From: Caballeronia turbans
GTDB taxonomy: Bacteria; Pseudomonadota; Gammaproteobacteria; Burkholderiales; Burkholderiaceae
Length of the DNA: 64,000 bases
Assembly (NCBI GenBank): GCA_001544655.2
Contig: FCOD02000026.1
Coordinates: forward strand, 18,473-82,472
Direction of reading: 5' to 3'
The translations under genes and the position numbers were made by a program. Numbering within the stretch: position 1 is the stretch's first letter; each line of letters begins with the position of its first letter. Shown here in pieces: positions 1 to 64,000 of the stretch. The notes beneath the pieces are model-generated. The model saw nothing but the letters and a program-made list of their open reading frames with translations, was not told the DNA's origin and ran no database searches.

Positions 1-2
1 GA

Positions 3-155
3 AAGCGGCCCGGCGTGTCATACACCGTGCGACAGGGCACCGCGCTCGGGCGGGATGGCCGCGTGAGCATCGCATACAGCGACCAGGAGGACGGCGCACC
101 GATCTGGATCGGCGGCTGCTCGGTAACTGTGATCGACGGCACATTCTGCATCTGA
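3..155 (+). CDS. PhzF family isomerase-like protein, C-terminal end (partial)
   Basis: Open frame entering from the left edge and ending with TGA at 153-155; about 50 residues are visible. The segment SYTVRQGTALGRDGR followed by IWIGGCSVTVIDGTF resembles the C-terminal RQG-x-x-x-GR strand of PhzF-type (phenazine biosynthesis/diaminopimelate-epimerase fold) proteins. The catalytic part lies outside the window, so the substrate cannot be judged. Confidence 0.6.
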   Translation, partial: KRPGVSYTVRQGTALGRDGRVSIAYSDQEDGAPIWIGGCSVTVIDGTFCI

Positions 156-610
156 AACAATGACCTACGCGCTGCCGGGAGGCGCGCGTATACCCCCAAG
201 CGGCGCCCCTTTCTTAATCTTCGAGGCTTCGCTAATATCTGAACAATCGGGGATCAGAACGCAATCGCGGTTTCCACATCGGCGAAAGACGGGCGTCGCG
301 AGTGTGAACCGCTTGCGCCGCAGCGCAAACGTATGCTCTTGACGACACCGAAGGCTCGCCGTCTCGCTCATGTCGGGCTTCGGGCGCCGCTGCGAAGAAC
401 CGCTCGCCGAACGGCCGTTGCGCTACCTCCTTGCGTGAATACGGACGTGGATCGGGTCTCGGAGAAACAAGCCGCCGATCATCCGCCGCGCGCCGCGCAC
501 GGTATAGTCACTCGTTTCGGCCGAACGCCTCAAAACATGCATCGCTTCATCCATCTCGCGCAGTTCGCAGCACGCCACGCGCTACGAAATAAAGCGCCGA
601 CGGACGCCCC
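156..610. other. Intergenic, no gene seen
   Basis: 455 bases between the PhzF-like end and the GGDEF-EAL gene. The short open frames here have no ribosome binding site or recognisable product. The promoter of the downstream gene is presumably here but no clear -35/-10 pair could be picked. Confidence 0.5.
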
Positions 611-3040
611 ATGAAGCGCACGCGCTCTCACGCTTTTTCCGACACCCTCTTCGGCGCGCCGTCGGCGCGGCGTCGGCGCGCGCTCCTCGCGATTCCCGTG
701 CTCGGCACCTTCGTGCTGGTGCTGCTGTGGGCGGTGATATTCGCCCGGCTCTCCGTCGAGCGCGAAGCGACGACACACGAATCGATGGCCTCCGCCGCCA
801 TCCTCTCGTCGGCGCTCGAGCAGCACACCATCAAGGCGATCCATCAGGTCGACCAGATCACCCGCTTCGTCAAATACGAGTACGAGAAGTCGCCCGACAA
901 CTTCGATCTGATCGCCACGGTCGAGAAAGGCGTCGTGCAGAGCGACACGCTCGTGCAGGTCTCGCTGATCGACGAATACGGCACGCTCATCGCCAATACG
1001 TCCGATCCTCATCCGAAGCCGATCGACCTGTCCGATCGCGAGCACTACAAGGTCCACGCCCATTCGAACGACGACCTGCTGTACATCAGCCGCCCGGTGC
1101 GCGGCCGCGTGTCGGGCCTGTGGACGTTGCAGATCACGCGGCGGCTCAATCATCCGGACGGCTCGTTCGCGGGCGTCGTGGTCGTATCTGAGGATCCGGC
1201 CTATTTCACGAGCGATTTCTACAATGTCGCGTCGATCGGTCGCGAAGGCGTGATCGCCGTCGTATCGGATAACGGCTCGGTGCTCGCGCGCAGCACGGGC
1301 GGCAGTCTCGCCGAGAGCGCGGCGGCCAGCTCCGCCACGAAAAGCAACGCGCACAACGGCCCGGCCGACCGCACGCACGCCGCCTTCAGCGCGAGCGGCG
1401 TCTATCCGACGACGGACCACGCATCCGGCATCTACGTCGATCCGATCGATCAGGTGAAGCGCATCGTGTCGTACCGGCATATCGACGGCTATCCGCTCGG
1501 CGTGCTCGTCGGTCTCTCCGAGCGCGAGGAGATGATCGACTACAACCACACGCGCAATGTCTATCTGCTGATGGCGAGCTTCATTTCGCTCGCGATGCTC
1601 GGCTTCTTCGCGGTGGCGACGGGCCTCATCGGCAAGCTGCTCGGACGCGAGCGCGAGATGACGCATCTCGTCGAATTCGATCTGCTGACGGGCCTGCGCA
1701 ACCGCTACTCGACGCTGCGCGCGCTCAGGCGGGAAGTGGCGCAACCGGAGAACATCGGCCGGCTCGCGCTGCTCTTCATCGACCTCGACAACTTCAAGAC
1801 TGTCAACGACACGCTCGGCCACAATGCAGGCGATATCGTTCTGCAGATGACCGCGTCGCGGCTTGCGGAGACGGTCGGTCAAAGCGGCGCGCTCTCGCGC
1901 ATCGGCGGCGACGAGTTCGTGGTCGTCGTGAAGGGCGATGACGTCGAACAGCGCGCCGTCACGCTCGCGAACGATATCTCGACGATGTTCGCCACGCCGT
2001 TCGACGTGCGCGGCAGCGCGTTCGTGCTGCATGCGAGCATCGGCATTGCGCTCTTTTCGGTGCCGAACGAAAGCGAGATCGATCTGCTGAAGAAGGCGGA
2101 TCTCGCGATGTACAGCGCGAAGGACGCGGGCCGGAACTGCTATCAATTCTATTCGCCGCAACTGTCGCATCGCGCGGATCATCTGATGAAGTGGGAGCAG
2201 CAACTGCGCGTCGCCCTGACCGAGCAGCAACTCTTCCTCGTCTATCAGCCGAAGATCGATCTCACGCGCCGGTGCATTACCGGCTTCGAGGCGCTCGTGC
2301 GCTGGAATCATCCGCAGCACGGACTCATTCCTGCGAACGAGTTCATTCCGGTGGCTGAATCGACCGGGCTGATCGTCGCAGTCGGCGATTTCGTGATCTA
2401 CACCGCGTGCATGCAGCTCGCGCAGTGGCAGCGCGATGGTTATAACGGACTGTCGCTCGCCGTGAACATCTCGGCCGTGCAGTTCTGGCGCGGCGACTTG
2501 CTGGAGACGGTCGCGCGCGCGATCGAGTCGAGCGGTATTCCGCCCGACAAGCTCGAACTCGAAATCACCGAAACGGTGATGGTCGAGTACCCGGAGCTCG
2601 TGCAGGAGAAGATTGTCGCGTTGAAGCGGCTGGGCGTGCGCATCGCGCTCGATGACTTCGGCACCGGCTATTCGTCGTTGTCGTATCTGAATCGCTTTTC
2701 GGTCGATACGCTCAAGGTGGATCGCTCGTTCGTCCAGGCGATTCCCGAAGACCGCAGCGTGTGCGTCATGGTGTCGGCGATCATCAACCTGGCGCGCTCG
2801 CTGGGGCTCACGGTGGTCGTCGAAGGAACCGAACGGGAAGAGCAGATCACGTGGCTTGCGGCGCTCGGGCCGGTGGAAGCGCAAGGCTTCCTGTTCTCAC
2901 GCCCGGTGCCGGCGGATGGCGTGCAGGCGCTGCTCGATCGCTTCGGCGTGTGCGGATGGCCGCGTGGACAGTCGCCGCGCTCGCGCATGGATGCGGGCCA
3001 GGAGTCGAGCACCGCGCTGACGGATGCGCGCGGCGGCTGA
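611..3040 (+). CDS. Membrane-anchored sensor with GGDEF and EAL domains
   Basis: 809-residue cyclic-di-GMP enzyme. A transmembrane helix near residues 23-46 is followed by an extracytoplasmic sensor region of about 270 residues (dCache-like), a second helix near 315-340, a GGDEF domain with intact IGGDEF near residue 431, and an EAL domain starting with FEALVRWNHP near 558 and containing DDFGTGYSSL. Both signature motifs are intact, so diguanylate cyclase and phosphodiesterase activities are both possible; which dominates cannot be read from sequence. Stands alone between unrelated genes. Confidence 0.93.
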   Translation: MKRTRSHAFSDTLFGAPSARRRRALLAIPVLGTFVLVLLWAVIFARLSVEREATTHESMASAAILSSALEQHTIKAIHQVDQITRFVKYEYEKSPDNFDLIATVEKGVVQSDTLVQVSLIDEYGTLIANTSDPHPKPIDLSDREHYKVHAHSNDDLLYISRPVRGRVSGLWTLQITRRLNHPDGSFAGVVVVSEDPAYFTSDFYNVASIGREGVIAVVSDNGSVLARSTGGSLAESAAASSATKSNAHNGPADRTHAAFSASGVYPTTDHASGIYVDPIDQVKRIVSYRHIDGYPLGVLVGLSEREEMIDYNHTRNVYLLMASFISLAMLGFFAVATGLIGKLLGREREMTHLVEFDLLTGLRNRYSTLRALRREVAQPENIGRLALLFIDLDNFKTVNDTLGHNAGDIVLQMTASRLAETVGQSGALSRIGGDEFVVVVKGDDVEQRAVTLANDISTMFATPFDVRGSAFVLHASIGIALFSVPNESEIDLLKKADLAMYSAKDAGRNCYQFYSPQLSHRADHLMKWEQQLRVALTEQQLFLVYQPKIDLTRRCITGFEALVRWNHPQHGLIPANEFIPVAESTGLIVAVGDFVIYTACMQLAQWQRDGYNGLSLAVNISAVQFWRGDLLETVARAIESSGIPPDKLELEITETVMVEYPELVQEKIVALKRLGVRIALDDFGTGYSSLSYLNRFSVDTLKVDRSFVQAIPEDRSVCVMVSAIINLARSLGLTVVVEGTEREEQITWLAALGPVEAQGFLFSRPVPADGVQALLDRFGVCGWPRGQSPRSRMDAGQESSTALTDARGG

Positions 3041-3041
3041 C

Positions 3042-3500
3042 TCAGAACCCGCGCGAGAGAACGGCCGTTCCAATCGTCACCACACCCAGCACCAGATTGA
3101 TCACGACGAGCCGCCGCACCGTGGCGACGGCGCGGGCGCCATCGGGCCAGTTCTGCGCCTGCACCGCCCGCCGGATGCGCGGGAACACCCCGAAGCGGAT
3201 ATGACCGAAGATCAGCATCATCACGATGCCGAGGCCGGCCATCGCATGCAATGGCCACACCGCGTGACCGCCGCCGAATTCCATGAGCAGGAAGCCGCCG
3301 GTGAGCAGGATCACGAGCACCGAGGCGCCGACCCAGTTGAAAAAACGTGCGAAGACCGACTCCCAAAGCGGCAGACGCATTTGCGGCGTGAGATCACCGA
3401 GCGCGGGGCGCAGGCAGAAGTGGGCGAAGACCATGCCGCCTATCCAAACGGCTACGCCGAGTAAATGCAGAAAGAGCGCCGCTTCGATGGCTTTGTTCAT
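3042..3500 (-). CDS. CopD-like small integral membrane protein
   Basis: 152 residues with four hydrophobic helices. N-terminal FLHLLGVAVWIGGMVFAHF and a His-containing central helix (HAMAGLGIVMMLIFGHIRFG) resemble the CopD/YcnJ-type membrane domain found in many betaproteobacteria. The start at 3500 is preceded by a GGA-type ribosome site; a longer frame to 3623 has none. Copper handling is only a family association here, as no copper genes are adjacent. Convergent with the GGDEF-EAL gene, ending one base after it. Confidence 0.75.
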   Translation of the reverse strand: MNKAIEAALFLHLLGVAVWIGGMVFAHFCLRPALGDLTPQMRLPLWESVFARFFNWVGASVLVILLTGGFLLMEFGGGHAVWPLHAMAGLGIVMMLIFGHIRFGVFPRIRRAVQAQNWPDGARAVATVRRLVVINLVLGVVTIGTAVLSRGF

Positions 3501-3902
3501 TGGGGATTCCGGATGCAGTTCAAAACGTGATGGACGGGTTGCGGTGTAAAAGCCGAGGCGCACACCAGCCGACTCTCGCTGAAGATTGAATATTGCTGCT
3601 ACATGGCGAGACTGGCCGGTCAAACCCAGAACACTAAGAATGCGAGCCGCGCAGCGAGTTCCCGCGTTCGGATATTAATGATGCGACGCGCGATCATTCC
3701 GATGATGCTCGCTACCGTCATCGGAACGTTTGCAAACCTGAATTCGCGAAATCAAAGATGGTCATGCGGCGAAAACAACCTCCACTCGTCCCGCGTTCGT
3801 CGAGCGCCGCGGCGGACCGATCGGCGGATGCGAGAAAGCCCGCACGAAGCGGGCTTTCAAGGTACGCAGCAAACAAACTGGAGGGACGCCCGACCGGGAC
3901 TT
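3501..3902. other. Intergenic between CopD-like gene and parC
   Basis: About 400 bases. It holds the upstream region of the CopD-like gene (left part) and the end of the parC unit (right part, with a hairpin at 3834-3858). No coding frame is convincing. Confidence 0.5.
3834..3858 (-). terminator. Hairpin after parC
   Basis: Ten-base perfect stem GAAAGCCCGC / GCGGGCTTTC with a five-base loop, 45 bases past the parC stop on the minus strand. The T-run is short, so efficiency is uncertain. Confidence 0.6.
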
Positions 3903-6221
3903 TTATCCCTCGAACACCGGCCTCAACTCCGTCACCTTCAACGACGAATCCGGCGCGCGCCCCTTCCTCGCGCGCTTGCCGAGATGCAGTTGCAATTGCG
4001 ACCCGCTGAGCTTCTCGTCCTTCGGCTTGCCGCCGCGCCCGGTGCCGATCATCATCACGCCGCGCGCATCGAACGCGAGCGCCTGGCGCAGCGTTTCCTT
4101 CGCGTCGAGGCCCATCAGGATGACGCCGCGACCGCCGCCCGACAGCGTCTTCATCTCGTCCATGCCGAAGACGAGCAGCTTGCCCGCACTCGACAGACAC
4201 CCGACAAGCGTCGCCCCGGGGATGACAGGCATCGGCGCGAGCGGAGCCGCACCGTCGTCGATCGTCATGAACGCCTTGCCAGCTTTCTGACGGCTCACCA
4301 TGTCGCCGAGCTTTGCAACGAAGCCGAAGCCATTGCTCGACGCCAGCAACAACTGCTGCTCCGCATTCGCCGCGAAATAGTGCAGCAGATGCGTGCCCGA
4401 CTCGAGCTCGATCAGCGACGTCACGGGCACGCCGTCACCGCGCCCGCCCGGCAACGCCGAGACCGGCACCGAATACACGCGCCCCTTGCTGCCCCACGCG
4501 ACCAGCGAATCCGGCGTGCGCGCCTGGAATGCCGCATAGAGTCCGTCGCCCTGCTTGAACGTGAATCCCGCCGGATCGAGTCCGTGGCCCTTCAGCGCGC
4601 GCACCCAGCCCTTCTGCGAGACGACGACCGTCACCGGCTCGTCGACGACGCGCGCCTCGAACGTCGCACGCTTTTCCTGCTGGATGAGCGTGCGGCGATC
4701 GTCGCCGAATTGCTTCGCGTCGGCTTCGATTTCCTTGATGAGCACGCGCTTCATCGCGGCATCGCTGTTGAGCAGCTCTTCGAGCTTGGTCTTTTCGTCG
4801 CGCAAGTCGGACAGCTCCTGTTCGATCTTGATCGCTTCCAGCCGCGCCAACTGACGCAGACGAATTTCGAGGATGTCTTCGGCCTGGCGGTCCGAGAGAT
4901 TGAAGCGCGCGATAAGCGCCTGCTTCGGCTCCTCCGATTCCCGGATGATGCGAATGACTTCATCGATATTCAGGAAGACGATCATCCGCCCTTCGAGAAT
5001 ATGGATGCGGTCGTTGACCTTGCCGAGGCGATGCTGCGTGCGCCGCGTCACCGTCACGAAGCGAAATCCGATCCACTCGTGCAGGATCTCGACGATGCCC
5101 TTCTGCCGCGGTCTGCCGTCCGCGCCGATCATCACGAGGTTGATCGTCGCGTTCGATTCGAGGCTCGTATGCGCGAGCAGCGAGTTGACGAACTCCGTCT
5201 GATCGATGCGGCTCGACTTGGGCTCGAACACTAGACGAACCGGCGCGTCCTTGCCGGACTCGTCGCGCACGGCGTCGAGCAGGGCTAGCATCGACTGCTT
5301 GGTCTGGACCTGCTCGGGCGTGAGCGTCTTCTTGCCGAGCTTGATCTTCGGGTTGGTGAGTTCCTCGATTTCCTCGAGCACCTTCTGGCTCGACACGCCC
5401 GGCGGCAATTCCGTGATGACGACCTGCCACTGGCCGCGCGCCATGTCTTCGATCTTCCAGCGCGCGCGCACCTTCAGGCTGCCGCGACCGGTCTCGTACG
5501 CCGTCGAGATTTCCGCGGGCGACGAGATGATCTGCCCGCCGCCGGGGAAATCGGGTCCGGGCAATTTCTCCATCAGACCCGCGTGGCCGATCTTCGGGTC
5601 ACGGATCATCGCGACGGCGGTCTGCGCCACTTCGCGCAGATTGTGCGACGGGATTTCCGTCGCGAGCCCCACCGCGATGCCCGATGCGCCGTTCAGCAAC
5701 AGGAACGGCAAGCGCGCAGGCAAGAGCTTCGGCTCTTCGAACGAGCCGTCGTAGTTCGGCATGAAATCGACCGTGCCCTGATCGATTTCATCGAGGAGCA
5801 GGCGCGCGATCGGCGTCAGGCGCGCTTCCGTGTAGCGCATGGCCGCCGCGCCGTCGCCGTCGCGCGAGCCGAAGTTGCCCTGCCCGTCGATGAGCGGATA
5901 GCGCATCGAGAAGTCCTGCGCGAGGCGCACGAGCGCGTCGTACGCGGATTGGTCGCCGTGCGGGTGATACTTGCCCAGCACGTCGCCCACCACGCGCGCC
6001 GACTTCACCGGCTTCGCGTTGGACGCGAGGCCCATCTCGCTCATCGCGTAAAGAATGCGGCGCTGCACGGGCTTTTGTCCGTCGCAGACATCGGGCAGCG
6101 CGCGGCCCTTCACCACGCTCACCGCGTAGTCGAGATAGGCGCGCTCGGCGTAATCGCCGAGCGTCAGTTGTTCGCCGTCCGGTGCGGTCTGTTCGGCGAA
6201 GAGATCGTCTGTGATTCCCAT
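3903..6221 (-). CDS. parC: DNA topoisomerase IV subunit A
   Basis: 772 residues, normal length for betaproteobacterial ParC. Cleaves and rejoins duplex DNA to decatenate chromosomes with ParE. The catalytic tyrosine is in [11 protein letters not shown] (Tyr130). The quinolone-resistance region [11 protein letters not shown] retains the serine (Ser92) typical of sensitive enzymes. The C-terminal half contains beta-propeller-like repeats. Lies 38 bases downstream of parE on the same strand, so they are very likely co-transcribed. Confidence 0.97.
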
Positions 6222-6259
6222 CGAATATCGATATCCGTTATGCGTTGCTCAAGTCGAGC

Positions 6260-8299
6260 TCAAATGTCCGCTTCGACTTCGTTGCCCTTCTCTTCGAGCC
6301 AGCTTCGGCGCGAGGCCGCTTCGCCCTTGCCCATCAGCATCGTCATGCGCGAGACGGTGAGGTCGAAGCCGAGATCGCCGAGGCCGACCGGCAGCAGGCG
6401 GCGCGTGTCCGGGTTCATCGTCGTGTCCCAGAGCTGCTCTGCGCTCATTTCGCCGAGGCCCTTGAAGCGGCTGATGGTCCACGCCGTGTCCCGCACGCCG
6501 TCCTTGCGCAGTTTGTCGAGGATGGCTTCGAGCTCGCCCTCGTCGAGCGCATAGAGTTTCTGCGCAGGCTTCTTGCCGCGCGCGGGCGCATCGACGCGAA
6601 AGAGCGGCGGACGCGCGACACACACATGGCCGCGTTCGATGAGTTGCGGGAAGTGCTTGAAGAAGAGCGTGAGCAGCAGCACCTGAATGTGCGCGCCGTC
6701 GACGTCCGCGTCCGAGAGGATGCAGATCTTGCCGTAGCGCAGATTCGACAGATCGATCTGGTCGTCGGGGCCATGCGGATCGACACCGATCGCGACGGCG
6801 ATGTCATGCACTTCGTTGTTCGCGAAAAGACGGTCGCGTTCCGTTTCCCACGTGTTCAGCACCTTGCCGCGCAGCGGGAGAATCGCCTGAAACTCCTTGT
6901 CGCGGCCCATTTTCGCGGACCCGCCCGCCGAATCGCCCTCGACGAGAAAAAGCTCGTTGCGCGCGATATCCGTCGATTCGCAATCCGTGAGCTTGCCCGG
7001 CAACACGGCGACGCCCGAGCTCTTCTTCTTCTCGATCTTCTGGCCGGCGCGCGTGCGGGCCTGCGCCTGACGGATCACGAGCTCCGCGAGCTTCTTGCCG
7101 TACTCGACGTGCTGGTTCAGCCATAGCTCGAGCGCAGGCCGCGAGAACGACGACACGAGCTTCACCGCATCGCGGCTATTGAGACGCTCCTTGATCTGCC
7201 CTTGGAATTGCGGATCGAGCACCTTCGCCGACAGCACGAACGACACGCGCGCGAACACGTCTTCCGCGAGCAGCTTCACGCCTTTGGGCTGCAGGTTATG
7301 AATCTCGACGAAATTCTTCACCGCCTGAAAAAGGCCATCGCGCAGGCCGGATTCATGCGTGCCGCCCGCCGGCGTCGGAATCAGGTTCACATACGATTCG
7401 CGCAAGAGCGGCCCTTCCTCGCTCCACGCGACGACCCACGACGCGCCCTCGCCTTCCGCGAAGGTTTCCTCGGTGTTGCGCGAGCTTTCCGCATAGCGCT
7501 CGCCTTCGAACAACGGAATCAGCAGTTCGCTGCCGCCCATGCCTTCGAGCAGATAGCCGCGCAGACCATCTTCATATTTCCACGTCTGACGCTCGCCCGT
7601 CTTCTCGACGACCAGCACCACTTCGACGCCCGGCAGCAGCACGGCCTTCGAGCGCAAGAGACGCTGCAATTCGCCGAGCGGCAGATTGGCGGAATCGAAG
7701 TACTTCGGGTTCGGCCAGGCACGCACGCGTGTGCCGCTTTTCTTGGCGCCGCGCTCCGCTGGGCGCGTCGTGAGTTCTTCGATGACGTCGCCGTTGGAAA
7801 ACGCGAGTTGCGCGACCTTGTTGTCGCGCCAGACCGTCACTTCGAGGCGCGTCGCGAGCGCGTTCGTCACCGAAACGCCGACGCCGTGCAGACCGCCCGA
7901 GAAGGTGTAGGCGCCGCCCGCGGCCTTGTCGAATTTGCCGCCCGCATGCAGCCGCGTGAACACGATCTCGACGACCGGCACGCCTTCTTCCGGATGCAGG
8001 CCGAAGGGAATGCCGCGGCCATCGTCCTCGACGGAGACGGAATTATCGTTGTGCAGCGTGACGATGATCTGCTTGCCGTAACCGCCGAGCGCTTCGTCGG
8101 AGGCGTTGTCGATCACTTCCTGAATGATGTGCAGCGGATTCTCGGTGCGCGTGTACATGCCGGGCCGCTGCTTGACCGGCTCCAGCCCCTTGAGCACCTT
8201 GATCGATGCTTCGCTGTAGCCGGCTGCCTTGGCGTTCATGACGAGGCGCTTGCCGCGTTCAGTACCTGTCGCCATTGCGCTGGATTTTTTCGTGGACAT
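6260..8299 (-). CDS. parE: DNA topoisomerase IV subunit B (ATPase)
   Basis: 679 residues. N-terminal GHKL ATPase with VIDNASDEALGGYG and the glycine-rich DDGRGIPFG and GGLHGVG motifs; TOPRIM region with LVEGDSAGGSA and the metal-binding DADVDGAH. Partner of the adjacent ParC. Two in-frame ATGs are possible (8299 and 8275); neither has a strong ribosome site, so the longer is given. Confidence 0.97.
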   Translation of the reverse strand: MSTKKSSAMATGTERGKRLVMNAKAAGYSEASIKVLKGLEPVKQRPGMYTRTENPLHIIQEVIDNASDEALGGYGKQIIVTLHNDNSVSVEDDGRGIPFGLHPEEGVPVVEIVFTRLHAGGKFDKAAGGAYTFSGGLHGVGVSVTNALATRLEVTVWRDNKVAQLAFSNGDVIEELTTRPAERGAKKSGTRVRAWPNPKYFDSANLPLGELQRLLRSKAVLLPGVEVVLVVEKTGERQTWKYEDGLRGYLLEGMGGSELLIPLFEGERYAESSRNTEETFAEGEGASWVVAWSEEGPLLRESYVNLIPTPAGGTHESGLRDGLFQAVKNFVEIHNLQPKGVKLLAEDVFARVSFVLSAKVLDPQFQGQIKERLNSRDAVKLVSSFSRPALELWLNQHVEYGKKLAELVIRQAQARTRAGQKIEKKKSSGVAVLPGKLTDCESTDIARNELFLVEGDSAGGSAKMGRDKEFQAILPLRGKVLNTWETERDRLFANNEVHDIAVAIGVDPHGPDDQIDLSNLRYGKICILSDADVDGAHIQVLLLTLFFKHFPQLIERGHVCVARPPLFRVDAPARGKKPAQKLYALDEGELEAILDKLRKDGVRDTAWTISRFKGLGEMSAEQLWDTTMNPDTRRLLPVGLGDLGFDLTVSRMTMLMGKGEAASRRSWLEEKGNEVEADI

Positions 8300-8519
8300 A
8301 GTTGAACGTTGATCCGGCTCTCGAGCGTTCTCGCGGGAAATGCCACAACGTGACGCCCGATGTGCCGGCGAATGCTAGATGAAAATGCCTGGCCGGATGC
8401 CGGTGCGGGAGGCGGAAAACCGCCCGCCGATCCGAGCCGCGCTAGGAGAATAGCGGTTTTCGCCCGCCGCGCCCACCTCGGACCGATAAAACGCGTGTCA
8501 TGCGCGGCCGCCGAAGCGC

Positions 8520-10454
8520 CTACTTGCGCTTTGCTTCCAGCTCTTCCCAGCGCTCGAGCGCGACGAGCAATTCCTCTTCGATCGCCGCGTGGCGCTCCGA
8601 CAGCCGCGCGCCTTCCTTCGCATCCCTGGCGAAGATCGAGCCGTCTTCGAGCTGCGCACCGATCGCCTTCTGCTCATCCTCCAGCTCGGCGACGCGCGCC
8701 GGCAGTGCTTCGAGCTCGCGCTGTTCCTTGAACGACAGCTTGACCGTGCGCTGCGCGTTGCGGCCTGCCGCGCTTTCCTTCGGCGTGTCGTCCTTCGGCG
8801 CTTCCTTGGCCGTCTGACGCGCCGCTTCTTCCGCGATACGCGCCGAACGTTCGCGCTGAATCTGCCAGTCGGAGAAGCCGCCGACATACTCGCGCCACAG
8901 GCCGCCGCCCTCCGCGGCGAACACCGAGGTCACGACGTTGTCGAGAAACGCGCGGTCGTGGCTCACGAGCAACACGGTGCCGTCGTAATCCGCGAGCAGT
9001 TCTTCGAGCAGTTCGAGCGTGGGAATGTCGAGGTCGTTGGTCGGTTCGTCGAGCACGAGCACGTTCGCGGGCCGCGCGAACAGTCGCGCGAGCAACAGGC
9101 GATTGCGCTCGCCGCCCGAAAGCGAGCGCACCGGCGAACGCGCGCGCTCCGGCGCGAACAGGAAGTCGCCGAGATAACTCATCACGTGCTTCTTCACGCC
9201 GTTCACTTCCACCCATTCGCTGCCGGGGCTGATGGTGTCGGCGAGCGATTTGTCGAGGTCGAGTTGCGCGCGCATCTGATCGAAGTACGCGACCTGAATG
9301 TTGGTGCCGATGCGCACGCGGCCTTCGTCGGGCTGCAACTCGCCGAGCATGAGCTTCAGCAGTGTCGTCTTGCCGGCGCCGTTCGGGCCGACGAGACCGA
9401 TCTTGTCGCCGCGCATCACGGTGGCCGTGAAGCGGTCGACGATCGTGCGCTCGCCGTAGCGTTTCGTCACGTCAGTCAGTTCCGCGACGATCTTGCCGGA
9501 CTTCTCGCCCTGGCCGACATCGAGCTTCACGTTGCCCTGCACATTGCGGCGCTCGGCGCGCTCATTGCGCATTTCCACGAGCCGCGCGATGCGCCCGACG
9601 CTGCGCGTGCGCCGCGCCTCGACGCCCTTGCGAATCCACACTTCTTCTTGCGCGAGCAACTTGTCGAATTTTTCCTGCTCGACTTTTTCGACCTCGAGTT
9701 GCTGCGCCTTCCTCGTCTGATACGCGCTGAAATTGCCCGGATAAGACAGCAGACGCCCGCGATCCAGCTCGACGATGCGCGTCGCCACGCGATCGAGAAA
9801 CGCGCGATCGTGCGTGATGAAAAGCAACCCGGTGCGCAACGTGACGAGCAACTCTTCCAGCCAGCGAATGCCGTCGAAGTCGAGATGGTTGGTCGGCTCG
9901 TCGAGCAGCAGCACATCAGGCTGCACGACGAGCGCACGCGCCAGCGCCACACGCTTTTTCATGCCGCCGGACAGGTCGCCCGCGCGCGCGTCGCCGTCGA
10001 GGCCGATTTGCGCGAGCGTGGTTGCGACACGCGTGCGCCAGTTCCACGCATCGCGCATATCGAGCGCCGATTGCAGCGCGTTCATGCGCGCGAGCAACGC
10101 GTCGTGCTCGGCGCCTTCGGGCGTGTCGGCGAGCGCGTGCGCGACGGCGTCGTACTCGTCGAGCAGTGCGCGCGCATCGGTCAGGCCGGAGGCGACGACA
10201 TCGAACACGGAGGCGTCGAGATCGAACTCGGGCTCCTGCGGCACGTAGACGGTCGTGAGCTCGCTCTGACGCGTGACGAGGCCGTCGTCGGGCGCGGCGA
10301 GCCCCGCGACGATCTTGAGGAGCGACGACTTGCCCGCACCGTTGCGGCCGATCAGCCCGACACGCTCGCCCGCTTCGAGCGAGAAGTCGGCGTGGTCGAG
10401 CAATGCGACGTGGCCGAACGCGAGCTGCGCGTCCGAAATGGAATAAAGCGACAT
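8520..10454 (-). CDS. uup: ABC-F ATPase, Uup type
   Basis: 644 residues with two fused ABC domains and no membrane segment. Walker A motifs GRNGAGKSS and GPNGAGKTT; signatures LSGGM and LSGGE; the linker is rich in charged residues. A C-terminal coiled coil (about the last 70 residues, EQRELEALPARVAELEDE onwards) is typical of Uup-type ABC-F proteins acting on DNA or ribosomes. The start at 10454 (MSLYSISDAQLAFG) is chosen because ABC homology begins there. The symbol is by domain architecture only; another ABC-F subfamily is possible. Confidence 0.85.
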   Translation of the reverse strand: MSLYSISDAQLAFGHVALLDHADFSLEAGERVGLIGRNGAGKSSLLKIVAGLAAPDDGLVTRQSELTTVYVPQEPEFDLDASVFDVVASGLTDARALLDEYDAVAHALADTPEGAEHDALLARMNALQSALDMRDAWNWRTRVATTLAQIGLDGDARAGDLSGGMKKRVALARALVVQPDVLLLDEPTNHLDFDGIRWLEELLVTLRTGLLFITHDRAFLDRVATRIVELDRGRLLSYPGNFSAYQTRKAQQLEVEKVEQEKFDKLLAQEEVWIRKGVEARRTRSVGRIARLVEMRNERAERRNVQGNVKLDVGQGEKSGKIVAELTDVTKRYGERTIVDRFTATVMRGDKIGLVGPNGAGKTTLLKLMLGELQPDEGRVRIGTNIQVAYFDQMRAQLDLDKSLADTISPGSEWVEVNGVKKHVMSYLGDFLFAPERARSPVRSLSGGERNRLLLARLFARPANVLVLDEPTNDLDIPTLELLEELLADYDGTVLLVSHDRAFLDNVVTSVFAAEGGGLWREYVGGFSDWQIQRERSARIAEEAARQTAKEAPKDDTPKESAAGRNAQRTVKLSFKEQRELEALPARVAELEDEQKAIGAQLEDGSIFARDAKEGARLSERHAAIEEELLVALERWEELEAKRK

Positions 10455-10594
10455 GGGAAAACCGGATGAATGGCGAAGAATCGGTGACGAAGCCGACAAC
10501 CGATGGAAGCGGCCATTGTACCGGGCGCCGCGCCCGACAACGCGCGACGCACGCGGCTTAGGCCGAACGGATGAGGGTTCGCGGCCCAAAAACA

Positions 10595-10632
10595 GGAAGG
10601 CCGCCCGGATTCCCGATCCGCGGCGGCCTTCC
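10595..10632 (-). terminator. Rho-independent terminator of the DUF4399 gene
   Basis: Eleven-base perfect stem GGAAGGCCGCC / GGCGGCCTTCC. On the minus strand it is followed by TGTTTTTGGG, so it terminates the gene ending at 10656. Confidence 0.85.
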
Positions 10633-10655
10633 CTCGTCTCGAACCGAAAAACGCG

Positions 10656-11063
10656 TTACTTCACATGCACCTTGATCGACTGGCTCATTTCCGGCCCATA
10701 GGAACGGTGCGCGCCGTCGCCGAACTGCATCGTCAGCGTGTGATCGCCGGGCGGCAGCTTCACATCGGCTTCGGTCTGGCCCTTGCCGAAATGCAGCGAC
10801 GTATCGTTCGCCGGAATCACGGTGCCCTTCGGCAGCGGCTTGCTATCGATCAGCAGATGGTGATGGCCGGTGCCGTCGGTCATCGTGCCCGCCGGCGCGA
10901 TCGACATGCCATCGACGCCAAACCTCACGTGCACGGGGCTCGTGACGGTCGCGCCATCCTTCGGCTCGATGAAATAGACGCGCGCCTGCGCATGCGCCGC
11001 GCCGGCGTATTGCGCGAGCACGATCGCGCCCGTCAGCATCGCACCCAAGACCTTTTTGTTCAT
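10656..11063 (-). CDS. Periplasmic DUF4399 protein
   Basis: 135 residues with a signal peptide (MNKKVLGAMLTGAIVLAQYAGAAHAQ, cleaved after AHAQ). The mature part contains GTGHHHLLID and LPPGDHTLTMQFGDGAH, typical of the DUF4399 family of small secreted beta-sandwich proteins often called rod-shape-determining protein. The His cluster could bind a metal (inference). An in-frame ATG at 11075 is an alternative start. Confidence 0.8.
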   Translation of the reverse strand: MNKKVLGAMLTGAIVLAQYAGAAHAQARVYFIEPKDGATVTSPVHVRFGVDGMSIAPAGTMTDGTGHHHLLIDSKPLPKGTVIPANDTSLHFGKGQTEADVKLPPGDHTLTMQFGDGAHRSYGPEMSQSIKVHVK

Positions 11064-11312
11064 CGTTTTCTCCATGTTGTGAAACCGGTCGCTGGCGCGA
11101 AAGCGGCGCCGCAGACTCAAAAAGCATACACCGGGCTTTCGGATCGCCGTAATCGGGACCATCCTGTGGACGGTGCGATGCGGCGGGGCGTCGCGTTTCA
11201 CGGCCCGGGCCGGGGACGATCGCGCCGATTCCTGTAAGATGCCGGGTCGCCGCGCCGCGCATCGTCTTCGAGCGCACGCGTCCGTTTATTTCTTTCGAAT
11301 CAAGAGTCTGTC

Positions 11313-11495
11313 GTGAGCGAAGTCATCGAATTCAAGAGCTGGGTCTGCCTGATTTGCGGCTGGATCTATAACGAGGAAGAAGGTCTGCCGGACGAAGGCA
11401 TTCCCGCCGGCACCCGTTTCGACGACATTCCCGCCGACTGGCGCTGCCCGTTGTGCGACGTGGGCAAGGCCGACTTCGTCGTCGTCGAGTTCTGA
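11313..11495 (+). CDS. Rubredoxin
   Basis: 60 residues. The iron is held by two knuckles: CLICG (Cys12, Cys15) and CPLCD (Cys45, Cys48), with the usual aromatic and acidic surroundings. One-electron carrier, often partnered with an oxygenase or reductase not encoded nearby. Starts with GTG. Divergent from the DUF4399 gene. Confidence 0.93.
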   Translation: MSEVIEFKSWVCLICGWIYNEEEGLPDEGIPAGTRFDDIPADWRCPLCDVGKADFVVVEF

Positions 11496-11536
11496 TCCGG
11501 ATTGCCGCTTTTCAGGCGGCAGTTTCGTTACGTTTT

Positions 11537-12274
11537 TCACCGCGCCACCGCAATCAATTCGCGGCTCGTTTCGTCCACCGGCGCGCGATTCCAGTCGCCA
11601 TACCAGTCGATGCGCGCAAAACCCGCATCGCGCAAAAGGCGCGCGAGTTCGTCGAGCGTGCGAAAGCGCAGTTCGCTCGCGGCGCTCAGCGTGTCTTCGG
11701 GCGTCGACGCGTAGCGGCAGTATGTCGTGAACGCGGCGCGGCCTGTCGTCGACGGATCGGGTTGCGCATGCCGCTCCTGCCACACTTCCACGGTCGTTCC
11801 GTCCGGCGCTTCGACGCACCGCGATGAGCGCTCGCGCGTCCAGTCTTCCCACGCGCGCGCCGCCGGATTGCGGCTTTCGAACGCGATCGCGCCGCCTGGC
11901 CGGATTGCGCGGCGCGCGGCCCTGAGCGTGGCGAGCAACGCGGCATCGTCGAGAAACACTTGTGCGACGTGGCCCGTCATCACGAGCAGATCCGCCGCGC
12001 CGACGAACGGCAGCGCCGTCGCATCGCCTTCGATCCACGTCACCTCGTCGCCTTGCGGACGCGCTCGCGCGACACGCAGCATGTGCGCCGACGGATCGAT
12101 GCCCGTCACGCGATGCCCGCGCTTCGCCAGTTCGCAGGCGAGCAAGCCCGTGCCGCAGCCGAGATCGACGATATGTCCAGCCGGCTGCGCCAGGGCGAGA
12201 TAGAACGCCGTGTCGGGCGCGCATGGATTGAGGGCGTCGTAGAGCGCGACGAAGCGCGGATCGTCGTAGCGCAT
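11537..12274 (-). CDS. Class I SAM-dependent methyltransferase
   Basis: 245 residues. SAM-binding motif I is IVDLGCGTGLLACELA (near residues 35-50), then GIDPSAHML and IEGDATALPF, the standard methyltransferase fold order. Substrate unknown. The start overlaps the stop of the upstream DUF4239 gene by one base (TGATG), implying translational coupling. Confidence 0.87.
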   Translation of the reverse strand: MRYDDPRFVALYDALNPCAPDTAFYLALAQPAGHIVDLGCGTGLLACELAKRGHRVTGIDPSAHMLRVARARPQGDEVTWIEGDATALPFVGAADLLVMTGHVAQVFLDDAALLATLRAARRAIRPGGAIAFESRNPAARAWEDWTRERSSRCVEAPDGTTVEVWQERHAQPDPSTTGRAAFTTYCRYASTPEDTLSAASELRFRTLDELARLLRDAGFARIDWYGDWNRAPVDETSRELIAVAR

Positions 12275-13071
12275 CAGCGGCTCTGGTACCCGATCGCGTC
12301 GCGCATCGGCTGGCTGCCGATCATGATCGGGCCGGTGAATGGCGTATCGAGATCGAGGATCACGAGCACCGCCGATGCGATCGACAGCGCGCCGAGCATG
12401 ATCGTCACGAGCGAGAGCGCGTTGCGCGGCGCGATCAGCCCGAAGCACAGGAAGATGATGAGCAGCCAGCCGACGAGTATCCGGTCGAACGGATAGGAAA
12501 TCGATCCTTGCGCTTCCTCCACCAGCTTCCAGCGCAGCGCGATGAGTTGCTCGAAGCGCGCGGCGGCTTCGGCGGCAAGCTCGCGATGATACTCATCGTG
12601 CGGATGGAGCATGCGCACCTCGCGCTGGGCATTCCCCAATATCGCGCCGAATGTTTTGCTCGCGAGGCTGTCGGTCTTGGTCGACGGCTCGACGTTCGGA
12701 TAATCGCCGGGCGGTCGCGGCTCGTTCGGCCACGTGCTCGCGACCGCCGCCGCCGTGTACGAGCGCAGGAGCTCGCGCGCGTGATCGAGATCGGCGCCGT
12801 AATCGCGCATGGCGCGATCGAGTTCGATGATCGAGGTCGCGTAGCTGCGCATGTCGCTGTTCGTGCTGTCGAAGACCGTTTTCGCCGATGCGGTCAGAAG
12901 GCCGAGCACGAGCGCCGCGAACGTGACCAGCATGCCGACGAGCAACTGGACGAGTTGCACCGTCTCCTGCGCCTTGTGTTCTTCGGGCAGAAGCGGCCGC
13001 ACGATCGCGCCGAGGCCCGTGCTGGCCAATAAGAGAATGAAGACGAGCACCGCGGATTGGATTTCCGTCAT
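12274..13071 (-). CDS. DUF4239 (bestrophin-like) membrane protein
   Basis: 265 residues. Two hydrophobic helices at the N terminus (IQSAVLVFILLLASTGLGAIV and LLVGMLVTFAALVLGLLTASA) and two at the C terminus flank a soluble helical middle, the pattern of DUF4239 proteins. Function not established. Forms an operon with the methyltransferase. This is the last chromosomal gene before the integrated element. Confidence 0.8.
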   Translation of the reverse strand: MTEIQSAVLVFILLLASTGLGAIVRPLLPEEHKAQETVQLVQLLVGMLVTFAALVLGLLTASAKTVFDSTNSDMRSYATSIIELDRAMRDYGADLDHARELLRSYTAAAVASTWPNEPRPPGDYPNVEPSTKTDSLASKTFGAILGNAQREVRMLHPHDEYHRELAAEAAARFEQLIALRWKLVEEAQGSISYPFDRILVGWLLIIFLCFGLIAPRNALSLVTIMLGALSIASAVLVILDLDTPFTGPIMIGSQPMRDAIGYQSR

Positions 13072-13235
13072 GAGCGCGCGAGCCGTGATGGCGTGACCGG
13101 AGTGGTCGCATTATCGGCGGGAAAGCGCTCGCGGTCCAATGCGCACCGGATCAGGAAGAGCGCGGCAGCGAGGCGGCGACGAAATCAGGCGAGCGAACGA
13201 GCGAGAAGAAGACCGCGAGGGCGGCGTGTGGGATC

Positions 13236-13252
13236 GTGGTCCCCCCGGCAGG
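13236..13252. repeat. Left attachment core (attL side)
   Basis: Direct repeat of the tRNA-Arg 3' end, identical over 17 bases to 26243-26259. The bases to its right differ from the tRNA, as expected for the element side of the junction. Confidence 0.85.
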
Positions 13253-13369
13253 CTTCGATTGCCGAAATTCCGGGGAGTTTGTCCAAGCGACGCATGGCGC
13301 TGAAACCTAATCGTATCAAGCCTCCGCGCCCTAGAGCAAGTCACGCATCAAGGCTCCCGTCCCTATGCC

Positions 13370-13402
13370 TGTAGTACCTGCGGTAATTTGTTTGTAGTAC
13401 CC
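13370..13402. promoter_or_regulatory. Candidate integrase arm-type sites, left end
   Basis: Two direct copies of TGTAGTACC (13370-13378 and 13393-13401) about 120 bases inside the left core. The same word recurs at the right end (26164 and 26176), a pattern typical of tyrosine-integrase arm sites. Confidence 0.55.
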
Positions 13403-13481
13403 GAATTGCAGGGGCCGCCCTAGCTTCTGGGCCGTGCCTGCGCCCATTCGATGTGACAGGTAAGACTGTGCGGCCTCTGCA

Positions 13482-13949
13482 CTACCGCACCAAGAAAGTG
13501 CCATCAGGATCAGCGGCGAACCCCGCGCCTTCCAGGTGAATTAGTTGGACCTCGAGCAAGTACAGCGTTACGCCGCCGCCGAAGCCCCTATACGCTTCAG
13601 CCTTCCCGCTCACGCGCAAGATTGATCCGCTGCCTATATCCAGATCCTGAAGCACGTCCGTACCGATCAGGTTGGACCGCGCGTCATACACGTTTGGCCG
13701 TGTGTGGCTCCTGAACTTGAGGGTCACTGTTCCGTCCGCATTTTGAACGCTGGGCGTATGCAGGGTCTCGCCGTTTTGTAGTCCTAGCACGCTAGTCCCT
13801 TCCTTCCGGCATGCTTCGAATATCGGCGCAGCTTCAGCAGCGTTCAGCGTGAGGTCCACCCTGTAAGTACCCTTGGGATCGAACCTGGTATCGGGGGTCG
13901 CCAGGCAGACCACGCCTGCTATGCCTTTCGGCGTCTTGAACTGGATCAT
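13482..13949 (-). CDS. T7 gp2.5-like single-stranded DNA-binding protein
   Basis: 155 residues. From memory of T7 gp2.5, the order of features agrees: PDTRFDPKGTYRVDLTL early (T7 has PRGVYKVDLTI), NADGTVTLKF in the middle (T7 NGDGTTTFKF), a GSGSILRVSG strand, then GGVTLYLLEVQLIHLEG near the end. This is the OB-fold ssDNA-binding and annealing protein of T7-type phages. It lacks the long acidic C-terminal tail that T7 gp2.5 uses to contact polymerase and helicase: it ends in ADPDGTFLVR. Points outward toward the left junction, opposite to most element genes. Confidence 0.72.
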   Translation of the reverse strand: MIQFKTPKGIAGVVCLATPDTRFDPKGTYRVDLTLNAAEAAPIFEACRKEGTSVLGLQNGETLHTPSVQNADGTVTLKFRSHTRPNVYDARSNLIGTDVLQDLDIGSGSILRVSGKAEAYRGFGGGVTLYLLEVQLIHLEGAGFAADPDGTFLVR

Positions 13950-14322
13950 CGGTATCTCAGGACCTCACAGATAGTCGCGGAGAAAGGGAGCGCCTTCTGA
14001 CCAAAATGGTACAGCGGGGCGCGGCCCTACCGGGGGTCATCTCTTCGGAAAATGGCACCCCCTGTTTCTGCGAGATCCCGGGGGTGGAGGGGGTCTTTCC
14101 TTTCGAACTTTCCGAATTTCTGGCGGGCGACTCCCCTGCACAATCTGCAACAACAATAACAACGCGAGAGCCTTTACCGGCTTTTTTGAAGCACTCGAAA
14201 ATGTGGTATAGGGGGTACCTTGAAAAACCGGAACCGAGATAAATTCCGACGAAACACGCGCGGGCCACAACGCGCCGCCACGACAAAACCTCAGATACAA
14301 AACGAGAACGAAGGGGAAAGCA
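13950..14322. other. Intergenic region of the element
   Basis: 373 bases separating divergent genes, so promoters for both the ssDNA-binding protein and the rightward cluster should lie here. TATAGG at about 14212 preceded by a TTGAA-like box is a weak sigma-70 candidate for the rightward genes. A good ribosome site (GAAGGGGAAAG) precedes 14323. No coding frame is convincing. Confidence 0.4.
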
Positions 14323-14736
14323 ATGGGAGCAGCACGCGGGGGCAGTTTCGAACGGCGTGAGCCGACCTTGGGCCATACGGACCTCGCCACCTTCGCACGG
14401 CGCAGCGACGAGAGCACTATCCAGTCTGATGCCGTCTATCAGTGGCGACAGGACTTCGAGGAGCGGCGGCAGCTTGAGACCCGCGCAGCGTATGTCAAGC
14501 TCGGGCTTTGGCTCCTTGCGTGGTTCGGCATGGTGTACCTCTGCCAGCAAGGGGCGCAGGCGCTCCAGCCGCGCAACCCGGACAGTTTCATGTACTTCTT
14601 CGCGGCGATAGGAACCGCTGCGATGCTGCTCATCACCTTATGGCGAACGGTATGGCGGCTGATGTGGTGGTTCATCGGACTGTTGATGGTGCTTGCAGCC
14701 ATCAAGGGCGCGTTCCTGATCGTGTTCACCCGTTGA
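14323..14736 (+). CDS. Membrane protein with three predicted helices, unknown
   Basis: 137 residues. A charged soluble N terminus of about 60 residues is followed by hydrophobic segments LGLWLLAWFGMVYLC, FMYFFAAIGTAAMLLITLW and WWFIGLLMVLAAIKGAFLIVF. Strong ribosome site just upstream. The HEPN-like gene follows after 24 bases, so the two are probably expressed together. No family recognised. Confidence 0.65.
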   Translation: MGAARGGSFERREPTLGHTDLATFARRSDESTIQSDAVYQWRQDFEERRQLETRAAYVKLGLWLLAWFGMVYLCQQGAQALQPRNPDSFMYFFAAIGTAAMLLITLWRTVWRLMWWFIGLLMVLAAIKGAFLIVFTR

Positions 14737-14760
14737 GTTGCCCACGGACAGCCCACAATA

Positions 14761-15231
14761 ATGGCCGAAGAACCCCAATACTTGGAAACCTTGCGCAGCG
14801 AGCTTTGCCATGCACTTGGCGAGGCCGTGTGGGCATTTTCTATGATCGAACGTCTCACCTATCAGTACATGAAGGCGTTGTCTTCCGAACCATTGCACGA
14901 ACTGATGGCGGGCCAAGCCTTCAGTGCGCGTCTCAGGCTTATCACCCGATTAGTCGACCGGCTCCAAGGACAGGAAGCGGAGAAGGCATACGCCCTCAAG
15001 TATCTGAAACGTGCCGAGAAGTTGGCAAAGACGAGGAACACAGTAGCTCACAATCCTTGGCAGATTTGGGTCGATCTCGACGCTGAGCAATTCAGAAGCG
15101 CCATCCGCAGATTCGACGACGACGAGTCAGGCCTCAGCATAGCCGAAGTGCGCAGCTTTGCGGCGGACGCGCAGGAGGCTGCGTCTGGACTTGAGGTTGC
15201 CCTCGGAAATCTCCGATTCCCTGGCCCGTAG
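14761..15231 (+). CDS. HEPN-like helical protein
   Basis: 156 residues, all predicted helix. Contains TRNTVAHNPW, which fits the R-x4-H catalytic motif of HEPN ribonucleases (Arg92, His97) preceded by long helices as in that fold. HEPN proteins commonly serve in toxin-antitoxin or abortive-infection systems. It follows a membrane-protein gene by 24 bases. The family assignment rests on the motif and helix pattern only; a non-catalytic HEPN-like role is possible. Confidence 0.55.
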   Translation: MAEEPQYLETLRSELCHALGEAVWAFSMIERLTYQYMKALSSEPLHELMAGQAFSARLRLITRLVDRLQGQEAEKAYALKYLKRAEKLAKTRNTVAHNPWQIWVDLDAEQFRSAIRRFDDDESGLSIAEVRSFAADAQEAASGLEVALGNLRFPGP

Positions 15232-15366
15232 GCTGCCGTCCCTGTCTTGGCGATAGCGGCACGACCGGGTGTGAGGAACGGAGAACACACCGCGAACGGC
15301 TCAAGTTTTGCAATGCCCTGCCGTTTACGAGTCCGTAGCCCCTCAAGCCATCAACCATCGCACAAC

Positions 15367-15639
15367 ATGAAGAAAAATCTCATCATCCTCGCAGCATCCG
15401 CACTCGCCGCTTGTGGGGGGCCTCAAGTGACGTCAATTCAAGGGCCATCAGGCGGCACCGAGTATTTAGTAGATTGCGGTCACCACGGGTTCGATGGAGG
15501 CGACTGGGCGCAGTGCTACTCGGAGGCGGCGAAGGTCTGTCCGACGGGGTATGCGATCCGTGACAAGAACATGGAGGCCGGACCGGTCTTCGCCAATTCA
15601 GGTGCGAAACGCACCCTGCTGGTGGCGTGCAAAGGTTGA
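15367..15639 (+). CDS. Small lipoprotein
   Basis: 90 residues with a lipoprotein signal MKKNLIILAASALAACGG (lipobox LAAC). The mature part contains DCGHHGFDGGDWAQCYSEAAKVCPTGYAI, which with its paired cysteines resembles small outer-membrane lipoproteins of unknown function common in Burkholderiaceae. First of three closely spaced exported or membrane genes. Confidence 0.7.
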   Translation: MKKNLIILAASALAACGGPQVTSIQGPSGGTEYLVDCGHHGFDGGDWAQCYSEAAKVCPTGYAIRDKNMEAGPVFANSGAKRTLLVACKG

Positions 15640-15653
15640 ATGCAGCAACCGAA

Positions 15654-15812
15654 ATGAAAAATTGGTACAAGAGCATTACGCGCGGCCAGAAGATCTTCCT
15701 CTACGTGCTGTCGTCAGTGTTGGTACTGGTCTACGCCGTAGGACTCGTCCCGCTGCTTTTGCTGATCTACCTTGAACTCGGCAACTCGAGCAACTCCAAA
15801 GTGACTGAATAG
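15654..15812 (+). CDS. Small single-helix membrane protein
   Basis: 52 residues with one long hydrophobic helix (KIFLYVLSSVLVLVYAVGLV). ATG at 15654 is preferred; an upstream GTG at 15627 would overlap the lipoprotein end. Followed one base later by the next start. Function unknown. Confidence 0.5.
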   Translation: MKNWYKSITRGQKIFLYVLSSVLVLVYAVGLVPLLLLIYLELGNSSNSKVTE

Positions 15813-15813
15813 C

Positions 15814-16200
15814 ATGAAGCGCAGCATTCTCTGGCTGCTGGTGATGTCGACATCCAGCGTGTCCTTTGCGCAGACTACCCCTCTGCTACTCTTCGGCGGT
15901 CGTGACCATAATGTCTTCCTTGGATGCTTGAACTGCTCCCAGTACGACAGCAACTCCGTACAGAATGAGTACGGCTCGCACGGTTCCCCATACTCTTCCG
16001 AAAGCATTTTTAACCACTACAGCGACTATGGGTCGGCCTATTCGAGCGACAGTCCCTGTAACCACTACGCTGACAACCCACCGGTCATCGTTGACCAGAG
16101 CGGCGCGTTCTATGGACGGCTCACGTTGAATCAATATCATCCGCAAGCTAATAAAAACGAGCAACTCGCGGCATGGCTGGAGCGCGAAGTGTGCGATTAA
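15814..16200 (+). CDS. Secreted repeat-containing protein, unknown function
   Basis: 128 residues: signal peptide (cleavage near SVSFAQ), then FLGCLNCSQYDSNSVQNEYG and repeated SPYSSESIFNHYSDYGS / SAYSSDSPCNHYAD units, then PVIVDQSGAFYGRLTLN. This Cys-, Tyr- and Ser-rich pattern is a recurrent conserved hypothetical in proteobacteria, often carried as cargo on mobile elements. Starts directly after the small membrane gene. Confidence 0.7.
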   Translation: MKRSILWLLVMSTSSVSFAQTTPLLLFGGRDHNVFLGCLNCSQYDSNSVQNEYGSHGSPYSSESIFNHYSDYGSAYSSDSPCNHYADNPPVIVDQSGAFYGRLTLNQYHPQANKNEQLAAWLEREVCD

Positions 16201-16251
16201 AAGGAGCCGTTTCCTTTCCGCTGCTCCCATGAAGCGACGTCGCCGACAGCT

Positions 16252-16363
16252 TGTCAAAAGTAGTAAGTCCTGACAGCCCCTGTGGACACCATGCAACACC
16301 CCTGTCAAATGTCCTGTTGACGAATTACGACGATACTGTCATTATTCGATCCAACATATGACA
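16252..16363. promoter_or_regulatory. Candidate resolvase recombination site (res-like)
   Basis: Just before the serine recombinase are inverted-repeat units with TGTC...GACA ends: 16252-16275 (TGTCA...TGACA) and 16337-16363 (TGTCAT...ATGACA, 27 bases), plus a degenerate one at 16303-16321. Tn3-family res subsites have the same end words and similar lengths (from memory). A sigma-70-like pair TTGACG (16317) / CATTAT with 17 bases between overlaps the region, so the enzyme could repress its own gene. Confidence 0.5.
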
Positions 16364-16382
16364 AGGCCTGACGGGGGCAACC

Positions 16383-16970
16383 ATGGCACGTATCGCTTAC
16401 TACAGGGTCTCGACAAGAGACCAATCGATCGAATCCCAACGAGCCGCAATGGGCGGTGGATTTGACAAGGAATTCTCCGACCAGGGCATTAGTGGGACCG
16501 TTCTGGCCATGGACCGCCCTGGCTTCAAGTCTTGCGCCGACTACCTCCGCGAAGGCGACACCCTCCAGGTTTATGCGGTTGACCGCCTAGGCCGCGACTC
16601 CATCGACGTCCAGACCACTGTGCGCGACCTCCGCGCTAAGGGCGTGATCGTTGACGTCCACGGCCTTGGTCCGATCGTCGGAGACGCTGGCGAGCTAATC
16701 CTGGCCCTTCTCGCCCAAGTCGCGCAGATGGAGCGGAACCGGATCGCTTCCCGCACCGATGCCGGTCGCGAGCTTGCCAAGCAATCCCTTGCAGCCACTG
16801 GGAAGACCCACCGAGGCAAGGCGAGTCTTGGTCGACCGGTTCAGCATGATGCTGCCGCAATCGCCGCGTGGTCCTGGGAGAACGGCAGCATAACCAAGGC
16901 TGCGGAACATTTCGGCGTGAGCGAAGCGACCGTTAGCAGAGCACGCAGGGCTTTCCCCAAGGCCGCGTAA
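16383..16970 (+). CDS. Small serine recombinase (resolvase/invertase)
   Basis: 195 residues. N-terminal catalytic domain starts ARIAYYRVSTRDQSIESQ with the nucleophile at Ser10; the conserved VDRLGRDSID segment follows near residue 68-77, and a C-terminal Hin-like helix-turn-helix (SITKAAEHFGVSEATVSRARRAF). Length and order match resolvases and invertases, not large serine integrases. Likely role: resolving dimers of the element or inverting a segment; the res-like repeats upstream favour resolution. Confidence 0.9.
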   Translation: MARIAYYRVSTRDQSIESQRAAMGGGFDKEFSDQGISGTVLAMDRPGFKSCADYLREGDTLQVYAVDRLGRDSIDVQTTVRDLRAKGVIVDVHGLGPIVGDAGELILALLAQVAQMERNRIASRTDAGRELAKQSLAATGKTHRGKASLGRPVQHDAAAIAAWSWENGSITKAAEHFGVSEATVSRARRAFPKAA

Positions 16971-17099
16971 GGCCAGCAAGGGACCGCTAAGGCCTGGCGG
17001 ATCCTAAACAAACACTTCAGAAAAACGGCAGACAGCCGATAGCCAACCCAACACGCGCCGCCACGCCTCCGAGCGGTCGCCATACGAGGAAGCAGGGAA

Positions 17100-17255
17100 A
17101 TGCAAAACCAAGTACCGAAGGAGACCAGCAACAACGCGGTTGTGTACGTGATCGACCAGGGCAGCGGATGGGAGCAGAATGAAGACGTGGTCTGGGTCAT
17201 CGACGCGGGCAACGAGGCCGAATGGGAGAACCAGGTGCCGTACATCCTAAGCTGA
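17100..17255 (+). CDS. Small acidic protein, unknown
   Basis: 51 residues, with a ribosome site (GAGGAAGCAGGGAA) directly before the ATG. Contains two similar strands, NNAVVYVIDQGSGWEQNED and VVWVIDAGNEAEWENQ, suggesting a small beta hairpin repeat. Acidic overall. Lies between the recombinase and the promoter-like array; no family recognised. Small acidic phage proteins often act as inhibitors or DNA mimics, but nothing here proves that. Confidence 0.5.
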   Translation: MQNQVPKETSNNAVVYVIDQGSGWEQNEDVVWVIDAGNEAEWENQVPYILS

Positions 17256-17395
17256 CAGGCACCGAAGCACCCAGCCCTGCGCCGTCAACCATTAGGACTA
17301 GAAATAAATGGTTGCCGTGGTATCCGCGCGACACTTTTCGACGAGCGCAGGGAGAATCTTGACTTTCTTTGGGGTCGCTTGGGGCAAGGCCGCCG

Positions 17396-17422
17396 AATTA
17401 GTGCGCACGTAAGAAAGGGAGG
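17396..17422 (+). promoter_or_regulatory. SP6/T7-like phage promoter candidate 1
   Basis: AATTAGTGCGCACGTAAG followed by AAAGGGAGG. Aligns base for base with candidate 6 (20 of 27 identical). Upstream AT box, CGCAC recognition core, TA-rich melting box, then an A/G-rich initial transcribed region. Confidence 0.55.
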
Positions 17423-17427
17423 CCGTG

Positions 17428-17454
17428 AATTGGTCGACACTTAAAGAGAGACGG
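17428..17454 (+). promoter_or_regulatory. SP6/T7-like phage promoter candidate 2
   Basis: AATTGGTCGACACTTAAAG followed by AGAGACGG. Resembles the SP6 pattern GG-T-GACAC-TATAG with one inserted base. Confidence 0.55.
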
Positions 17455-17461
17455 CCTCGCG

Positions 17462-17484
17462 ATTTACCCACCCCTATAGAAGCA
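17462..17484 (+). promoter_or_regulatory. SP6/T7-like phage promoter candidate 3
   Basis: ATTTA, seven bases, then CTATAGAAG: the two ends and the spacing equal those of the SP6 promoter (ATTTAGGTGACACTATAG) although the middle differs. Confidence 0.6.
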
Positions 17485-17500
17485 ACACCCACGGATTCGG

Positions 17501-17528
17501 ATTAGTCGACACCCCTAGAGAAAGCAGG
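17501..17528 (+). promoter_or_regulatory. SP6/T7-like phage promoter candidate 4
   Basis: ATTAGTCGACACCCCTAG followed by AGAAAGCAGG. Shares GTCGACAC with candidates 2 and 6 and CACCCCTA with candidate 3. Confidence 0.5.
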
Positions 17529-17536
17529 GCAATCGG

Positions 17537-17560
17537 ATTTAGGCCGTACTATAGAAAGCA
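17537..17560 (+). promoter_or_regulatory. SP6/T7-like phage promoter candidate 5
   Basis: ATTTAGG, four bases, then ACTATAGAA: identical to the SP6 promoter except for four central bases. Best single match of the six. Confidence 0.65.
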
Positions 17561-17581
17561 CACCGCCTCCCAGGGCATCGC

Positions 17582-17607
17582 ATAAGTCGACACGTACGAA
17601 AGAAAGG
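17582..17607 (+). promoter_or_regulatory. SP6/T7-like phage promoter candidate 6
   Basis: ATAAGTCGACACGTACG followed by AAAGAAAGG. The copy nearest the zinc-finger and nuclease genes, 225 bases upstream. Confidence 0.55.
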
Positions 17608-17832
17608 CCGCTGTACAACACTACACCGCATAGCCCCACGCATCACCGCACCACCCTTCCGCAACACCGTTTTTGCCGTCCCCGGCCGCATCAGGCCACC
17701 AACCCCTTAGACGCACCTCGCCAGCCCGTTCTAGGCCCTCATAGAGACCTTGGCGGCAGCAGTCGCGCGCCCGCAACCAGCCCGCAACGCATCACCTTAT
17801 TTTTGCTGAAACTGACACGTTAAGGAATCCAA

Positions 17833-18123
17833 ATGAACACACCACAAACCACCAAGGAACAGCGATCCGCGTCACCCGCCTTCATCGTCCGCCCCTACGC
17901 TAAACGAGGGACCAAGACCGCCGCCCGTGAAGCGGCCCGCAAGGCCGGACAGAAGACGTTCCTATTCACCTGCAACGCCCACGGTCTCACCGTCTTTGGG
18001 ACCGCAGGGGGCGGCCATTGCCGCGAATGCACCGCAGCCCGGAAACGCGCCGCCTACGAGCGCCAGAAGCGAGCCGAGATGGAGGCCGCCTTGACCACGA
18101 ACCAAGGAGGCGGTCTGAAATGA
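17833..18123 (+). CDS. Small zinc-finger-like protein
   Basis: 96 residues, basic. A C-x2-H ... C-x2-C set (TCNAHGLTVFGTAGGGHCREC) suggests one zinc ribbon, followed by a charged helix (RKRAAYERQKRAEMEAA). The next gene has the same arrangement near its N terminus, so the two look related. The ATG of the nuclease gene overlaps this stop (ATGA), implying coupled translation. First gene after the promoter-like array. Confidence 0.6.
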   Translation: MNTPQTTKEQRSASPAFIVRPYAKRGTKTAAREAARKAGQKTFLFTCNAHGLTVFGTAGGGHCRECTAARKRAAYERQKRAEMEAALTTNQGGGLK

Positions 18124-18950
18124 CGACAAACGCACCTCTCAGCAAGTCCGCCATGGCCCGCGAGGCCCGAAAGCGCGGCGAACGATTCTTCCAAGCGCCC
18201 TGCGTGCGCCATGGAGAGCAGCCGCACTATGCCAGCACCCGTGCATGCTCGGTGTGCCAAGCGGACCGCAACGCGCCCAAGAACAGTGCTGCAGCCGAGC
18301 GATACCGCGATGATACGGAATACCGAGAGCATGTACGCGACACCGGCAACAAGGCGCGAAGGAAGCGCCGCGAAAACCCGGACTACCGAGAGGCCGAACG
18401 AGCATATGAGCGAGAGCGAGAAGCCAATCGAAAGACCGTCGATCCGGCATACGTGCGACACCTACGCGCAAAAGCGGTGAATGGGGGCGCGGTCCTTCGA
18501 ATGCGCAAGGGAAAAGAAGCCCGTCCCGATACCGCGATGCCGAGCAAGGAGACGCTACGCGAGTGCTACGAGTTCGCGCTACGCGCCCCCGAGGGCTGTG
18601 AACTCGACCATGGCTGCCCTTTGCGCGGCGTCCACCCCGTGACCGGAAAAGATACGGTTTGTGGTCTGCATGTTCCCTACAACCTTGAGCCAATGACGAA
18701 GAGGTCAAACACCATCAAGCGGCATTTCTTCGACCCCGAGAACCCCCTCGAATTCCAGAAGCCGTACAACTCCTTTCCAGGCGGTCAGTTCCACGGAGAC
18801 CACGCGGAGGACGAGTTCATGCGGTACACCACGCCGACCACGCTCCACATCATGACCATGGCGGAATTCAAGGAGGCCATTGTGGAAGGTGGTAACGCCG
18901 ACATGCACGAGTTCCTACTGCGACTTGCCGACGATGCCCCCGAACTCTAA
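18120..18950 (+). CDS. HNH-type endonuclease with N-terminal zinc ribbon
   Basis: 276 residues. A C-x2-H...C-x2-C ribbon (APCVRHGEQPHYASTRACSVC) and a long charged helical linker lead to an HNH-like core: CELDHGCPLRG, then VCGLHVPYNLEPMTKRSNTIK, which gives the DH, the central Asn and the N-x2-K typical of phage HNH and endonuclease-VII-like enzymes. Could nick or resolve phage DNA, or act in packaging. The overlapping ATGA start ties it to the preceding gene. Confidence 0.65.
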   Translation: MTTNAPLSKSAMAREARKRGERFFQAPCVRHGEQPHYASTRACSVCQADRNAPKNSAAAERYRDDTEYREHVRDTGNKARRKRRENPDYREAERAYEREREANRKTVDPAYVRHLRAKAVNGGAVLRMRKGKEARPDTAMPSKETLRECYEFALRAPEGCELDHGCPLRGVHPVTGKDTVCGLHVPYNLEPMTKRSNTIKRHFFDPENPLEFQKPYNSFPGGQFHGDHAEDEFMRYTTPTTLHIMTMAEFKEAIVEGGNADMHEFLLRLADDAPEL

Positions 18951-19080
18951 TAGAGCCTTCCGCGACTCCCTCGCAGTACCCAAAGTACTCGAAGTACCCG
19001 CAGCACCTCGCGAGCCTTCCCCGGCCCGCAACTTCCCCAGGGGTCTCCCGACCCTTCCCGCAGTTCCTTTCCCTACCATC

Positions 19081-20289
19081 ATGATCAAAACAATCTTCAA
19101 CATTTTCTTCCCGGCGCTCCGACTCGCCAAGGGCCTCAACGTAGCGGCAGCCGCAGTCGGTGCGGGCATCGGCGCAGTCGGCAGCGCCATCTCTGCAAGC
19201 AACGCCGCAGACGCCCAGAAGTCTGCAGCCGAGGCCGCTAACAGCCCTTGGTCCAAAGCGCAGCCCTACATCTCCGGGGAGTTCCAGGGTGCCCAGGATG
19301 CCCTCCACAACGGCCTCGGAATGGGGACGTATTCGGGCGAACGGGTTGCCGGTCTGAACCCCTACCAGACCCAGGGCGCCGACCAGACCGCAGCCTATGC
19401 AGATGGAAACGGCGTCAACACGGCCAACCACTTCTATAGCACCGGTATGGGCCTCACAGGCGCTGGCGCTGGCTTTGGCAGCAATGCCCAGGGTCTGTTA
19501 GCGCAGGCGCAGCAGGACCCGACCCAGGGGTTTCTAAGCTACGCAAACGGCCTGGCTAATAGCAGCATGGCGGATAACCTAATTACTGCGGCGAACCGCG
19601 ACGCCTCTAGGAGCCTGAACGAGTTGCAGCTTCCATCCCTGGCCGTCTCTGCGGCAGGCAACGGGAACATGGACTCGACCCGTACCGGTGTGACGCAAGC
19701 CATCCTGCAACGCAATGCGTCCGAGCAGATGGCAGACACCGCAGCGCAGATCCGTGGGCAGCTTTTCAACACCGGCCTACAGACCGCCCAGTCCCAGTAC
19801 AACGCAAACGCGGATCGCGCACTGAACGCCAATGGCCAGCTTGGCCAAGCCTTTGGCCTCGGTTCTTCAGCACTGCTAAACGGTCAACAAGCGAACGGCA
19901 ACAATTTCGACCAAATGACCGCAGCGGGGGGCCTCTATCAGACCCAGAACCAGAACCTAGACAACGCGGCCATGGCTCAGTTTAACGAGCAGCAGTCCAC
20001 GCCGCTCAACCTGTACGGCCAATACATGAACGTGATTAACGGCAAGTGGGGCGGTCAGCCGGTTAGCTCCGTGGGACCCTCTGTTGCCGGAAATTTCCTT
20101 CAAGGTGCCGCTGGCGGGGGCCTTACGGGCGCAGGACTCGCTAGCAAGCTCGGGGGCTACGGAGACAGCGGAGCTACGAGCTACGGCAACACCTTCACGA
20201 TGCCAGGCGGCACGGATTACGAATCGGCGGCGAGTTCGGCAGTCCAGATGCCTGCGGGCCTCAGCGCCTTCGGCTACGGCTACGAATAA
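19081..20289 (+). CDS. Podovirus internal-virion-like protein
   Basis: 402 residues from ATG 19081; the frame stays open back to 18880, but the extension is Pro-rich and overlaps the nuclease gene. The N terminus is hydrophobic and Gly/Ala-rich (AAAAVGAGIGAVGSAISASNA), followed by SPWSKAQPYISGEFQGAQDAL and VAGLNPYQTQGA, motifs I associate with podovirus internal or DNA-ejection proteins, then a long Gln/Asn/Ala-rich helical middle and a Gly-rich end. Assignment by composition and motif, not by search. Confidence 0.5.
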   Translation: MIKTIFNIFFPALRLAKGLNVAAAAVGAGIGAVGSAISASNAADAQKSAAEAANSPWSKAQPYISGEFQGAQDALHNGLGMGTYSGERVAGLNPYQTQGADQTAAYADGNGVNTANHFYSTGMGLTGAGAGFGSNAQGLLAQAQQDPTQGFLSYANGLANSSMADNLITAANRDASRSLNELQLPSLAVSAAGNGNMDSTRTGVTQAILQRNASEQMADTAAQIRGQLFNTGLQTAQSQYNANADRALNANGQLGQAFGLGSSALLNGQQANGNNFDQMTAAGGLYQTQNQNLDNAAMAQFNEQQSTPLNLYGQYMNVINGKWGGQPVSSVGPSVAGNFLQGAAGGGLTGAGLASKLGGYGDSGATSYGNTFTMPGGTDYESAASSAVQMPAGLSAFGYGYE

Positions 20290-20428
20290 GGCGACGCTCC
20301 CACGGCTAACCCGCTTTCCGGTACGGCCTTCCGCCCCTCCACCAAACCCATGAACACCAGGACGCGGCCCCATGCAGGCGCGAGGGATACCCGCGTCCAA
20401 CCTTCACTAACTTGAGAATCCAACAGCA

Positions 20429-21784
20429 ATGAACAATGACGGTTATTCGTTTGACATGCCTCCCGGCATTGATCCGCGTGACGACGGATCGCACAGCCTC
20501 CCCGCGTACCTTGGACAGGCCCTGCAGTTCTACGGCACCGACAAATCGACCCCGCTTCCGAGCTATCTAAGCTACCCGCTCAACAATCAACCCGGTCAGT
20601 CCATGTTCGGCGGTGGCGCTCCGCTGCAGACCCCGATGCAGCAGGCCATGGCCCCGCAGACGCCCGACACCGCTATCTCCCAAGCCATGGCCCCGCAACG
20701 GGCCGCGCCGACCGCGATCAGCAACGCGATGGCCCCAGCGCCCCTTACGCCGATCCAAGCGGCCTTTCAGAACCAAGCGACCAACCCCGACTTGGCGAAA
20801 GCTAACGCATTGATCGCCGCAGGGTCTGCGCTAATGGGCGGCAAGGACCTGCAGCAGGGCTTGGCCAACGCGGGCACTGCTTTCAGCAACACCTTCGACC
20901 AGACCCTGAACCAACAACGAGACCTGAACACGCCTCGAGTCGCCCCGCTGGGCCAGGATGGCGCGTTTTCTATGGTACAGATGCCAGGTCAGCAGCCGCA
21001 GGTTGTGTCGAACGACCAGGTCCAGAACTACGTCTTGGGCAAGGCACGGGCGCAGAAGGCATTCGAACTGCAGAACGACATTGCCAAGCAGACCATGGAG
21101 CAACAACGCGCTGCGGCCAAGCTCGACCAGACCAACAGTCAGCAGGCTGTGCCGGTCCTGACCAATCTCCAATCATCGCAGGCCGGTCTCAACGCGGCGC
21201 AGGCTGTCACAGACGCCCTCAAGAGCGATTCTGACCGCTCCCTGGCGCTCAAGGCCTATTCCGCGCTCAAGCCGACGCTTCAGCGCCTCGCGGCTGCTTC
21301 GGGCGTCCCAGCGATGGCGCAAGCCGCCTCGGACTACAACACCCTGAATAATGCCCGCATCGACGGCGCGAAGATGGAAGTGTCCGGTTTGAATGGCTCG
21401 CTGAGCAACGACGAGTGGACCCGTGCTGTTGGAGCAGTCCCGCATCCCTCGGACTCCCCTGAGGTCTGGGACAGCTACTACGAACGTGCGAACCCGCTGC
21501 TTACGAGCCGCGTGGGTTTCTATTCGGACGTCGTCAAGCGTGGCCAGGAAGCAGCGAACCGCGCTCTCAACCCGTACGGGCCTAACGACCGTCCTAACCT
21601 CGGTGCGCCCCAGGTGCCCCAAGCGGTCCAAGCACATCGAGCGCCCCAAGGATCCCAAGCCGCTCAATCGTCGGGTTCCGGATCGTATCAACCCGTGACC
21701 GTCGCGAGCTTCGCGGATGCAAACCGTCTGCCGTCTGGGACTGTCTTCCAAGCGCCTGATGGGTCGCTTAGGAAGAAGCCGTAA
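20429..21784 (+). CDS. Second internal-virion-like protein, Gln/Ala-rich
   Basis: 451 residues. The N-terminal third has repeats of the type QQAMAPQTPDTAISQAMAPQ / TAISNAMAPAPLTPIQ; the middle is a long helical Gln-rich region (QNDIAKQTMEQQRAAAKLDQ); the C terminus ends in SFADANRLPSGTVFQAPDGS, similar to small beta modules at the ends of phage structural proteins. Same strand as the preceding gene, 139 bases later. Function inferred from composition and context. Confidence 0.5.
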   Translation: MNNDGYSFDMPPGIDPRDDGSHSLPAYLGQALQFYGTDKSTPLPSYLSYPLNNQPGQSMFGGGAPLQTPMQQAMAPQTPDTAISQAMAPQRAAPTAISNAMAPAPLTPIQAAFQNQATNPDLAKANALIAAGSALMGGKDLQQGLANAGTAFSNTFDQTLNQQRDLNTPRVAPLGQDGAFSMVQMPGQQPQVVSNDQVQNYVLGKARAQKAFELQNDIAKQTMEQQRAAAKLDQTNSQQAVPVLTNLQSSQAGLNAAQAVTDALKSDSDRSLALKAYSALKPTLQRLAAASGVPAMAQAASDYNTLNNARIDGAKMEVSGLNGSLSNDEWTRAVGAVPHPSDSPEVWDSYYERANPLLTSRVGFYSDVVKRGQEAANRALNPYGPNDRPNLGAPQVPQAVQAHRAPQGSQAAQSSGSGSYQPVTVASFADANRLPSGTVFQAPDGSLRKKP

Positions 21785-22129
21785 CCCCAAGACCAGTAGG
21801 GTTCTAGGGTATGGCTTGGCCAGAGGGAGACCAAAAAAGGATCTCAGCGCCCTAGATCATGATCGATATAGGAGACCAATTATTGACCATCTCCGAAGAG
21901 ATCTATGGCGCTGCTCGGATTCTTTTCTTTGATTGATTAATCGGTCTTTCCTCTTAGTGGTCCCCTCCCCAAGCTGCACCTTAGGTCCCTTGGGTCCTCT
22001 TCCTCTGGTCTGGAAGAGGTTCGCCTATCGCCCTTGTTATTTATATAGGCGAAATCGCTGAGACCCTTTCCCCATAAGGGTTTGCGGTTTCGAATTCGGA
22101 TGTAAAACATCAAAAAATGAACCTGACGA
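21785..22129. other. AT-rich intergenic region with tandem hairpins
   Basis: 345 bases, clearly richer in A and T than the surroundings. Contains three consecutive inverted repeats (21996-22085) and two GGAGACCA words (21822, 21872) that resemble T7-class transcription starts only weakly. No gene seen. Confidence 0.5.
21996..22091. ncRNA. Structured RNA or terminator block: three hairpins in a row
   Basis: Hairpin 1: CCTCTTCC (21996-22003) with GGAAGAGG (22012-22019). Hairpin 2: TTCGCCTAT (22020-22028) with ATAGGCGAA (22045-22053). Hairpin 3: ACCCTT (22063-22068) with AAGGGT (22076-22081), extended by an outer GAAATCGC / GCGGTTTC arm that overlaps hairpin 2, so two alternative folds are possible. 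Could end transcription after the virion-like genes or form an RNA leader for 22130. Confidence 0.4.
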
Positions 22130-22732
22130 ATGAAGATCGACAATGAAGAAATCAGGGCTCTGGACTCCGTGGAAACCCCACAGAAGGAGCGCTATGAAGC
22201 CTTCGGGGGGACCTACAAAGTGGTACCGAAGGGACGCCTTCGTGCGGCAGGGTGGCGGGTGACGCGAAGCATGCGGCCCGTAATTTATCGCGCCCCCGAA
22301 ACGTGGTTAGACAACGAGACCGGGGAGATCCTGACTACGAGCGAGGCGAAGAAGCGCGGGATCAGGTTGCCGCTGGCCCGCTCCGCGTCCGAAAAGATGC
22401 TAGACCTGTGCGAGTGCGTGACATCTTGCCCAGCCAGCGAACGCCCTTTCGTGTCGTTCCTCCTGAAGATGCGCAATCATCGCGGCGGTCTTTTGGCTCC
22501 CTTGGAATCCCTGATTGACCAATGGATTGATTGCGAATGTCCCGGTATTCGGTCGACAAACAAGGCACGTAAGCGCAAACAACTTCGCGGCATCATTGAC
22601 CGACGCCGGTTGATGACAAACGATACGACTATGGCGAGAAACCTCATGTTGCTTAATCCAAACATGACGAAGCAGGACGTCATCGAGGAAGGAGCAAAGC
22701 GGTACAACCTGCGCGCTGCGCTGAGGCCTTGA
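22130..22732 (+). CDS. Unknown protein of the element
   Basis: 200 residues, basic and mostly helical toward the end (NKARKRKQLRGIIDRRRLMTNDTTMARNL). No recognisable motif. AT-rich upstream sequence and weak ribosome site; ATG at 22130 begins MKIDNEEIRALDS. The basic helical C terminus could bind nucleic acid. A role in element control is a guess. Confidence 0.5.
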   Translation: MKIDNEEIRALDSVETPQKERYEAFGGTYKVVPKGRLRAAGWRVTRSMRPVIYRAPETWLDNETGEILTTSEAKKRGIRLPLARSASEKMLDLCECVTSCPASERPFVSFLLKMRNHRGGLLAPLESLIDQWIDCECPGIRSTNKARKRKQLRGIIDRRRLMTNDTTMARNLMLLNPNMTKQDVIEEGAKRYNLRAALRP

Positions 22733-23055
22733 ACTGCACGAATCCTTGTTCGGCGTCGCCTGTTCGGCATCGCCTGTTCGGCGGCCGCCAGGACTCCCCG
22801 CAGCCCCTGCGAAGTGGAAGCAGGAAACAGACGACGCGGTCGAGCAACACATGCGTGAACTCAAGCCGCACGGGTCGATCACCCGCTTAAGCTTCGGAGG
22901 GGCGACGACCTGGCGAGGCTCGCTGCGTACCAGCCCGCGATGGCGGCGCGACTACCGGCACTTGCCAATGCGGATCCTAAGCGGCCGCACGTTCGTACCG
23001 CCTCCTATCGAAGGCCCGACGCGGCTACAATGTGATCCCTGTCGGAGAAAACAAA
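22733..23055. other. Noncoding region upstream of the DUF262 gene
   Basis: About 320 bases. Begins with a 14-base tandem repeat of TGTTCGGCRTCGCC (22747-22760, 22761-22774, partial third copy to 22782). GC content is higher than in the preceding spacer. An open frame crosses it but has host-unlike composition and no ribosome site. Presumably carries the promoter of the DUF262-HEPN pair. Confidence 0.45.
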
Positions 23056-24162
23056 ATGTCGAACGAACTTTTCCAGTCGGACGAGGAAGTGGAAGACCTT
23101 GACGAGGTCAACGAGGTCATTCCAACCGCATACACCATCACCTCCTACGGCGCGGACTACCCGGTCGACGGCCTCGTGAAACGTCTCGGGCAAGGCGATA
23201 TTGTCGTCCCGCTCTTCAACATGCCCCCGGGGCACGACCAACCCCTTGTTGGCTTCCAGCGCGAGTTCGTTTGGACGCGCCCGCAGTGCGATCGCTTTGT
23301 CGAATCCCTACTGCTTGGACTTCCTGTGCCGGGAATCTTCTTGGTGAAAGAGTCCAGCGGGAGGCTTCTTGTGTTGGACGGTCAGCAACGTCTGAGAACG
23401 CTTCAGTATTTTTATGGCGGGCTTATCCAAGGTAAGGAATTCTCCCTGGATAACGTACAGGATAAGTGGCGCGGACGGACATATAAAACGCTCGAGGTAG
23501 ATGACAGGCGACGGCTCGATGACAGCATCATTCACGCCACTATCGTGAGACAGGACGAGCCCTCCGATGACATGAGCAGCATCTACATGGTTTTTGAACG
23601 TCTGAACTCCGGAGGGACGTTTCTGCAGCCCCAGGAGATTCGGGTGGCGCTCTATCATGGAAAGTTAGCGACGCTACTAAGTTCGCTCAATGAAGGCGAG
23701 TCGTGGAGAGCGCTCTACGGAAAGAAAAGCGCACGCCTCAAGGATTTGGAACTGATTCTCCGTTTTTTCGCGCTGTTCTATCAGGCAAAGTCCTACAAAC
23801 GCCCGATGAAAGAATTTTTGAATCGTTACATGGCGTCCAACATGAACCTTCAGGCTGTAGGGGAAGACGCGCTTCGCTCGCTCTTTGAGACTACTGCGGC
23901 GGCCATTCGCCAGTTTATCGGAGTGCGTGCGTTCCGCCTGAAAGCTGCGATAAACGCGGCTGTGGCCGATTCGGTAATGGTTGGCGTTGCGCGTCGATTG
24001 GCTACCGGAGCGGTGGCGCATCCGGAAGATTTTAAGACCGCGTACGATACTTTGCTGCAAGACTCCGAGTTCTTGAAGGCGAGCGGTCGATCGACTGCAG
24101 ACGAGGAATTTGTTCGGCTGCGGCTTGAGCGCGCTACCAACGCTTTCGCGAAGGTCAGATGA
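23056..24162 (+). CDS. DUF262 (GmrS/ParB-like nuclease fold) protein
   Basis: 368 residues. Start at 23056 is set by the GGAG site 10 bases upstream. The DUF262 signature is complete: GFQREFVWT (residues 67-75), LLVLDGQQRLRTL (residues 104-116) and VFERLNSGGTFLQPQEIR (residues 179-196). The DGQQR motif is the ParB-like nucleotidase/nuclease core found in GmrSD-type restriction and other defence proteins. Its stop overlaps the start of the HEPN gene (ATGA), so the two form one translational unit. Probable anti-phage or toxin-antitoxin function (inference). Confidence 0.85.
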   Translation: MSNELFQSDEEVEDLDEVNEVIPTAYTITSYGADYPVDGLVKRLGQGDIVVPLFNMPPGHDQPLVGFQREFVWTRPQCDRFVESLLLGLPVPGIFLVKESSGRLLVLDGQQRLRTLQYFYGGLIQGKEFSLDNVQDKWRGRTYKTLEVDDRRRLDDSIIHATIVRQDEPSDDMSSIYMVFERLNSGGTFLQPQEIRVALYHGKLATLLSSLNEGESWRALYGKKSARLKDLELILRFFALFYQAKSYKRPMKEFLNRYMASNMNLQAVGEDALRSLFETTAAAIRQFIGVRAFRLKAAINAAVADSVMVGVARRLATGAVAHPEDFKTAYDTLLQDSEFLKASGRSTADEEFVRLRLERATNAFAKVR

Positions 24163-24653
24163 GCGGGCGCAGAGAGGTACACCGCCTCAGGAGTCGCATG
24201 GATGCGACTTTTTCACGCGCCCCCGATCCGACGTCTGATCCTGAATTTCAGGCCGACTTCGCCAAATACTTGTGCGTACTGGTTTCGGGGTACCTCGAAA
24301 GCGCCCTTTGCGCGTTGCTTCTCGGCTTTGCGCAGGCCCGGAGTTCTCGTGAGGTGGCGTCGTTCGTGGAGCGCCAACTCGGCCCCTGGACCAATCCGAA
24401 GGCTGAAAAGATCATCGACTTGTTCGGCTCCTTCAATCAAGACTGGCGCGACAACCTGGCCGCCTACCTTGTCGATCAGCGTAAAGACAGCGTTAATAGC
24501 TTGGTTGCTCTCCGGCACATCATTGCGCACGGCGAATCGGTCGGCACAAGCCTGTCGCAGATTAAATCGCACTACAAGGTTGCCAACGAAGTTATCGATC
24601 ATGTAGCCGATTTAGTGGACCCTCCGACCGGGGCCGGGGCACGTCGAGCATAG
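24159..24653 (+). CDS. HEPN protein paired with DUF262
   Basis: 164 residues, helical. Contains ALRHIIAHGES with the R-x4-H HEPN ribonuclease motif at Arg119 and His124. The N-terminal part DFAKYLCVLVSGYLESAL matches the HEPN groups (MAE_28990-like, RiboL-PSP-like) described beside DUF262 genes. Overlaps the DUF262 gene by four bases. Likely RNase effector, with DUF262 as sensor or partner (inference from family knowledge). Confidence 0.78.
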   Translation: MSGRREVHRLRSRMDATFSRAPDPTSDPEFQADFAKYLCVLVSGYLESALCALLLGFAQARSSREVASFVERQLGPWTNPKAEKIIDLFGSFNQDWRDNLAAYLVDQRKDSVNSLVALRHIIAHGESVGTSLSQIKSHYKVANEVIDHVADLVDPPTGAGARRA

Positions 24654-24715
24654 GTCAAGCAAATGGCTCGGGGGGATGCGGAACGTTACAGCAGCCGTCC
24701 GTAGGATCGACGGAG

Positions 24716-26152
24716 CTACGCATGCACCAGCGCGACCGCATTGGCCAGCCAATCGGCCAACTGCGCCAGGGGGTACCCTTCCCCATAGTTCGCGCCCATG
24801 CCTGGGGTCCTGTGGCCCGTTAGCTGATCCCGAGCGGAGTCCGGACAGCCGACCGCACGCAGCAAGTCCTCCATGCCATGGCGCAGCGAATGGTTACCGA
24901 GCTTGGTCCCGATGAGGCCCTCGCGAGTCCGGACCCACTGCACCAAAGAGGCACTGACGGAGTCCGCCTTGCACTCACTGTCGGTGGTGTACCTAGGGAA
25001 AAGGAAGGCCGAATGGTCCGCGAGCCGCAGCGCGGCCTTAGCCGCCTCCAGGGCCTTGGGCGTCAGCGGAACCTTCCGCGCAGATCCGAGGCCTGTTTTT
25101 AGTGACCGCCAGGGATGCTCCTTCAGGTCTAGATATGGCACGGCGACGCGAAGCTGCACGTCCGCAACCGCAAGGCCGACAATTTCCCCGAGCCGCGCTC
25201 CGGTCTCCGCGACCAAGGTCAGGATGCAGCGCAACTGATCCGGCCCGTGCTTCGCACTCCAAGCGTCCAGGGCGCGATGCAAATACCGGTACTGGTCGAC
25301 GGTGAACGTCTCGCGCTTGACTGCATCCTTACCGGCCTTGGGGATCTCAACCTGGGCGAATACGTTTGGGACGCTGAGTTCGTTCTCGCGAATCGCACGG
25401 GCGAATGCGGCCCTTACGTTGGTAAGGTATCGGCTGACGGTGGTGGTACTCACAGCCTTACCGTCCTTGCTATGCTTCCCGGCGAGAAGCCATTTCACGA
25501 ATTCGTTCACGTCCAGACGCTTCACGCTCTGCAAATCCCGGTCTTTCCCTGGGACCGGCGTGCGACTCTCGAGAAAGGCGAACAGATAACCGAACACCAT
25601 ACGGGCATCCTTCTCTGTCTCGGGTCGCGCCGCCACGTACTGCTCAAGGCAGTCCTCTAGCGTGAACCTTACCCGCCGCTGGACCATCTGGAAGGCCGCT
25701 GCTTGGACGGGCGTCAAATACCTGTCTAACTGCCGCCCTTCCGTAATGTCCTCGCTCTCCACTACAGCGCGGGGAAGCTGGTGCTCTAAGAAGGTGTGGA
25801 AATGGTCGACCGCCTCAGGCGTGTTCTCAGGGGCCGAAGGGTCTACGCCATTCCGGAGCAGTAACTCATGGGCCTCGCGGAGGACGCCTTCCCGCGTCGG
25901 GTTTCTCAATTGCGCCCAATCCCTGTCGGTCTGTTCGACCAACGCTGGGATTAGCTTGGCGGCCACCCGGGGATCCGTGGTCTGAAGAGAGACCACGTAG
26001 TGCACCTTACCCGCGTATTTGGAGCCAACGGGCAGGACCGGCTTAATGTCGTCCGGGACCCGACGCTTGAAAAATAGCAACGAGCCTTTCGACTTCTGCC
26101 AGGCGTATTTGAGCTTTACGGACACGATGGGAGACAGGTGCAATAAGGCCAT
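24716..26152 (-). CDS. Tyrosine site-specific integrase
   Basis: 478 residues from the ATG at 26152; an upstream TTG at 26224 would add 24 residues across the putative arm sites and is less likely. N-terminal SAM-like core-binding region, then catalytic motifs: TGARLGEI (Arg), NHSLRHGME (His-x-x-Arg) and LTGHRTPGMGANYGEGY (His and the Tyr nucleophile). Reads toward the element interior from beside the tRNA, the usual place for an integrase acting on a tRNA 3' end. Convergent with the DUF262-HEPN pair. Confidence 0.92.
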   Translation of the reverse strand: MALLHLSPIVSVKLKYAWQKSKGSLLFFKRRVPDDIKPVLPVGSKYAGKVHYVVSLQTTDPRVAAKLIPALVEQTDRDWAQLRNPTREGVLREAHELLLRNGVDPSAPENTPEAVDHFHTFLEHQLPRAVVESEDITEGRQLDRYLTPVQAAAFQMVQRRVRFTLEDCLEQYVAARPETEKDARMVFGYLFAFLESRTPVPGKDRDLQSVKRLDVNEFVKWLLAGKHSKDGKAVSTTTVSRYLTNVRAAFARAIRENELSVPNVFAQVEIPKAGKDAVKRETFTVDQYRYLHRALDAWSAKHGPDQLRCILTLVAETGARLGEIVGLAVADVQLRVAVPYLDLKEHPWRSLKTGLGSARKVPLTPKALEAAKAALRLADHSAFLFPRYTTDSECKADSVSASLVQWVRTREGLIGTKLGNHSLRHGMEDLLRAVGCPDSARDQLTGHRTPGMGANYGEGYPLAQLADWLANAVALVHA

Positions 26153-26163
26153 GGAGTAACGCT

Positions 26164-26185
26164 TGTAGTAGCGATTGTAGTACCC
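26164..26185. promoter_or_regulatory. Candidate integrase arm-type sites, right end
   Basis: TGTAGTAG (26164) and TGTAGTACCC (26176) in direct orientation between the integrase start and the right core, matching the words at the left end (13370, 13393). Confidence 0.5.
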
Positions 26186-26242
26186 ATGGGTCACCTTGAG
26201 AAGCCCGCCACGTAAGCCTGACAAGGCTCTGAGGGGTAGCGG

Positions 26243-26259
26243 GTGGTCCCCCCGGCAGG
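26243..26259. repeat. Right attachment core within tRNA-Arg
   Basis: Second copy of the 17-base repeat. It covers the CCA end, acceptor strand and first T-stem bases of the tRNA, so integration leaves the tRNA intact. Confidence 0.85.
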
Positions 26260-26318
26260 AATCGAACCTGCATCTAGCGCTTAGGAGGCACTCGTTCTAT
26301 CCATTGAACTACGGGGAG
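26244..26318 (-). tRNA. tRNA-Arg (anticodon CCT)
   Basis: 75 nt including an encoded CCA. On the minus strand it starts CTCCCCG, pairing with CGGGGGG (one G-T wobble); D arm GTTC...GAAC, anticodon loop CTCCTAA between AGTGC and GCGCT arms, T arm GCAGG-TTCGATT-CCTGC. Target site of the integrated element. Confidence 0.95.
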
Positions 26319-26493
26319 CGGACCGCGCATGGCCGACAGCGTCGGCAAGCGAGCGCAGAGTATAGCAAACGCTACAGGCGGGATCGGCGTCGGTGCGAAG
26401 AAATTCGAACGCAATGGCGCGCGCCGCGAAAAATCGGCGAAACCCAGGGTTTGCACCTATCAAGTTTCGCGCCGCCATGCCGCCATCGGAATA

Positions 26494-26823
26494 ATGGACC
26501 CATATCCCGATATCAAGCCGCAGGGCGCGTTTTCGGCGTTGCTCGCAGACCAGGACCTGACGCACCTCGAACTGGTGCTGCGTCGTTCGTTGTCGTGCGA
26601 TCTCGGCGGGCCGTTGCTGCCGCCCTCGTACTGGCGCGAGCGGCTCGCATCCATCACGCGTCAGTCACATCTCTCTCACACGCAGATTCAGACCGTGCAT
26701 CGGCTGTATCTGCATATCGACGCGTTCGAGGCGGCCGGGCGCCAGCGCGAAGAAGAACTCAGACGCGAACGCGAGCAGGCGCGCGCCGTCGCGGCCGGCG
26801 GCGGAAACGCTCAAAGCGCCTGA
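26494..26823 (+). CDS. Small conserved helical protein, unknown
   Basis: 109 residues; start at 26494 (MDPYPDIKPQGAFSALLADQ). Soluble and helical with a charged coiled tail (RQREEELRREREQ). First chromosomal gene right of the element. No motif recognised. Convergent with the small membrane gene that follows. Confidence 0.55.
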   Translation: MDPYPDIKPQGAFSALLADQDLTHLELVLRRSLSCDLGGPLLPPSYWRERLASITRQSHLSHTQIQTVHRLYLHIDAFEAAGRQREEELRREREQARAVAAGGGNAQSA

Positions 26824-26830
26824 GCGCGTT

Positions 26831-26995
26831 TCAATGGCGATGCCTCAGCCACCACTCGCGCAATGGATGCCGGTGCGCGTGGTCTCGCGCCGCCACGCGC
26901 CTGCGATGTTCATCGCGCCAGTCCTGCGCGAGCAGCACGATGACGATCGTCGCCAGGCACGCAAGCCCGACGAAAATGCTCGACAAATCCCACAT
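26831..26995 (-). CDS. Small membrane protein with His/Arg-rich tail
   Basis: 54 residues. One helix (SIFVGLACLATIVIVLLA) followed by a strongly basic tail rich in His and Arg. Ribosome site GGGAGGA lies seven bases before the ATG. Too short for most gene finders; supported by the ribosome site and clean topology. Confidence 0.5.
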   Translation of the reverse strand: MWDLSSIFVGLACLATIVIVLLAQDWRDEHRRRVAARDHAHRHPLREWWLRHRH

Positions 26996-27055
26996 GACGT
27001 CCTCCCGCTTTCCACTGGCGCCATGTATCGATTTTAGGTCACGCGCCGCCCCGGT

Positions 27056-28963
27056 TCACGCCGCCTGACGCGCGCGCTGCTGCTGTTGCGCGTGCGCCGC
27101 GAGCCGCACCGCCGCGTTGGCCGCGCCGTAGCCGTCGTAGCCGCCGCGCCGCTCGATCACTTCGAGGAAGAAGCGCTGATCGAGCTGCTCCGTATACGCG
27201 TGGAAGAACTCGCCGCCGCGCTCGTCGCGGTCGTAAAGGATGTTGTGCTCGCGCATCTGGTCGATCTGCTCGTCGGGCAGGCCGAACCGTGCCACGAGAT
27301 CGTCGTAATAGTTGCCCGGGATACGCAGGAATTTGACGCCGTCGGTTTCGAGGCGCGGAATCGCATCGAAGATATCGGGCGTGCTGAACGCGACATGGTT
27401 CAGGCCCGAGCCACGATAGGTCGATAGCGACTCCGACACCGCGGTATAGCGATCGACCGACGCATTCAGCGCAATGCGCACCGAGCCGTCGCGGCTTCTC
27501 ACCGCGCGGCTGCGCACGAGGCCGTACGGATCGGGAACGAGCACGGCGGGTTCGGTCTCGAAGCCGAACGCGCTTCTGAAGAACAGCACCCACGTATCGA
27601 GCGCATCGGCGGGAAGCGACAGGCACACGTGATCGATGCGCGCGAGCGGCCCCACTTCGTACGGCCCGTCGATGTCCGTCAGAATGAAGTCGGACTCCCA
27701 CAACGTCGGGGCGCCGGGCGCTTCGTCGACGAAATAGTCGAGACTGCCGTCGGGCGACTGTACGCCGGGCACCACGCGCTCGTTCGGGCCGACTTGGCCG
27801 GAGAACGGCGTCGAGCCATACGCGGCGGCGCGCTCGAACGCCTGCTTCGCGTCATCGACATGAAACGCCGACGCGCACAGCGACAAGCCGTGCTTCTGAA
27901 AAAAGGCGCTCGCGAACGAATCGGCTTCGGCGTTGAGCACGATCGATCCCGCGCCGTGCCGATACAACGCGACATCCTTCGAGCGATGCTTGCCCGCGAG
28001 CCTGAAACCGAGCCGGCCGAGCCATTGCGCGAGATGCTCGCGCGTGCGGTCGTCGACGGCGAATTCGAGAAACTGGAAGCCGATGTGCTCGGGCGGCGCG
28101 GGCGGGTTGAACAGCTCCGGCGGCGCGTTGTCGCCCATCAGCTCACGCGTCTGCTCCTCGAGGAAACGCAGCGAGCGATAGCCGTCCGCCGCCGTGATCG
28201 CGGTCGGCGCGGCGCGAAAGCCATCATTGAAAATCTCGAGCGACAGCGGACCCTTGTAGCCCGCTTCGAGCACGCGCGCGGTGAAGCCCGCGACATCGAA
28301 CGCGCCCTGTCCCGGAAAGCAGCGATAGTGACGGCTCCATTCGAGCACGTCCATCGCGAGCACGGGTGCATCGGCGATCTGCACGAACGCGATGCGCTCG
28401 CCCGGAATCGACGCGATCTCCTCCACCGAATCGCGGATCGACAGCGTGTGGAACGTGTCGAGCGCAAGCCCGAGGTTCGGATGATTCACCGCGTCGACGA
28501 GCTTCCACGCGTGCTTGTACGAGTTCACGTAGCGGCCCCACGCGAGCGCCTCGTACGCGACGATCACGCCCGCCTCCTTCGCGATGTTCGCGAGCACCCC
28601 GAGCTGATCGGTGAGCAATGCGTCGTCGCGGATCGTGTCGGGCGACACGTTGCTGCACACGAGAATGCGGTCCGTGCCGAGCTCGTGCATCAGTTCGAAC
28701 TTGCGCTTCGCACGCTCGACGTTTCTCGCGAGCCGCTCGGGGCTCACGCCGTCGAAATCGCGGAAGGGCTGGAAAAGGTAGATTTCGAGGCCGAGATCCG
28801 CGCACATGCGGCGCACGTCGCCGGGCGTGCCGTCGAAATACAGCAGATCGTTCTCGAAGATCTCGACGCCGTCGAAACCGGCCGCCTTGATGGCCCGCAA
28901 CTTCTCGGGGAGCGTGCCGCTGATGGAAACCGTGGCGATGGAAGTGCGGATTGAACGCAGCAT
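27056..28963 (-). CDS. quiC: 3-dehydroshikimate dehydratase, QuiC type
   Basis: 635 residues. The N-terminal half is a sugar-phosphate-isomerase-like TIM barrel (RAIKAAGFDGVEIFEND, then ALDTFHTLS and LSLEIFND); the C-terminal half is a 4-hydroxyphenylpyruvate-dioxygenase-like VOC region (IDHVCLSLPADAL, LNHVAFSTPDI, then ERRGGYDGYGAAN). This fusion is typical of bacterial QuiC enzymes converting 3-dehydroshikimate to protocatechuate. Start at 28963 follows a GAGGAGG ribosome site. Divergent from the shikimate dehydrogenase gene, the expected catabolic partner. Confidence 0.87.
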   Translation of the reverse strand: MLRSIRTSIATVSISGTLPEKLRAIKAAGFDGVEIFENDLLYFDGTPGDVRRMCADLGLEIYLFQPFRDFDGVSPERLARNVERAKRKFELMHELGTDRILVCSNVSPDTIRDDALLTDQLGVLANIAKEAGVIVAYEALAWGRYVNSYKHAWKLVDAVNHPNLGLALDTFHTLSIRDSVEEIASIPGERIAFVQIADAPVLAMDVLEWSRHYRCFPGQGAFDVAGFTARVLEAGYKGPLSLEIFNDGFRAAPTAITAADGYRSLRFLEEQTRELMGDNAPPELFNPPAPPEHIGFQFLEFAVDDRTREHLAQWLGRLGFRLAGKHRSKDVALYRHGAGSIVLNAEADSFASAFFQKHGLSLCASAFHVDDAKQAFERAAAYGSTPFSGQVGPNERVVPGVQSPDGSLDYFVDEAPGAPTLWESDFILTDIDGPYEVGPLARIDHVCLSLPADALDTWVLFFRSAFGFETEPAVLVPDPYGLVRSRAVRSRDGSVRIALNASVDRYTAVSESLSTYRGSGLNHVAFSTPDIFDAIPRLETDGVKFLRIPGNYYDDLVARFGLPDEQIDQMREHNILYDRDERGGEFFHAYTEQLDQRFFLEVIERRGGYDGYGAANAAVRLAAHAQQQQRARQAA

Positions 28964-29070
28964 CGCTGCCTCCTCGTTGCAATTCGGTGAATGCGGGATG
29001 GATCTGAGCGGCGCTTTCCAGTGTAGGACGTCCGCATGAGAGACGCGCGCAATCCATGTCATTCTGCGAG

Positions 29071-29098
29071 ATAATAACAAACTAACTAGACCGTACAA
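29071..29098 (-). promoter_or_regulatory. Putative sigma-70 promoter of quiC, possible TetR operator
   Basis: On the minus strand TTGTAC (29093-29098), 16 bases, TATTAT (29071-29076). The spacer holds TAGTTAG-type short repeats that could be an operator for the nearby TetR protein. Confidence 0.45.
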
Positions 29099-29202
29099 AG
29101 TAGTGAAAACACGAACCGACAAGGCTCCTGCGTGCGTTCACACTGCGCCATAGTCTATTTCGCACTGCAGCATGCAGTGCTCATCCATGCCGGAGCGCTC
29201 GC

Positions 29203-30060
29203 GTGACCAACAAGACTTCGTATCTCATCGGCCTGATCGGATCCGGCATCGCCGGCTCGCTCACGCCCGCCATGCACGAAAAGGAAGGCGGCAACCTCGG
29301 CCTCAACTATGTGTATCGCCGCATCGACCTTCAGGCGCTGGCGCTGGAGCCCTCCGCCCTGCCCGATCTGCTCGACGCCGCCGAACGCATGGGCTACGAC
29401 GGCCTGAACATCACGTACCCGTGCAAGCAAAGCGTGATCCCGTTACTCGACGAGCTCGACCCCGACGCCCGCGCGCTCGGCGCCGTGAATACGGTCGTGC
29501 TGAAGGACGGCAAGCGCATCGGCTACAACACGGACGGGTCGGGATTTGCGCGCGCGTTCCAGCGCGGGCTGCCCGGCGTGCCGATGGAACGCGTGGTGCA
29601 GCTCGGCGCGGGTGGCGCGGGCGCGGCCGTCGCCCATGCCGCCCTGACGATGGGCGCGCGCGAGCTCAGGCTGTTCGATTCCGACGCGGCACGCGCCGCC
29701 TCGCTTGCCGCTGAACTCGCGGCGCGCTTTCCGGATCGCATCGTAAAAAGCGGCGGCGACCTGCGCGAAACGCTCGCCGGCGCAAGCGGCCTCATCCACG
29801 CGACACCGACCGGCATGGCGAAGCTGCCCGGCCTGCCGCTTCCGGCGCAATACCTGCACAAGGCATTGTGGGTCGCGGAGATCGTCTACTTCCCGCTCGA
29901 AACCGAGTTGCTGAAAGCCGCAAAGGCGCTCGGCTGCCGCACGGTGAGCGGCGGCGGCATGGCGGTATGCCAGGCGGTCGATGCGCTGCGCATCTTCACC
30001 GGCCGCGAGCCGGATGCCGAGCGCATGTTCGCGCATTTCCAGAGCTTGCTGGAACGTTGA
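29203..30060 (+). CDS. Quinate/shikimate dehydrogenase
   Basis: 285 residues. Shikimate-dehydrogenase fold: substrate part with SLTPAMHEKEGG and GLNITYPCKQS (catalytic Lys), GAVNTVV and YNTDGSGF, then a Rossmann motif GAGGAGAAVAHAA. Catabolic rather than biosynthetic, given the adjacent QuiC and the absence of other aro genes (inference). Start is GTG at 29203. Confidence 0.88.
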   Translation: MTNKTSYLIGLIGSGIAGSLTPAMHEKEGGNLGLNYVYRRIDLQALALEPSALPDLLDAAERMGYDGLNITYPCKQSVIPLLDELDPDARALGAVNTVVLKDGKRIGYNTDGSGFARAFQRGLPGVPMERVVQLGAGGAGAAVAHAALTMGARELRLFDSDAARAASLAAELAARFPDRIVKSGGDLRETLAGASGLIHATPTGMAKLPGLPLPAQYLHKALWVAEIVYFPLETELLKAAKALGCRTVSGGGMAVCQAVDALRIFTGREPDAERMFAHFQSLLER

Positions 30061-30075
30061 TTACCCGATAGCCAC

Positions 30076-30113
30076 GAAAAAACGGCGACCTCGTGAGAGT
30101 GTCGCCGTTTTTC
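30076..30113. terminator. Bidirectional terminator
   Basis: Perfect stem AAAAACGGCGAC / GTCGCCGTTTTT between the convergent dehydrogenase and TetR genes, with A/T runs on both sides. Confidence 0.9.
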
Positions 30114-30132
30114 GATGCGCGCGAAGAAAGGA

Positions 30133-30813
30133 TCAGCCGCCGCGCCGCATGTAGCGCGACACCGCATCGACGATCATCTCGCGATGACGCGCACGCGAAC
30201 GCGCGCCCGACGGATCGCGCCCGAACGCCGCGCCCCACGTATGACGGTTCGCCACACGGTGAAAGCAGAACGAGCTGATCATCAGATGCAGGTCGATCGG
30301 ATCGACGTCGTCGCGAAAGGTGCCCGCCGCGACGCCGCGCGCGATGAGATCCTCGATGGTCTTCACGACCGTCGAATTGCGCGTCTTGAAGGTCTTCGAT
30401 TGTTCGATGTACTTCGCGCCATGAATGTTTTCGATGGTCACGAGGCGCACGAAATCGCGATGCTTGTCGTGATAGTCGAACGTGAAACCGATGAATTCGC
30501 GCAGCGCTTCCTCCGGCTCCATTTCCGCGAGTTGCAACTCCTGTTCGAGCGCGCGGATATCGCCGTAGACCTGTTCCAATACCGCTTCGTACAAGCCTTC
30601 CTTGCTGCCGAAGTAGTAGTACAGCATGCGCTTCGTGGTGTTGGTGCGCTCCGCGATGGCGTCGACGCGCGCGCCCGCGAGGCCCATCGCCGAAAACTCC
30701 TGCGTGGCGATGTCGAGAATGTTCCGCTTGGTCTCCTCAGGATCGTACTTGCGCCGCCCTTGCTCCGTGGTCGACGAGGGCGCAGCAGTAGCGGCCTTGC
30801 TTCCTTTCTTCAT
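30133..30813 (-). CDS. TetR family transcriptional regulator
   Basis: 226 residues. N-terminal helix-turn-helix: RNILDIATQEFSAMGLAGARVDAIAERTNTTKRMLYYYFGSKEGLYEAV. The C-terminal ligand domain (IGFTFDYHDKHRDFVRLVTIENIHGA) resembles regulators of aromatic-acid catabolism. The quiC/shikimate dehydrogenase pair is the likely target because it is the only catabolic unit adjacent. Confidence 0.87.
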   Translation of the reverse strand: MKKGSKAATAAPSSTTEQGRRKYDPEETKRNILDIATQEFSAMGLAGARVDAIAERTNTTKRMLYYYFGSKEGLYEAVLEQVYGDIRALEQELQLAEMEPEEALREFIGFTFDYHDKHRDFVRLVTIENIHGAKYIEQSKTFKTRNSTVVKTIEDLIARGVAAGTFRDDVDPIDLHLMISSFCFHRVANRHTWGAAFGRDPSGARSRARHREMIVDAVSRYMRRGG

Positions 30814-30889
30814 TTTTCTGTCTGAGAACGGCGTTGAGAATCGATTCTAGCACGCGCTATTGACGCATCCTCGCCATAACAGGCGTTCA

Positions 30890-30911
30890 TTACGGAGGGC
30901 TTCACCTATAA
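30890..30911 (+). promoter_or_regulatory. Sigma-70-like promoter
   Basis: Consensus -10 TATAAT at 30906-30911 with a weak GTTCAT-type -35 about 16 bases upstream, in front of the gene at 30945. Confidence 0.5.
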
Positions 30912-30944
30912 TTTTTTTACCCCGCGGACAAATCGAAAATCCAC

Positions 30945-31340
30945 ATGCGCAAGAAGCATTCGCTCTTTCTGGCTCCCTCCATTCTGGCCACATGGTGTCT
31001 CTGCGCGACGGCGCAGACCGCGTTGCCGCCCGGCCATCCGTCGTCGCGACAACTGATGGCCGCCGAAGGCGTGATGACGAGCGCGAACATCGCGCGCGGC
31101 GCGGCGGATGTCTGTCATATCGATGCCGCGAAGGTCGCGCGCTTTCGGGATGTCGTGCGCACGAGCTATCCCGATGCACCCGATTTCGATGGCGAATGGA
31201 AGCTCGGCCTCGCGCAGGCACAACCGACCGTCGATCGCTTCGAGAAGCTGAAGACGAGCAATCCGGCGGAGTATCAAAAGGAAATCGGCGAGGCGTGCCC
31301 GGCGCTCAATCGCGGCATCGACGACGTCACGCAGCAGTAA
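30945..31340 (+). CDS. Exported protein, unknown
   Basis: 131 residues with a signal peptide (cleavage near CATAQ). Two cysteines in the mature protein (DVCHID and GEACPAL) could form a disulphide. Otherwise helical; no family recognised. Convergent with the GGDEF gene, ending exactly at its stop. Confidence 0.6.
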   Translation: MRKKHSLFLAPSILATWCLCATAQTALPPGHPSSRQLMAAEGVMTSANIARGAADVCHIDAAKVARFRDVVRTSYPDAPDFDGEWKLGLAQAQPTVDRFEKLKTSNPAEYQKEIGEACPALNRGIDDVTQQ

Positions 31341-32819
31341 TCACGCGCTCTTGCCGTCGTAGTGCGCGCGCTTTTCCGCGTACATGGCGGCGTCCGCGCG
31401 TTGCAGCATCGGTTCGAGCCGCTCGCCGTCGTGCGCGGTGGCCGCGCCCATCGCGAAACAAAGCGGATTGCCCGAATAGAACTGGTTGTTCACTTCGAGC
31501 AACTGGCGAATGCTCTCGATCACCGCCTCGCCGTCGCGCTCGTCGGCGCCGGGCAGAAGCACCATGAACTCGTCGCCGCCGATGCGCGCCGCCTGGAACG
31601 GCTTCTCCACCGCCTTGCCGAGCACTTCGCCCGCGCGGCGCAACAGCGCGTCGCCGGCGGCGTGGCCGAGTTGATCGTTGACGGCCTTGAGCCCGTTCAC
31701 ATCGACCGCGATCGCCGTCACCGGGAACGGGCCCTTGCGTTCGAGGCGATTGATTTCGTCGATATAGAACGAGCGATTCTTGAGCTTCGTGAGCACGTCG
31801 TGCTTGCCGAGGAATTCCAGATACGCCTCGGCCTTCTTGCGCGCGGTGATGTCCGTGAGCGCGACGAGCACGAGATCCCAGCGCGCCTCGTGCCCCGGGA
31901 ATACCGAGAACTGCAGATGCACATGCACCTCGTTGCCTTCGAGCGAATAGTTGAGCACCTCGCGCTGATGGAAGAGCTTCCCATCCCACAGATCGATCAA
32001 CTGTTCCTGGAAGTGCTGCTGCATGTCGTCGCGGAAGACTTCGGACAGGCGCGCGAGCAGCGCGGCCTTGGTCGGCGCGGCGAACATCCGCAGCGTATGC
32101 TGATTCACGTCGAGCACGTGAATCTCCTGCATGCAGCGTTCGACGAACTCCGGATGAACGTTGGTGAACGTGCGAAAGTCGACGATGCCGCGCTCGCGCA
32201 CATCGTCCAGTAGCGACTTCACGGAACTGAAGTCTTCCACCCACAGCGACACCGGTGAATGCTCGAACAGTCCGCGCGCATACAGTTCGCTCGCGGCGGC
32301 GGTGCGGCGCATCGCTTCGAGCTCGGTGATGTCCTCGATCGTGACGAGCACGCGGGTCCATGTGTCTTCGTGGCCCGGCAGGACGACCGCCTTGAGCAGC
32401 ACGTCGAGGCGCTTGCCGTCGAGCGTGTAGTTGACCGTCTGACTCACGAAGCGCGGCTTGCCGCACCACAACTGCTCCAGTTCGTCGATGTGTGTGGTGA
32501 GCATGTCATCGCGGAACACACGATCGAGGTTCTGCACGAGATGATCGACGTCTCTTGCCTGAAACAGCGACAGCGTGCGCTGATTGACCTTCACGACGCG
32601 AATGCGTGACGAACACTCGGCCACGCATTCCGGATTCTCGGCGAGAAACGCGCGCAGATCCGTGACGCCCGCCGCGCGCCAGCGCTCGAACTGCTCGCGC
32701 ACGGCGCTGAAGTCCTCGAGCCAGAGCGAGACGGGCGCGAGGTCGAACATGTCGGCATCGTCCTCCGGCACGCTCGCCGGCATGAATTGACCGGCAGTGC
32801 GGCGCGGGTCGTTTGGCAT
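31341..32819 (-). CDS. Twin-PAS diguanylate cyclase
   Basis: 492 residues, no membrane segment. Two PAS-like domains of about 140 residues are clearly related to each other: both open with (D)LAPVSLWLEDFS / HSPVSLWVEDFS and share FRDDM and a PGHE near their ends. A C-terminal GGDEF domain follows with intact ARIGGDEFMVLLPG, so it should make cyclic-di-GMP. Start at 32819 is chosen because the ribosome site (AAAGGA) is too close to the ATG at 32825. Confidence 0.88.
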   Translation of the reverse strand: MPNDPRRTAGQFMPASVPEDDADMFDLAPVSLWLEDFSAVREQFERWRAAGVTDLRAFLAENPECVAECSSRIRVVKVNQRTLSLFQARDVDHLVQNLDRVFRDDMLTTHIDELEQLWCGKPRFVSQTVNYTLDGKRLDVLLKAVVLPGHEDTWTRVLVTIEDITELEAMRRTAAASELYARGLFEHSPVSLWVEDFSSVKSLLDDVRERGIVDFRTFTNVHPEFVERCMQEIHVLDVNQHTLRMFAAPTKAALLARLSEVFRDDMQQHFQEQLIDLWDGKLFHQREVLNYSLEGNEVHVHLQFSVFPGHEARWDLVLVALTDITARKKAEAYLEFLGKHDVLTKLKNRSFYIDEINRLERKGPFPVTAIAVDVNGLKAVNDQLGHAAGDALLRRAGEVLGKAVEKPFQAARIGGDEFMVLLPGADERDGEAVIESIRQLLEVNNQFYSGNPLCFAMGAATAHDGERLEPMLQRADAAMYAEKRAHYDGKSA

Positions 32820-33135
32820 GGTCATCCTTTCGGCTCGCGCCGGCTAAAAAATGGGTCGCTGGTCGATACTCCATTCATCTCATTATTGTAGCCTGCGTCA
32901 TATTTCCGGAAGCCGCATCGCCCGCGCGCGTACACGCGCAGCGGCGTTTGCGCTCATGCCCGATATCGGGGGCGGATGCTACACTCGATTGGCCACGCCC
33001 TTGCCGCATCCACGTTCTACGTTGCGCAACCCTTAGGCACGTTTGCTGCACCGCCGGGAGGATTGCGCGACGCCACGCAGTCCGATGCGCTGTGCGGCAT
33101 CCATCCACATCGCAAGAAGAAGGAGCACGACTCTC
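32820..33135. other. Divergent intergenic region, GGDEF gene and YbhB-like gene
   Basis: About 316 bases. Holds the sigma-54-like promoter at 33034 for the rightward gene and a second, weaker TTGGC-N10-TTGC match near 32990. Confidence 0.5.
33034..33050 (+). promoter_or_regulatory. Candidate sigma-54 promoter, YbhB-like gene
   Basis: AGGCACGTTTGCTGCA: GG (33036-33037) and GC (33048-33049) separated by exactly 10 bases, one mismatch in each half to TGGCACG-N4-TTGCW. Confidence 0.55.
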
Positions 33136-33639
33136 ATGGCTGATTTCCGCATCTGGTCCGACGAATTTCCGGCGAACGGCTTCATGACGCACGCGCAGGA
33201 ATTCGACCAGCAAGCCTTCGGCGGCTCGGGCGAGAACATTTCCCCGGCGCTGCAATGGGAAGATCCGCCCGCCGACACGCGCAGTCTCGCGCTCACCGTC
33301 TACGACCCCGACGCGCCCACGGGCAGCGGTTTCTGGCACTGGATCGTCGTCAACATTCCAGCCGATGTGCGCTCGCTGCCGCGCAATGCCGGCAAGCCCG
33401 ACGGCAGTCTGCTGCCGCAAGGCGCGCTGCAACTTCGCAACGATTACGGTACGGTCGGTTTCGGCGGCGCGGCGCCGCCGCGTGGCGACAAGCCGCATCG
33501 GTATATCTTCCGCATCCATGCGCTTTCCGCGGAGAGCCTGCCGCTCGACGGGAACGTGACCAACGCGGTGGCGCGCTTCATGATCCATCTCAACGAAATC
33601 GATTCGGCGACCTACACCGGCCTCTACGAGTTGAAGTAA
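33136..33639 (+). CDS. YbhB/YbcL family (PEBP, Raf kinase inhibitor-like) protein
   Basis: 167 residues. Conserved PEBP landmarks: GGSGENISPALQW, the TVYDPDAPTGSGFWHWIVVNIPAD cavity motif, and GAAPPRGDKPHRYIFRIHAL. Ribosome site AGAAGGAG precedes the ATG. Ligand and role in bacteria are not established. First gene of the island whose members carry sigma-54-like promoters. Confidence 0.9.
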   Translation: MADFRIWSDEFPANGFMTHAQEFDQQAFGGSGENISPALQWEDPPADTRSLALTVYDPDAPTGSGFWHWIVVNIPADVRSLPRNAGKPDGSLLPQGALQLRNDYGTVGFGGAAPPRGDKPHRYIFRIHALSAESLPLDGNVTNAVARFMIHLNEIDSATYTGLYELK

Positions 33640-33735
33640 AGCCGGGAATGCGGCGCGGCGTGACCGCGCCGCGCTCACACAGCCATTTGAAAACGGCGCG
33701 TCGTACAACGCGCCGCTCCCACTTCCCGCCCATCG

Positions 33736-35103
33736 ATGGACTCCGACCAAGGTCTGCCGCTGCCCCAGCGATACTGGGCGATTGCCGTCGTCGCGCTCGG
33801 CATTACGCTCGCGGTGCTCGACGGCGCCATCGCGAACGTCGCGCTGCCGACCATTGCCCGCAATCTGAATGCTTCTCCCGCCGACTCCGTCTGGGTCGTC
33901 AACGCGTATCAGCTCGCGATCACCATCTCGCTTCTGCCGCTCGCCTCGCTCGGCGATCGCATCGGCTACCGGCGCGTGTACATGGCGGGGCTTGCGCTCT
34001 TCACGGTGTCGTCGTTCGCGTGCGCGCTGTCCGATTCGCTTCTCACGCTCACCATCGCGCGCGTGGTGCAGGGCTTCGGCGCGGCGGGGATCATGAGCGT
34101 GAACACGGCGCTCGTGCGCATCATCTATCCGCACGATCAGCTCGGGCGCGGCGTATCCATCAACGCGACGGTCGTCGCCATTTCGTCGGTGATCGGACCG
34201 ACGGTGGCCTCGGGCGTGCTTTCCGTCGCGACCTGGCCGTGGCTGTTCGCGATCAACGTGCCGATCGGCATCGCGGCGTTCGCGTTCGGCTGGAAGTCGC
34301 TGCCGCGCACGCCGGGGCATCGGCAGCCGTATGACTACATCAGCGCGATCATGAACGCGCTCTTCTTCGGCATTGCGATCGTTGCGGTCGATGGCTTCGG
34401 GCATGGCGAGCATCGTCCGTATCTCATCGGCGAGATCATCGCGACGGCCGTCATCGGCTACTTCTTCGTGAAGCGGCAACTGACGCAAAGCGCGCCGCTG
34501 CTGCCCGTCGATCTGATGCGCATTCCGGTGTTCGCGCTCTCGGTCGGCGCGTCGGTGTGTTCGTTCTGCGCGCAGATGCTCGCGTTCGTGTCGCTGCCGT
34601 TCCTGCTGCAGAACAATTTCGGCATGAGCCAGGTCGAGACAGGGTTTCTGATGACGCCGTGGCCGCTCGTGATCGTGTTCGTCGCGCCGCTCGCTGGCGT
34701 GCTCGCGGATCGGTATCCGGCGGGACTGCTCGGCGGCATCGGGCTCGCGATTCTGACCGTCGGGCTCGTGCTGCTCGCAAGCGTCGGCGCGCATCCGGGC
34801 GCGCTCGACATTGCGTGGCGCATGGCCGTATGCGGGCTCGGCTTCGGCCTCTTCCAGTCGCCCAACAATCGTCAGATGCTCTCGTCCGCGCCGCGTCATC
34901 GCAGCGGCGGCGCGAGCGGCATGCTCGGCACCGCGCGCCTCACCGGGCAGACGCTGGGCGCGGCGCTCGTCGCACTGATCTTCGGCGTCGCGCCGAAGCA
35001 GGGCCCCGTGATTGCGATTGCGCTCGCGGCGGCGTTCGCGGCGGCTGCCGCCGTGGTGAGCCTGCTGCGCCTCACCGGCAAGCGCAGCATCGAGCCGGCC
35101 TGA
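33736..35103 (+). CDS. MFS transporter, DHA2-like (14-helix) drug/H+ antiporter
   Basis: 455 residues with many hydrophobic helices. Early motif VLDGAIANVALPTIARNL and VNAYQLAI are typical of the EmrB/QacA family; motif A is SLGDRIGYRRVY. Substrate unknown. No sigma-54-like promoter was seen upstream, unlike its neighbours. Confidence 0.88.
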   Translation: MDSDQGLPLPQRYWAIAVVALGITLAVLDGAIANVALPTIARNLNASPADSVWVVNAYQLAITISLLPLASLGDRIGYRRVYMAGLALFTVSSFACALSDSLLTLTIARVVQGFGAAGIMSVNTALVRIIYPHDQLGRGVSINATVVAISSVIGPTVASGVLSVATWPWLFAINVPIGIAAFAFGWKSLPRTPGHRQPYDYISAIMNALFFGIAIVAVDGFGHGEHRPYLIGEIIATAVIGYFFVKRQLTQSAPLLPVDLMRIPVFALSVGASVCSFCAQMLAFVSLPFLLQNNFGMSQVETGFLMTPWPLVIVFVAPLAGVLADRYPAGLLGGIGLAILTVGLVLLASVGAHPGALDIAWRMAVCGLGFGLFQSPNNRQMLSSAPRHRSGGASGMLGTARLTGQTLGAALVALIFGVAPKQGPVIAIALAAAFAAAAAVVSLLRLTGKRSIEPA

Positions 35104-35138
35104 CCGCCCTCTTCTCTCGTGGCCGCGCGGGCGCTCGC

Positions 35139-35155
35139 TGGGCACAGCCTTTGCT
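35139..35155 (+). promoter_or_regulatory. Candidate sigma-54 promoter, PfpI operon
   Basis: GGGCACAGCCTTTGCT: GGCAC at 35141-35145, TTGC at 35151-35154, correct GG-N10-GC spacing, 65 bases before the ATG. Confidence 0.65.
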
Positions 35156-35219
35156 GAAAACTCGGGCATGGATTCCGCTCCCCGCGGAACGTTCGAAACA
35201 GCAACAAAGGAGTGTGTTC

Positions 35220-35771
35220 ATGGCCATTTCCCTCAACGGTTGCAAGGTTGCGATTCTCGCCGTCGACGGCTTCGAGCAGGCAGAGCTCGTCGAGCCGCAA
35301 CGCGCGCTCAAGGAAGCCGGTGCGCAGGTGGATGTCGTGTCCCAAAAGCCGGGGCAGATCCAAGGTTTCAAGCACGTCGACAAGGGCGACAAGGTGAACG
35401 TCGATGTCACGCTCGACGCCGTCAACGCCGCCGACTACGACGCGGTCGTGTTGCCGGGCGGCGTCGTGAATGGCGACGCGATCCGGCTCGACGCGAAGGC
35501 GCAGAGTTTCGTGAAGGACGCCGATCAGGCGAAGAAGCCGATCGCGGTGATCTGCCACGGCGGCTGGCTGCCGATTTCGGCGGGCATCGTCGCGGGCCGC
35601 ACGATGACGAGCTGGCCGAGTCTGCAAGACGACATTCGCAACGCGGGCGGCACGTGGGTCGATCAGGAAGTGCAGATCGACGGCAATCTCATCACGAGCC
35701 GCAAGCCCGACGATCTGCCCGCGTTCAACAAGGCGCTGATCGAAGCGCTCGAAAAGACGCGCACCGCGTGA
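35220..35771 (+). CDS. DJ-1/PfpI family protein (YhbO-like)
   Basis: 183 residues. Catalytic cysteine elbow in AVICHGGWLP; N-terminal KVAILAVDGFEQAEL and the DAVVLPGGVVNGDAIR segment are typical. PfpI/YhbO proteins are stress-induced and have been assigned protease, glyoxalase or deglycase roles. Followed by the DUF4142 gene after a short gap, so probably co-transcribed from the sigma-54-like promoter. Confidence 0.92.
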   Translation: MAISLNGCKVAILAVDGFEQAELVEPQRALKEAGAQVDVVSQKPGQIQGFKHVDKGDKVNVDVTLDAVNAADYDAVVLPGGVVNGDAIRLDAKAQSFVKDADQAKKPIAVICHGGWLPISAGIVAGRTMTSWPSLQDDIRNAGGTWVDQEVQIDGNLITSRKPDDLPAFNKALIEALEKTRTA

Positions 35772-35794
35772 TGCATCGCACCGGAGCCAAGCCG

Positions 35795-36352
35795 ATGTCG
35801 AGATCGCTCATTTCACTCACGCGCGCAATCGCGTTGTCGCTCGCCGCCGTGGCTGCGGCGGCGCCTGCCGCGCAGGCACAGACCGAAGGCGCGGCGAGCG
35901 CCGCGCGCAACGAAAAGCTCTCACTCATCGATCAGCAGTTCCTTCAGGACGCCGGTCAGGCAGGCGCGACCGAGCTCGCGGCGAGCAAGCTCGCGCTCAC
36001 GCGCGCGAGCGACCGGCAGGTGTGGGAATTCGCACAGCGAATGATCGTCGATCACACGAAGCTCGCCCGCAATCTCGATGTGCTCGCCAAGCGCCACGGC
36101 ATCACGGCGCCGCCGGCCGCCGATTCTTCGGTGATCGGCAACCTGCAAAATCTCCAGGGCGCCGAGTTCGACAAGGCCTATATTGAAAAGGTAGCCTTGG
36201 ACGGCCATCAGAAGGCCGTTGCGCTGTTCAGGAAGGAGAGCGAAAGCGGCAACGATACTGCCCTGAAGGCGGCGGCGACCAAGGCGTTGCCGGTCATCAG
36301 CCATCACTACGAGATGGCGCAGCAGCTCGCGAAAGCGAAGGCGGCGTCATGA
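35795..36352 (+). CDS. Exported DUF4142 protein
   Basis: 185 residues. Signal peptide (ends APAAQAQ). The mature helical bundle with FLQDAGQAGATELAASKLAL, IVDHTKLARNLD and a final SHHYEMAQQ is the ferritin-like DUF4142 family of periplasmic proteins linked to stress. ATG at 35795 has a GGAG site; 35771 is an alternative start overlapping the PfpI stop. Confidence 0.88.
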   Translation: MSRSLISLTRAIALSLAAVAAAAPAAQAQTEGAASAARNEKLSLIDQQFLQDAGQAGATELAASKLALTRASDRQVWEFAQRMIVDHTKLARNLDVLAKRHGITAPPAADSSVIGNLQNLQGAEFDKAYIEKVALDGHQKAVALFRKESESGNDTALKAAATKALPVISHHYEMAQQLAKAKAAS

Positions 36353-36423
36353 GCATCGCGAACGTCGCCGGGCCCGCGGTTGCTCCCCGTTCACCTTGCC
36401 GCCCCGCTTATGAGGACTCGACC

Positions 36424-36711
36424 ATGCACATCACGTTTGCAGACGAAGCCCCCGTTTATGACGGCGACGACCTCGCCATTCACTTTGCCGCCCTCATCGA
36501 CGGCGAGCCAGTCGTGTGTTCGATCACCGCCGAAGCGCTCGAAGATCATTTCGGCGCGAAGTCGCCACGCGAGGACGATCTGCTCGAGGCCTACGCGCGC
36601 GGCACGGCGCGCATTCGCGCGGTGTGCGCCGAAGTGCTCGACGACAACGGCGGCCAGCCCGCCGTGCTGAGGAGCGGATTGTTCCGCGTCGCCGGCATGG
36701 AGCCCGACTGA
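36424..36711 (+). CDS. DUF1488 protein
   Basis: 95 residues. The pattern VYDGDDLAIHFAALIDGEPVVCSITAEALEDHFGA matches the DUF1488 family of small cytosolic proteins, function unknown. GAGGA ribosome site before the ATG. Between the DUF4142 and glycine-zipper genes on the same strand. Confidence 0.8.
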   Translation: MHITFADEAPVYDGDDLAIHFAALIDGEPVVCSITAEALEDHFGAKSPREDDLLEAYARGTARIRAVCAEVLDDNGGQPAVLRSGLFRVAGMEPD

Positions 36712-36775
36712 GCGGCGCTGGAGGCTCGCCCGCGCGCGACGCATCTCACATCACGCAAGCCAACAAGGAGGGAAC

Positions 36776-37351
36776 ATGTCACTGATCATTGCCGGCCGAT
36801 TCCAGACCTTTCCCGCGGCCGAATCAGCAGCCCAGAAGCTCTTCGCGCAAGGTTTCGTCGAAGAAGACGTGACGCTCTTCTTCGTCAATCCGAGCGGCCA
36901 GCACGCGCGCTTTCCGGTCGGGGGCGATGTCGGCACCGACGCGGGCGCGAGCGCCGCGCCCAAAGGCGCCGGCAAGGGCGTGACGATCGGAGCGGTCGCG
37001 GGTGCGGTCGTGGGCGCTGCGATTTTCGCGGTCTTTCATGCGCCGCTGCTCGTCTCGGTGATCGCGGCCGGCGTCGGCGCGTATGTGGGCTCGCTCGTCG
37101 GCGCAATGTCGCATACGAAAAAGAAGCCGCAAGACGCCGCGCCCGCCGAGGAACCCACGCGTCACGCAGGCGTCCTCGTTGCCGTTCATGTATCGCCGGA
37201 AACGCAGGAGCGGGCCACGACGACGCTGCGCGAGGCGGGCGGCATGGATATCGAGCGTGCGTCGGGACGCTGGAAACAGGGCCGCTGGAGCGACTTCGAC
37301 CCGTTGCAGCCGCCGCATCCGGTAAAGGAGTTCGCGCAGACGCGTGCGTGA
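36776..37351 (+). CDS. Glycine-zipper membrane protein
   Basis: 191 residues. N-terminal alpha/beta part (AAQKLFAQGFVEEDVTLFFVNPSGQHARFPVGGD) resembles general-stress YflT-like modules; the centre has a glycine-zipper hydrophobic stretch (GVTIGAVAGAVVGAAIFAVFHAPLL ... GVGAYVGSLVGAM); the C-terminal part is soluble. Ribosome site AAGGAGGG. Likely inner-membrane stress protein. Confidence 0.7.
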   Translation: MSLIIAGRFQTFPAAESAAQKLFAQGFVEEDVTLFFVNPSGQHARFPVGGDVGTDAGASAAPKGAGKGVTIGAVAGAVVGAAIFAVFHAPLLVSVIAAGVGAYVGSLVGAMSHTKKKPQDAAPAEEPTRHAGVLVAVHVSPETQERATTTLREAGGMDIERASGRWKQGRWSDFDPLQPPHPVKEFAQTRA

Positions 37352-37374
37352 TCGTTTTCACCCCGCGAATGAAA

Positions 37375-37399
37375 AAACGCCCGCTTCCCGCGGGCGTTT
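37375..37399 (+). terminator. Terminator after the PfpI-to-glycine-zipper operon
   Basis: Stem AAACGCCCGC / GCGGGCGTTT with a short TTCC loop, ending the rightward transcript that starts at the 35139 promoter. Confidence 0.8.
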
Positions 37400-37425
37400 G
37401 TGCTGATGCGTTTGCGCCGAACGCG

Positions 37426-37677
37426 TCACACCCACGACGCGTGCGTCCGATCCGGCCGCCTGTTCGCACGCACGCCGCAAGCGGCAGGCAAAACGCGCGC
37501 CTTGCCGGTGCGCGCGGCGGGCGCTTCGCAGAGCGGTCCATATTCCAGGTGAGATGCCTGCGCCGGTTGCGCGTGCATGTCGATAACGCGCTCACGGATG
37601 TGCAAGGTCAGCGCGGATGCCGCGACAGCGACGAGGGTAAGGAACTCGCGATGTGCGAGTCGATTAAGGAATTTCAC
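37426..37677 (-). CDS. Small protein with one hydrophobic segment, unknown
   Basis: 83 residues from a GTG with a good GGGAGAG site. Starts VKFLNRLAHREFLTLVAVAASALTL; the rest is soluble. A sigma-54-like promoter lies 65 bases upstream, back to back with that of the PA2169-like gene, which supports it as a real gene. No family recognised. Confidence 0.5.
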   Translation of the reverse strand: MKFLNRLAHREFLTLVAVAASALTLHIRERVIDMHAQPAQASHLEYGPLCEAPAARTGKARVLPAACGVRANRRPDRTHASWV

Positions 37678-37742
37678 TGTGTTCTCTCCCATTGCCGTGT
37701 TCTGCGCGTCTGGAACCCATGCGCGCTGTTTGCCGAGTCGGC

Positions 37743-37760
37743 AGCAAATCACGTGCCCCT
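37743..37760 (-). promoter_or_regulatory. Candidate sigma-54 promoter, leftward
   Basis: Minus strand GGGCACGTGATTTGCT: GGCACG and TTGCT both match the consensus, GG-N10-GC spacing exact. Confidence 0.65.
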
Positions 37761-37772
37761 GAACACGAAGCG

Positions 37773-37789
37773 CGGGCACGCTGCGTGCG
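37773..37789 (+). promoter_or_regulatory. Candidate sigma-54 promoter, PA2169-like gene
   Basis: GGGCACGCTGCGTGCG: GGCACG exact, GTGC in place of TTGC, GG-N10-GC spacing exact. Its -24 end faces the leftward promoter 18 bases away. Confidence 0.55.
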
Positions 37790-37862
37790 CAATGACTCGG
37801 CGAGCCGCGTCCCGCAGGGAGGCTGCGCAGTGGCAAATATCGAAACTAAAAGGAGGTGTTAT

Positions 37863-38315
37863 ATGAGCACGAACGTCGTATCGGTACTCAACGATCTCGT
37901 CGAAACCTCGAAGGACGGGGAAAAGGGTTTTCTCAAGGCCGCCGAGGATACGCGCGATCCGAGCCTCAAGCTGCTCTTTCAGAATCGCGCGCAGAAGTGC
38001 GCCGAAGGCGCGCGCGAGTTACAGGATGTCGTCGCGCGTCTGGGCGGTAAGCCCGAAACAGGCGGCTCGATGGCCGGCGCGCTGCATCGCGGCTGGGTCG
38101 ATGTAAAGTCGGCCGTGACCGGCCACAGCGACCACGCGATTCTCGCCGAATGCGAGCGTGGCGAAGATGCCGCGAAGAAGAACTACCGCGAGGCGCTGGA
38201 TAAGGATTTGCCTGCCGATATCCGCCAGATCGTCGAGCGTCAGTATCAGGGCGTGGTCGAAAATCACGACCGCATACGCGATCTGCGCGATCAATACGCA
38301 GCCGCGAAGTCCTGA
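37863..38315 (+). CDS. PA2169 family (DUF2383) four-helix-bundle protein
   Basis: 150 residues. Helical bundle with VSVLNDLVETSKDGEKGFLKAAEDT and HAILAECERGEDAAKKNYREAL, the ferritin-like DUF2383 pattern. Strong ribosome site AAAAGGAGG. Members are induced in general stress in several proteobacteria. Confidence 0.9.
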   Translation: MSTNVVSVLNDLVETSKDGEKGFLKAAEDTRDPSLKLLFQNRAQKCAEGARELQDVVARLGGKPETGGSMAGALHRGWVDVKSAVTGHSDHAILAECERGEDAAKKNYREALDKDLPADIRQIVERQYQGVVENHDRIRDLRDQYAAAKS

Positions 38316-38330
38316 AGCATCGACGTAGCA

Positions 38331-38388
38331 GCGGCCCGATGACGAACGGGCCGCATAAAGACAAACGGCCGCGATGCGGCCGTTTTTT
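38331..38388 (+). terminator. Double hairpin terminator
   Basis: GCGGCCCG / CGGGCCGC followed by AAACGGCCGC / GCGGCCGTTTTTT, just after the PA2169-like gene. Confidence 0.8.
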
Positions 38389-38410
38389 CGTCGAGCGTCG
38401 GGCCGACGCC

Positions 38411-38644
38411 TTACTGCGGCTGACCCTTGTCGTTGGTGCCGAGCGCCGAAGCCGCCGCCGCTGCCGACGCGCCCTTCAGCTTGTGCGCCTTGTCCTGCTG
38501 ATGCAGATAGGTGCCCTTCTGCTTCTTCGCGTGGGTGCCGGCGTCCGCGCCGGTCGTGGCCGCATCGGAAGCTGCCTGCGCGAATGCCGCCGTCGAGAAT
38601 GCCAGCGCGAGCGCGCCGATCAATGCCATCTTTTTCGTCTTCAT
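38411..38644 (-). CDS. Small exported protein, Ala/Lys-rich
   Basis: 77 residues: signal peptide (AFAQA), then a hydrophilic Ala/Lys/His-rich part (THAKKQKGTYLHQQDKAHKLKG). Ribosome site AAAAAGGAGC. Burkholderiales often carry such short secreted proteins in stress clusters. A near-match to a -24/-12 promoter upstream has N9 instead of N10 spacing, so it was not called. Confidence 0.65.
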   Translation of the reverse strand: MKTKKMALIGALALAFSTAAFAQAASDAATTGADAGTHAKKQKGTYLHQQDKAHKLKGASAAAAASALGTNDKGQPQ

Positions 38645-38967
38645 GAAGAGCTCCTTTTTGCCGGGGCCTCTGAATGCCGGGCTACTGCGCATTCGAGAGC
38701 CGCCTGTGCAAGTACGGTCCTGAACGGTCGTACTCGTTTTTAAGTTTCGAAGTGCTGCGAGGTGATGCGCACTGCGTGAAGCGTCATGCGTGAACTGCGA
38801 CTGAAGCATCGGGCGATGCGACGCGACCCCATGCCCCCATGCGAGAACCCGCGCTTCGTCCGATTCTTCGCCTGATTGTGGCGAATCGTCGAACCCCGCG
38901 CGGGTTCCGTACTAATGGCACTCAACCGCGGCCCGCCGTGGCGAAGCCGGGCATACGAACTATGCCA

Positions 38968-39309
38968 TTACTTGGCGGCAATTTTAAGATGGTTCTTCAC
39001 GGAAGCAACACCCGAAACGTTCGAGACGACTTCTTCGGCGGCGGTCTTGTCCTCTGCCGAAGGCACCGTGCCCGTCAGCGACACCACGCCCCCATGCGTC
39101 TTGACGTGGATATGCGTGGACTTGACGTTCTTCGCGCCGAGCAATTCGGCCTTGACCTTGGTGGTGATGGCGCTGTCATCGACCTTCTGGCCCATCGACG
39201 TGCCGGAACCGCTCGTCGACGACGCCGCATTCGTTTGTGCGCCGACGTTGAGTGCGAACACCACACATGCGATACCGCCGGCTGCCTTAAGGATTTGAGT
39301 CGTCTTCAT
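38968..39309 (-). CDS. Periplasmic BON-domain protein
   Basis: 113 residues. Signal peptide, then one BON domain: DSAITTKVKAELLGAKNVKSTHIHVKTHGGVVSLTGTVPSAEDKTAAEEVVSNVSGV. OsmY-like stress protein that binds the envelope. Preceded by a nearly perfect sigma-54-like promoter. Confidence 0.9.
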   Translation of the reverse strand: MKTTQILKAAGGIACVVFALNVGAQTNAASSTSGSGTSMGQKVDDSAITTKVKAELLGAKNVKSTHIHVKTHGGVVSLTGTVPSAEDKTAAEEVVSNVSGVASVKNHLKIAAK

Positions 39310-39417
39310 GGCAATACTCCCATTTTTTCGATTTTGGTCTGGCGCCCCGTTCGCCTTTGCGCGAGGCGGCTCTTCGATTACGTCCGCGCCCGTAGCACGC
39401 GGATCGTGAGCCTTCTG

Positions 39418-39435
39418 CCGCAACTTGCGTGCCGG
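39418..39435 (-). promoter_or_regulatory. Candidate sigma-54 promoter, BON gene
   Basis: Minus strand CGGCACGCAAGTTGCG: GGCACG and TTGC exact, GG-N10-GC spacing exact; 111 bases before the ATG. Confidence 0.65.
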
Positions 39436-39685
39436 ATCACATCACCGCGCTCACAAACTTCTCCTGAGGTGCGCTGAACGGACCATGCAGCAAGGCGTTC
39501 GTGCGTGCGCGAACAAATCTTCGACGGTCGAAGAACCGTCTCGCGCAACGCATCTCTCGCGGCCGCAAACCCGCGGTGCTTTTGTCTGAGCGCGTGTAAA
39601 AACTGCGTGAAAGAAGGCTCCTGATTGCTTCGCAAACGTGTAGCGGACGGCCAAAAACGTAGTCGCAACGCGAGCTTGCGCAACG

Positions 39686-39703
39686 TTGGCACGGCCATTG
39701 CTT
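39686..39703 (+). promoter_or_regulatory. Sigma-54 promoter of rpoN
   Basis: TGGCACGGCCATTGCT: full match to TGGCACG-N4-TTGCW with correct GG-N10-GC spacing, 56 bases before the rpoN ATG. Implies positive autoregulation. Confidence 0.8.
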
Positions 39704-39758
39704 TAATGGTTCGCAAACCTGCCCATTACGTATAGAACAATCGAGGATTAGCAAAGCA

Positions 39759-41246
39759 ATGCCGCCTACACTCGAACTCCGCGCGAAGCAAACGCTCGCG
39801 CTCACGCCGCGTCTGCAGCAGTCAGTCCGTCTCCTGCAACTTTCGTCACTGGAGTTCCAGCAAGAACTGCGCAACGCGCTCGATACCAATCCGTTCCTCG
39901 AATACGACGAGTCACAGACCGAAGACAACGCGCTCGGCGCCGACAACGGCAGTTCGATGGGCGAATCGGCGCTCTCGTCGACCGCCACCAGCGACACCAC
40001 CGAGGCGCCGCTCGCGCCCGAAGCAAGCATGGAAAGCGAGCAAAGCGCCGATGCCGGCTCGCGCGAAGATTCGATGAGCGAATTCTCATCCGATCCCTTC
40101 GGCCGCGGCTCGCGCAATGGCGGCGACGGCGAAGGCTCCGATCCCGCCGACTGGGTGCGCATCGAGCCGTCGCTGCATGAAACGCTCCACGACGCGTTGC
40201 GCCTCTATCAGCTGAACGAGCGCGATCGCGCGATTGCGCAACTCATCATCGAAGCGCTCGACGACGACGGCTATCTGCGCCAGGAATTGAGCGAGCTCGC
40301 CAATGTCGTGGAAATCGAGCCCGCGCTGCACGAGGATGAACTCAATATCGCGCTCAAGCTCGTGCAGTCGCTCGACAAGCCGGGCGTCGGCGCGCGCAAC
40401 CTCTCCGAATGCCTCGCGCTGCAGCTCGAAGCGCTCGAAGAGGACACGCCGGGCCGTGCGGTTGCGCTCGAGATCGTCACGCATCATCTGGAGCGTCTCG
40501 CGCGGCGCGAGCAGGCCGAACTGCAAAAAAAGATCGGCTGCAGCGCGGATGAACTGCGCATCGCGTGCGCGCTCGTGCGCCGCCTCGATCCGAAGCCGGG
40601 CGAGAACTACGGCCAGAGCGAGGACAACTACGTGGTGCCCGACGTTATCGTGCGTCAGGTGAAGAAGCAATGGGTCGTGACGATCAACCCGGCCGTGCTG
40701 CCGCGCGCGCGCATCCATCGCATGTATGCAGAGCTTTTCGCGCAATCGGCCGGCGCGAGCCGCTCGCCGCTCGCGCAGCAATTGCAGGAAGCGCGCTGGC
40801 TGATCCGCAACGCGCAGCAGCGTTTCACGACGATCCAGCGCGTCGCCGAATGCATCGTCTCGCATCAGAAGGCGTTCTTCGACTACGGCGAGATCGCGCT
40901 CAAGCCGCTCGTGCTGCGCGATGTCGCCGATGAACTCGGTTTGCACGAATCGACCATCTCGCGCGCGACCGGCAACAAGTATATGGCCACGCCGCGCGGC
41001 ATCTTCGAGTTCAAGCACTTCTTCCCGCGCGAACTGAGCACGGAAAGCGGCGGCACCTGCTCGGCTGCGGCGGTGCGCGCGCTGCTCAAGGAAATGATCT
41101 CGAAGGAGAACACGCGCGATCCGCTGTCCGATGTGAGTCTCGCGAAGATGCTCGCGGATCAGGGCGTGATCGTCGCCCGCCGCACGGTGGCGAAGTATCG
41201 CCATCTGATGAAGGTGCCGCCCGCCGAACTGCGCCGTCAGGCGTGA
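39759..41246 (+). CDS. rpoN: RNA polymerase sigma-54 factor
   Basis: 495 residues. Region I starts LELRAKQTLALTPRLQQSVRLLQLSS and DTNPFLE; an acidic region II; core-binding and helix-turn-helix parts; C-terminal RpoN box ARRTVAKYR. Unlike most genomes, it is not followed by hpf/ptsN, and its own promoter is of the -24/-12 type, so this is probably a second, specialised rpoN copy (inference). It sits amid genes with the same promoter type and two sigma-54 activators. Confidence 0.96.
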   Translation: MPPTLELRAKQTLALTPRLQQSVRLLQLSSLEFQQELRNALDTNPFLEYDESQTEDNALGADNGSSMGESALSSTATSDTTEAPLAPEASMESEQSADAGSREDSMSEFSSDPFGRGSRNGGDGEGSDPADWVRIEPSLHETLHDALRLYQLNERDRAIAQLIIEALDDDGYLRQELSELANVVEIEPALHEDELNIALKLVQSLDKPGVGARNLSECLALQLEALEEDTPGRAVALEIVTHHLERLARREQAELQKKIGCSADELRIACALVRRLDPKPGENYGQSEDNYVVPDVIVRQVKKQWVVTINPAVLPRARIHRMYAELFAQSAGASRSPLAQQLQEARWLIRNAQQRFTTIQRVAECIVSHQKAFFDYGEIALKPLVLRDVADELGLHESTISRATGNKYMATPRGIFEFKHFFPRELSTESGGTCSAAAVRALLKEMISKENTRDPLSDVSLAKMLADQGVIVARRTVAKYRHLMKVPPAELRRQA

Positions 41247-41337
41247 TGCGGCGCGCGCGTCATCGGTTCTCACGCTCTCAAGCGTTCGGCGACGACCCGG
41301 TCAAGCGAGGCGCCTGAGCGACACGAGCGTAATCGCG

Positions 41338-41366
41338 GGCCGTCCGCTTTCGGACGGCCTTTTTTT
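41338..41366 (+). terminator. Terminator after rpoN
   Basis: GGCCGTCCG / CGGACGGCC with a CTTT loop and seven T. Confidence 0.85.
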
Positions 41367-41372
41367 GTCCGG

Positions 41373-42284
41373 TCAGCGCCAGCCCGACGCGCGATGCGTG
41401 CGCTTTCTCGCCGCCGTCGCCGCGAGCTCGGCGCCGAGCAGAAAGACCGCGGCCGAGTAGTAGAGCCACATGAGGATGATCGCGAGCGATCCGGCCGCGC
41501 CGAACATGTTCGCCGTGCCCGCGTGCGCGAGATAGAACGCGAAAAGGCGCTTGCCGCCTTCGAAGAGCAGCGCGGCGGCGGCGGCGCCGAGCGCGGCATC
41601 GCACCAGCGCATGCGCGTCGTCGGCAGGAACTTGAGCAGTACCGTGAAGGCGATCATCAGCACACCGAGCGATATCGCGCGCCGCGTGAGGCCCGACAGG
41701 ACGATGAACGGGCTGCCGTCGCCGAGCACCCAATGCCCGAGTATCTCGACGAGCGCATCGAGTACGAGCAGCACCGCGACGAGCAGCCCCGAACCGACCA
41801 CCAGCCCGAACGACATCAGCCGCACGCGCAGCAGCGTGACGATGCTCTCGCGCGTGCTCACCGCAGGCGTCGGCCAGATGACGTTGAGCGCGCTGTGCAG
41901 CGAGGAGAACGTCGCCGACGCGCCGATTAGCACGCCCGCGACAGAGAGAATCGCCGTGCTGCGCGCGATGTCGGCGTGCCACGCGTTCGCGACGATCGCC
42001 TCCAGCGTGCGGGCGGCGTCCACGCCCACGACACCGCTGATCTCGGCGAAGAGCCGCCCTTGCACGGCATCGGCGCCGAAGAAGACGCTCGCCACCGCGA
42101 TCACGATGACGAGCGTCGGCGCAAGCGAAAACGCCGCGAAGAACGCGATCGCCGCCGAGAACATCAGGCAGTGATCCTGCGACCATTGCGTGATCGGATC
42201 GACGACCCAGGAAAGCCAGCCGAAACGCGACGTGCGGCCCGAGGCGACGGGCGCGGACTGAGGGGCGGAGACGTCCTGGTCCAT
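41373..42284 (-). CDS. YihY/BrkB family membrane protein
   Basis: 303 residues with six hydrophobic segments. Typical BrkB-type motifs: AAIAFFAAFSLAPTLVIVIAVA near the N terminus and FEGGKRLFAFYLAH and SLAIILMWLYYSAAVFLLGAEL near the end. Often misnamed ribonuclease BN; true function unknown. No sigma-54-like promoter seen. Confidence 0.88.
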   Translation of the reverse strand: MDQDVSAPQSAPVASGRTSRFGWLSWVVDPITQWSQDHCLMFSAAIAFFAAFSLAPTLVIVIAVASVFFGADAVQGRLFAEISGVVGVDAARTLEAIVANAWHADIARSTAILSVAGVLIGASATFSSLHSALNVIWPTPAVSTRESIVTLLRVRLMSFGLVVGSGLLVAVLLVLDALVEILGHWVLGDGSPFIVLSGLTRRAISLGVLMIAFTVLLKFLPTTRMRWCDAALGAAAAALLFEGGKRLFAFYLAHAGTANMFGAAGSLAIILMWLYYSAAVFLLGAELAATAARKRTHRASGWR

Positions 42285-42353
42285 CGGCGGGGAGCGCGAG
42301 CGCGGCTTGAAGTGTCAATCGACGATGTTAGCGCCGCGCTGCGAACCGTGTGT

Positions 42354-42386
42354 AAAAAACGGCGCGCTCCGTGGGAAGCGCGCCGC
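42354..42386 (-). terminator. Terminator of the acidic protein gene
   Basis: Minus strand AGCGGCGCGCT / AGCGCGCCG followed by a TTTTTT run (complement of 42354-42359). Confidence 0.8.
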
Positions 42387-42412
42387 TTTCGTGTTGCGCT
42401 CTGCAGTACGTG

Positions 42413-42757
42413 TCAGGGCTGGTCGGCGGCCGGGTCGGCGTCTTCGTCGGCGAGACTGCGGGTTTCATCCTCGACTTCGTCGGGGAGGATATCGGAGTCG
42501 GCCTCCAGATTGTTGTCGCCGTCCGCCGACGCGCTTTCGCCAGTGCCGAAGCGGTCCGTATCGCTGGCTAGCTCCGCCTTGGACTGGCCGAGCGCGTGCG
42601 CGTCCAGCTCATCTTCGATGTCGCCGGGATAGCGCTTTTCGCCCTGCACGTCCGACCCGCTGTCCGACGAGTCGCTCGGGCCGAGTGCTCCGGTGCCGTG
42701 CCCCTTGCCGTATTCCGCGCCGTCGTCTTCGGGCGGGTTCAATGTGCTTCCACTCAT
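42413..42757 (-). CDS. Disordered acidic protein
   Basis: 114 residues, nearly all polar, strongly acidic, no helix-forming hydrophobic core; ends in DEDADPAADQP. Second ATG of two adjacent ones is used since AAGGAGG is then properly spaced. Such hydrophilic low-complexity proteins are common in osmotic and desiccation responses (inference). Sigma-54-like promoter upstream; own terminator. Confidence 0.65.
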   Translation of the reverse strand: MSGSTLNPPEDDGAEYGKGHGTGALGPSDSSDSGSDVQGEKRYPGDIEDELDAHALGQSKAELASDTDRFGTGESASADGDNNLEADSDILPDEVEDETRSLADEDADPAADQP

Positions 42758-42789
42758 CATGACCTCCTTCGATCGTGTCCGTGATGAAT

Positions 42790-42807
42790 CCGCAAATCCC
42801 GTTCCGC
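42790..42807 (-). promoter_or_regulatory. Candidate sigma-54 promoter, acidic protein
   Basis: Minus strand CGGAACGGGATTTGCG: one mismatch in GGCACG, TTGC exact, GG-N10-GC spacing exact; 35 bases before the ATG. Confidence 0.55.
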
Positions 42808-42830
42808 GACCGTTCCGGAGCGACGCATGA

Positions 42831-42861
42831 AAAACCCCGCGCTTCTTTCGAGGCGCGGGGC
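42831..42861 (-). terminator. Terminator of otsA
   Basis: Stem CCCCGCGC / GCGCGGGG followed on the minus strand by TTTTTC. Confidence 0.85.
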
Positions 42862-42891
42862 TCTGAGTGCGTGACGACGTTCAGTACGGAT

Positions 42892-44346
42892 TCAGGCCTT
42901 CGCCGCCGGACGCCTGGCTTCGGCTGCGCCCTGCTTCACCGTCTTGACGGTCTTTTCGGTAACGGACGTCGCGGTGGCGACACTGCGCAAATCCGACATG
43001 AACGAATCGCGCCATACCGAAAGGTTGTTCTCGCGCAGCGGCGCCATCATGTCGGCGTGACGCGCCTGACGCTCGGCGAGCGGCATCGACAACGCACGCT
43101 CCAGCGCTTCGGACATCTGCGACAAATCGAACGGATTGACGACGAGCGCGCCCGGCAATTGATCTGCCGCGCCCGCGAACTGCGACAGGACGAGCGCGCC
43201 CGGATCGGCCGGATCCTGTGACGCGACATACTCCTTCGCGACGAGATTCATGCCGTCGCGCAGCGGCGTCACATAGCCGACCTGCGAGAGACGGAATAGC
43301 GCCATCAGCAGATTGCGCTCGTATTTGCGGTTGAGATACTGGATCGGCGTCCAGTCGAGCTGGGCGAATCGTCCGTTGATGCGGCCCGCCTCGCCTTCGA
43401 GATTCTGGCGGATGCGCTGGTAGGTCTGCACGTCCGAGCGCGTCGGCGGCGCGATCTGCACGAGCGACACGCGGCCATGCCAGCCCGGCGCGTTCAGCAG
43501 AAGCCGCTCGAACGCCTGAAAGCGCTCGACGAGACCCTTCGAATAGTCGAGGCGGTCGACGCTCATGATGAGCTTGCGCCCGTGCATGCTGTCGCGCAGG
43601 CTTTTCACCTGCTTGCGGTTCGCGAACTGCTCGGCGGCCTTCGCGATCGCATCCGGATAAATGCCGATCGGATACGCACCCACTTTCAGCATGCGGCCGA
43701 ATGCCTGCAGCATGCCGTCGTCCTCGTTGAAGTGGCCGCGGCTCGTGCGCTCCACATAATCGATGAACGACTGCTTGTCGCTGTCCGTCTGAAAGCCCAC
43801 GACGTCGTACTGGCACATCGCCGCAATCAGTTCCTCGTGCGGCGGCACGGTGCGCATCATCTCCGGCACCGGAAACGGAATGTGCAGGAAGAAGCCGATA
43901 GGATTCGCGACGCCGAGCTTTCTCAACTCCTGCGCGAACGGAAGCATGTGATAGTCGTGCACCCAGATGATGTCATCGGGCTTGAGCATCGTCTTCAGCT
44001 TCGCGGCGAGGCTGGCGTTGACGCGCATATAACCCGCGTATTCCTCGCGATCGAAGCGCGACAGGTCATTGCGGTAGTGGAACGTCGGCCACAACGTGGC
44101 GTTCGAGAAACCGCGGTAGTACTGGTCGTAATCGCGGCGTGTGAGTCCGACGGTCGCGTAAGTCACCTTGCCGCCCTTCTCCACGACAGGAGCGCCCGAC
44201 TCGCCGACGATCTCGCCGCTCCACCCGAACCACACGCCCCCAGTCTCCTTGAGCGCGTCGAGAACGCCGATCGCGAGGCCGCCTGCGCTGGGCTTGCCCT
44301 CCTGGATCGGTGCGACGCGATTCGATACCACGATCAATCTGCTCAT
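42892..44346 (-). CDS. otsA: Trehalose-6-phosphate synthase
   Basis: 484 residues, GT20 family. Starts MSRLIVVSNRVAPIQEGKPSAGGLA; substrate-binding signatures VWVHDYHML, IGFFLHIPFP, and VDRLDYSKGL. Joins UDP-glucose and glucose-6-phosphate for trehalose, an osmo- and desiccation protectant. No otsB phosphatase gene is adjacent. Sigma-54-like promoter 55 bases upstream, fitting the stress island. Confidence 0.96.
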   Translation of the reverse strand: MSRLIVVSNRVAPIQEGKPSAGGLAIGVLDALKETGGVWFGWSGEIVGESGAPVVEKGGKVTYATVGLTRRDYDQYYRGFSNATLWPTFHYRNDLSRFDREEYAGYMRVNASLAAKLKTMLKPDDIIWVHDYHMLPFAQELRKLGVANPIGFFLHIPFPVPEMMRTVPPHEELIAAMCQYDVVGFQTDSDKQSFIDYVERTSRGHFNEDDGMLQAFGRMLKVGAYPIGIYPDAIAKAAEQFANRKQVKSLRDSMHGRKLIMSVDRLDYSKGLVERFQAFERLLLNAPGWHGRVSLVQIAPPTRSDVQTYQRIRQNLEGEAGRINGRFAQLDWTPIQYLNRKYERNLLMALFRLSQVGYVTPLRDGMNLVAKEYVASQDPADPGALVLSQFAGAADQLPGALVVNPFDLSQMSEALERALSMPLAERQARHADMMAPLRENNLSVWRDSFMSDLRSVATATSVTEKTVKTVKQGAAEARRPAAKA

Positions 44347-44399
44347 TACAGCATCACCTCATCAGTTGTCGTTGCATGCTCGAATTGGCGATCAAGGGT

Positions 44400-44416
44400 A
44401 TGCAAAAGCTGTGCCT
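44400..44416 (-). promoter_or_regulatory. Candidate sigma-54 promoter of otsA
   Basis: Minus strand AGGCACAGCTTTTGCA: GGCAC and TTGCA exact, GG-N10-GC spacing exact. Confidence 0.65.
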
Positions 44417-44536
44417 TTTTGTCGGCCTTTGTGAATGAAAATTTGTATGAGGATGTTACGGACGAACGAAAATACGCGGCGAACGCGGCCGCGTGTAGAT
44501 TTTTATTCTTGCGCCGGGTGCTCCCGCCGGCTGCAA

Positions 44537-44773
44537 TCACGCGTCCTGCTCGGAACCCAGATCGCGCTGATAGTCGATGCCCTCGCGGCGCACGCCGCCC
44601 TGGTTATGCTCGCCATCGGGCGGCGCGCCAGGCGCGGGGCGGTTCTGACCGGCGGGATCGTGATCGGCGGGCGGCGCGGATGCGCCCTGCGTGCCGACAG
44701 CCTTGGCGGCTTCGGCGCGCGCTTCGCGCTTGGACGAGTGACGCGCTGAGCGTCGGAGTGCGGGATGCCTCAT
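44537..44773 (-). CDS. Small hydrophilic protein, unknown
   Basis: 78 residues, basic N terminus and Pro/Gly/Asp-rich remainder (PPADHDPAGQNRPAPGAPPD). Good ribosome site TGGAGG. No sigma-54-like promoter found, though all around it have one. Low complexity; no family recognised. Confidence 0.55.
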   Translation of the reverse strand: MRHPALRRSARHSSKREARAEAAKAVGTQGASAPPADHDPAGQNRPAPGAPPDGEHNQGGVRREGIDYQRDLGSEQDA

Positions 44774-44853
44774 GATGCCTCCAGAGAAGAAGGCCGTCGC
44801 GATAGTGACGTCGGCGGCGCCGGACCGATGCGCTCCGAGAAGCGCAGCTTCAG

Positions 44854-44887
44854 AAAAAGCGACCGGCGACAGCCTGTGTCGCCGGTC
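44854..44887 (-). terminator. Terminator of the Pro-rich gene
   Basis: GACCGGCGACA / TGTCGCCGGTC, followed on the minus strand by GCTTTTTCTG. Confidence 0.8.
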
Positions 44888-44997
44888 ATTATTGCGCCAT
44901 CCGTTGTAATCCCTACGCTGCGGATGGAAACTTATTCAAACCTTGCACGAATTCTGGGCATTGTCCAACGTCTGCATTCCAGCGTCTTTCTCTGCTG

Positions 44998-45216
44998 CTA
45001 GTACACGTGCGGCGTATCGCCGGGCCCCGGCGGCGGATCGCCGATCGGCTGCGACGGCGGCTCGGGCGGCTCGCGCGTCGGGTCCGGATTCGTGTCGGGC
45101 GGAATCGGCGTGGGCGGCGGCTGATCGGGCGGCGTCACAGGCGGATCCGGCGGCTGCGGCGTCTGTGCCTCGATACGGGCACCATTGGAAGCGCGATTGG
45201 ACGGGCTGTATGACAT
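44998..45216 (-). CDS. Proline-rich small protein
   Basis: 72 residues. After a short Ser/Asn-rich start it is almost entirely Pro-x repeats (PPDPPVTPPDQPPPTPIPPD ...), with no signal peptide. Strong AAGGAG site. Sigma-54-like promoter 84 bases upstream. Possibly an extended, disordered protein. Confidence 0.6.
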   Translation of the reverse strand: MSYSPSNRASNGARIEAQTPQPPDPPVTPPDQPPPTPIPPDTNPDPTREPPEPPSQPIGDPPPGPGDTPHVY

Positions 45217-45297
45217 GGCGGGCTCCTTGCGGTCTTGTGATCGTACTTTCGCCATCCGTCGGCGCCTGCGCGCCACGCGCGGATGTCACTCGACCGA

Positions 45298-45315
45298 CAG
45301 CAAGGGGCATGCCCT
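45298..45315 (-). promoter_or_regulatory. Candidate sigma-54 promoter, Pro-rich gene
   Basis: Minus strand GGGCATGCCCCTTGCT: TTGCT exact, one mismatch in CAC, GG-N10-GC spacing exact. Confidence 0.5.
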
Positions 45316-45376
45316 TCGTTAGCGTCCGTTGCGCTTCTTCCGTCCCATTATCGGCGTAGAAAACGCGCCTGCCAAT

Positions 45377-45412
45377 GAAAAACGCCTGCGCTTTTTAAAA
45401 GCCGCAGGCGTT
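45377..45412. terminator. Terminator of the sigma-54 activator gene
   Basis: AACGCCTGCG / CGCAGGCGTT with A/T-rich loop and flanks, about 25 bases after the stop at 45437. Confidence 0.8.
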
Positions 45413-45436
45413 GTTTTGTCTAAAGATAAGCGAAGT

Positions 45437-46840
45437 TCAGGAATTTTCGCTGTCGGACTCGTTAATATCGCCACCCTCGCCGACCGCTGCCTTGTTCGCG
45501 TCCTCGCCATACTCGACGAGCCGGTTATAGAGCGTTTTGAGGCTGATCCCGAGGATTTCGGCGGCGCGCGTCTTCACGCCGCCGCACTGGTCGAGCGTCG
45601 CGAGGATGAGCTGCCGGTCAGCTTGCGCGAGCGAAGTGCCGAAAGGAATAGTCACCGCCGTGCCGGCCGATGGTTTCGACAGCGAAATCTGCAACGGCAC
45701 GGTCGCCGTGCTGTCCGAATCCGACCCCGACATGATGTAGGCGCGCTGCACGTAGTTCTTCAGCTCACGTACGTTGCCCGGCCAGTTGTATGAGGCCAGC
45801 ATCTCGCGCATGGCGGGCGGGAACGCCTTCTTCGTGTTGTAGCGGGAGTTCAGTTCGTCGAGGAACGCCTGCCCGAGCAGATCGACGTCCTTGCCCCGCT
45901 CGCGCAACGGCGGCAGGTTGATCGGAAACACGTTCAGGCGGTGATAGAGATCGAGGCGCAGCTTGCCTTCGAGCACCGCCTGCTCGGGATCGCGGTTGGT
46001 CGCGGCGATGAGGCGCACGTCGGTCTCGAGCTCCTTGGTCGTGCCGACGCGCATGAACATGCCCGTCTCCAGCACGCGCAGCAGCTTCACCTGAAGCTCG
46101 ATCGGCATCTCGGTGATTTCATCGAGGAACAGCGTGCCGCCGTTCGCGCGCTCGAAATAACCCTTGTGCTGACGATCCGCGCCCGTGAACGAGCCGCGCT
46201 CGTGGCCGAACATTTCCGATTCGATCAGGTTCGGCGAGATCGCCCCGCAGTTCACGGCGATGAACGAATGCTTGCGACGCAAGCTGAGTTCGTGAAGCGT
46301 CTGCGCGGCGACTTCCTTGCCAGTGCCCGATTCGCCGATCAGCAGCACGGACGCGGCCGTCGGCGCGACACGGCCGATCTGGTCGTACACGGTTTGCATT
46401 GCGGGCGAGTTGCCGAGCATCAGACCGAAGCGGCCCATGCGGCGCAGTTCGCCACGCAAGGTGCCGATTTCCGCCTTCAGGTCGCCGGCGCGCGGCAGGC
46501 GCGAGAGGATGGCCTTCACGCGCTGCATGTTGATCGGTTTGACGAGGTAGTCGGTGGCGCCCATCTTGAGCGCGCTGACGGCGGATTCCACCGTCGCGTG
46601 ACCGGTTATCACGATCACCTCGACACCCGAACGCGGGTCCAGATCTTCGAAAAGATCGACGCCCGTGCCGTCGGGCAGTTTGAGGTCGGTGAACACGACA
46701 TCCGGCGTCTGACGCACAAGCTGAATGCGCGCCTCGCGCAAATCGCCGGCGGTGGCCGTCGTCAATCCGTCTTCGCCGATGATCGCGGCTAGCGCCTCGC
46801 GGGTACTGGGATCGTCATCGACAATCAATACGTGTGGCAT
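45437..46840 (-). CDS. Sigma-54-dependent response regulator (NtrC type)
   Basis: 467 residues. Receiver domain with phospho-acceptor Asp52 (VVFTDLKLPDG), AAA+ domain with Walker A GESGTGKE (169-176) and GSFTGA (216-221) instead of the usual GAFTGA sigma-contact loop, [13 protein letters not shown], and a C-terminal Fis-type helix-turn-helix ([18 protein letters not shown]). Its helix-turn-helix closely resembles that of the activator at 48828, so they are paralogs. No histidine kinase is adjacent. Likely activates the nearby sigma-54 promoters. Confidence 0.95.
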   Translation of the reverse strand: MPHVLIVDDDPSTREALAAIIGEDGLTTATAGDLREARIQLVRQTPDVVFTDLKLPDGTGVDLFEDLDPRSGVEVIVITGHATVESAVSALKMGATDYLVKPINMQRVKAILSRLPRAGDLKAEIGTLRGELRRMGRFGLMLGNSPAMQTVYDQIGRVAPTAASVLLIGESGTGKEVAAQTLHELSLRRKHSFIAVNCGAISPNLIESEMFGHERGSFTGADRQHKGYFERANGGTLFLDEITEMPIELQVKLLRVLETGMFMRVGTTKELETDVRLIAATNRDPEQAVLEGKLRLDLYHRLNVFPINLPPLRERGKDVDLLGQAFLDELNSRYNTKKAFPPAMREMLASYNWPGNVRELKNYVQRAYIMSGSDSDSTATVPLQISLSKPSAGTAVTIPFGTSLAQADRQLILATLDQCGGVKTRAAEILGISLKTLYNRLVEYGEDANKAAVGEGGDINESDSENS

Positions 46841-47194
46841 TGCGTCTCGAATTCTTCCAAAGCGTTTTCAGGGTCACACGCCGTGGCGGCGTGGTCTTCT
46901 CCGTGCGGCAGGGTCGCCGCGCGGGCCGGTGCGATTCGCGATGAGAGCCGATTAAAAGTAATCGGCGCGACGCAAGATGCGCAAAAAATAGAATAATTTC
47001 CGATTATCCAAACGCCTGGTTCAATCCAGCGTAAGTTTTTCCATTAGACAACTTATGGCCGGAGTCTCACTGATTATAAGCGTTTATCATGATAAAAACG
47101 CACGCCAGAGCAGCGTGCGTTTGATTAGTCGCACCATTAATAACCGTCAATGGCTCGATTATTCGGCTCGCGTGAGCTGCGGCTCCGAAGCCTG
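46841..47194. other. Upstream region of the activator gene
   Basis: 354 bases. AT-rich part around 46960-47060 likely carries the promoter. Contains a perfect 12-base palindrome TTATCATGATAA (47084-47095) and a terminator. No sigma-54-like sequence found, so this activator appears to be expressed independently. Confidence 0.5.
47094..47123. terminator. Hairpin terminator
   Basis: AAACGCACGC / GCGTGCGTTT, downstream of the leftward operon ending at 47195. Confidence 0.7.
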
Positions 47195-47431
47195 TCAGCT
47201 CCGTGGAAAATTCCACGCATCGGCGGTGCCGCCGACGACGCCGTGGCCGTTCACCGCTTGGGCGTGAGTGCCGGTCGCCGGGGTGAGCACCTTACCGCCC
47301 TCGTCTTCCCAGCGGTTTATCTCGCGCGCCGTGCGCCGTCCGGCCGCGTCCTGCGACTGCACCCACTTCCACGCGAGAACGCTGCCGACGGCGAACAGCG
47401 CGCCGAAAATTCCAATCGAAGGACGTGCCAT
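47195..47431 (-). CDS. Small single-helix membrane protein
   Basis: 78 residues: N-terminal helix (SIGIFGALFAVGSVLAWKW) then a hydrophilic part. Ribosome site GGAGAG before the ATG. Last gene of a three-gene leftward group with the DUF883 protein and a second membrane protein. Confidence 0.6.
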   Translation of the reverse strand: MARPSIGIFGALFAVGSVLAWKWVQSQDAAGRRTAREINRWEDEGGKVLTPATGTHAQAVNGHGVVGGTADAWNFPRS

Positions 47432-47516
47432 TTGTGTTCTCTCCATTGTCAAGAATTCGTCGTCGCGTTGAAACGCGGCGCCGCAATTCGGCGCTTCATG
47501 GCGAATACGCCGCGAA

Positions 47517-47834
47517 TCAGCGCGAAACCAGAAGTCCCACCAGAAAGCCGACGCCCGCGGCAATGCCGAGCGACTGCCACGGATTGTCCTTCACATATTT
47601 CTCAGTGCAATCGACGCCCGCGCGATAGCGGCTTTGCGCACTCGCCTGTGCATCCTCGAGCGCGTTACGCGCCGAATCGACGTGATCGCGCAGACGCGAA
47701 CGGAGCGCCTCGACGCCCTCGCCCGGCAGCGTCGCCGACAATCGCAGCAACTCCTCCGAATCGTTCAGCAGCACCTTGATGTCTTCAATGATCTTTTGCT
47801 TGCCCAACGCAAGCTGGACAGTCGTCTGACTCAT
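47517..47834 (-). CDS. DUF883 (ElaB/YqjD) family protein
   Basis: 105 residues. Long amphipathic helix (IIEDIKVLLNDSEELLRLSA ... VDSARNALEDAQASAQ) ending with DNPWQSLGIAAGVGFLVGLLVSR, the C-terminal membrane anchor and NPWQ signature of ElaB/YqjD proteins. These inner-membrane proteins bind ribosomes in stationary phase in E. coli. Confidence 0.93.
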   Translation of the reverse strand: MSQTTVQLALGKQKIIEDIKVLLNDSEELLRLSATLPGEGVEALRSRLRDHVDSARNALEDAQASAQSRYRAGVDCTEKYVKDNPWQSLGIAAGVGFLVGLLVSR

Positions 47835-47885
47835 GGAATGTAGTCCTCGCGCAATTGGGATGTGTATGAGTAGGCCGAAGCTCGA

Positions 47886-48242
47886 TCAGCGTGTTTCGGC
47901 GACCGGAAGGCGGCTCACGGGAAGGCGCGCGTCTGTTTCGAGACGGGCGCGCAGGCTGCGCACGACGCCGCTTGCCATCAACGCGCCGCCCATTGCGCCG
48001 AACACGAAACTGGTCACGTTCGCTGCGCGCGCCAGCGCCGGCGTGCCTGCCGCATAGCCTAGCACCGCGCACATCAGCGCGGTGACGAGCGCGACGGCGG
48101 CCCAGTGATAGATGTCGATCGGCTCGCCGGGCACGAGTTCCTGACCATCGCTGCCGCCCGCTTGCGCACGCCGCGTGCGGATCGGCCGCTTGGGGATCGT
48201 GCGGTCGTGAGCGGCACCGTCGAAACTAAAGAAGTCTTCCAT
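47886..48242 (-). CDS. Membrane protein of the DUF883 group
   Basis: 118 residues. Hydrophilic N terminus, then two hydrophobic segments (YHWAAVALVTALMCAVLGYAAG and VTSFVFGAMGGALMASGVV). Promoter-proximal gene of the DUF883 group; a sigma-54-like promoter lies about 98 bases upstream. No family recognised. Confidence 0.6.
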   Translation of the reverse strand: MEDFFSFDGAAHDRTIPKRPIRTRRAQAGGSDGQELVPGEPIDIYHWAAVALVTALMCAVLGYAAGTPALARAANVTSFVFGAMGGALMASGVVRSLRARLETDARLPVSRLPVAETR

Positions 48243-48827
48243 GATGCTTTTGCCTCTCTCGCCTTTCCTCGTGTGTGCGCCCACGATGCCAAGGTCGTTG
48301 GCGAACTTTCGAATAAGAATCACGATGACCCAAGCGAACGCAGCTTTCGTGCCAGTGACGGCGTACTGGAGTACGACCCGCGCCTGCGCCGCGAAGCGTC
48401 AGCGAATCGGGTAACAATTGCGCTGTGCGCTTGTAATTTCTCAGTGCGTAAAGGAGAACCTTTCCGCAAGCTCTCCGGACGCGCTGCCCATTCAGACAAA
48501 ATGCGCCGCCGGTCGGCCGGCACATTGCCGCAAGGTCGTTGCGAATGGTTAAATAGCGTTTATGAGATAGGTTCGCCTGTAAGCAATCGGCGTTGCGCAG
48601 ACACGCGATGCAGGCGACCCGGCACCGACGCACCACGAGGAAGAGCGGCTCACGGCTGACGTGAGCACGACGGGCAGCGCGCACGGGCGCGTGATATGCC
48701 GATGCGCGCGGTCACCCACGGTTGCGCCGCTCGCGCGCCGCACTGCGCCACGCCGGCTGCGACCGGCGCCGCCCGCGCAGGCCGCCGCCCGCCCACCACA
48801 TACGCAGAACTGGAACGATCAGGACAC
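48243..48827. other. Divergent region between the DUF883 group and the second activator
   Basis: 585 bases. Contains the leftward sigma-54-like promoter (48339-48355) and a perfect palindrome CGTACT-N2-AGTACG (48362-48375) just upstream of it, a possible activator site. No gene supported in the rest. Confidence 0.5.
48339..48355 (-). promoter_or_regulatory. Candidate sigma-54 promoter, DUF883 group
   Basis: Minus strand TGGCACGAAAGCTGCG: TGGCACG exact, CTGC for TTGC, GG-N10-GC spacing exact. Confidence 0.6.
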
Positions 48828-49895
48828 ATGGCGTCAACCGAACTGGATCCGCCGCCCGCAGCGGTCGGCGATACACCCGCGCAAAGAAAGCGCAACACGG
48901 GGGAAGTGCCGGGCTTGAAGTCCTATGGACTGCTCTATGGCTCGTCGCCCGTGATGCTGGAGTTGTATGCGCAAATCGAGCGCGTCGCCGCGACCGATGC
49001 GACGGCGCTCATCATCGGCGAGTCGGGTACCGGCAAGGAACTCGTCGCCCGGACGATTCACGACCATAGCGCGCGCAAGGACGCGCCGTTCATCGCGGTG
49101 AACTGCGGCGCGATTCCCGACAATCTGATCGAAGCCGAGCTTTTCGGTCACGAGAAAGGCAGCTTCACGGGTGCGGTGCAGGGGCGCATCGGCTATTTCG
49201 AGCACGCGAATGGCGGCACGCTCTTTCTCGACGAAGTCACCGAGATGTCGCCCGTGCGGCAAGTGAAACTGCTGCGCGCGCTCGAGACGGGCACGTTCTT
49301 TCGTGTGGGCGGCAACGATCTCATCAGCTCCGATGTGCGCGTGATCGCGGCGACCAATCGCGATCCCATCGTCGCCGTGAAGGAAAATGGCTTGCGCGAG
49401 GATCTGATGTATCGCCTCGCGGTATTCCCGTTGCGCGCGCCGCCGCTGCGCGAGCGCGATTCGGACCGCGAACTGCTTGCACAATATTTCCTCTCGGAAA
49501 TGAACGCGCAGGAAGGCACGAGCAAGGTCTTCAGCAAGCGCGCACTCGACGTGCTGCGCACCTATTCGTGGCCGGGCAACGTGCGCGAGCTGAAGAACAC
49601 GGTCTATCGCGCGTTCATCCTCGCGGAGAAGACGGTGGAGATCGCGCATCCACACCTTGCCTCGCGCGTGAAGAAGCCCGTCACGCAGGGCGACGCGATG
49701 AACGTCTGGGTAGGCACGCCGCTCGCCGATGCGCAGAAGCAGATCATCCTCGGCACGCTCAAGCATTGCGGTGGCGACAAGCGGCGTGCGGCAAAGGCGC
49801 TCGGCGTGAGCCTCAAGACCTTGTATAACCGCCTCGGCGCATACGAAAACGAAGACTCCGAAGGCAGTGACACGGCCACCGGCGGCGAAAGCTGA
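48828..49895 (+). CDS. Sigma-54 activator lacking a receiver domain
   Basis: 355 residues. A short N terminus leads straight into the AAA+ domain: [26 protein letters not shown] (again GSFTGA), [14 protein letters not shown], then a Fis-type helix-turn-helix ([18 protein letters not shown]). With no receiver or sensor domain it may be constitutively competent or controlled by a partner, PspF-style. Paralog of the activator at 45437. Confidence 0.93.
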
Positions 49896-50184
49896 GCAGC
49901 CTTTCGGCTTACATCTGCATGACTCCCGAAGCGGGCGCGCATGGCCGCGCTCGCTTCTTTTTGTCCGCGACGCTGCGCCGATCGAAACGTGCTCGCGTCG
50001 CTTGCAATTTCTTGCAATTTTCCCGAAGCGGTAATTAGAAGCATGCTTCAAAATGCGCGAAGCCCGCGCATCGTGGCGTGTTTGCGTTGCCGGGCGGCGG
50101 CTTGAGGGCGAGACCTCAAGGAGATTCGAGCCAAGCGAACCCCGATGGCAAGCGTCGGGACACGGGTAGACGAAGGAAAGCAAC

Positions 50185-50739
50185 ATGCAGATCAGGGTCC
50201 ATCGGCGCGGCCCGCGCGCCGCCGCGCTCGCCGCGGTCATCTCGGGCGTCATCGCTTGCGTGAGCCTCAGTGGATGCAACTCGCTCTATAGCGAAGGCGC
50301 GACGGCAGGCGCCGGTATCGCGGGCGCGGCGGTGGCGAATAGCGTCACCAGCAACGCCGCGGTGGCAACAGGCATCGGCCTGGGCGCAGTCGCCGCGGCG
50401 CGCGCGGGCGTGCAGTACACGCAGCGCGTCATTCACACCAACACACAGGATCAGATCGCCACAGCCGCCGGGCCGCTGGCGGTCGGCGCGGTCGCGCCGT
50501 GGAAGGCGGTGCACTCGGTGCCGATCGAAGAAGACGAGAAAGGCCGCGTGACAGTGAGCCGCACGATCAGCAGCGGCGTGCTCGACTGCAAGGAGATCGT
50601 GTTCTCGGTCGATCGGGACGCGACGAAGGATCGCGCCGCGGACAGTGCGTTCTATGTCGCGTCGGTATGCCGTGACGGCGACAAGTGGAAGTGGGCGTCG
50701 GCGGAGCCCGCTACACCGCGCTGGGGCTCGCTGCAATGA
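50185..50739 (+). CDS. Lipoprotein, first of a tandem pair
   Basis: 184 residues with a lipobox (SLSGC) after a long signal. Ala/Gly-rich segment, then a soluble domain ending KWKWASAEPATPRWGSLQ. The next gene shares this ending and layout. Function unknown. Its stop overlaps the start of the next gene (ATGA). Confidence 0.7.
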   Translation: MQIRVHRRGPRAAALAAVISGVIACVSLSGCNSLYSEGATAGAGIAGAAVANSVTSNAAVATGIGLGAVAAARAGVQYTQRVIHTNTQDQIATAAGPLAVGAVAPWKAVHSVPIEEDEKGRVTVSRTISSGVLDCKEIVFSVDRDATKDRAADSAFYVASVCRDGDKWKWASAEPATPRWGSLQ

Positions 50740-51260
50740 CGCTGTCTCTCGACGTATCTCTGGCGCTGCGTCTCGGGCTGATCGCGGCGGGTGCGGCCGC
50801 TTGCGTGACGATGAGCGGCTGCGCGTCGATCGGCGCCGCGGCCGGCGCGACCGCCGGCATCGCGACGGGCGCGTTCACGACGAATCCGGCCATCGGGCTC
50901 GGCGTGGGCATCGCGGTGCAGGCCGCCACCGACGAGGCGGTCAAGCACATCACCAAATCGCTGCATGAGGATCAGCAGGTCATGATCGCGGTGACAGCGG
51001 GCGTGTCGCAGATCGGCGAGACGCGGCCATGGAAGGTCAAGCACACCTTGCCGGTCGAGAACGGCCACGGCGAAGTGCGTGTGCTGCGCGAATTCAGCAG
51101 TGCGCTCGCGACGTGCAAGGAATTCGCATTCTCGGTCGTCGATGGCGACGATGCGAAAGCGCCCGCCGAATGGTTCATCGCTACGGCATGCCAGCAGCCG
51201 AGCGGTTGGAAATGGGCGTCGGCGGAGCCTGCGGTCGAGCGTTGGGGGAACTTGCAGTAG
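50736..51260 (+). CDS. Lipoprotein, second of a tandem pair
   Basis: 174 residues. Signal with lipobox (TMSGC), a Gly/Ala-rich membrane-like part, and a soluble domain with two Cys (ALATCKEFAFSV, IATACQQ) ending WKWASAEPAVERWGNLQ. Paralog of the preceding gene, overlapping it by four bases. Confidence 0.7.
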   Translation: MTLSLDVSLALRLGLIAAGAAACVTMSGCASIGAAAGATAGIATGAFTTNPAIGLGVGIAVQAATDEAVKHITKSLHEDQQVMIAVTAGVSQIGETRPWKVKHTLPVENGHGEVRVLREFSSALATCKEFAFSVVDGDDAKAPAEWFIATACQQPSGWKWASAEPAVERWGNLQ

Positions 51261-51282
51261 TCTCCTGGATGGTCTACCGAAG

Positions 51283-51315
51283 AGCGCGGTTCCCTTGCGG
51301 ACACCGCGCTTTTTT
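51283..51315 (+). terminator. Terminator after the lipoprotein pair
   Basis: AGCGCGGT / ACCGCGCT followed by six T. Confidence 0.85.
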
Positions 51316-51407
51316 CATGACTTCAGCCGTTGGCCATCGCTTCCGGCGCGGCGCGTGCGAGGAAGCCGTGGATCAGTTTCGGCCGTTCCGAACGGCCAAT
51401 CCAAAGC

Positions 51408-51444
51408 AAAAAGCGCGGCGCCTTCATCGGGCAACCGCGCTTTT
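51408..51444 (-). terminator. Terminator of the ABC transporter operon
   Basis: AAAAGCGCGG / CCGCGCTTTT just past the ATPase stop on the minus strand. Confidence 0.75.
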
Positions 51445-51467
51445 GAATCGACTGCGATCAAGGCCGC

Positions 51468-52823
51468 TCAAGCCTCGACATCCTCCAGACTCAGCATCTC
51501 CGTCTGGTCGTTATAGGAAAAGATCTCCCCGTAACGTCCCCAGTCGATGACCGCGTCGAGCGTCTCCTGCGCAGCCTTGTCGGAGAGAAAGTCCTCCAGT
51601 TCCTGCTCGAAGCGCACGCGCGGCGCGCGATGTCCCGGCCGCTCGTTCAGCACCTTCTTGATCCGCGCGGCCAGCGGCACGTGCCGCAGCAGATGCTCGG
51701 CGAACATCATCTTGCGCTCCTGCGTGCCGAGCTCGGCGAAGACGCGCGCTTGCGGCGTGAGGAAGATGTCGCCTTCGCGCACATCGGCGAACCCCAGATG
51801 TTGCAGCACTTCCGCGATCGGAAAGAGATCATCGACCTCGAGATGCAGGGTGCGCGCGATTTCGGGCATGTCCGCGCGGCCGTGATACGGCTCCGCCGCG
51901 AGCGTTTCGATGAGACCGGCCATCAGGTTGGTCGAGACCGACGGCAGCCAGCTTCCCAGCTCGAGCCCCTTCTTCTTCGCTTCGTCCATCTGGCGCGCGG
52001 TCATCTTCGCGTAGATATCGTCGACGAGACGCCGGAACGCCGGGTCCAGACGATTGCGCGGATGCTTGAAGGGCACCTTGATTTCAGCCATCACGCGACC
52101 GGGATTCGACGACAGCACCAGAATGCGGTCGCACATGAACACCGCTTCCTCGATGTTGTGCGTGACGATCAGCACCGACTTGATCGGCATGCGCCCCTGC
52201 GTCCACAGATCGAGCAGGTCGGTGCGCAGGTTTTCGGCGGTCAGCACGTCGAGCGCGGAGAAAGGCTCGTCCATGAGCAGTAGCGTCGGATCGACGACGA
52301 GCGCCCGCGCAAACCCCACGCGCTGTCGCATGCCGCCCGACAGTTCGCGCGGATACGCGTTTTCGAAGCCGTCGAGACCGATCAGGTCGATCGCGGCCAG
52401 CGCGCGTTCGCGGCGCTCGCGCGCGCCCACGCCCTGTGCTTCCAGACCGGCTTCCACGTTCTGAAGCACGGTCAGCCACGGAAACAGCGCGAACGTCTGG
52501 AACACCATCGCGACGCCCTTCGCGGGACCGTTCAACGGCTCGCCCAGATAGGTCACTTCGCCGGCCGTCGGCTCGATCAGCCCGGCGATGATGCGCAGAA
52601 GCGTCGACTTTCCCGAGCCCGAGCGCCCGAGCAATCCGACGATCTCCCCTTCGCGCAGCGCTAGGTTCGCATCGTCGAGCACGAGCAGTTCGCCCTGCGT
52701 CTTGTTGAAGCCGCGGCTGACGTTCGCCACGCGCAGGATCTCCGCGCCGAGTCGCGGCGGCGTGCCTTGCGGGCGCTGAAAGCCCGGTGCCGCCGACGTC
52801 TGCGTATTTTTCAGGTTCTGCAT
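51468..52823 (-). CDS. ABC transporter ATPase with AAA-associated C-terminal domain
   Basis: 451 residues. NrtD/SsuB-like ATPase: Walker A GRSGSGKST, Q-loop MVFQTFALFPW, signature LSGGMRQRVGFARAL, Walker B LLLMDEPFSALD. The C-terminal half (EIARTLHLEVDDLFPIAEVLQHLGF ...) is the AAA-associated domain found with fused permeases of the nitrate/sulfonate/bicarbonate type. Substrate not determined. Confidence 0.9.
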   Translation of the reverse strand: MQNLKNTQTSAAPGFQRPQGTPPRLGAEILRVANVSRGFNKTQGELLVLDDANLALREGEIVGLLGRSGSGKSTLLRIIAGLIEPTAGEVTYLGEPLNGPAKGVAMVFQTFALFPWLTVLQNVEAGLEAQGVGARERRERALAAIDLIGLDGFENAYPRELSGGMRQRVGFARALVVDPTLLLMDEPFSALDVLTAENLRTDLLDLWTQGRMPIKSVLIVTHNIEEAVFMCDRILVLSSNPGRVMAEIKVPFKHPRNRLDPAFRRLVDDIYAKMTARQMDEAKKKGLELGSWLPSVSTNLMAGLIETLAAEPYHGRADMPEIARTLHLEVDDLFPIAEVLQHLGFADVREGDIFLTPQARVFAELGTQERKMMFAEHLLRHVPLAARIKKVLNERPGHRAPRVRFEQELEDFLSDKAAQETLDAVIDWGRYGEIFSYNDQTEMLSLEDVEA

Positions 52824-52835
52824 CGGAACTCGTCC

Positions 52836-54599
52836 TCAATCCAGCCGGAGTCTAGCTTCGGCGTAGGCGTACAGCGGGCGCCACAACAGTCGGTTGAACA
52901 GCGTGACGAACAGCGACATCACGGCGATGCCGAGAATGATTTTCGGATAGTCACCCGCGGCGGTCGTCCGGGCGATATAGGCGCCGAGGCCGTGCGCCAC
53001 GACCTCCGTCTTCCCCCAGGACACGGCTTCAGCGACGATGCTGGCGTTCCACGCGCCGCCCGAAGCGGTGATCGCGCCGGTGATGTAGTAAGGAAAGATG
53101 CCCGGCAGCATGCACTTCTTCCACCACTGCCAGCCGCGGATCTGGAAGTTGCTCGCGGCCTCGCGATAATCGTTCGGATAGGAGGACGCCCCCGCGACTA
53201 CGTTGAAGAGGATATACCACTGCGTGCCGAGCACGATGAGCGGGGACAGCCAGATATCCGGGTTCAGATTCCAGCGCACGATCACCACGACGAACACCGG
53301 AAACAGCAGGTTTGCCGGGAACGCGGCGAGGAACTGCGCGAGCGGCTGGATTTTTTCCGCGAGCGCCGGACGCAGGCCGATCAACACGCCGATGGGAACC
53401 CACACCACTGATGCGAGCGCGATCAGCACCACCACGCGCAAGAGCGTGATGAAGCCGAGCACGAACACATGGCCGACTTCGCCCCAACTCACGCCGGTCG
53501 AGACGAACGACGCGACCTTCCACACGACGAACACCGTGATCAGCAGCACGACCGTGCCCCACGCGATATCGCCGACGCGCGTGGACGGCACTTTCGCGCG
53601 CAACGGCAAGCCGACGTTCTCGAGCGCGCCTTGCAACGACGGCAGCCTGATGGGCACACGCGCCGCCTTCGCAAGAATCCAGCCCGCCGGCACGAGCAGA
53701 CGGTGAATCAGGCGGGTGCGGCGAATCAGGTCGAGGAGCCACGACGAAGGCTCGTCGCCCGAGCTCGTGTTCTCCATGCGGAACTTGTCGGCCCACGCGA
53801 CGAGCGGGCGGAACATCAACTGGTCGTAGGCCAGGATGACGATGGTCATCGCGAGGATCACCCAGCCGATCGCGCTCAGGTTGCGCTCGCCGATGGCCGC
53901 GGCCAGATACGCGCCGATGCCCGGCAGTACGATCGTGCGGTTGCCGACCGTGATCGCTTCGGACGCGACGACGAAGAACCAGCCGCCCGACATCGACATC
54001 ATCATGTTCCAGATGAGGCCCGGCATCGAGAACGGCACCTCGAGCTTCCAGAAGCGCTGCCAGTTCGTGAGGTGAAAGCCGCGCGAGACTTCGTCCAGGT
54101 CGCGCGGCACCGTGCGCAGCGACTGGTAGAAGCTGAACGTCATGTTCCACGCCTGGCTCGTGAAGATGGCGAAGATCGCCGCGCATTCGGCGCCGATCAC
54201 GCGCCCGGGGAACAACGCGAGGAAGAACGTCACCGTAAACGAGATGTAGCCCAGCACCGGCACCGACTGGAGGATGTCGAGAATCGGCACGAGCACGATC
54301 GACGCACGCCTGCTCTTCGCCGCGAGCGTGCCGTAGATCAGCGTGAAGATGAGCGAGGCGACCATCGCCAGCAGCATGCGCAAGGTCGTGCGCAACGCGT
54401 ATTCCGGAAGATTCGCGGGGTCGAGCGAGATCGCCTGGGTCTGCAGCGTCGAGATGGGCGCCAGGGTCTCGTGAAAACCGACGGCGGCGAGCGCGATGAT
54501 GCAGATGATCATCGGGAACGCGACGAAATCCCACCGGTTGGGCAGGATCCGCCACGCCGACGCATTCGCCGTGCGATTCAGATTGAAACCAAAATCCAT
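52836..54599 (-). CDS. ABC transporter permease, two fused permease domains
   Basis: 587 residues. Two BPD_transp_1 domains in one chain, each with an EAA-type loop (EVSRGFHLTNWQRFWKLEVPFSMPG and EAASNFQIRGWQWWKKCMLPGIFP), so one polypeptide replaces the usual dimer. Its end lies 12 bases before the ATPase start. No substrate-binding protein gene is nearby. Confidence 0.9.
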   Translation of the reverse strand: MDFGFNLNRTANASAWRILPNRWDFVAFPMIICIIALAAVGFHETLAPISTLQTQAISLDPANLPEYALRTTLRMLLAMVASLIFTLIYGTLAAKSRRASIVLVPILDILQSVPVLGYISFTVTFFLALFPGRVIGAECAAIFAIFTSQAWNMTFSFYQSLRTVPRDLDEVSRGFHLTNWQRFWKLEVPFSMPGLIWNMMMSMSGGWFFVVASEAITVGNRTIVLPGIGAYLAAAIGERNLSAIGWVILAMTIVILAYDQLMFRPLVAWADKFRMENTSSGDEPSSWLLDLIRRTRLIHRLLVPAGWILAKAARVPIRLPSLQGALENVGLPLRAKVPSTRVGDIAWGTVVLLITVFVVWKVASFVSTGVSWGEVGHVFVLGFITLLRVVVLIALASVVWVPIGVLIGLRPALAEKIQPLAQFLAAFPANLLFPVFVVVIVRWNLNPDIWLSPLIVLGTQWYILFNVVAGASSYPNDYREAASNFQIRGWQWWKKCMLPGIFPYYITGAITASGGAWNASIVAEAVSWGKTEVVAHGLGAYIARTTAAGDYPKIILGIAVMSLFVTLFNRLLWRPLYAYAEARLRLD

Positions 54600-55328
54600 T
54601 CAAGGCCCTCCCCGTAAGGCTTTGTTCCGACCGCGCGAGCGCGGGATGTTGCTTGAGACGGCCAACGAGCCGTCCGGCGGGCAAGAAGCCTTTGCCCGAA
54701 ACAGCCCCATGCTCAACGCACGCGGCCGTCAAAACGACGACACGTTCAGCGCACGACGGCGCCGGGCAGTCGCCGCGTCAGACGTTTCCCCGCGCTGAAC
54801 CGAGCGACACTACACCAACCCGTGTGACAGGCACAACCTTCATGCGGCCCGGCGCGCCAATCCTGCGATGTTTCTGTTGCTCTTCAGCACGGCACGGGCA
54901 AAATGAAGGGCAGTCCGCGTCGAATGCGCCTCGCGCCCGCGTGCCTTGGCCTCCTTTCAATCTGGCTGCGGCACGCATACGCCAGCCGGCACGGCGGACA
55001 GCGCTTTTGTGCGGCGCGCATCCGTTATGTTGGACGCACGTCGCACGCCGTCAGAAGGCACTTGATAGGCGGCAGAAAACATCGTCCAATCTTGGCTTAT
55101 CACGAACAATAATTTGAGCGCCGATGCGATGCGAGACGCCCGATCCGAGCCGGAAACCCGCCTGAGCCATGCCTGCCGCCCCATTGCGGGCGAAAAGCCG
55201 GAAAGCGGCAGACATGATGCGCTGCAATCCGCGCACCCGCCTCGCCCGCATGGCGCAGGCTCAACCGCTCTGGCGGCACGGCGCGTTCAGCCTGCGAAAG
55301 GCGTGAACTTCCATTGCGCCCGAGATCG
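54600..55328. other. Intergenic, no gene seen
   Basis: About 730 bases between the divergent transporter operon and GGDEF gene. Several short frames exist on both strands, but none has a ribosome site or recognisable product. Confidence 0.45.
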
Positions 55329-57014
55329 ATGAACAAGCTCATCCTGCACCGTGTGATCGCGACGCTCGGCCTCGCGGCGCTGGCATTCGCGTGCTGGATT
55401 GCCGCCGGCTTGTTGTCGGACCGAATGGTACAACAGGAGATGACGGCGACGGTGCGGACCGAGCGCCAGATGGCGGCGTCGATCGTCGACAACATGGCGC
55501 AGATCATCGCGAGCGATCTGGCGATGTCGCGCGCGATTCCCGCCACGCTGGCGCAGATGGACCTCACGCAGCGAGCGCTCGCGGAGTCGCGGAATTATGC
55601 CTCGAACCCGGCCGGGACGGAACTCGAACGCCGCAAGGACTGGACCGCGCGCCCCGCTCTGGAGAAGGTCAATCACTTCCTGCACGACGCGCAGGGCTTC
55701 TCCGGCCTCGACTCCATCTGGCTCGTCAACGACAGGGGCTTCTGCATTGCCTCGAGCAACGCCGCCGACGACGACAGCTTCATCGGCTACGACATGAGCG
55801 CTCGCGGCTATGTCGCGCGTGCGCTGCTCGGCGGTTTCGTCGAGATGTACGGCGTGGGGCGCCTGTCCGGCGAACCGGGCATCTTCATCGCGGCGCCCGC
55901 TTACGAGGACGGCATCCTGGTCGGGGCGGTGATCGCCAAAGTGAGCATCGACCGGCTGCGGCACTGGGTCTCGCGTGCCGGCACATTCGTGACCGACGAG
56001 AACGGCGTCGTCGTGATGGCGCATGACGGGCGGCTCGAATACGAAGCGATGCCGGATGCGCCCATCGCGCGCATGACCGGGCGCGAGCGCGTCGAGCATT
56101 ATCGGCGTGAGTCGTTTCCGGAGTTGCGCCTGTCGCATATCGGCGAGCAGATGCGCGCGTCCGAGCACTGGCTCGCGCCCGCGCTCGCGCAGACCTTCTA
56201 CGCCGCGAACGGCAGCAACGTGCCCTCGCTTTACGACGAACGCACGGGACTCAATTCCGGCCTTTCGGCGCATATCGTCCATCCGCTCACGAGCTGGCCG
56301 GAGATCAGCCGCAATCACAGCCGCGACCGCTTCCTCGTGTTTCTGACGATGCTCGGCGTCGTGACGCTCGCGATCGTGATCGCCACGTCGTACTCGCGCG
56401 AGCGGCGCCTGCACCGCGCGACGCGCGATCTCGCCGAGCAGCTGCAATCGGCCAATACGCTGCTGTCGGCCGAAGCGCGCCACGACGCACTCACGGGCGC
56501 CCTCTCCCGGCGTTACTTCCTGGACACGCTGCGTCATGAAGTCGAGCTCGCGCGCTCGGTCGGCACTCCGCTTTCTGTGGCGATCGCCGATCTCGACCAC
56601 TTCAAGCAGATCAACGATCGCTTCGGCCACGCCTCGGGCGACCGCGCGCTCGAACATTTCGTCGAAGTGTGCCGCGCGCAGCTTCGTCCGAGCGATGCGA
56701 TCGGCCGGCTCGGCGGCGAGGAATTCGGCATTCTGCTGCCGCAAACCTCGCTCGCCGATGCGCAAGCCGTACTCGAACGTCTGAGGAAGCGCTTCCATCA
56801 CGAGCACTGCGCGCATCTGCCGGACGACGCGGCGCTGTCGGTGTCGATCGGTATCACGGAGCTCGCATCGGACGATGCGCTCGAATGGATTCTTTCGCGC
56901 GCCGACCTCGCGCTCTACGAAGCGAAATCGCGCGGGCGCGACCGCAGCGAAGTGCGCCCCGCCGATCCCGGCCCGTCGACGCGGCACCCGGAAGACACGC
57001 TCGCGGGCAAATAG
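55329..57014 (+). CDS. Membrane sensor diguanylate cyclase
   Basis: 561 residues. Helix near the N terminus, a dCache-like extracytoplasmic region of about 300 residues (FHLLHDAQGF-type sensor fold with GLDSIWLVNDRGFCIASSN), second helix (FLVFLTMLGVVTLAIVIATSY), and a GGDEF domain with GGEEF in RLGGEEFGILL, an active variant. No EAL domain. Confidence 0.9.
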   Translation: MNKLILHRVIATLGLAALAFACWIAAGLLSDRMVQQEMTATVRTERQMAASIVDNMAQIIASDLAMSRAIPATLAQMDLTQRALAESRNYASNPAGTELERRKDWTARPALEKVNHFLHDAQGFSGLDSIWLVNDRGFCIASSNAADDDSFIGYDMSARGYVARALLGGFVEMYGVGRLSGEPGIFIAAPAYEDGILVGAVIAKVSIDRLRHWVSRAGTFVTDENGVVVMAHDGRLEYEAMPDAPIARMTGRERVEHYRRESFPELRLSHIGEQMRASEHWLAPALAQTFYAANGSNVPSLYDERTGLNSGLSAHIVHPLTSWPEISRNHSRDRFLVFLTMLGVVTLAIVIATSYSRERRLHRATRDLAEQLQSANTLLSAEARHDALTGALSRRYFLDTLRHEVELARSVGTPLSVAIADLDHFKQINDRFGHASGDRALEHFVEVCRAQLRPSDAIGRLGGEEFGILLPQTSLADAQAVLERLRKRFHHEHCAHLPDDAALSVSIGITELASDDALEWILSRADLALYEAKSRGRDRSEVRPADPGPSTRHPEDTLAGK

Positions 57015-57146
57015 GCGGCGAGCGCGCCGCCCTCGCCGAGGCATCGAGTCACCGCACGGCCACCCGCATGTCGCGACGCGCACGCATCGCGCAGGTATCA
57101 TCGACATTCGAAATCGAATGCCGCTGGCGTGAATCGGGAGAATTGC

Positions 57147-57410
57147 ATGAAGGGAAATCTGGTCATCGTGTGTCGGGATCAGGACGCGGAAACGTTCGAC
57201 CATCTGCTCGCCGAGTACGGCTCGTTTCAGACGCGGCTTTCGTCGACGGCGTGGTTCCTGAAAATCGATCTCGCGCCCGAAGTGATTCAGGAGGAGATCC
57301 TCACGCGCCTCGGCAAATACACGACGCACTACATTTTCGAGGCCTCGACCGTGACATACAACACGGTGGACAGCGAAGCGGCGTCGGCGCTCGAAACGCT
57401 GTTCGACTGA
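57147..57410 (+). CDS. Small soluble protein, unknown
   Basis: 87 residues: GNLVIVCRDQDAETFDHLLAE then LSSTAWFLKIDLAPEVIQEEILTRL, an alpha/beta pattern. Ribosome site GGGAGA supports the start at 57147. Resembles small conserved proteins of unknown role. The divergent or convergent neighbours give no hint. Confidence 0.6.
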   Translation: MKGNLVIVCRDQDAETFDHLLAEYGSFQTRLSSTAWFLKIDLAPEVIQEEILTRLGKYTTHYIFEASTVTYNTVDSEAASALETLFD

Positions 57411-57441
57411 TACCGCGCCGCTTCAGCGACGAAGCGCGCCG

Positions 57442-58782
57442 TTAAAGCACGCGCTCCTCGTGCTGCGGCCCTGCGCGCCGCTCTTCCGCCGGCAGCGTGG
57501 CGATGTCGAACGGAAAGGTCATCACGACCTGCAATCCGCCTTCCGCGCGATTGCCGATCTCGCACTCACCGCCCACGCGCCGCGCGAGCCGCTCCACGAT
57601 GGCAAGTCCGAGCCCGCTATGACCACTGCCGCCGCGCGCCGGATCGAGCCGCACGAACGGCCGGCTCGCCTTGACGAGATCGTCCGGCGCGATGCCCTTG
57701 CCGTGATCGGACACTGACAGCACCCAGCCCTTCGCCTCGCGCCGCGTCTCGATGACGACCGGCGGCGCACCGTACGCATGCGCGTTGTCGAGCAGGTTCG
57801 ACAGCATCCGGTCGAGCGTGGCTGCCGGCAACGCAAAAGCCGGCCCGGCCTCGAGTTTCAGGCGAATCGGCGGCGCGCCCGGCGACACCGCGCGATAAGC
57901 CCGCGCGATCCGCTCGCATTGTTCGTCCACGGGAATCGGCTCGCTGCCGTCCGGGCGGTCGTGCGCGAACACGAGGAATTGATCGACGATATGCGCCATG
58001 GAATCGACGTCGCGCACGACGCCGTCGCGCATTTTCTCGTCGTCCATCATTTCGGCGCGCAGCCGCAGGCGCGCGAGCGGCGTCTTCAGATCGTGCGCGA
58101 CACCCGCGAGCATCACAGCGCGGTCGTTCTCCGTCTGCGAGACCTCGCGGACCATCTGATTGAAGCCGTGCGTCAACTGCCGCAATTCGCGCGGGCCGCG
58201 CTCGGGAACCGGTGGCGTCGGCTGGCCGCGCCCGAAGCGCCCGACCGCCTGCGCGAGCGAGCGCAACGGATATTGCAGTTGCCACGCGCCGAACAGCGCG
58301 GCAAGGACGGCCGTCGAGAAAATCAGCGCGAGCCACACGAGCATGCGGTCGCGCGAGCGCGGCGGGCGCAGCGGCTGCACCGGGACGACGATCCACCCCG
58401 AATCCTTCACGCCGTGCACCCACACGCTCGGCGGGCCGCCTGGCTCGTTCAGGCGCACTTCCGTGCCGTCGGGCAGACGGTCTTTCAGATCCTCGACGAA
58501 ACGCTGCAGCGGCGGCGGCATATCCTCGCCGGGCTGCTTCGGCACCTCCGGACTCGCGAGCGGGACGACGCGCACGCGCGGCGGCAAAGGCTGATCCGGC
58601 GTATTGGCGATGTGCTGACGAACCGCTTCGACAAGGAAAACGGCCTCCTCGACGGCGAACCGCGTCTGCACATTGTCCCGCTCGAACCGGATGATCGCGA
58701 ACCAAGCGACATGCGACAGCACCAGCATGCCGATGACGATCACGACCAGCCGGCCGAACAGCGTGTCAATTGCCCGGCGCAT
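57442..58782 (-). CDS. Sensor histidine kinase, EnvZ/CpxA-like
   Basis: 446 residues. Two transmembrane helices (about 11-31 and 148-168) enclose a 115-residue periplasmic sensor, then HAMP, phospho-acceptor His230 (GVAHDLKTPLARLR), and ATPase motifs (LLDNAHAYG, DHGKGIAPDD, GGSGHSGLGLAI). Start overlaps the response-regulator stop by 17 bases. Confidence 0.93.
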   Translation of the reverse strand: MRRAIDTLFGRLVVIVIGMLVLSHVAWFAIIRFERDNVQTRFAVEEAVFLVEAVRQHIANTPDQPLPPRVRVVPLASPEVPKQPGEDMPPPLQRFVEDLKDRLPDGTEVRLNEPGGPPSVWVHGVKDSGWIVVPVQPLRPPRSRDRMLVWLALIFSTAVLAALFGAWQLQYPLRSLAQAVGRFGRGQPTPPVPERGPRELRQLTHGFNQMVREVSQTENDRAVMLAGVAHDLKTPLARLRLRAEMMDDEKMRDGVVRDVDSMAHIVDQFLVFAHDRPDGSEPIPVDEQCERIARAYRAVSPGAPPIRLKLEAGPAFALPAATLDRMLSNLLDNAHAYGAPPVVIETRREAKGWVLSVSDHGKGIAPDDLVKASRPFVRLDPARGGSGHSGLGLAIVERLARRVGGECEIGNRAEGGLQVVMTFPFDIATLPAEERRAGPQHEERVL

Positions 58783-59488
58783 TTTGCTCGCCGTCCGGCA
58801 CGAACACGTATCCGCGCCCCCGCACCGTCTGGATGAAGCGCGGCGCCGAAGGATCGGTTTCCAGGATGCGGCGCAGGCGCCAGACCTGCACGTCGATGCC
58901 GCGGTCGGTTCCGTCGTATTCCGGGCCGTGCAGGAGTTCGAGCAGGCGCTCGCGCGTAAGCGTGCGCATCGGGTTGTTCACGAAGATCTTGAGCAGCGCG
59001 AATTCGCTGCCCGACAGCGTCAGCGGTTTGTCGTCCTGTTGCAGCGTGCGCGACTGAAAGTCCAGACGGAACCGGCCGAACGAAAACGGCTCCCGCTGCT
59101 CGGGCGCGGCCGACGGAATCGTGCGACGGCGGCGCAGCACGGCCTGCACGCGCGCGAGCAGTTCGCGCGGATTGAACGGCTTGCCGAGGTAATCGTCCGC
59201 GCCCAGTTCCAGGCCGACGATCCGGTCCACGTCGTCAGCGCGCGCGGTCAGCATGATGACCGGGATATCGTCGCCGGACGCGCGCAACTGTTTGAGCGCG
59301 GTCAGCCCGTCGACGCCCGGCATCATCAGATCGAGCACGATGAGATCGGGCCGCTCGCGTTCGATGCGGCGTTCGAGACCACCGGCGTCATGCAGCACCG
59401 ACACCTCGATGCCCTGCCGGACCAGATAGTCGCGCAGAAGGTCGCGCAGTTCGGCGTCGTCGTCGACGACAAGTATTTGCGTAGTCAT
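58766..59488 (-). CDS. OmpR/CpxR-family response regulator
   Basis: 240 residues. Receiver with phospho-acceptor Asp53 (LIVLDLMMPG) and a winged-helix DNA-binding domain ending IQTVRGRGYVFVPD. Paired with the kinase at 57442. Two GTAA(A/C)-N5-GTAAC boxes upstream, shared with the divergent Spy-like gene, resemble CpxR sites. Confidence 0.94.
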   Translation of the reverse strand: MTTQILVVDDDAELRDLLRDYLVRQGIEVSVLHDAGGLERRIERERPDLIVLDLMMPGVDGLTALKQLRASGDDIPVIMLTARADDVDRIVGLELGADDYLGKPFNPRELLARVQAVLRRRRTIPSAAPEQREPFSFGRFRLDFQSRTLQQDDKPLTLSGSEFALLKIFVNNPMRTLTRERLLELLHGPEYDGTDRGIDVQVWRLRRILETDPSAPRFIQTVRGRGYVFVPDGEQNAPGN

Positions 59489-59544
59489 GGGATGCAGTTT
59501 AGCGCGTGAGTCTGACCTCGATTGATGACAGCCCTGCCACAAGG

Positions 59545-59609
59545 GTTACGGGGTGTTACGACGAAAGCGGGACGTAAACCGGCGTAACAAGCCTGAACCG
59601 TGCCGTAAC
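59545..59609. promoter_or_regulatory. CpxR-like boxes between response regulator and Spy-like gene
   Basis: GTTAC-N5-GTTAC (59545-59559; reads GTAAC-N5-GTAAC on the minus strand) and GTAAA-N5-GTAAC (59574-59588), plus a half-site GTAAC at 59605. The E. coli CpxR consensus is GTAAA-N5-GTAAA. Confidence 0.6.
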
Positions 59610-59733
59610 ACGCGGGCTGCCGCGAACCCCTACGCTGTGTCTCACCGACAAGCGCAAGACCTCGACACTCCAACCGACCCGTCGATCAAGGCCTCGTGGC
59701 TTCGGCATCGAAAACAATCAAGGGAGTATCAAG

Positions 59734-60330
59734 ATGGCCAAGCAATATCGCATCCTCACCGCCGCCGCTGCTGCAATCGCGCTGACGTTCGGCACGGCCT
59801 ACGCGGCCACCGGCGACGCGCCGCCGGCACCGGCCCCCGGCGGCCCGGCCATGATGGGTGGCCACGGCGGGCCTGGCGGCCACCACATGGAAATGCGCAT
59901 GCAGAAGCAACTGGACGAGCTGCACGGCCAGTTGAAGCTGAACGCGGATCAGGAAAAGCTCTGGCAGACCGCGCTCACGACGATGAAGCAAAATCATCAG
60001 GCGATGCGCGACGCCCATAAGCAGATGCACGATCAGTTCAAGTCGATGGAAAGCCAGCCGATCCTCGATCTGAACGCGATGCACGCGGCGCACCAGAAGA
60101 TCGAGGCGCAGAACGCGCAACTGCGCGAGCAGACCGCGACCGCGTGGCTGAACTTCTACAACGCGCTGAACGACCAGCAGAAAACGACCGTCAGCACGTC
60201 GCTCAAGAAGCACTTCGCAAAGATGCAGGAACACCAGCACAAGATGCATGAACGCTGGGGCAAGCACCGCGGCGGCCCGGACGGCGCACCGGGCGCAGCG
60301 GCGGGCGCATCGGCCACCGCGAAGCCGTAA
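59734..60330 (+). CDS. Spy/CpxP-like periplasmic protein
   Basis: 198 residues. Signal peptide (AYAA), Gly/Pro-rich linker, then a helical domain rich in Gln, Met and His (QLKLNADQEKLWQTALTTMK ... NQAMRDAHKQMHDQF). The LTDEQ-like segment LNADQ fits the LTXXQ family of periplasmic chaperones and regulators. Likely a target of the divergent two-component system. Confidence 0.82.
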   Translation: MAKQYRILTAAAAAIALTFGTAYAATGDAPPAPAPGGPAMMGGHGGPGGHHMEMRMQKQLDELHGQLKLNADQEKLWQTALTTMKQNHQAMRDAHKQMHDQFKSMESQPILDLNAMHAAHQKIEAQNAQLREQTATAWLNFYNALNDQQKTTVSTSLKKHFAKMQEHQHKMHERWGKHRGGPDGAPGAAAGASATAKP

Positions 60331-60344
60331 GCGGCGGTTGCTGC

Positions 60345-60382
60345 AAAAAAAGCCGCGGAGCATGGCGCTCCGCGGCTTTTTT
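60345..60382. terminator. Bidirectional terminator
   Basis: AAAAAAGCCGCGGAGC / GCTCCGCGGCTTTTTT between the convergent Spy-like and pirin genes. Confidence 0.92.
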
Positions 60383-60399
60383 CATCGACGGCTCAGGAC

Positions 60400-61098
60400 T
60401 TATGCGAGGTCGAACAGCAGCACTTCGGCGTTGTCGCCCTTCTCGAGCGTGACTTTCGACACATCCTCGAGCTTCGCGGCATCCCCCGCGCCGAGCGTCT
60501 CGCCATTTACCGTCACTGCGCCGCGCGCCACGTGCACGTACACGCGACGGCCCGCCGGTACGTCGAAGTCCGCGCGCTCGTCGCCATTGAAGAGGCCCGC
60601 GAAGATTCGTGCGTCCGCGCCGATTTTGACCGAGCCATCCGCGCTGTCAGGCGATGCGATCACGCGCAGCCGGCCGCGCTTTTCGTCGTCCGCGAAGCGC
60701 TTTTCCTCATAGCCCGGCGCGCCGCCCGGCGCATCCGGAATGATCCAGATTTGCAGGAAATGGGCGGTGTCCGTCGGTGAGCCGTTGAACTCGCTATGAC
60801 GCACGCCGGTGCCGGCACTCATGCGCTGCACGTCGCCGGGACGGATCGTCGAGCCGTTACCCATGCTGTCGCGATGCGCGAGCGCGCCGTCGAGCACGTA
60901 ACTCACGATTTCCATATCGCGATGACCATGCGCGCCGAAGCCCTGGCCGCCCGCCACGCGGTCTTCGTTGATCACGCGCAGCGCGCCGAAGTGCATGTGC
61001 TCCGGATCGTAGTAATCGGCAAAGGAGAAGCTGTGATACGAGTCGAGCCAGCCGTGATTGGCGTGGCCCCGTTCGTTGCTGCGGCGAATCTCGAACAT
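60400..61098 (-). CDS. Pirin family protein
   Basis: 232 residues, cupin fold. Metal-binding cluster GFGAHGHRDMEI (His57, His59) and the later GVRHSEF (His and Glu). Similar to YhhW-type pirins that act on quercetin in vitro; cellular role unclear. Confidence 0.92.
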   Translation of the reverse strand: MFEIRRSNERGHANHGWLDSYHSFSFADYYDPEHMHFGALRVINEDRVAGGQGFGAHGHRDMEIVSYVLDGALAHRDSMGNGSTIRPGDVQRMSAGTGVRHSEFNGSPTDTAHFLQIWIIPDAPGGAPGYEEKRFADDEKRGRLRVIASPDSADGSVKIGADARIFAGLFNGDERADFDVPAGRRVYVHVARGAVTVNGETLGAGDAAKLEDVSKVTLEKGDNAEVLLFDLA

Positions 61099-61621
61099 GA
61101 TGTTTGCTCCCGCCCGAGGCGTTGGTTTGCGATGGAGAGAATGTAAGGGCGACGCCGCTTTGGAACAACGCGCCGCAAGGCACTACATCGTTCCACCCAT
61201 GCATGTAATCGGACTCTTCCGGGTGCGCCTCCGCGCGCTCGCCGGCTTCGGGTAAAATACCGCGCTTTTCGGGGTGGCGACGGGTGGCGACAGCCCACGC
61301 TCGGCCGAGGTGCCGGGATATCCGACGATCGCGAACCCGCCGCGAAGCGATTGCGAGTTAACCGGGCTGGCAGCAACGGCAGCCCGCAATTTTGACCACT
61401 TAGAATACCGACCGCTGGCCGTAAAGCGGGAGCGAGCCGGAGAAGGACAGCCGAAACGCGCGGGAAGCGCGCCGCCGGCCGGAAAGAGACATGATTACAT
61501 TCGTATCGCGCGCCGCTGCCTCATCCACGGGTACGACCGCCGGAACGCATCGCGCGAACGACCGCCGTGTGCCGCGCTCGTCGCACTCCATGCACGTTAG
61601 GCACCTTACCAAGGAATCACC
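61099..61621. other. Upstream region of the HisQMP-like operon
   Basis: 523 bases without a convincing gene. A GGTAAAATACC palindrome near 61251 may be part of a promoter. The operon start at 61622 is preceded by an AAGGA-type site. Confidence 0.45.
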
Positions 61622-62308
61622 ATGTTGCAAGGCTACGGCCCGCTGATCCTCGCGGGCACCTGGCAGACCGTCAAGCTGGCGGTGCTGTCGCTCGTGTTCG
61701 CCTTTGTGATCGGCCTGATCGGCGCGGCGGCGAAGCTGTCGAAAAACCGCGTGGCGTCGGGTTTCGGCACCGTCTACACCACGCTCATCCGCGGCGTGCC
61801 CGACCTCGTGCTGATGCTGCTTCTTTTCTACAGCATCCAGATCTGGCTGAACCTGTTCACGGACGCGGTAGGCTGGGATCAGATCGACATCGATCCGTTT
61901 CTCGCCGGCATTCTGGTCCTCGGTTTCATCTACGGCGCGTATTTCACCGAAACCTTCCGCGGCGCATTTCTCTCCGTGCCGCGCGGCCAGCTCGAAGCGG
62001 GCGTGGCTTACGGCATGACGCCTTGGCAGACCTTCTCCCGCATCATGTTTCCGCAGATGATGCGTTTCGCGCTGCCCGGCATCGGCAACAACTGGCAGGT
62101 CATGGTCAAGGCGACGGCGCTCGTGTCGATCATCGGCCTCGCGGATGTCGTCAAGGCCTCGCAGGATGCCGGCAAGGGCACGCTGCGCTTCTTTTTCTTC
62201 ACGCTTCTCGCGGGCGCGGTCTATCTCGCGATCACCACGATCTCGAATTTCGTGCTGATCTGGCTGGAGCGGCGCTATTCCATCGGCGTGCGCAAGGCCG
62301 ATCTCTAA
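61622..62308 (+). CDS. hisQ: Polar amino-acid ABC transporter permease, HisQ/ArtQ-like
   Basis: 228 residues. Five hydrophobic segments; EAA loop region LEAGVAYGMTPWQTFSRIMFPQMMRFALPG; N-terminal GTWQTVKLAVLSLVFAFVIGL. Subfamily (histidine/arginine/ornithine) by order and similarity to HisQ; the solute is inferred. Confidence 0.85.
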   Translation: MLQGYGPLILAGTWQTVKLAVLSLVFAFVIGLIGAAAKLSKNRVASGFGTVYTTLIRGVPDLVLMLLLFYSIQIWLNLFTDAVGWDQIDIDPFLAGILVLGFIYGAYFTETFRGAFLSVPRGQLEAGVAYGMTPWQTFSRIMFPQMMRFALPGIGNNWQVMVKATALVSIIGLADVVKASQDAGKGTLRFFFFTLLAGAVYLAITTISNFVLIWLERRYSIGVRKADL

Positions 62309-62336
62309 TCGGCCCATTCAGGAGCGGCAGGGAATC

Positions 62337-63050
62337 ATGATCGAAATCATCCAGGAATACTGGAAGAACTACCTCTTCACCGACGGCTACCGCATCACCG
62401 GTCTCGCGATCACGATGTGGCTGCTGGTGATCTCCATCGGCCTCGGCTTTTGTCTGTCAGTGCCACTCGCGGTCGCGCGGGTGTCGAAGAACAAGCTGCT
62501 GTCGCGTTCGGTGTGGCTCTATACGTACGTCTTTCGCGGCACGCCGCTCTACGTTCAGTTGCTGCTGTGCTACACGGGCCTGTACAGCCTGCAGGTCGTG
62601 CGCGATCACATGCTGCTCGCCGAATTCTTCCGTAGCGGCATGAACTGCACGCTGCTCGCCTTCACGCTCAACACCTGCGCGTACACCACGGAAATTTTCG
62701 CGGGCGCGATCAAGGCGACGCCCTACGGCGAGATCGAAGCCGCGCGCGCATACGGCATGTCGGGTTTCACGCTGTATCGACGGGTGATTCTTCCTTCGGC
62801 GTTGAGACGCGCGCTGCCCTACTACAGCAATGAAGTCATTCTGATGCTGCACGCGACCACCGTCGCGTTCACGGCGACCGTGCCGGACATTCTCAAGATC
62901 GCGCGCGACGTCAATTCGGCGACTTATCAGTCGTTCGAGGCGTTCGGCATCGCCGCGCTGCTCTATCTTTGCATTTCGTTCGCGCTCGTGTGGCTGTTCC
63001 GCCGCGCCGAGTATCGCTGGCTCGCTTATTTGCGGCCGCAAGGCAAATAA
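62337..63050 (+). CDS. hisM: Polar amino-acid ABC transporter permease, HisM-like
   Basis: 237 residues. Five hydrophobic segments; EAA loop IEAARAYGMSGFTLYRRVILPSALRRALPYYSNE. Starts 28 bases after the first permease stop, ATG preceded by GGCAGGGA. Confidence 0.85.
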   Translation: MIEIIQEYWKNYLFTDGYRITGLAITMWLLVISIGLGFCLSVPLAVARVSKNKLLSRSVWLYTYVFRGTPLYVQLLLCYTGLYSLQVVRDHMLLAEFFRSGMNCTLLAFTLNTCAYTTEIFAGAIKATPYGEIEAARAYGMSGFTLYRRVILPSALRRALPYYSNEVILMLHATTVAFTATVPDILKIARDVNSATYQSFEAFGIAALLYLCISFALVWLFRRAEYRWLAYLRPQGK

Positions 63051-63077
63051 GACCATCGAGTCAGCCAAGGACCCTTC

Positions 63078-63857
63078 ATGAATTCCCAGATGCACAAGCT
63101 TTTTGTCGACGATATTCACAAGCAGTACGGCAGCAACGAGGTCCTGAAGGGCGTTTCGCTCAAGGCGAAGGCCGGCGACGTGATCAGCATCATCGGCTCG
63201 TCCGGCTCGGGCAAGAGCACGATGCTGCGCTGTATCAACTTCCTGGAGCAGCCGAATCAGGGGCGTATCTTCGTCGACGGCACCGAAGTCCGCACGATGA
63301 AGGACAAGACCGGCGCGCTGAAGGCGGCGGACCCGAAACAACTGCGGCAAGTTCGCTCGAAATTGTCGATGGTCTTCCAGCACTTCAATCTCTGGTCGCA
63401 CATGAACGTGCTGGAAAACGTGACCGAGGCGCCCGTGAACGTGCTCGGGCTCTCGAAGAAGGAAGCAGAGGAACGCGGGCGCGCTTATCTGGAAAAGGTC
63501 GGGCTCGCGCCGCGGGTGGAGAAGCAGTATCCGTCGCATTTGTCGGGTGGACAGCAGCAGCGCGTCGCCATTGCGCGCGCGCTCGCGATGCATCCCGACG
63601 TCATGCTCTTCGACGAACCGACTTCCGCGCTCGATCCCGAGCTCGTCGGCGAAGTGCTCAAGGTCATGCAGACGCTCGCCGAGGAAGGCCGGACGATGAT
63701 CGTCGTGACGCACGAGATGGCGTTCGCGCGCAACGTGTCGAATCATGTCGTGTTCCTGCATCAGGGACGCATCGAGGAGGAAGGTCATCCGGATGCGGTG
63801 TTCGGCAACACGAAGAGCGAGCGCCTGAAGCAGTTCCTGTCGGGCAGCCTGAAGTAG
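63078..63857 (+). CDS. hisP: Polar amino-acid ABC transporter ATPase, HisP-like
   Basis: 259 residues. Walker [12 protein letters not shown]-loop [18 protein letters not shown] (typical HisP), signature [15 protein letters not shown], Walker [20 protein letters not shown]. Completes the permease-permease-ATPase set; no substrate-binding protein gene is in view. Confidence 0.92.
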
Positions 63858-63925
63858 ATTCGCGAAACGCAGCCGAAAGCCCGTTTCGGCAACCTTCGAC
63901 TCCAGAAAAGGCGCCCGCGAGGCGT

Positions 63926-63959
63926 AATGCCGTTCAGTTAGCGCTGCACGGCATTTTTG
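63926..63959 (+). terminator. Terminator after the HisQMP-like operon
   Basis: AATGCCGT / ACGGCATT followed by TTTTT. Confidence 0.75.
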
Positions 63960-64000
63960 TTTATGGGGTGAGAAGTGGTTGTAAACGGAGCGCCGGGCTG

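Follow-up and report, generated by a model that had tools for sequence, protein, structure and literature searches.

A putative satellite of T7-like phages in Caballeronia turbans with a tandem array of differing autographivirus-type promoters

What is a 13-kb insertion doing in a bacterial genome when it carries an integrase, phage-type promoters and phage virion-like genes? The element lies in Caballeronia turbans, in a 64,000-nucleotide stretch of DNA (the window) for which an earlier note had proposed a satellite that might be transcribed by the RNA polymerase (RNAP) of an infecting T7-like phage and packaged in, or interfere with, that phage. In our view the element is likely to be an integrated satellite of Burkholderiaceae autographiviruses (T7/SP6-like phages), with several possible helpers, and to represent a new family.

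A discrete insertion and its relatives

The element is a clean insertion of 13,007 bp (window 13236–26265) at its integration target, a tRNA-Arg(CCT) gene (26244–26318, minus strand). It is bounded by a 23-nt direct repeat, whose left copy (13236–13258) and right copy (26243–26265, at the 3′ end of the tRNA) are 91% identical and agree exactly over their first 17 nt. This site is empty in relatives. In two loci the left and right window flanks are adjacent and overlap in the att repeat, and in five others both flanks sit beside a single tRNA-Arg(CCT), at most ~0.6 kb apart. The flank comparison placed tRNA-Arg(CCT) in 11 of 16 loci, and a further listing gave 19 loci. Two TGTAGTACC repeats can be read at the left end (13370–13401) and a third near the right end (26176–26184); they are possible integrase arm sites, and similar repeats lie near both ends of a related element, L073. 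A tyrosine integrase with a DUF6538 domain (24716–26224, minus; Pfam 1.8e-11, PHROG 1.7e-32) is 80–87% identical in L073 and in another relative, L072. Both the tRNA-Arg att repeat and the integrase of the earlier note are thus borne out, and the element has the discrete integrated form expected of a satellite.

Eight further elements have a resolvase and an HNH gene in common with this one; both ends were found in five of them, at sizes of 8–11 kb. The suggestion that relatives be sought at tRNA-Arg proved fruitful, as L072 and L073 are discrete elements with direct repeats at the same tRNA-Arg. Others lie at tRNA-Ala (L076, 87-bp direct repeat) or at other sites (L155, 88-bp direct repeat; L074, 132-bp direct repeat). 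A nucleotide search of the element against 50,697 phage records gave no match, and a plasmid search matched solely a recombinase in Polaromonas.

The serine resolvase/invertase (16383–16970, plus; Pfam Resolvase 2.6e-27) is kept across the family and is 66–96% identical in L072, L073, L079 and L155. The HNH protein (18120–18950, plus) is placed in the endonuclease VII group by PHROG and Pfam scans together with its L073 homolog: the window copy has no Pfam match and a weak endonuclease VII match (0.0043), and the L073 homolog reaches 1.2e-9, which upholds the HNH-type nuclease of the first reading. No relative of it appeared in the IMG/VR scan. The small protein just upstream (17833–18123, plus) has relatives in several elements and no family match.

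Toward the left end lies a gp2.5-like single-stranded-DNA-binding protein (SSB; 13482–13949, minus). The earlier assignment stands on phrog_112 (3.2e-16), with Pfam SBB_T7 at 0.0024, under that model's cut-off; the protein is 39–42% identical to open reading frames (ORFs) in four phages, one of which is itself phrog_112. It is followed on the plus strand by a small conserved protein (14323–14736; 79% identical in L073, no family match), a protein with a very weak HEPN_AbiU2 match (14761–15231; E 0.079), a short product that appears lipoprotein-like from its signal-like start (15367–15639; phrog_5685 6.5e-4, a PHROG of unknown function), an ORF without a family match in Pfam and PHROG scans (15814–16200) and, beyond the resolvase, a small ORF (17100–17255; 73% identity over 48 residues in L072, no family match). 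Toward the right end, also on the plus strand, are a protein at 22130–22732, without a significant fold match and with relatives in 13 of 398 family genomes, the host genome among them; a GmrSD_N/DUF262 protein (23056–24162), which matches the PADLOC models NsnA and PD-T4-2_A; and a RiboL-PSP-type HEPN protein (24159–24653; Pfam 1.8e-14), which overlaps the gene upstream and has no PADLOC match. The DUF262/HEPN pair is defense cargo, and L073 carries defense-type cargo of its own, AbiJ.

A promoter array of more than one type

Between the resolvase and the HNH gene, six autographivirus-type repeats of more than one type form an array (17396–17602, all plus). The earlier note had described it as SP6/T7-like. 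The kinship with autographivirus promoters holds, but instead of repeating a single SP6-type promoter the array strings together several types. In 190,400 bp of control DNA, scored on both strands, no position reaches 20 for phage types T1–T9. Five of the six repeats score higher than any control DNA for at least one phage type, and for three the match holds at type level. These three are R0 (17396–17417), which scores 31.6 for T5 (control best 13.5; best promoter of another type 26.9); R4 (17537–17558), with 32.0/30.0 for T2/T1 (control best 12.1/14.5; other types 25.8/24.6); and R5 (17581–17602), with 30.7 for T4 (control best 18.8; other types 29.0). That 29.0 belongs to a T5 promoter; R5 is only slightly better by its T4 score, but itself scores only 17.5 for T5. 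At group level only, R1 (17428–17451) is nearest T8 (21.6; control best 13.1; other types 21.3) and R3 (17500–17525) nearest T7 (17.2; control best 15.3; other types 17.0), and these two have in effect no advantage over promoters of other types. R2 (17462–17486) is a promoter-like repeat with no sampled phage of its type and a similar repeat in the L073 array. R1, R3 and R5 have their upstream half in common. The 17-nt core of R5 has a single exact copy in the host genome, the one in the array, and exact IMG/VR scans found no contig with R3 or R1. A TGTACAACA motif lies 3′ of the array (17612–17620, plus), as it does in L072.

The match to autographivirus promoters, a comparison that the earlier note had called for, goes far beyond control DNA and shuffles. 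Five sites score at least 17 in the window array and six in that of L073, against at most one in any of 300 shuffles of each, and all matched sites in both arrays lie on the strand leading to HNH. R0, R4 and R5, together with S6 and S7 of L073, score higher than every promoter of another type. At scores of at least 20, four best types are represented in the window element and three in L073, whose set is different (T3 33.8, T8 33.1 and T1 25.5, T1/T2-like). None of the repeats comes up to the lowest-scoring genuine promoter of its type (R4 32.0 versus 32.2; R5 30.7 versus 33.5; R0 31.6 versus 34.6), and the repeats are therefore variants. Types T10–T15, which come from a second phage clade with two or three copies each, gave nothing strong in the window, and the near matches of L079 stay at control level (T11 16.7 versus control best 15.2; T15 15.5 versus 16.4). 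L155, L076 and L078 have no recognizable array.

The phages themselves are organized differently. Nine phages have sites of their own type only, except for one borderline site in one of them, and each keeps its type nearly invariant; the window element departs from this pattern of a single promoter type per genome. Similarity of the RNAP specificity loop follows that of the upstream promoter half (r 0.89, as high in 12 of 5,040 permutations), whereas for the whole RNAP r is 0.24 (528 of 5,040 as high). This suggests that phages of this group change specificity loops independently of the remaining polymerase, and it supplies natural sets of paired promoter and polymerase types. The polymerases of T3, T4 and T8 have specificity loops 92% identical and an identical upstream promoter half, and the promoter models cross-match for T1/T2, T4/T5 and T3/T8; specificities may therefore number fewer than types.

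Ejection proteins, a common non-coding block and missing phage genes

Two large proteins encoded downstream of HNH had been likened to podovirus internal virion proteins. For the first (19081–20289, plus) this is confirmed by family, phrog_4287 "DNA ejection protein" (1.2e-22). It is 69–81% identical (best segment) in 27 IMG/VR loci, its dN/dS is about 0.09–0.16, and among phage isolates only two records matched, both weakly. The second (20429–21784, plus) has no convincing match in Pfam and PHROG scans, a poorly modeled predicted fold (pLDDT 58.5) and no match among phage isolate records; its link to virions comes from phage gene neighborhood. Its homolog adjoins the 3′ side of the ejection homolog in 25 of the 27 IMG/VR loci, and the remaining two are cut off within the ejection gene. 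The second product is thus phage-derived and probably a second virion protein. These phage-derived ejection genes are under purifying selection. The pair occurs in one of nine elements, that of the window, and is cargo outside the family core.

A non-coding block at 14122–14218 (plus; core 14149–14218) is common to elements and autographiviruses. There is one copy in each of four phage contigs of 43–47 kb, whose RNAP cores are only 55–57% identical, and six of the nine elements have the block as well. Of 58 genus genomes, 3 contain the exact core pattern, namely in the window element, the L155 element and a C. temeraria autographivirus contig; it misses L072, L073 and L079, which have variants instead. 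The block patterns had no match in L074, L076 and L078 or among phage isolates, and the block is absent from 6 of 10 further phage records. A simple terminator was discarded as its explanation, as some phages lack the small hairpin of the window copy. The block is a candidate packaging or junction site, the packaging role being a guess. Together with the promoters, it gives the element cis sites tied to a helper.

Pfam and PHROG scans of 15 element ORFs, a set that leaves out other small or overlapping ones, found no RNAP, DNA polymerase, helicase, portal or terminase. In a tblastn search, the full set of 1,043 ORFs (60 aa or longer) from four phage contigs was compared with the nine elements (ten sequence pieces). 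They matched only integrase, HNH, SSB and a small protein, plus the ejection pair in the window element alone; the queries should include phage capsid genes, though these were not picked out by name. The absences reported earlier therefore hold for RNAP, DNA polymerase, portal and terminase and, through the tblastn set, presumably for capsid. The earlier note had also said that a cohort of relatives encoding such genes would point to prophage decay; in the eight related elements no RNAP, portal, terminase or further core gene of the phages appeared. The element has no genes for particles of its own, although it does encode two proteins derived from phages, the first of them assigned by family to internal virion proteins. 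The small protein common to the phages, L079 and L155 has only weak Cor-like and lipoprotein matches, and an excisionase label for it was dropped.

Helper-type phage contigs are 43–47 kb long and encode an RNAP, with DNA polymerase, primase/helicase, portal and terminase in one or another. Integrase-like ORFs occur in all four, so the helpers are probably temperate; the idea that some are virulent was abandoned on the same evidence. A model search found no RNAP in the host genome (nor in control genomes; the same model found an RNAP in 8 of 10 phage records), and no helper is therefore tied to the host strain.

A satellite with several helpers, and its rivals

These observations support the satellite proposal as regards the discrete element, the relatives without phage core genes and the phage-type promoters; we infer activation and transcription through helpers, excision, replication, packaging and interference. 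A helper that infects or is induced would supply its own single-subunit RNAP. Since helper polymerases differ in specificity, a tandem array of differing promoters would allow any of several helpers to transcribe the rightward operon, comprising the small protein, the endonuclease-VII-type HNH and here the two ejection proteins. The array might double as an origin of replication, with priming by the helper RNAP. Excision would fall to the integrase, and the resolvase may act on multimers to resolve them. Helper terminase would then take up satellite DNA through the 14122–14218 block, of which a single copy would suffice because the terminase need not vary with promoter type. The ejection proteins could enter particles and help deliver the satellite DNA, or else make helper virions defective. 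The promoters and the block together suggest that T7-like phages of more than one kind could activate and carry the element. For the broader proposal, a polyvalent family that has collected promoters for the differing RNAPs of many T7-like phages beside one common packaging site, with a wider helper range and a promoter set readable as a helper list, we put the chances at about even. The element DNA may itself name its helpers, as each repeat predicts an RNAP type.

The same promoters could serve a phage-triggered defense island, in which helper RNAPs would activate HNH together with decoy ejection proteins, and perhaps DUF262/HEPN too, to stop infection, with no travel in helper particles. 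NsnA/PD-T4-2_A and HEPN here and AbiJ in L073 fit such an island, and decoy ejection proteins could poison virions. The common non-coding block, integrase, resolvase and SSB suggest mobility, however, and DUF262/HEPN lie past the 22130 gene and two gaps, where membership in the array operon is not clear; we regard this account as unlikely. A single helper with an RNAP that accepts widely varying promoters, the repeats being degenerate copies of one promoter, would explain why R1, R3 and R5 have the same upstream half, why R1 and R3 lack type specificity and why no repeat reaches the own-type range, and it accords with the near-identical T3/T4/T8 loops. Yet phages hold their own type nearly invariant, L073 has a different set, and R0, R4 and R5 score 9 to 16 bits higher for their own type than for the next group (31.6 versus 22.5, 30–32 versus 15.7 and 30.7 versus 17.5, respectively), which makes a lone helper quite unlikely. 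Descent from a decayed temperate autographivirus prophage would account for the phage-related SSB, ejection pair, distant integrase and HNH. We reject it as highly improbable: relatives of the same layout that lack virion genes are found at several sites, none of nine phages showed an array with several types, the named genes are still open reading frames, and the element has no single-subunit RNAP gene of its own, which such a prophage would carry.

How does a satellite with several helpers compare with known systems? PICIs are induced when a phage protein removes a repressor, and their hallmarks are an AlpA-type activator, a divergent repressor and a primase/replication module; P4 carries psu, delta, sid and the alpha primase-helicase. 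Neither set is represented among the 15 window ORFs by Pfam and PHROGs, several of these ORFs being matchless, so that distant forms are possible. The element resembles PICIs and SaPIs in its integrase, HNH and defense cargo, but its induction would run through phage-RNAP promoters instead of repressor removal. In SaPIs, HNH is tied to cos packaging, according to a title cited in PMC10803314. PICMIs, the phage-inducible chromosomal minimalist islands of Vibrionaceae, are likewise small integrated satellites that carry a defense gene and no capsid-remodeling genes; they adjoin fis and have three core proteins, and the paper describing them found neither a cos nor a pac site (PMC10803314). The present element lies instead at tRNA-Arg(CCT), in the genus group of Caballeronia temeraria, and the passages of the PICMI paper covered here say nothing of phage-RNAP promoters in a satellite. 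P4 has at least five P2-like helper phages (PMC11389934), and P4-like satellites are thus similar in having several helpers; here the breadth would rest on the promoter array. The review PMC11389934, in the part consulted, treats satellite–helper matching and helper range as unsettled, and among the matches listed in open PMC papers we found no earlier account of an autographivirus satellite or of one activated by phage-RNAP promoters. In promoters, 14122–14218 block, ejection pair and SSB the element resembles the Burkholderiaceae autographiviruses themselves (uncultured IMG/VR phages and the C. temeraria contig), which differ in having their own RNAP, their larger contigs and one promoter type per phage. 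The host is a soil bacterium.

A discrete element and its family

The candidate satellite is a discrete element that occupies positions 13236–26265 of the window, within a 7.35-Mb genome of 120 contigs. It is bounded by two copies of a 23-nt repeat, one at 13236–13258 and the other forming the 3′ end of a tRNA-Arg(CCT) gene (26244–26318, reverse strand), and its interior has a GC content per kilobase of 0.55–0.63 versus 0.64–0.66 in the nearest flanks. Dips in GC also occur outside the element, at 30001–31000 (0.586) and 39001–40000 (0.592). In loci from other genomes of the genus (L170 and L171), the two window flanks are joined and overlap within the repeat, and in L174, L176, L177, L184, and L185 both occur next to a single tRNA-Arg(CCT). 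These loci represent the empty integration site.

Among 15 ORFs of the element scanned against Pfam and PHROGs, family matches were obtained for an integrase, a gp2.5-like SSB (13482–13949), a serine resolvase, a GmrSD_N/DUF262 protein (23056–24162) whose best PADLOC models are NsnA and PD-T4-2_A, and a RiboL-PSP HEPN protein (24159–24653). The PHROGs scan also identified the product of the 19081 gene as a DNA ejection protein (phrog_4287, 1.2e-22); HNH apart, the scans assigned no function to the remaining ORFs. The HNH gene lies at 18120–18950, and the member of its family in the related element L073 matches endonuclease VII at 1.2e-9.

The element also belongs to a family. Counting this genome each time, the HNH query matched 17 of 398 genomes of the bacterial family at E 0.001 and a four-row HNH profile matched 6 of 398 at 1e-12 (each of these two counts scoring no more than six candidates per genome), relatives of the 22130 protein occur in 13 of the 398, and the resolvase was found at 1e-20 in 9 of 58 genomes of the genus. 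Among the loci examined, nine elements share the order resolvase gene, then HNH gene: that of the window, L072, L073, L074, L075, L076, L078, L079, and L155. L075, L076, and L078 have weak HNH matches (28–30%), and the weakest is in L155 (42 residues, 1.4e-4). This count leaves out L077, a 3.1-kb fragment, as well as L080, L081, and L156–L163, where one gene is missing in the stretch fetched. The length between repeats is 13.0 kb in the window, 9.9 kb in L072 (second repeat located in L164), 8.2 kb in L073, 10.5 kb in L155, 9.9 kb in L074, and 11.2 kb in L076; for L075, L078, and L079, the ends were placed by visual inspection.

When the nine elements, as ten pieces, were searched by tblastn with 1,043 ORFs of four phage contigs (at least 60 aa, all frames), the matches were integrases, HNH proteins, and a small protein (L079 and L155), together with the SSB and the ejection pair (the 19081 and 20429 proteins) in the window element. 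The same search found no RNAP, DNA polymerase, helicase, portal, or terminase in any of the nine. The small protein of L155 (5808–6086) and L079 (12658–12870) is lipoprotein-like and is shared with four phages, one phage copy giving a weak Cor-like superinfection-exclusion match (E 0.006). As defence cargo, L073 carries an AbiJ_NTD4/DUF7014 protein (13951–14871).

Mixed phage promoter types in the arrays

Phage promoters were defined by de novo repeat searches in the phages, followed by a tally that used a single seed for each phage. They are 22–29 nt long and surround the RNAP gene: the best covered phages have two upstream copies pointing away, one before the gene, and one or two after it. 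Types T1–T9 have three to six copies each, whereas those of a second phage clade, T10–T15, have two or three. When nine phages were scored against nine types, every phage scored highest for its own type, and one L091 site also scored 20.5 for T3. Cross-type scores of real promoters reach 24.6–25.8 for T1/T2, 26.9–29.0 for T4/T5, and 20.8–21.3 for T3/T4/T8.

In T7 RNAP, the specificity loop sets promoter choice. Among the phages compared, the more alike the loops, the more alike the upstream halves of the promoters (r = 0.89, equalled or exceeded in 12 of 5,040 label permutations), whereas whole-RNAP identity, which is 74–86% across seven types, is a poor predictor (r = 0.24; 528 of 5,040). T3, T4, and T8 have loops that are 92% identical, a common upstream half, and different downstream halves. 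The loops vary independently of the remaining polymerase, as if they had been swapped between related phages along with promoter sets.

The promoter-like array of the window element (17396–17602) mixes such types. Scored against a control of 190,400 bp of DNA, both strands, R0 (17396) is best as T5 (31.6; control best 13.5, other-type promoters at most 26.9) and R4 (17537) as T2 (32.0; 12.1 and 25.8), and by these scores the two are clearly of distinct types. R5 (17581; T4 30.7; 18.8 and 29.0) is separated well enough to be read as a further distinct type (T4 30.7 versus T5 17.5). R1 (17428; T8 21.6; 13.1 and 21.3) and R3 (17500; T7 17.2; 15.3 and 17.0) are assignable no better than at group level. 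No window repeat reaches the lowest score of its own type's promoters, R4 coming within 0.2 (T2). The sixth repeat, R2 (17462), has no matching phage among those sampled and resembles a repeat in the L073 array. That array contains T3 (33.8) and T8 (33.1) sites, both far above other-type promoters, as well as a T1 site at 25.5 (promoters of other types, 24.6) and a T9 site at 17.3 (promoters of other types, 9.7; control DNA, 16.7). Sites scoring at least 17 number five in the window array and six in L073, versus a maximum of one per shuffle in 300 shuffles of each; at a score of at least 15, the numbers are five and seven. All scored sites in both arrays point towards the HNH gene. In L072, one site is strong (T4, 31.6). 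Across the host genome, the 17-nt core of R5 is matched exactly just once, within the array, and the next best match has two mismatches. In L079 and L074, promoter-like series were recognised by eye only, with no score of 20 for any of T1–T9. The repeats in L079 (11050–11850) have a recurring spacer, and their types are unmatched among the sampled phages.

We consider it likely that the RNAP of an autographivirus helper transcribes the HNH operon. Tandem promoters in T7 double as an RNAP-primed origin, and the array may likewise double as an RNAP-primed replication origin. Among the open PMC papers listed, none, judged by titles and the starts of abstracts, describes a satellite of autographiviruses or a satellite with phage-RNAP promoters.

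A non-coding block and an ejection pair shared with phages

When the element was compared with phage DNA at a word size of 7, the matches outside the ejection genes fell mainly in a non-coding block at 14122–14218 (76–91% identity); the others were R0, R5, a stretch of integrase, and a marginal match of 28 nt. In two elements aligned with nine phages, the conserved parts of the block are an AAC-repeat stretch, CTTTACCGG, a T run then AA, and GGGGGTAC, the TTTACCGG portion of CTTTACCGG being kept in all aligned copies. Four phage contigs of 43–47 kb each carry one copy, in a gap that, as their maps read, separates the early/replication arm from the structural arm; in phage G063, an endonuclease-VII-type HNH gene (31018–31530) adjoins it. 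A looser pattern matched 4 of 10 further phage records (control pattern, 0). The block is present in six of the nine elements (window, L072 in two copies, L073, L075, L079 as a variant seen by eye, and L155), and pattern searches did not find it in L074, L076, or L078. The exact core pattern does not detect the L072, L073, and L079 variants; in the 58 genomes of the genus it gave three matches, two in elements and one in the C. temeraria autographivirus contig (reversed control, one).

The main alternative for this block is an origin of replication. Because phages of every promoter type examined share it, we lean instead towards a role in packaging, with the block as a candidate site. A second motif, TGTACAACA, occurs in 4–8 copies per phage and once each in the window element (17612–17620) and L072 (15618), in both directly after the last promoter. 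It is absent from five other elements counted and from window flanks totalling 50.5 kb, and it occurs twice in 120 kb of other loci.

The ejection pair occurs in one of nine elements and is therefore cargo rather than core. Both genes are open reading frames, with dN of about 0.16–0.19 and dS of about 1.2–1.7 (near saturation) between the ejection gene and five phage homologues, and dN of 0.23–0.48 and dS of 1.2–1.6 between 20429 and four. These ratios indicate purifying selection on both, much of that history possibly inside phages. The ejection proteins may help the satellite or may harm the helper.

The ejection protein is matched by 27 IMG/VR loci (best segment 69–81% identical), and a 20429 homologue follows in 25, the other two ending inside the ejection gene. 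One of the 27 is the C. temeraria LMG 29319 contig 46 (L043; ejection homologue at 26606–27817). A single-subunit RNAP is present in 8 of 10 phage records searched. With 10 ORFs scanned in each, phage G064 and the C. temeraria contig together encode RNAP, DNA polymerase, primase/helicase, SSB, portal, terminase, tail proteins, a large internal virion protein, and integrases. In a phage isolate collection, RNAP identity is below 60% in all 2,578 matching records; among the matches listed, the nearest to the C. temeraria RNAP is 33.0% identical over 98% of the query. Two tRNA-Leu genes adjoin an integrase at the end of this contig, which is apparently a prophage, an autographivirus integrated at tRNA-Leu (L043, 5632–6978 and 7031–7352). 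Its integrase and the integrase of the window element share 46% identity.
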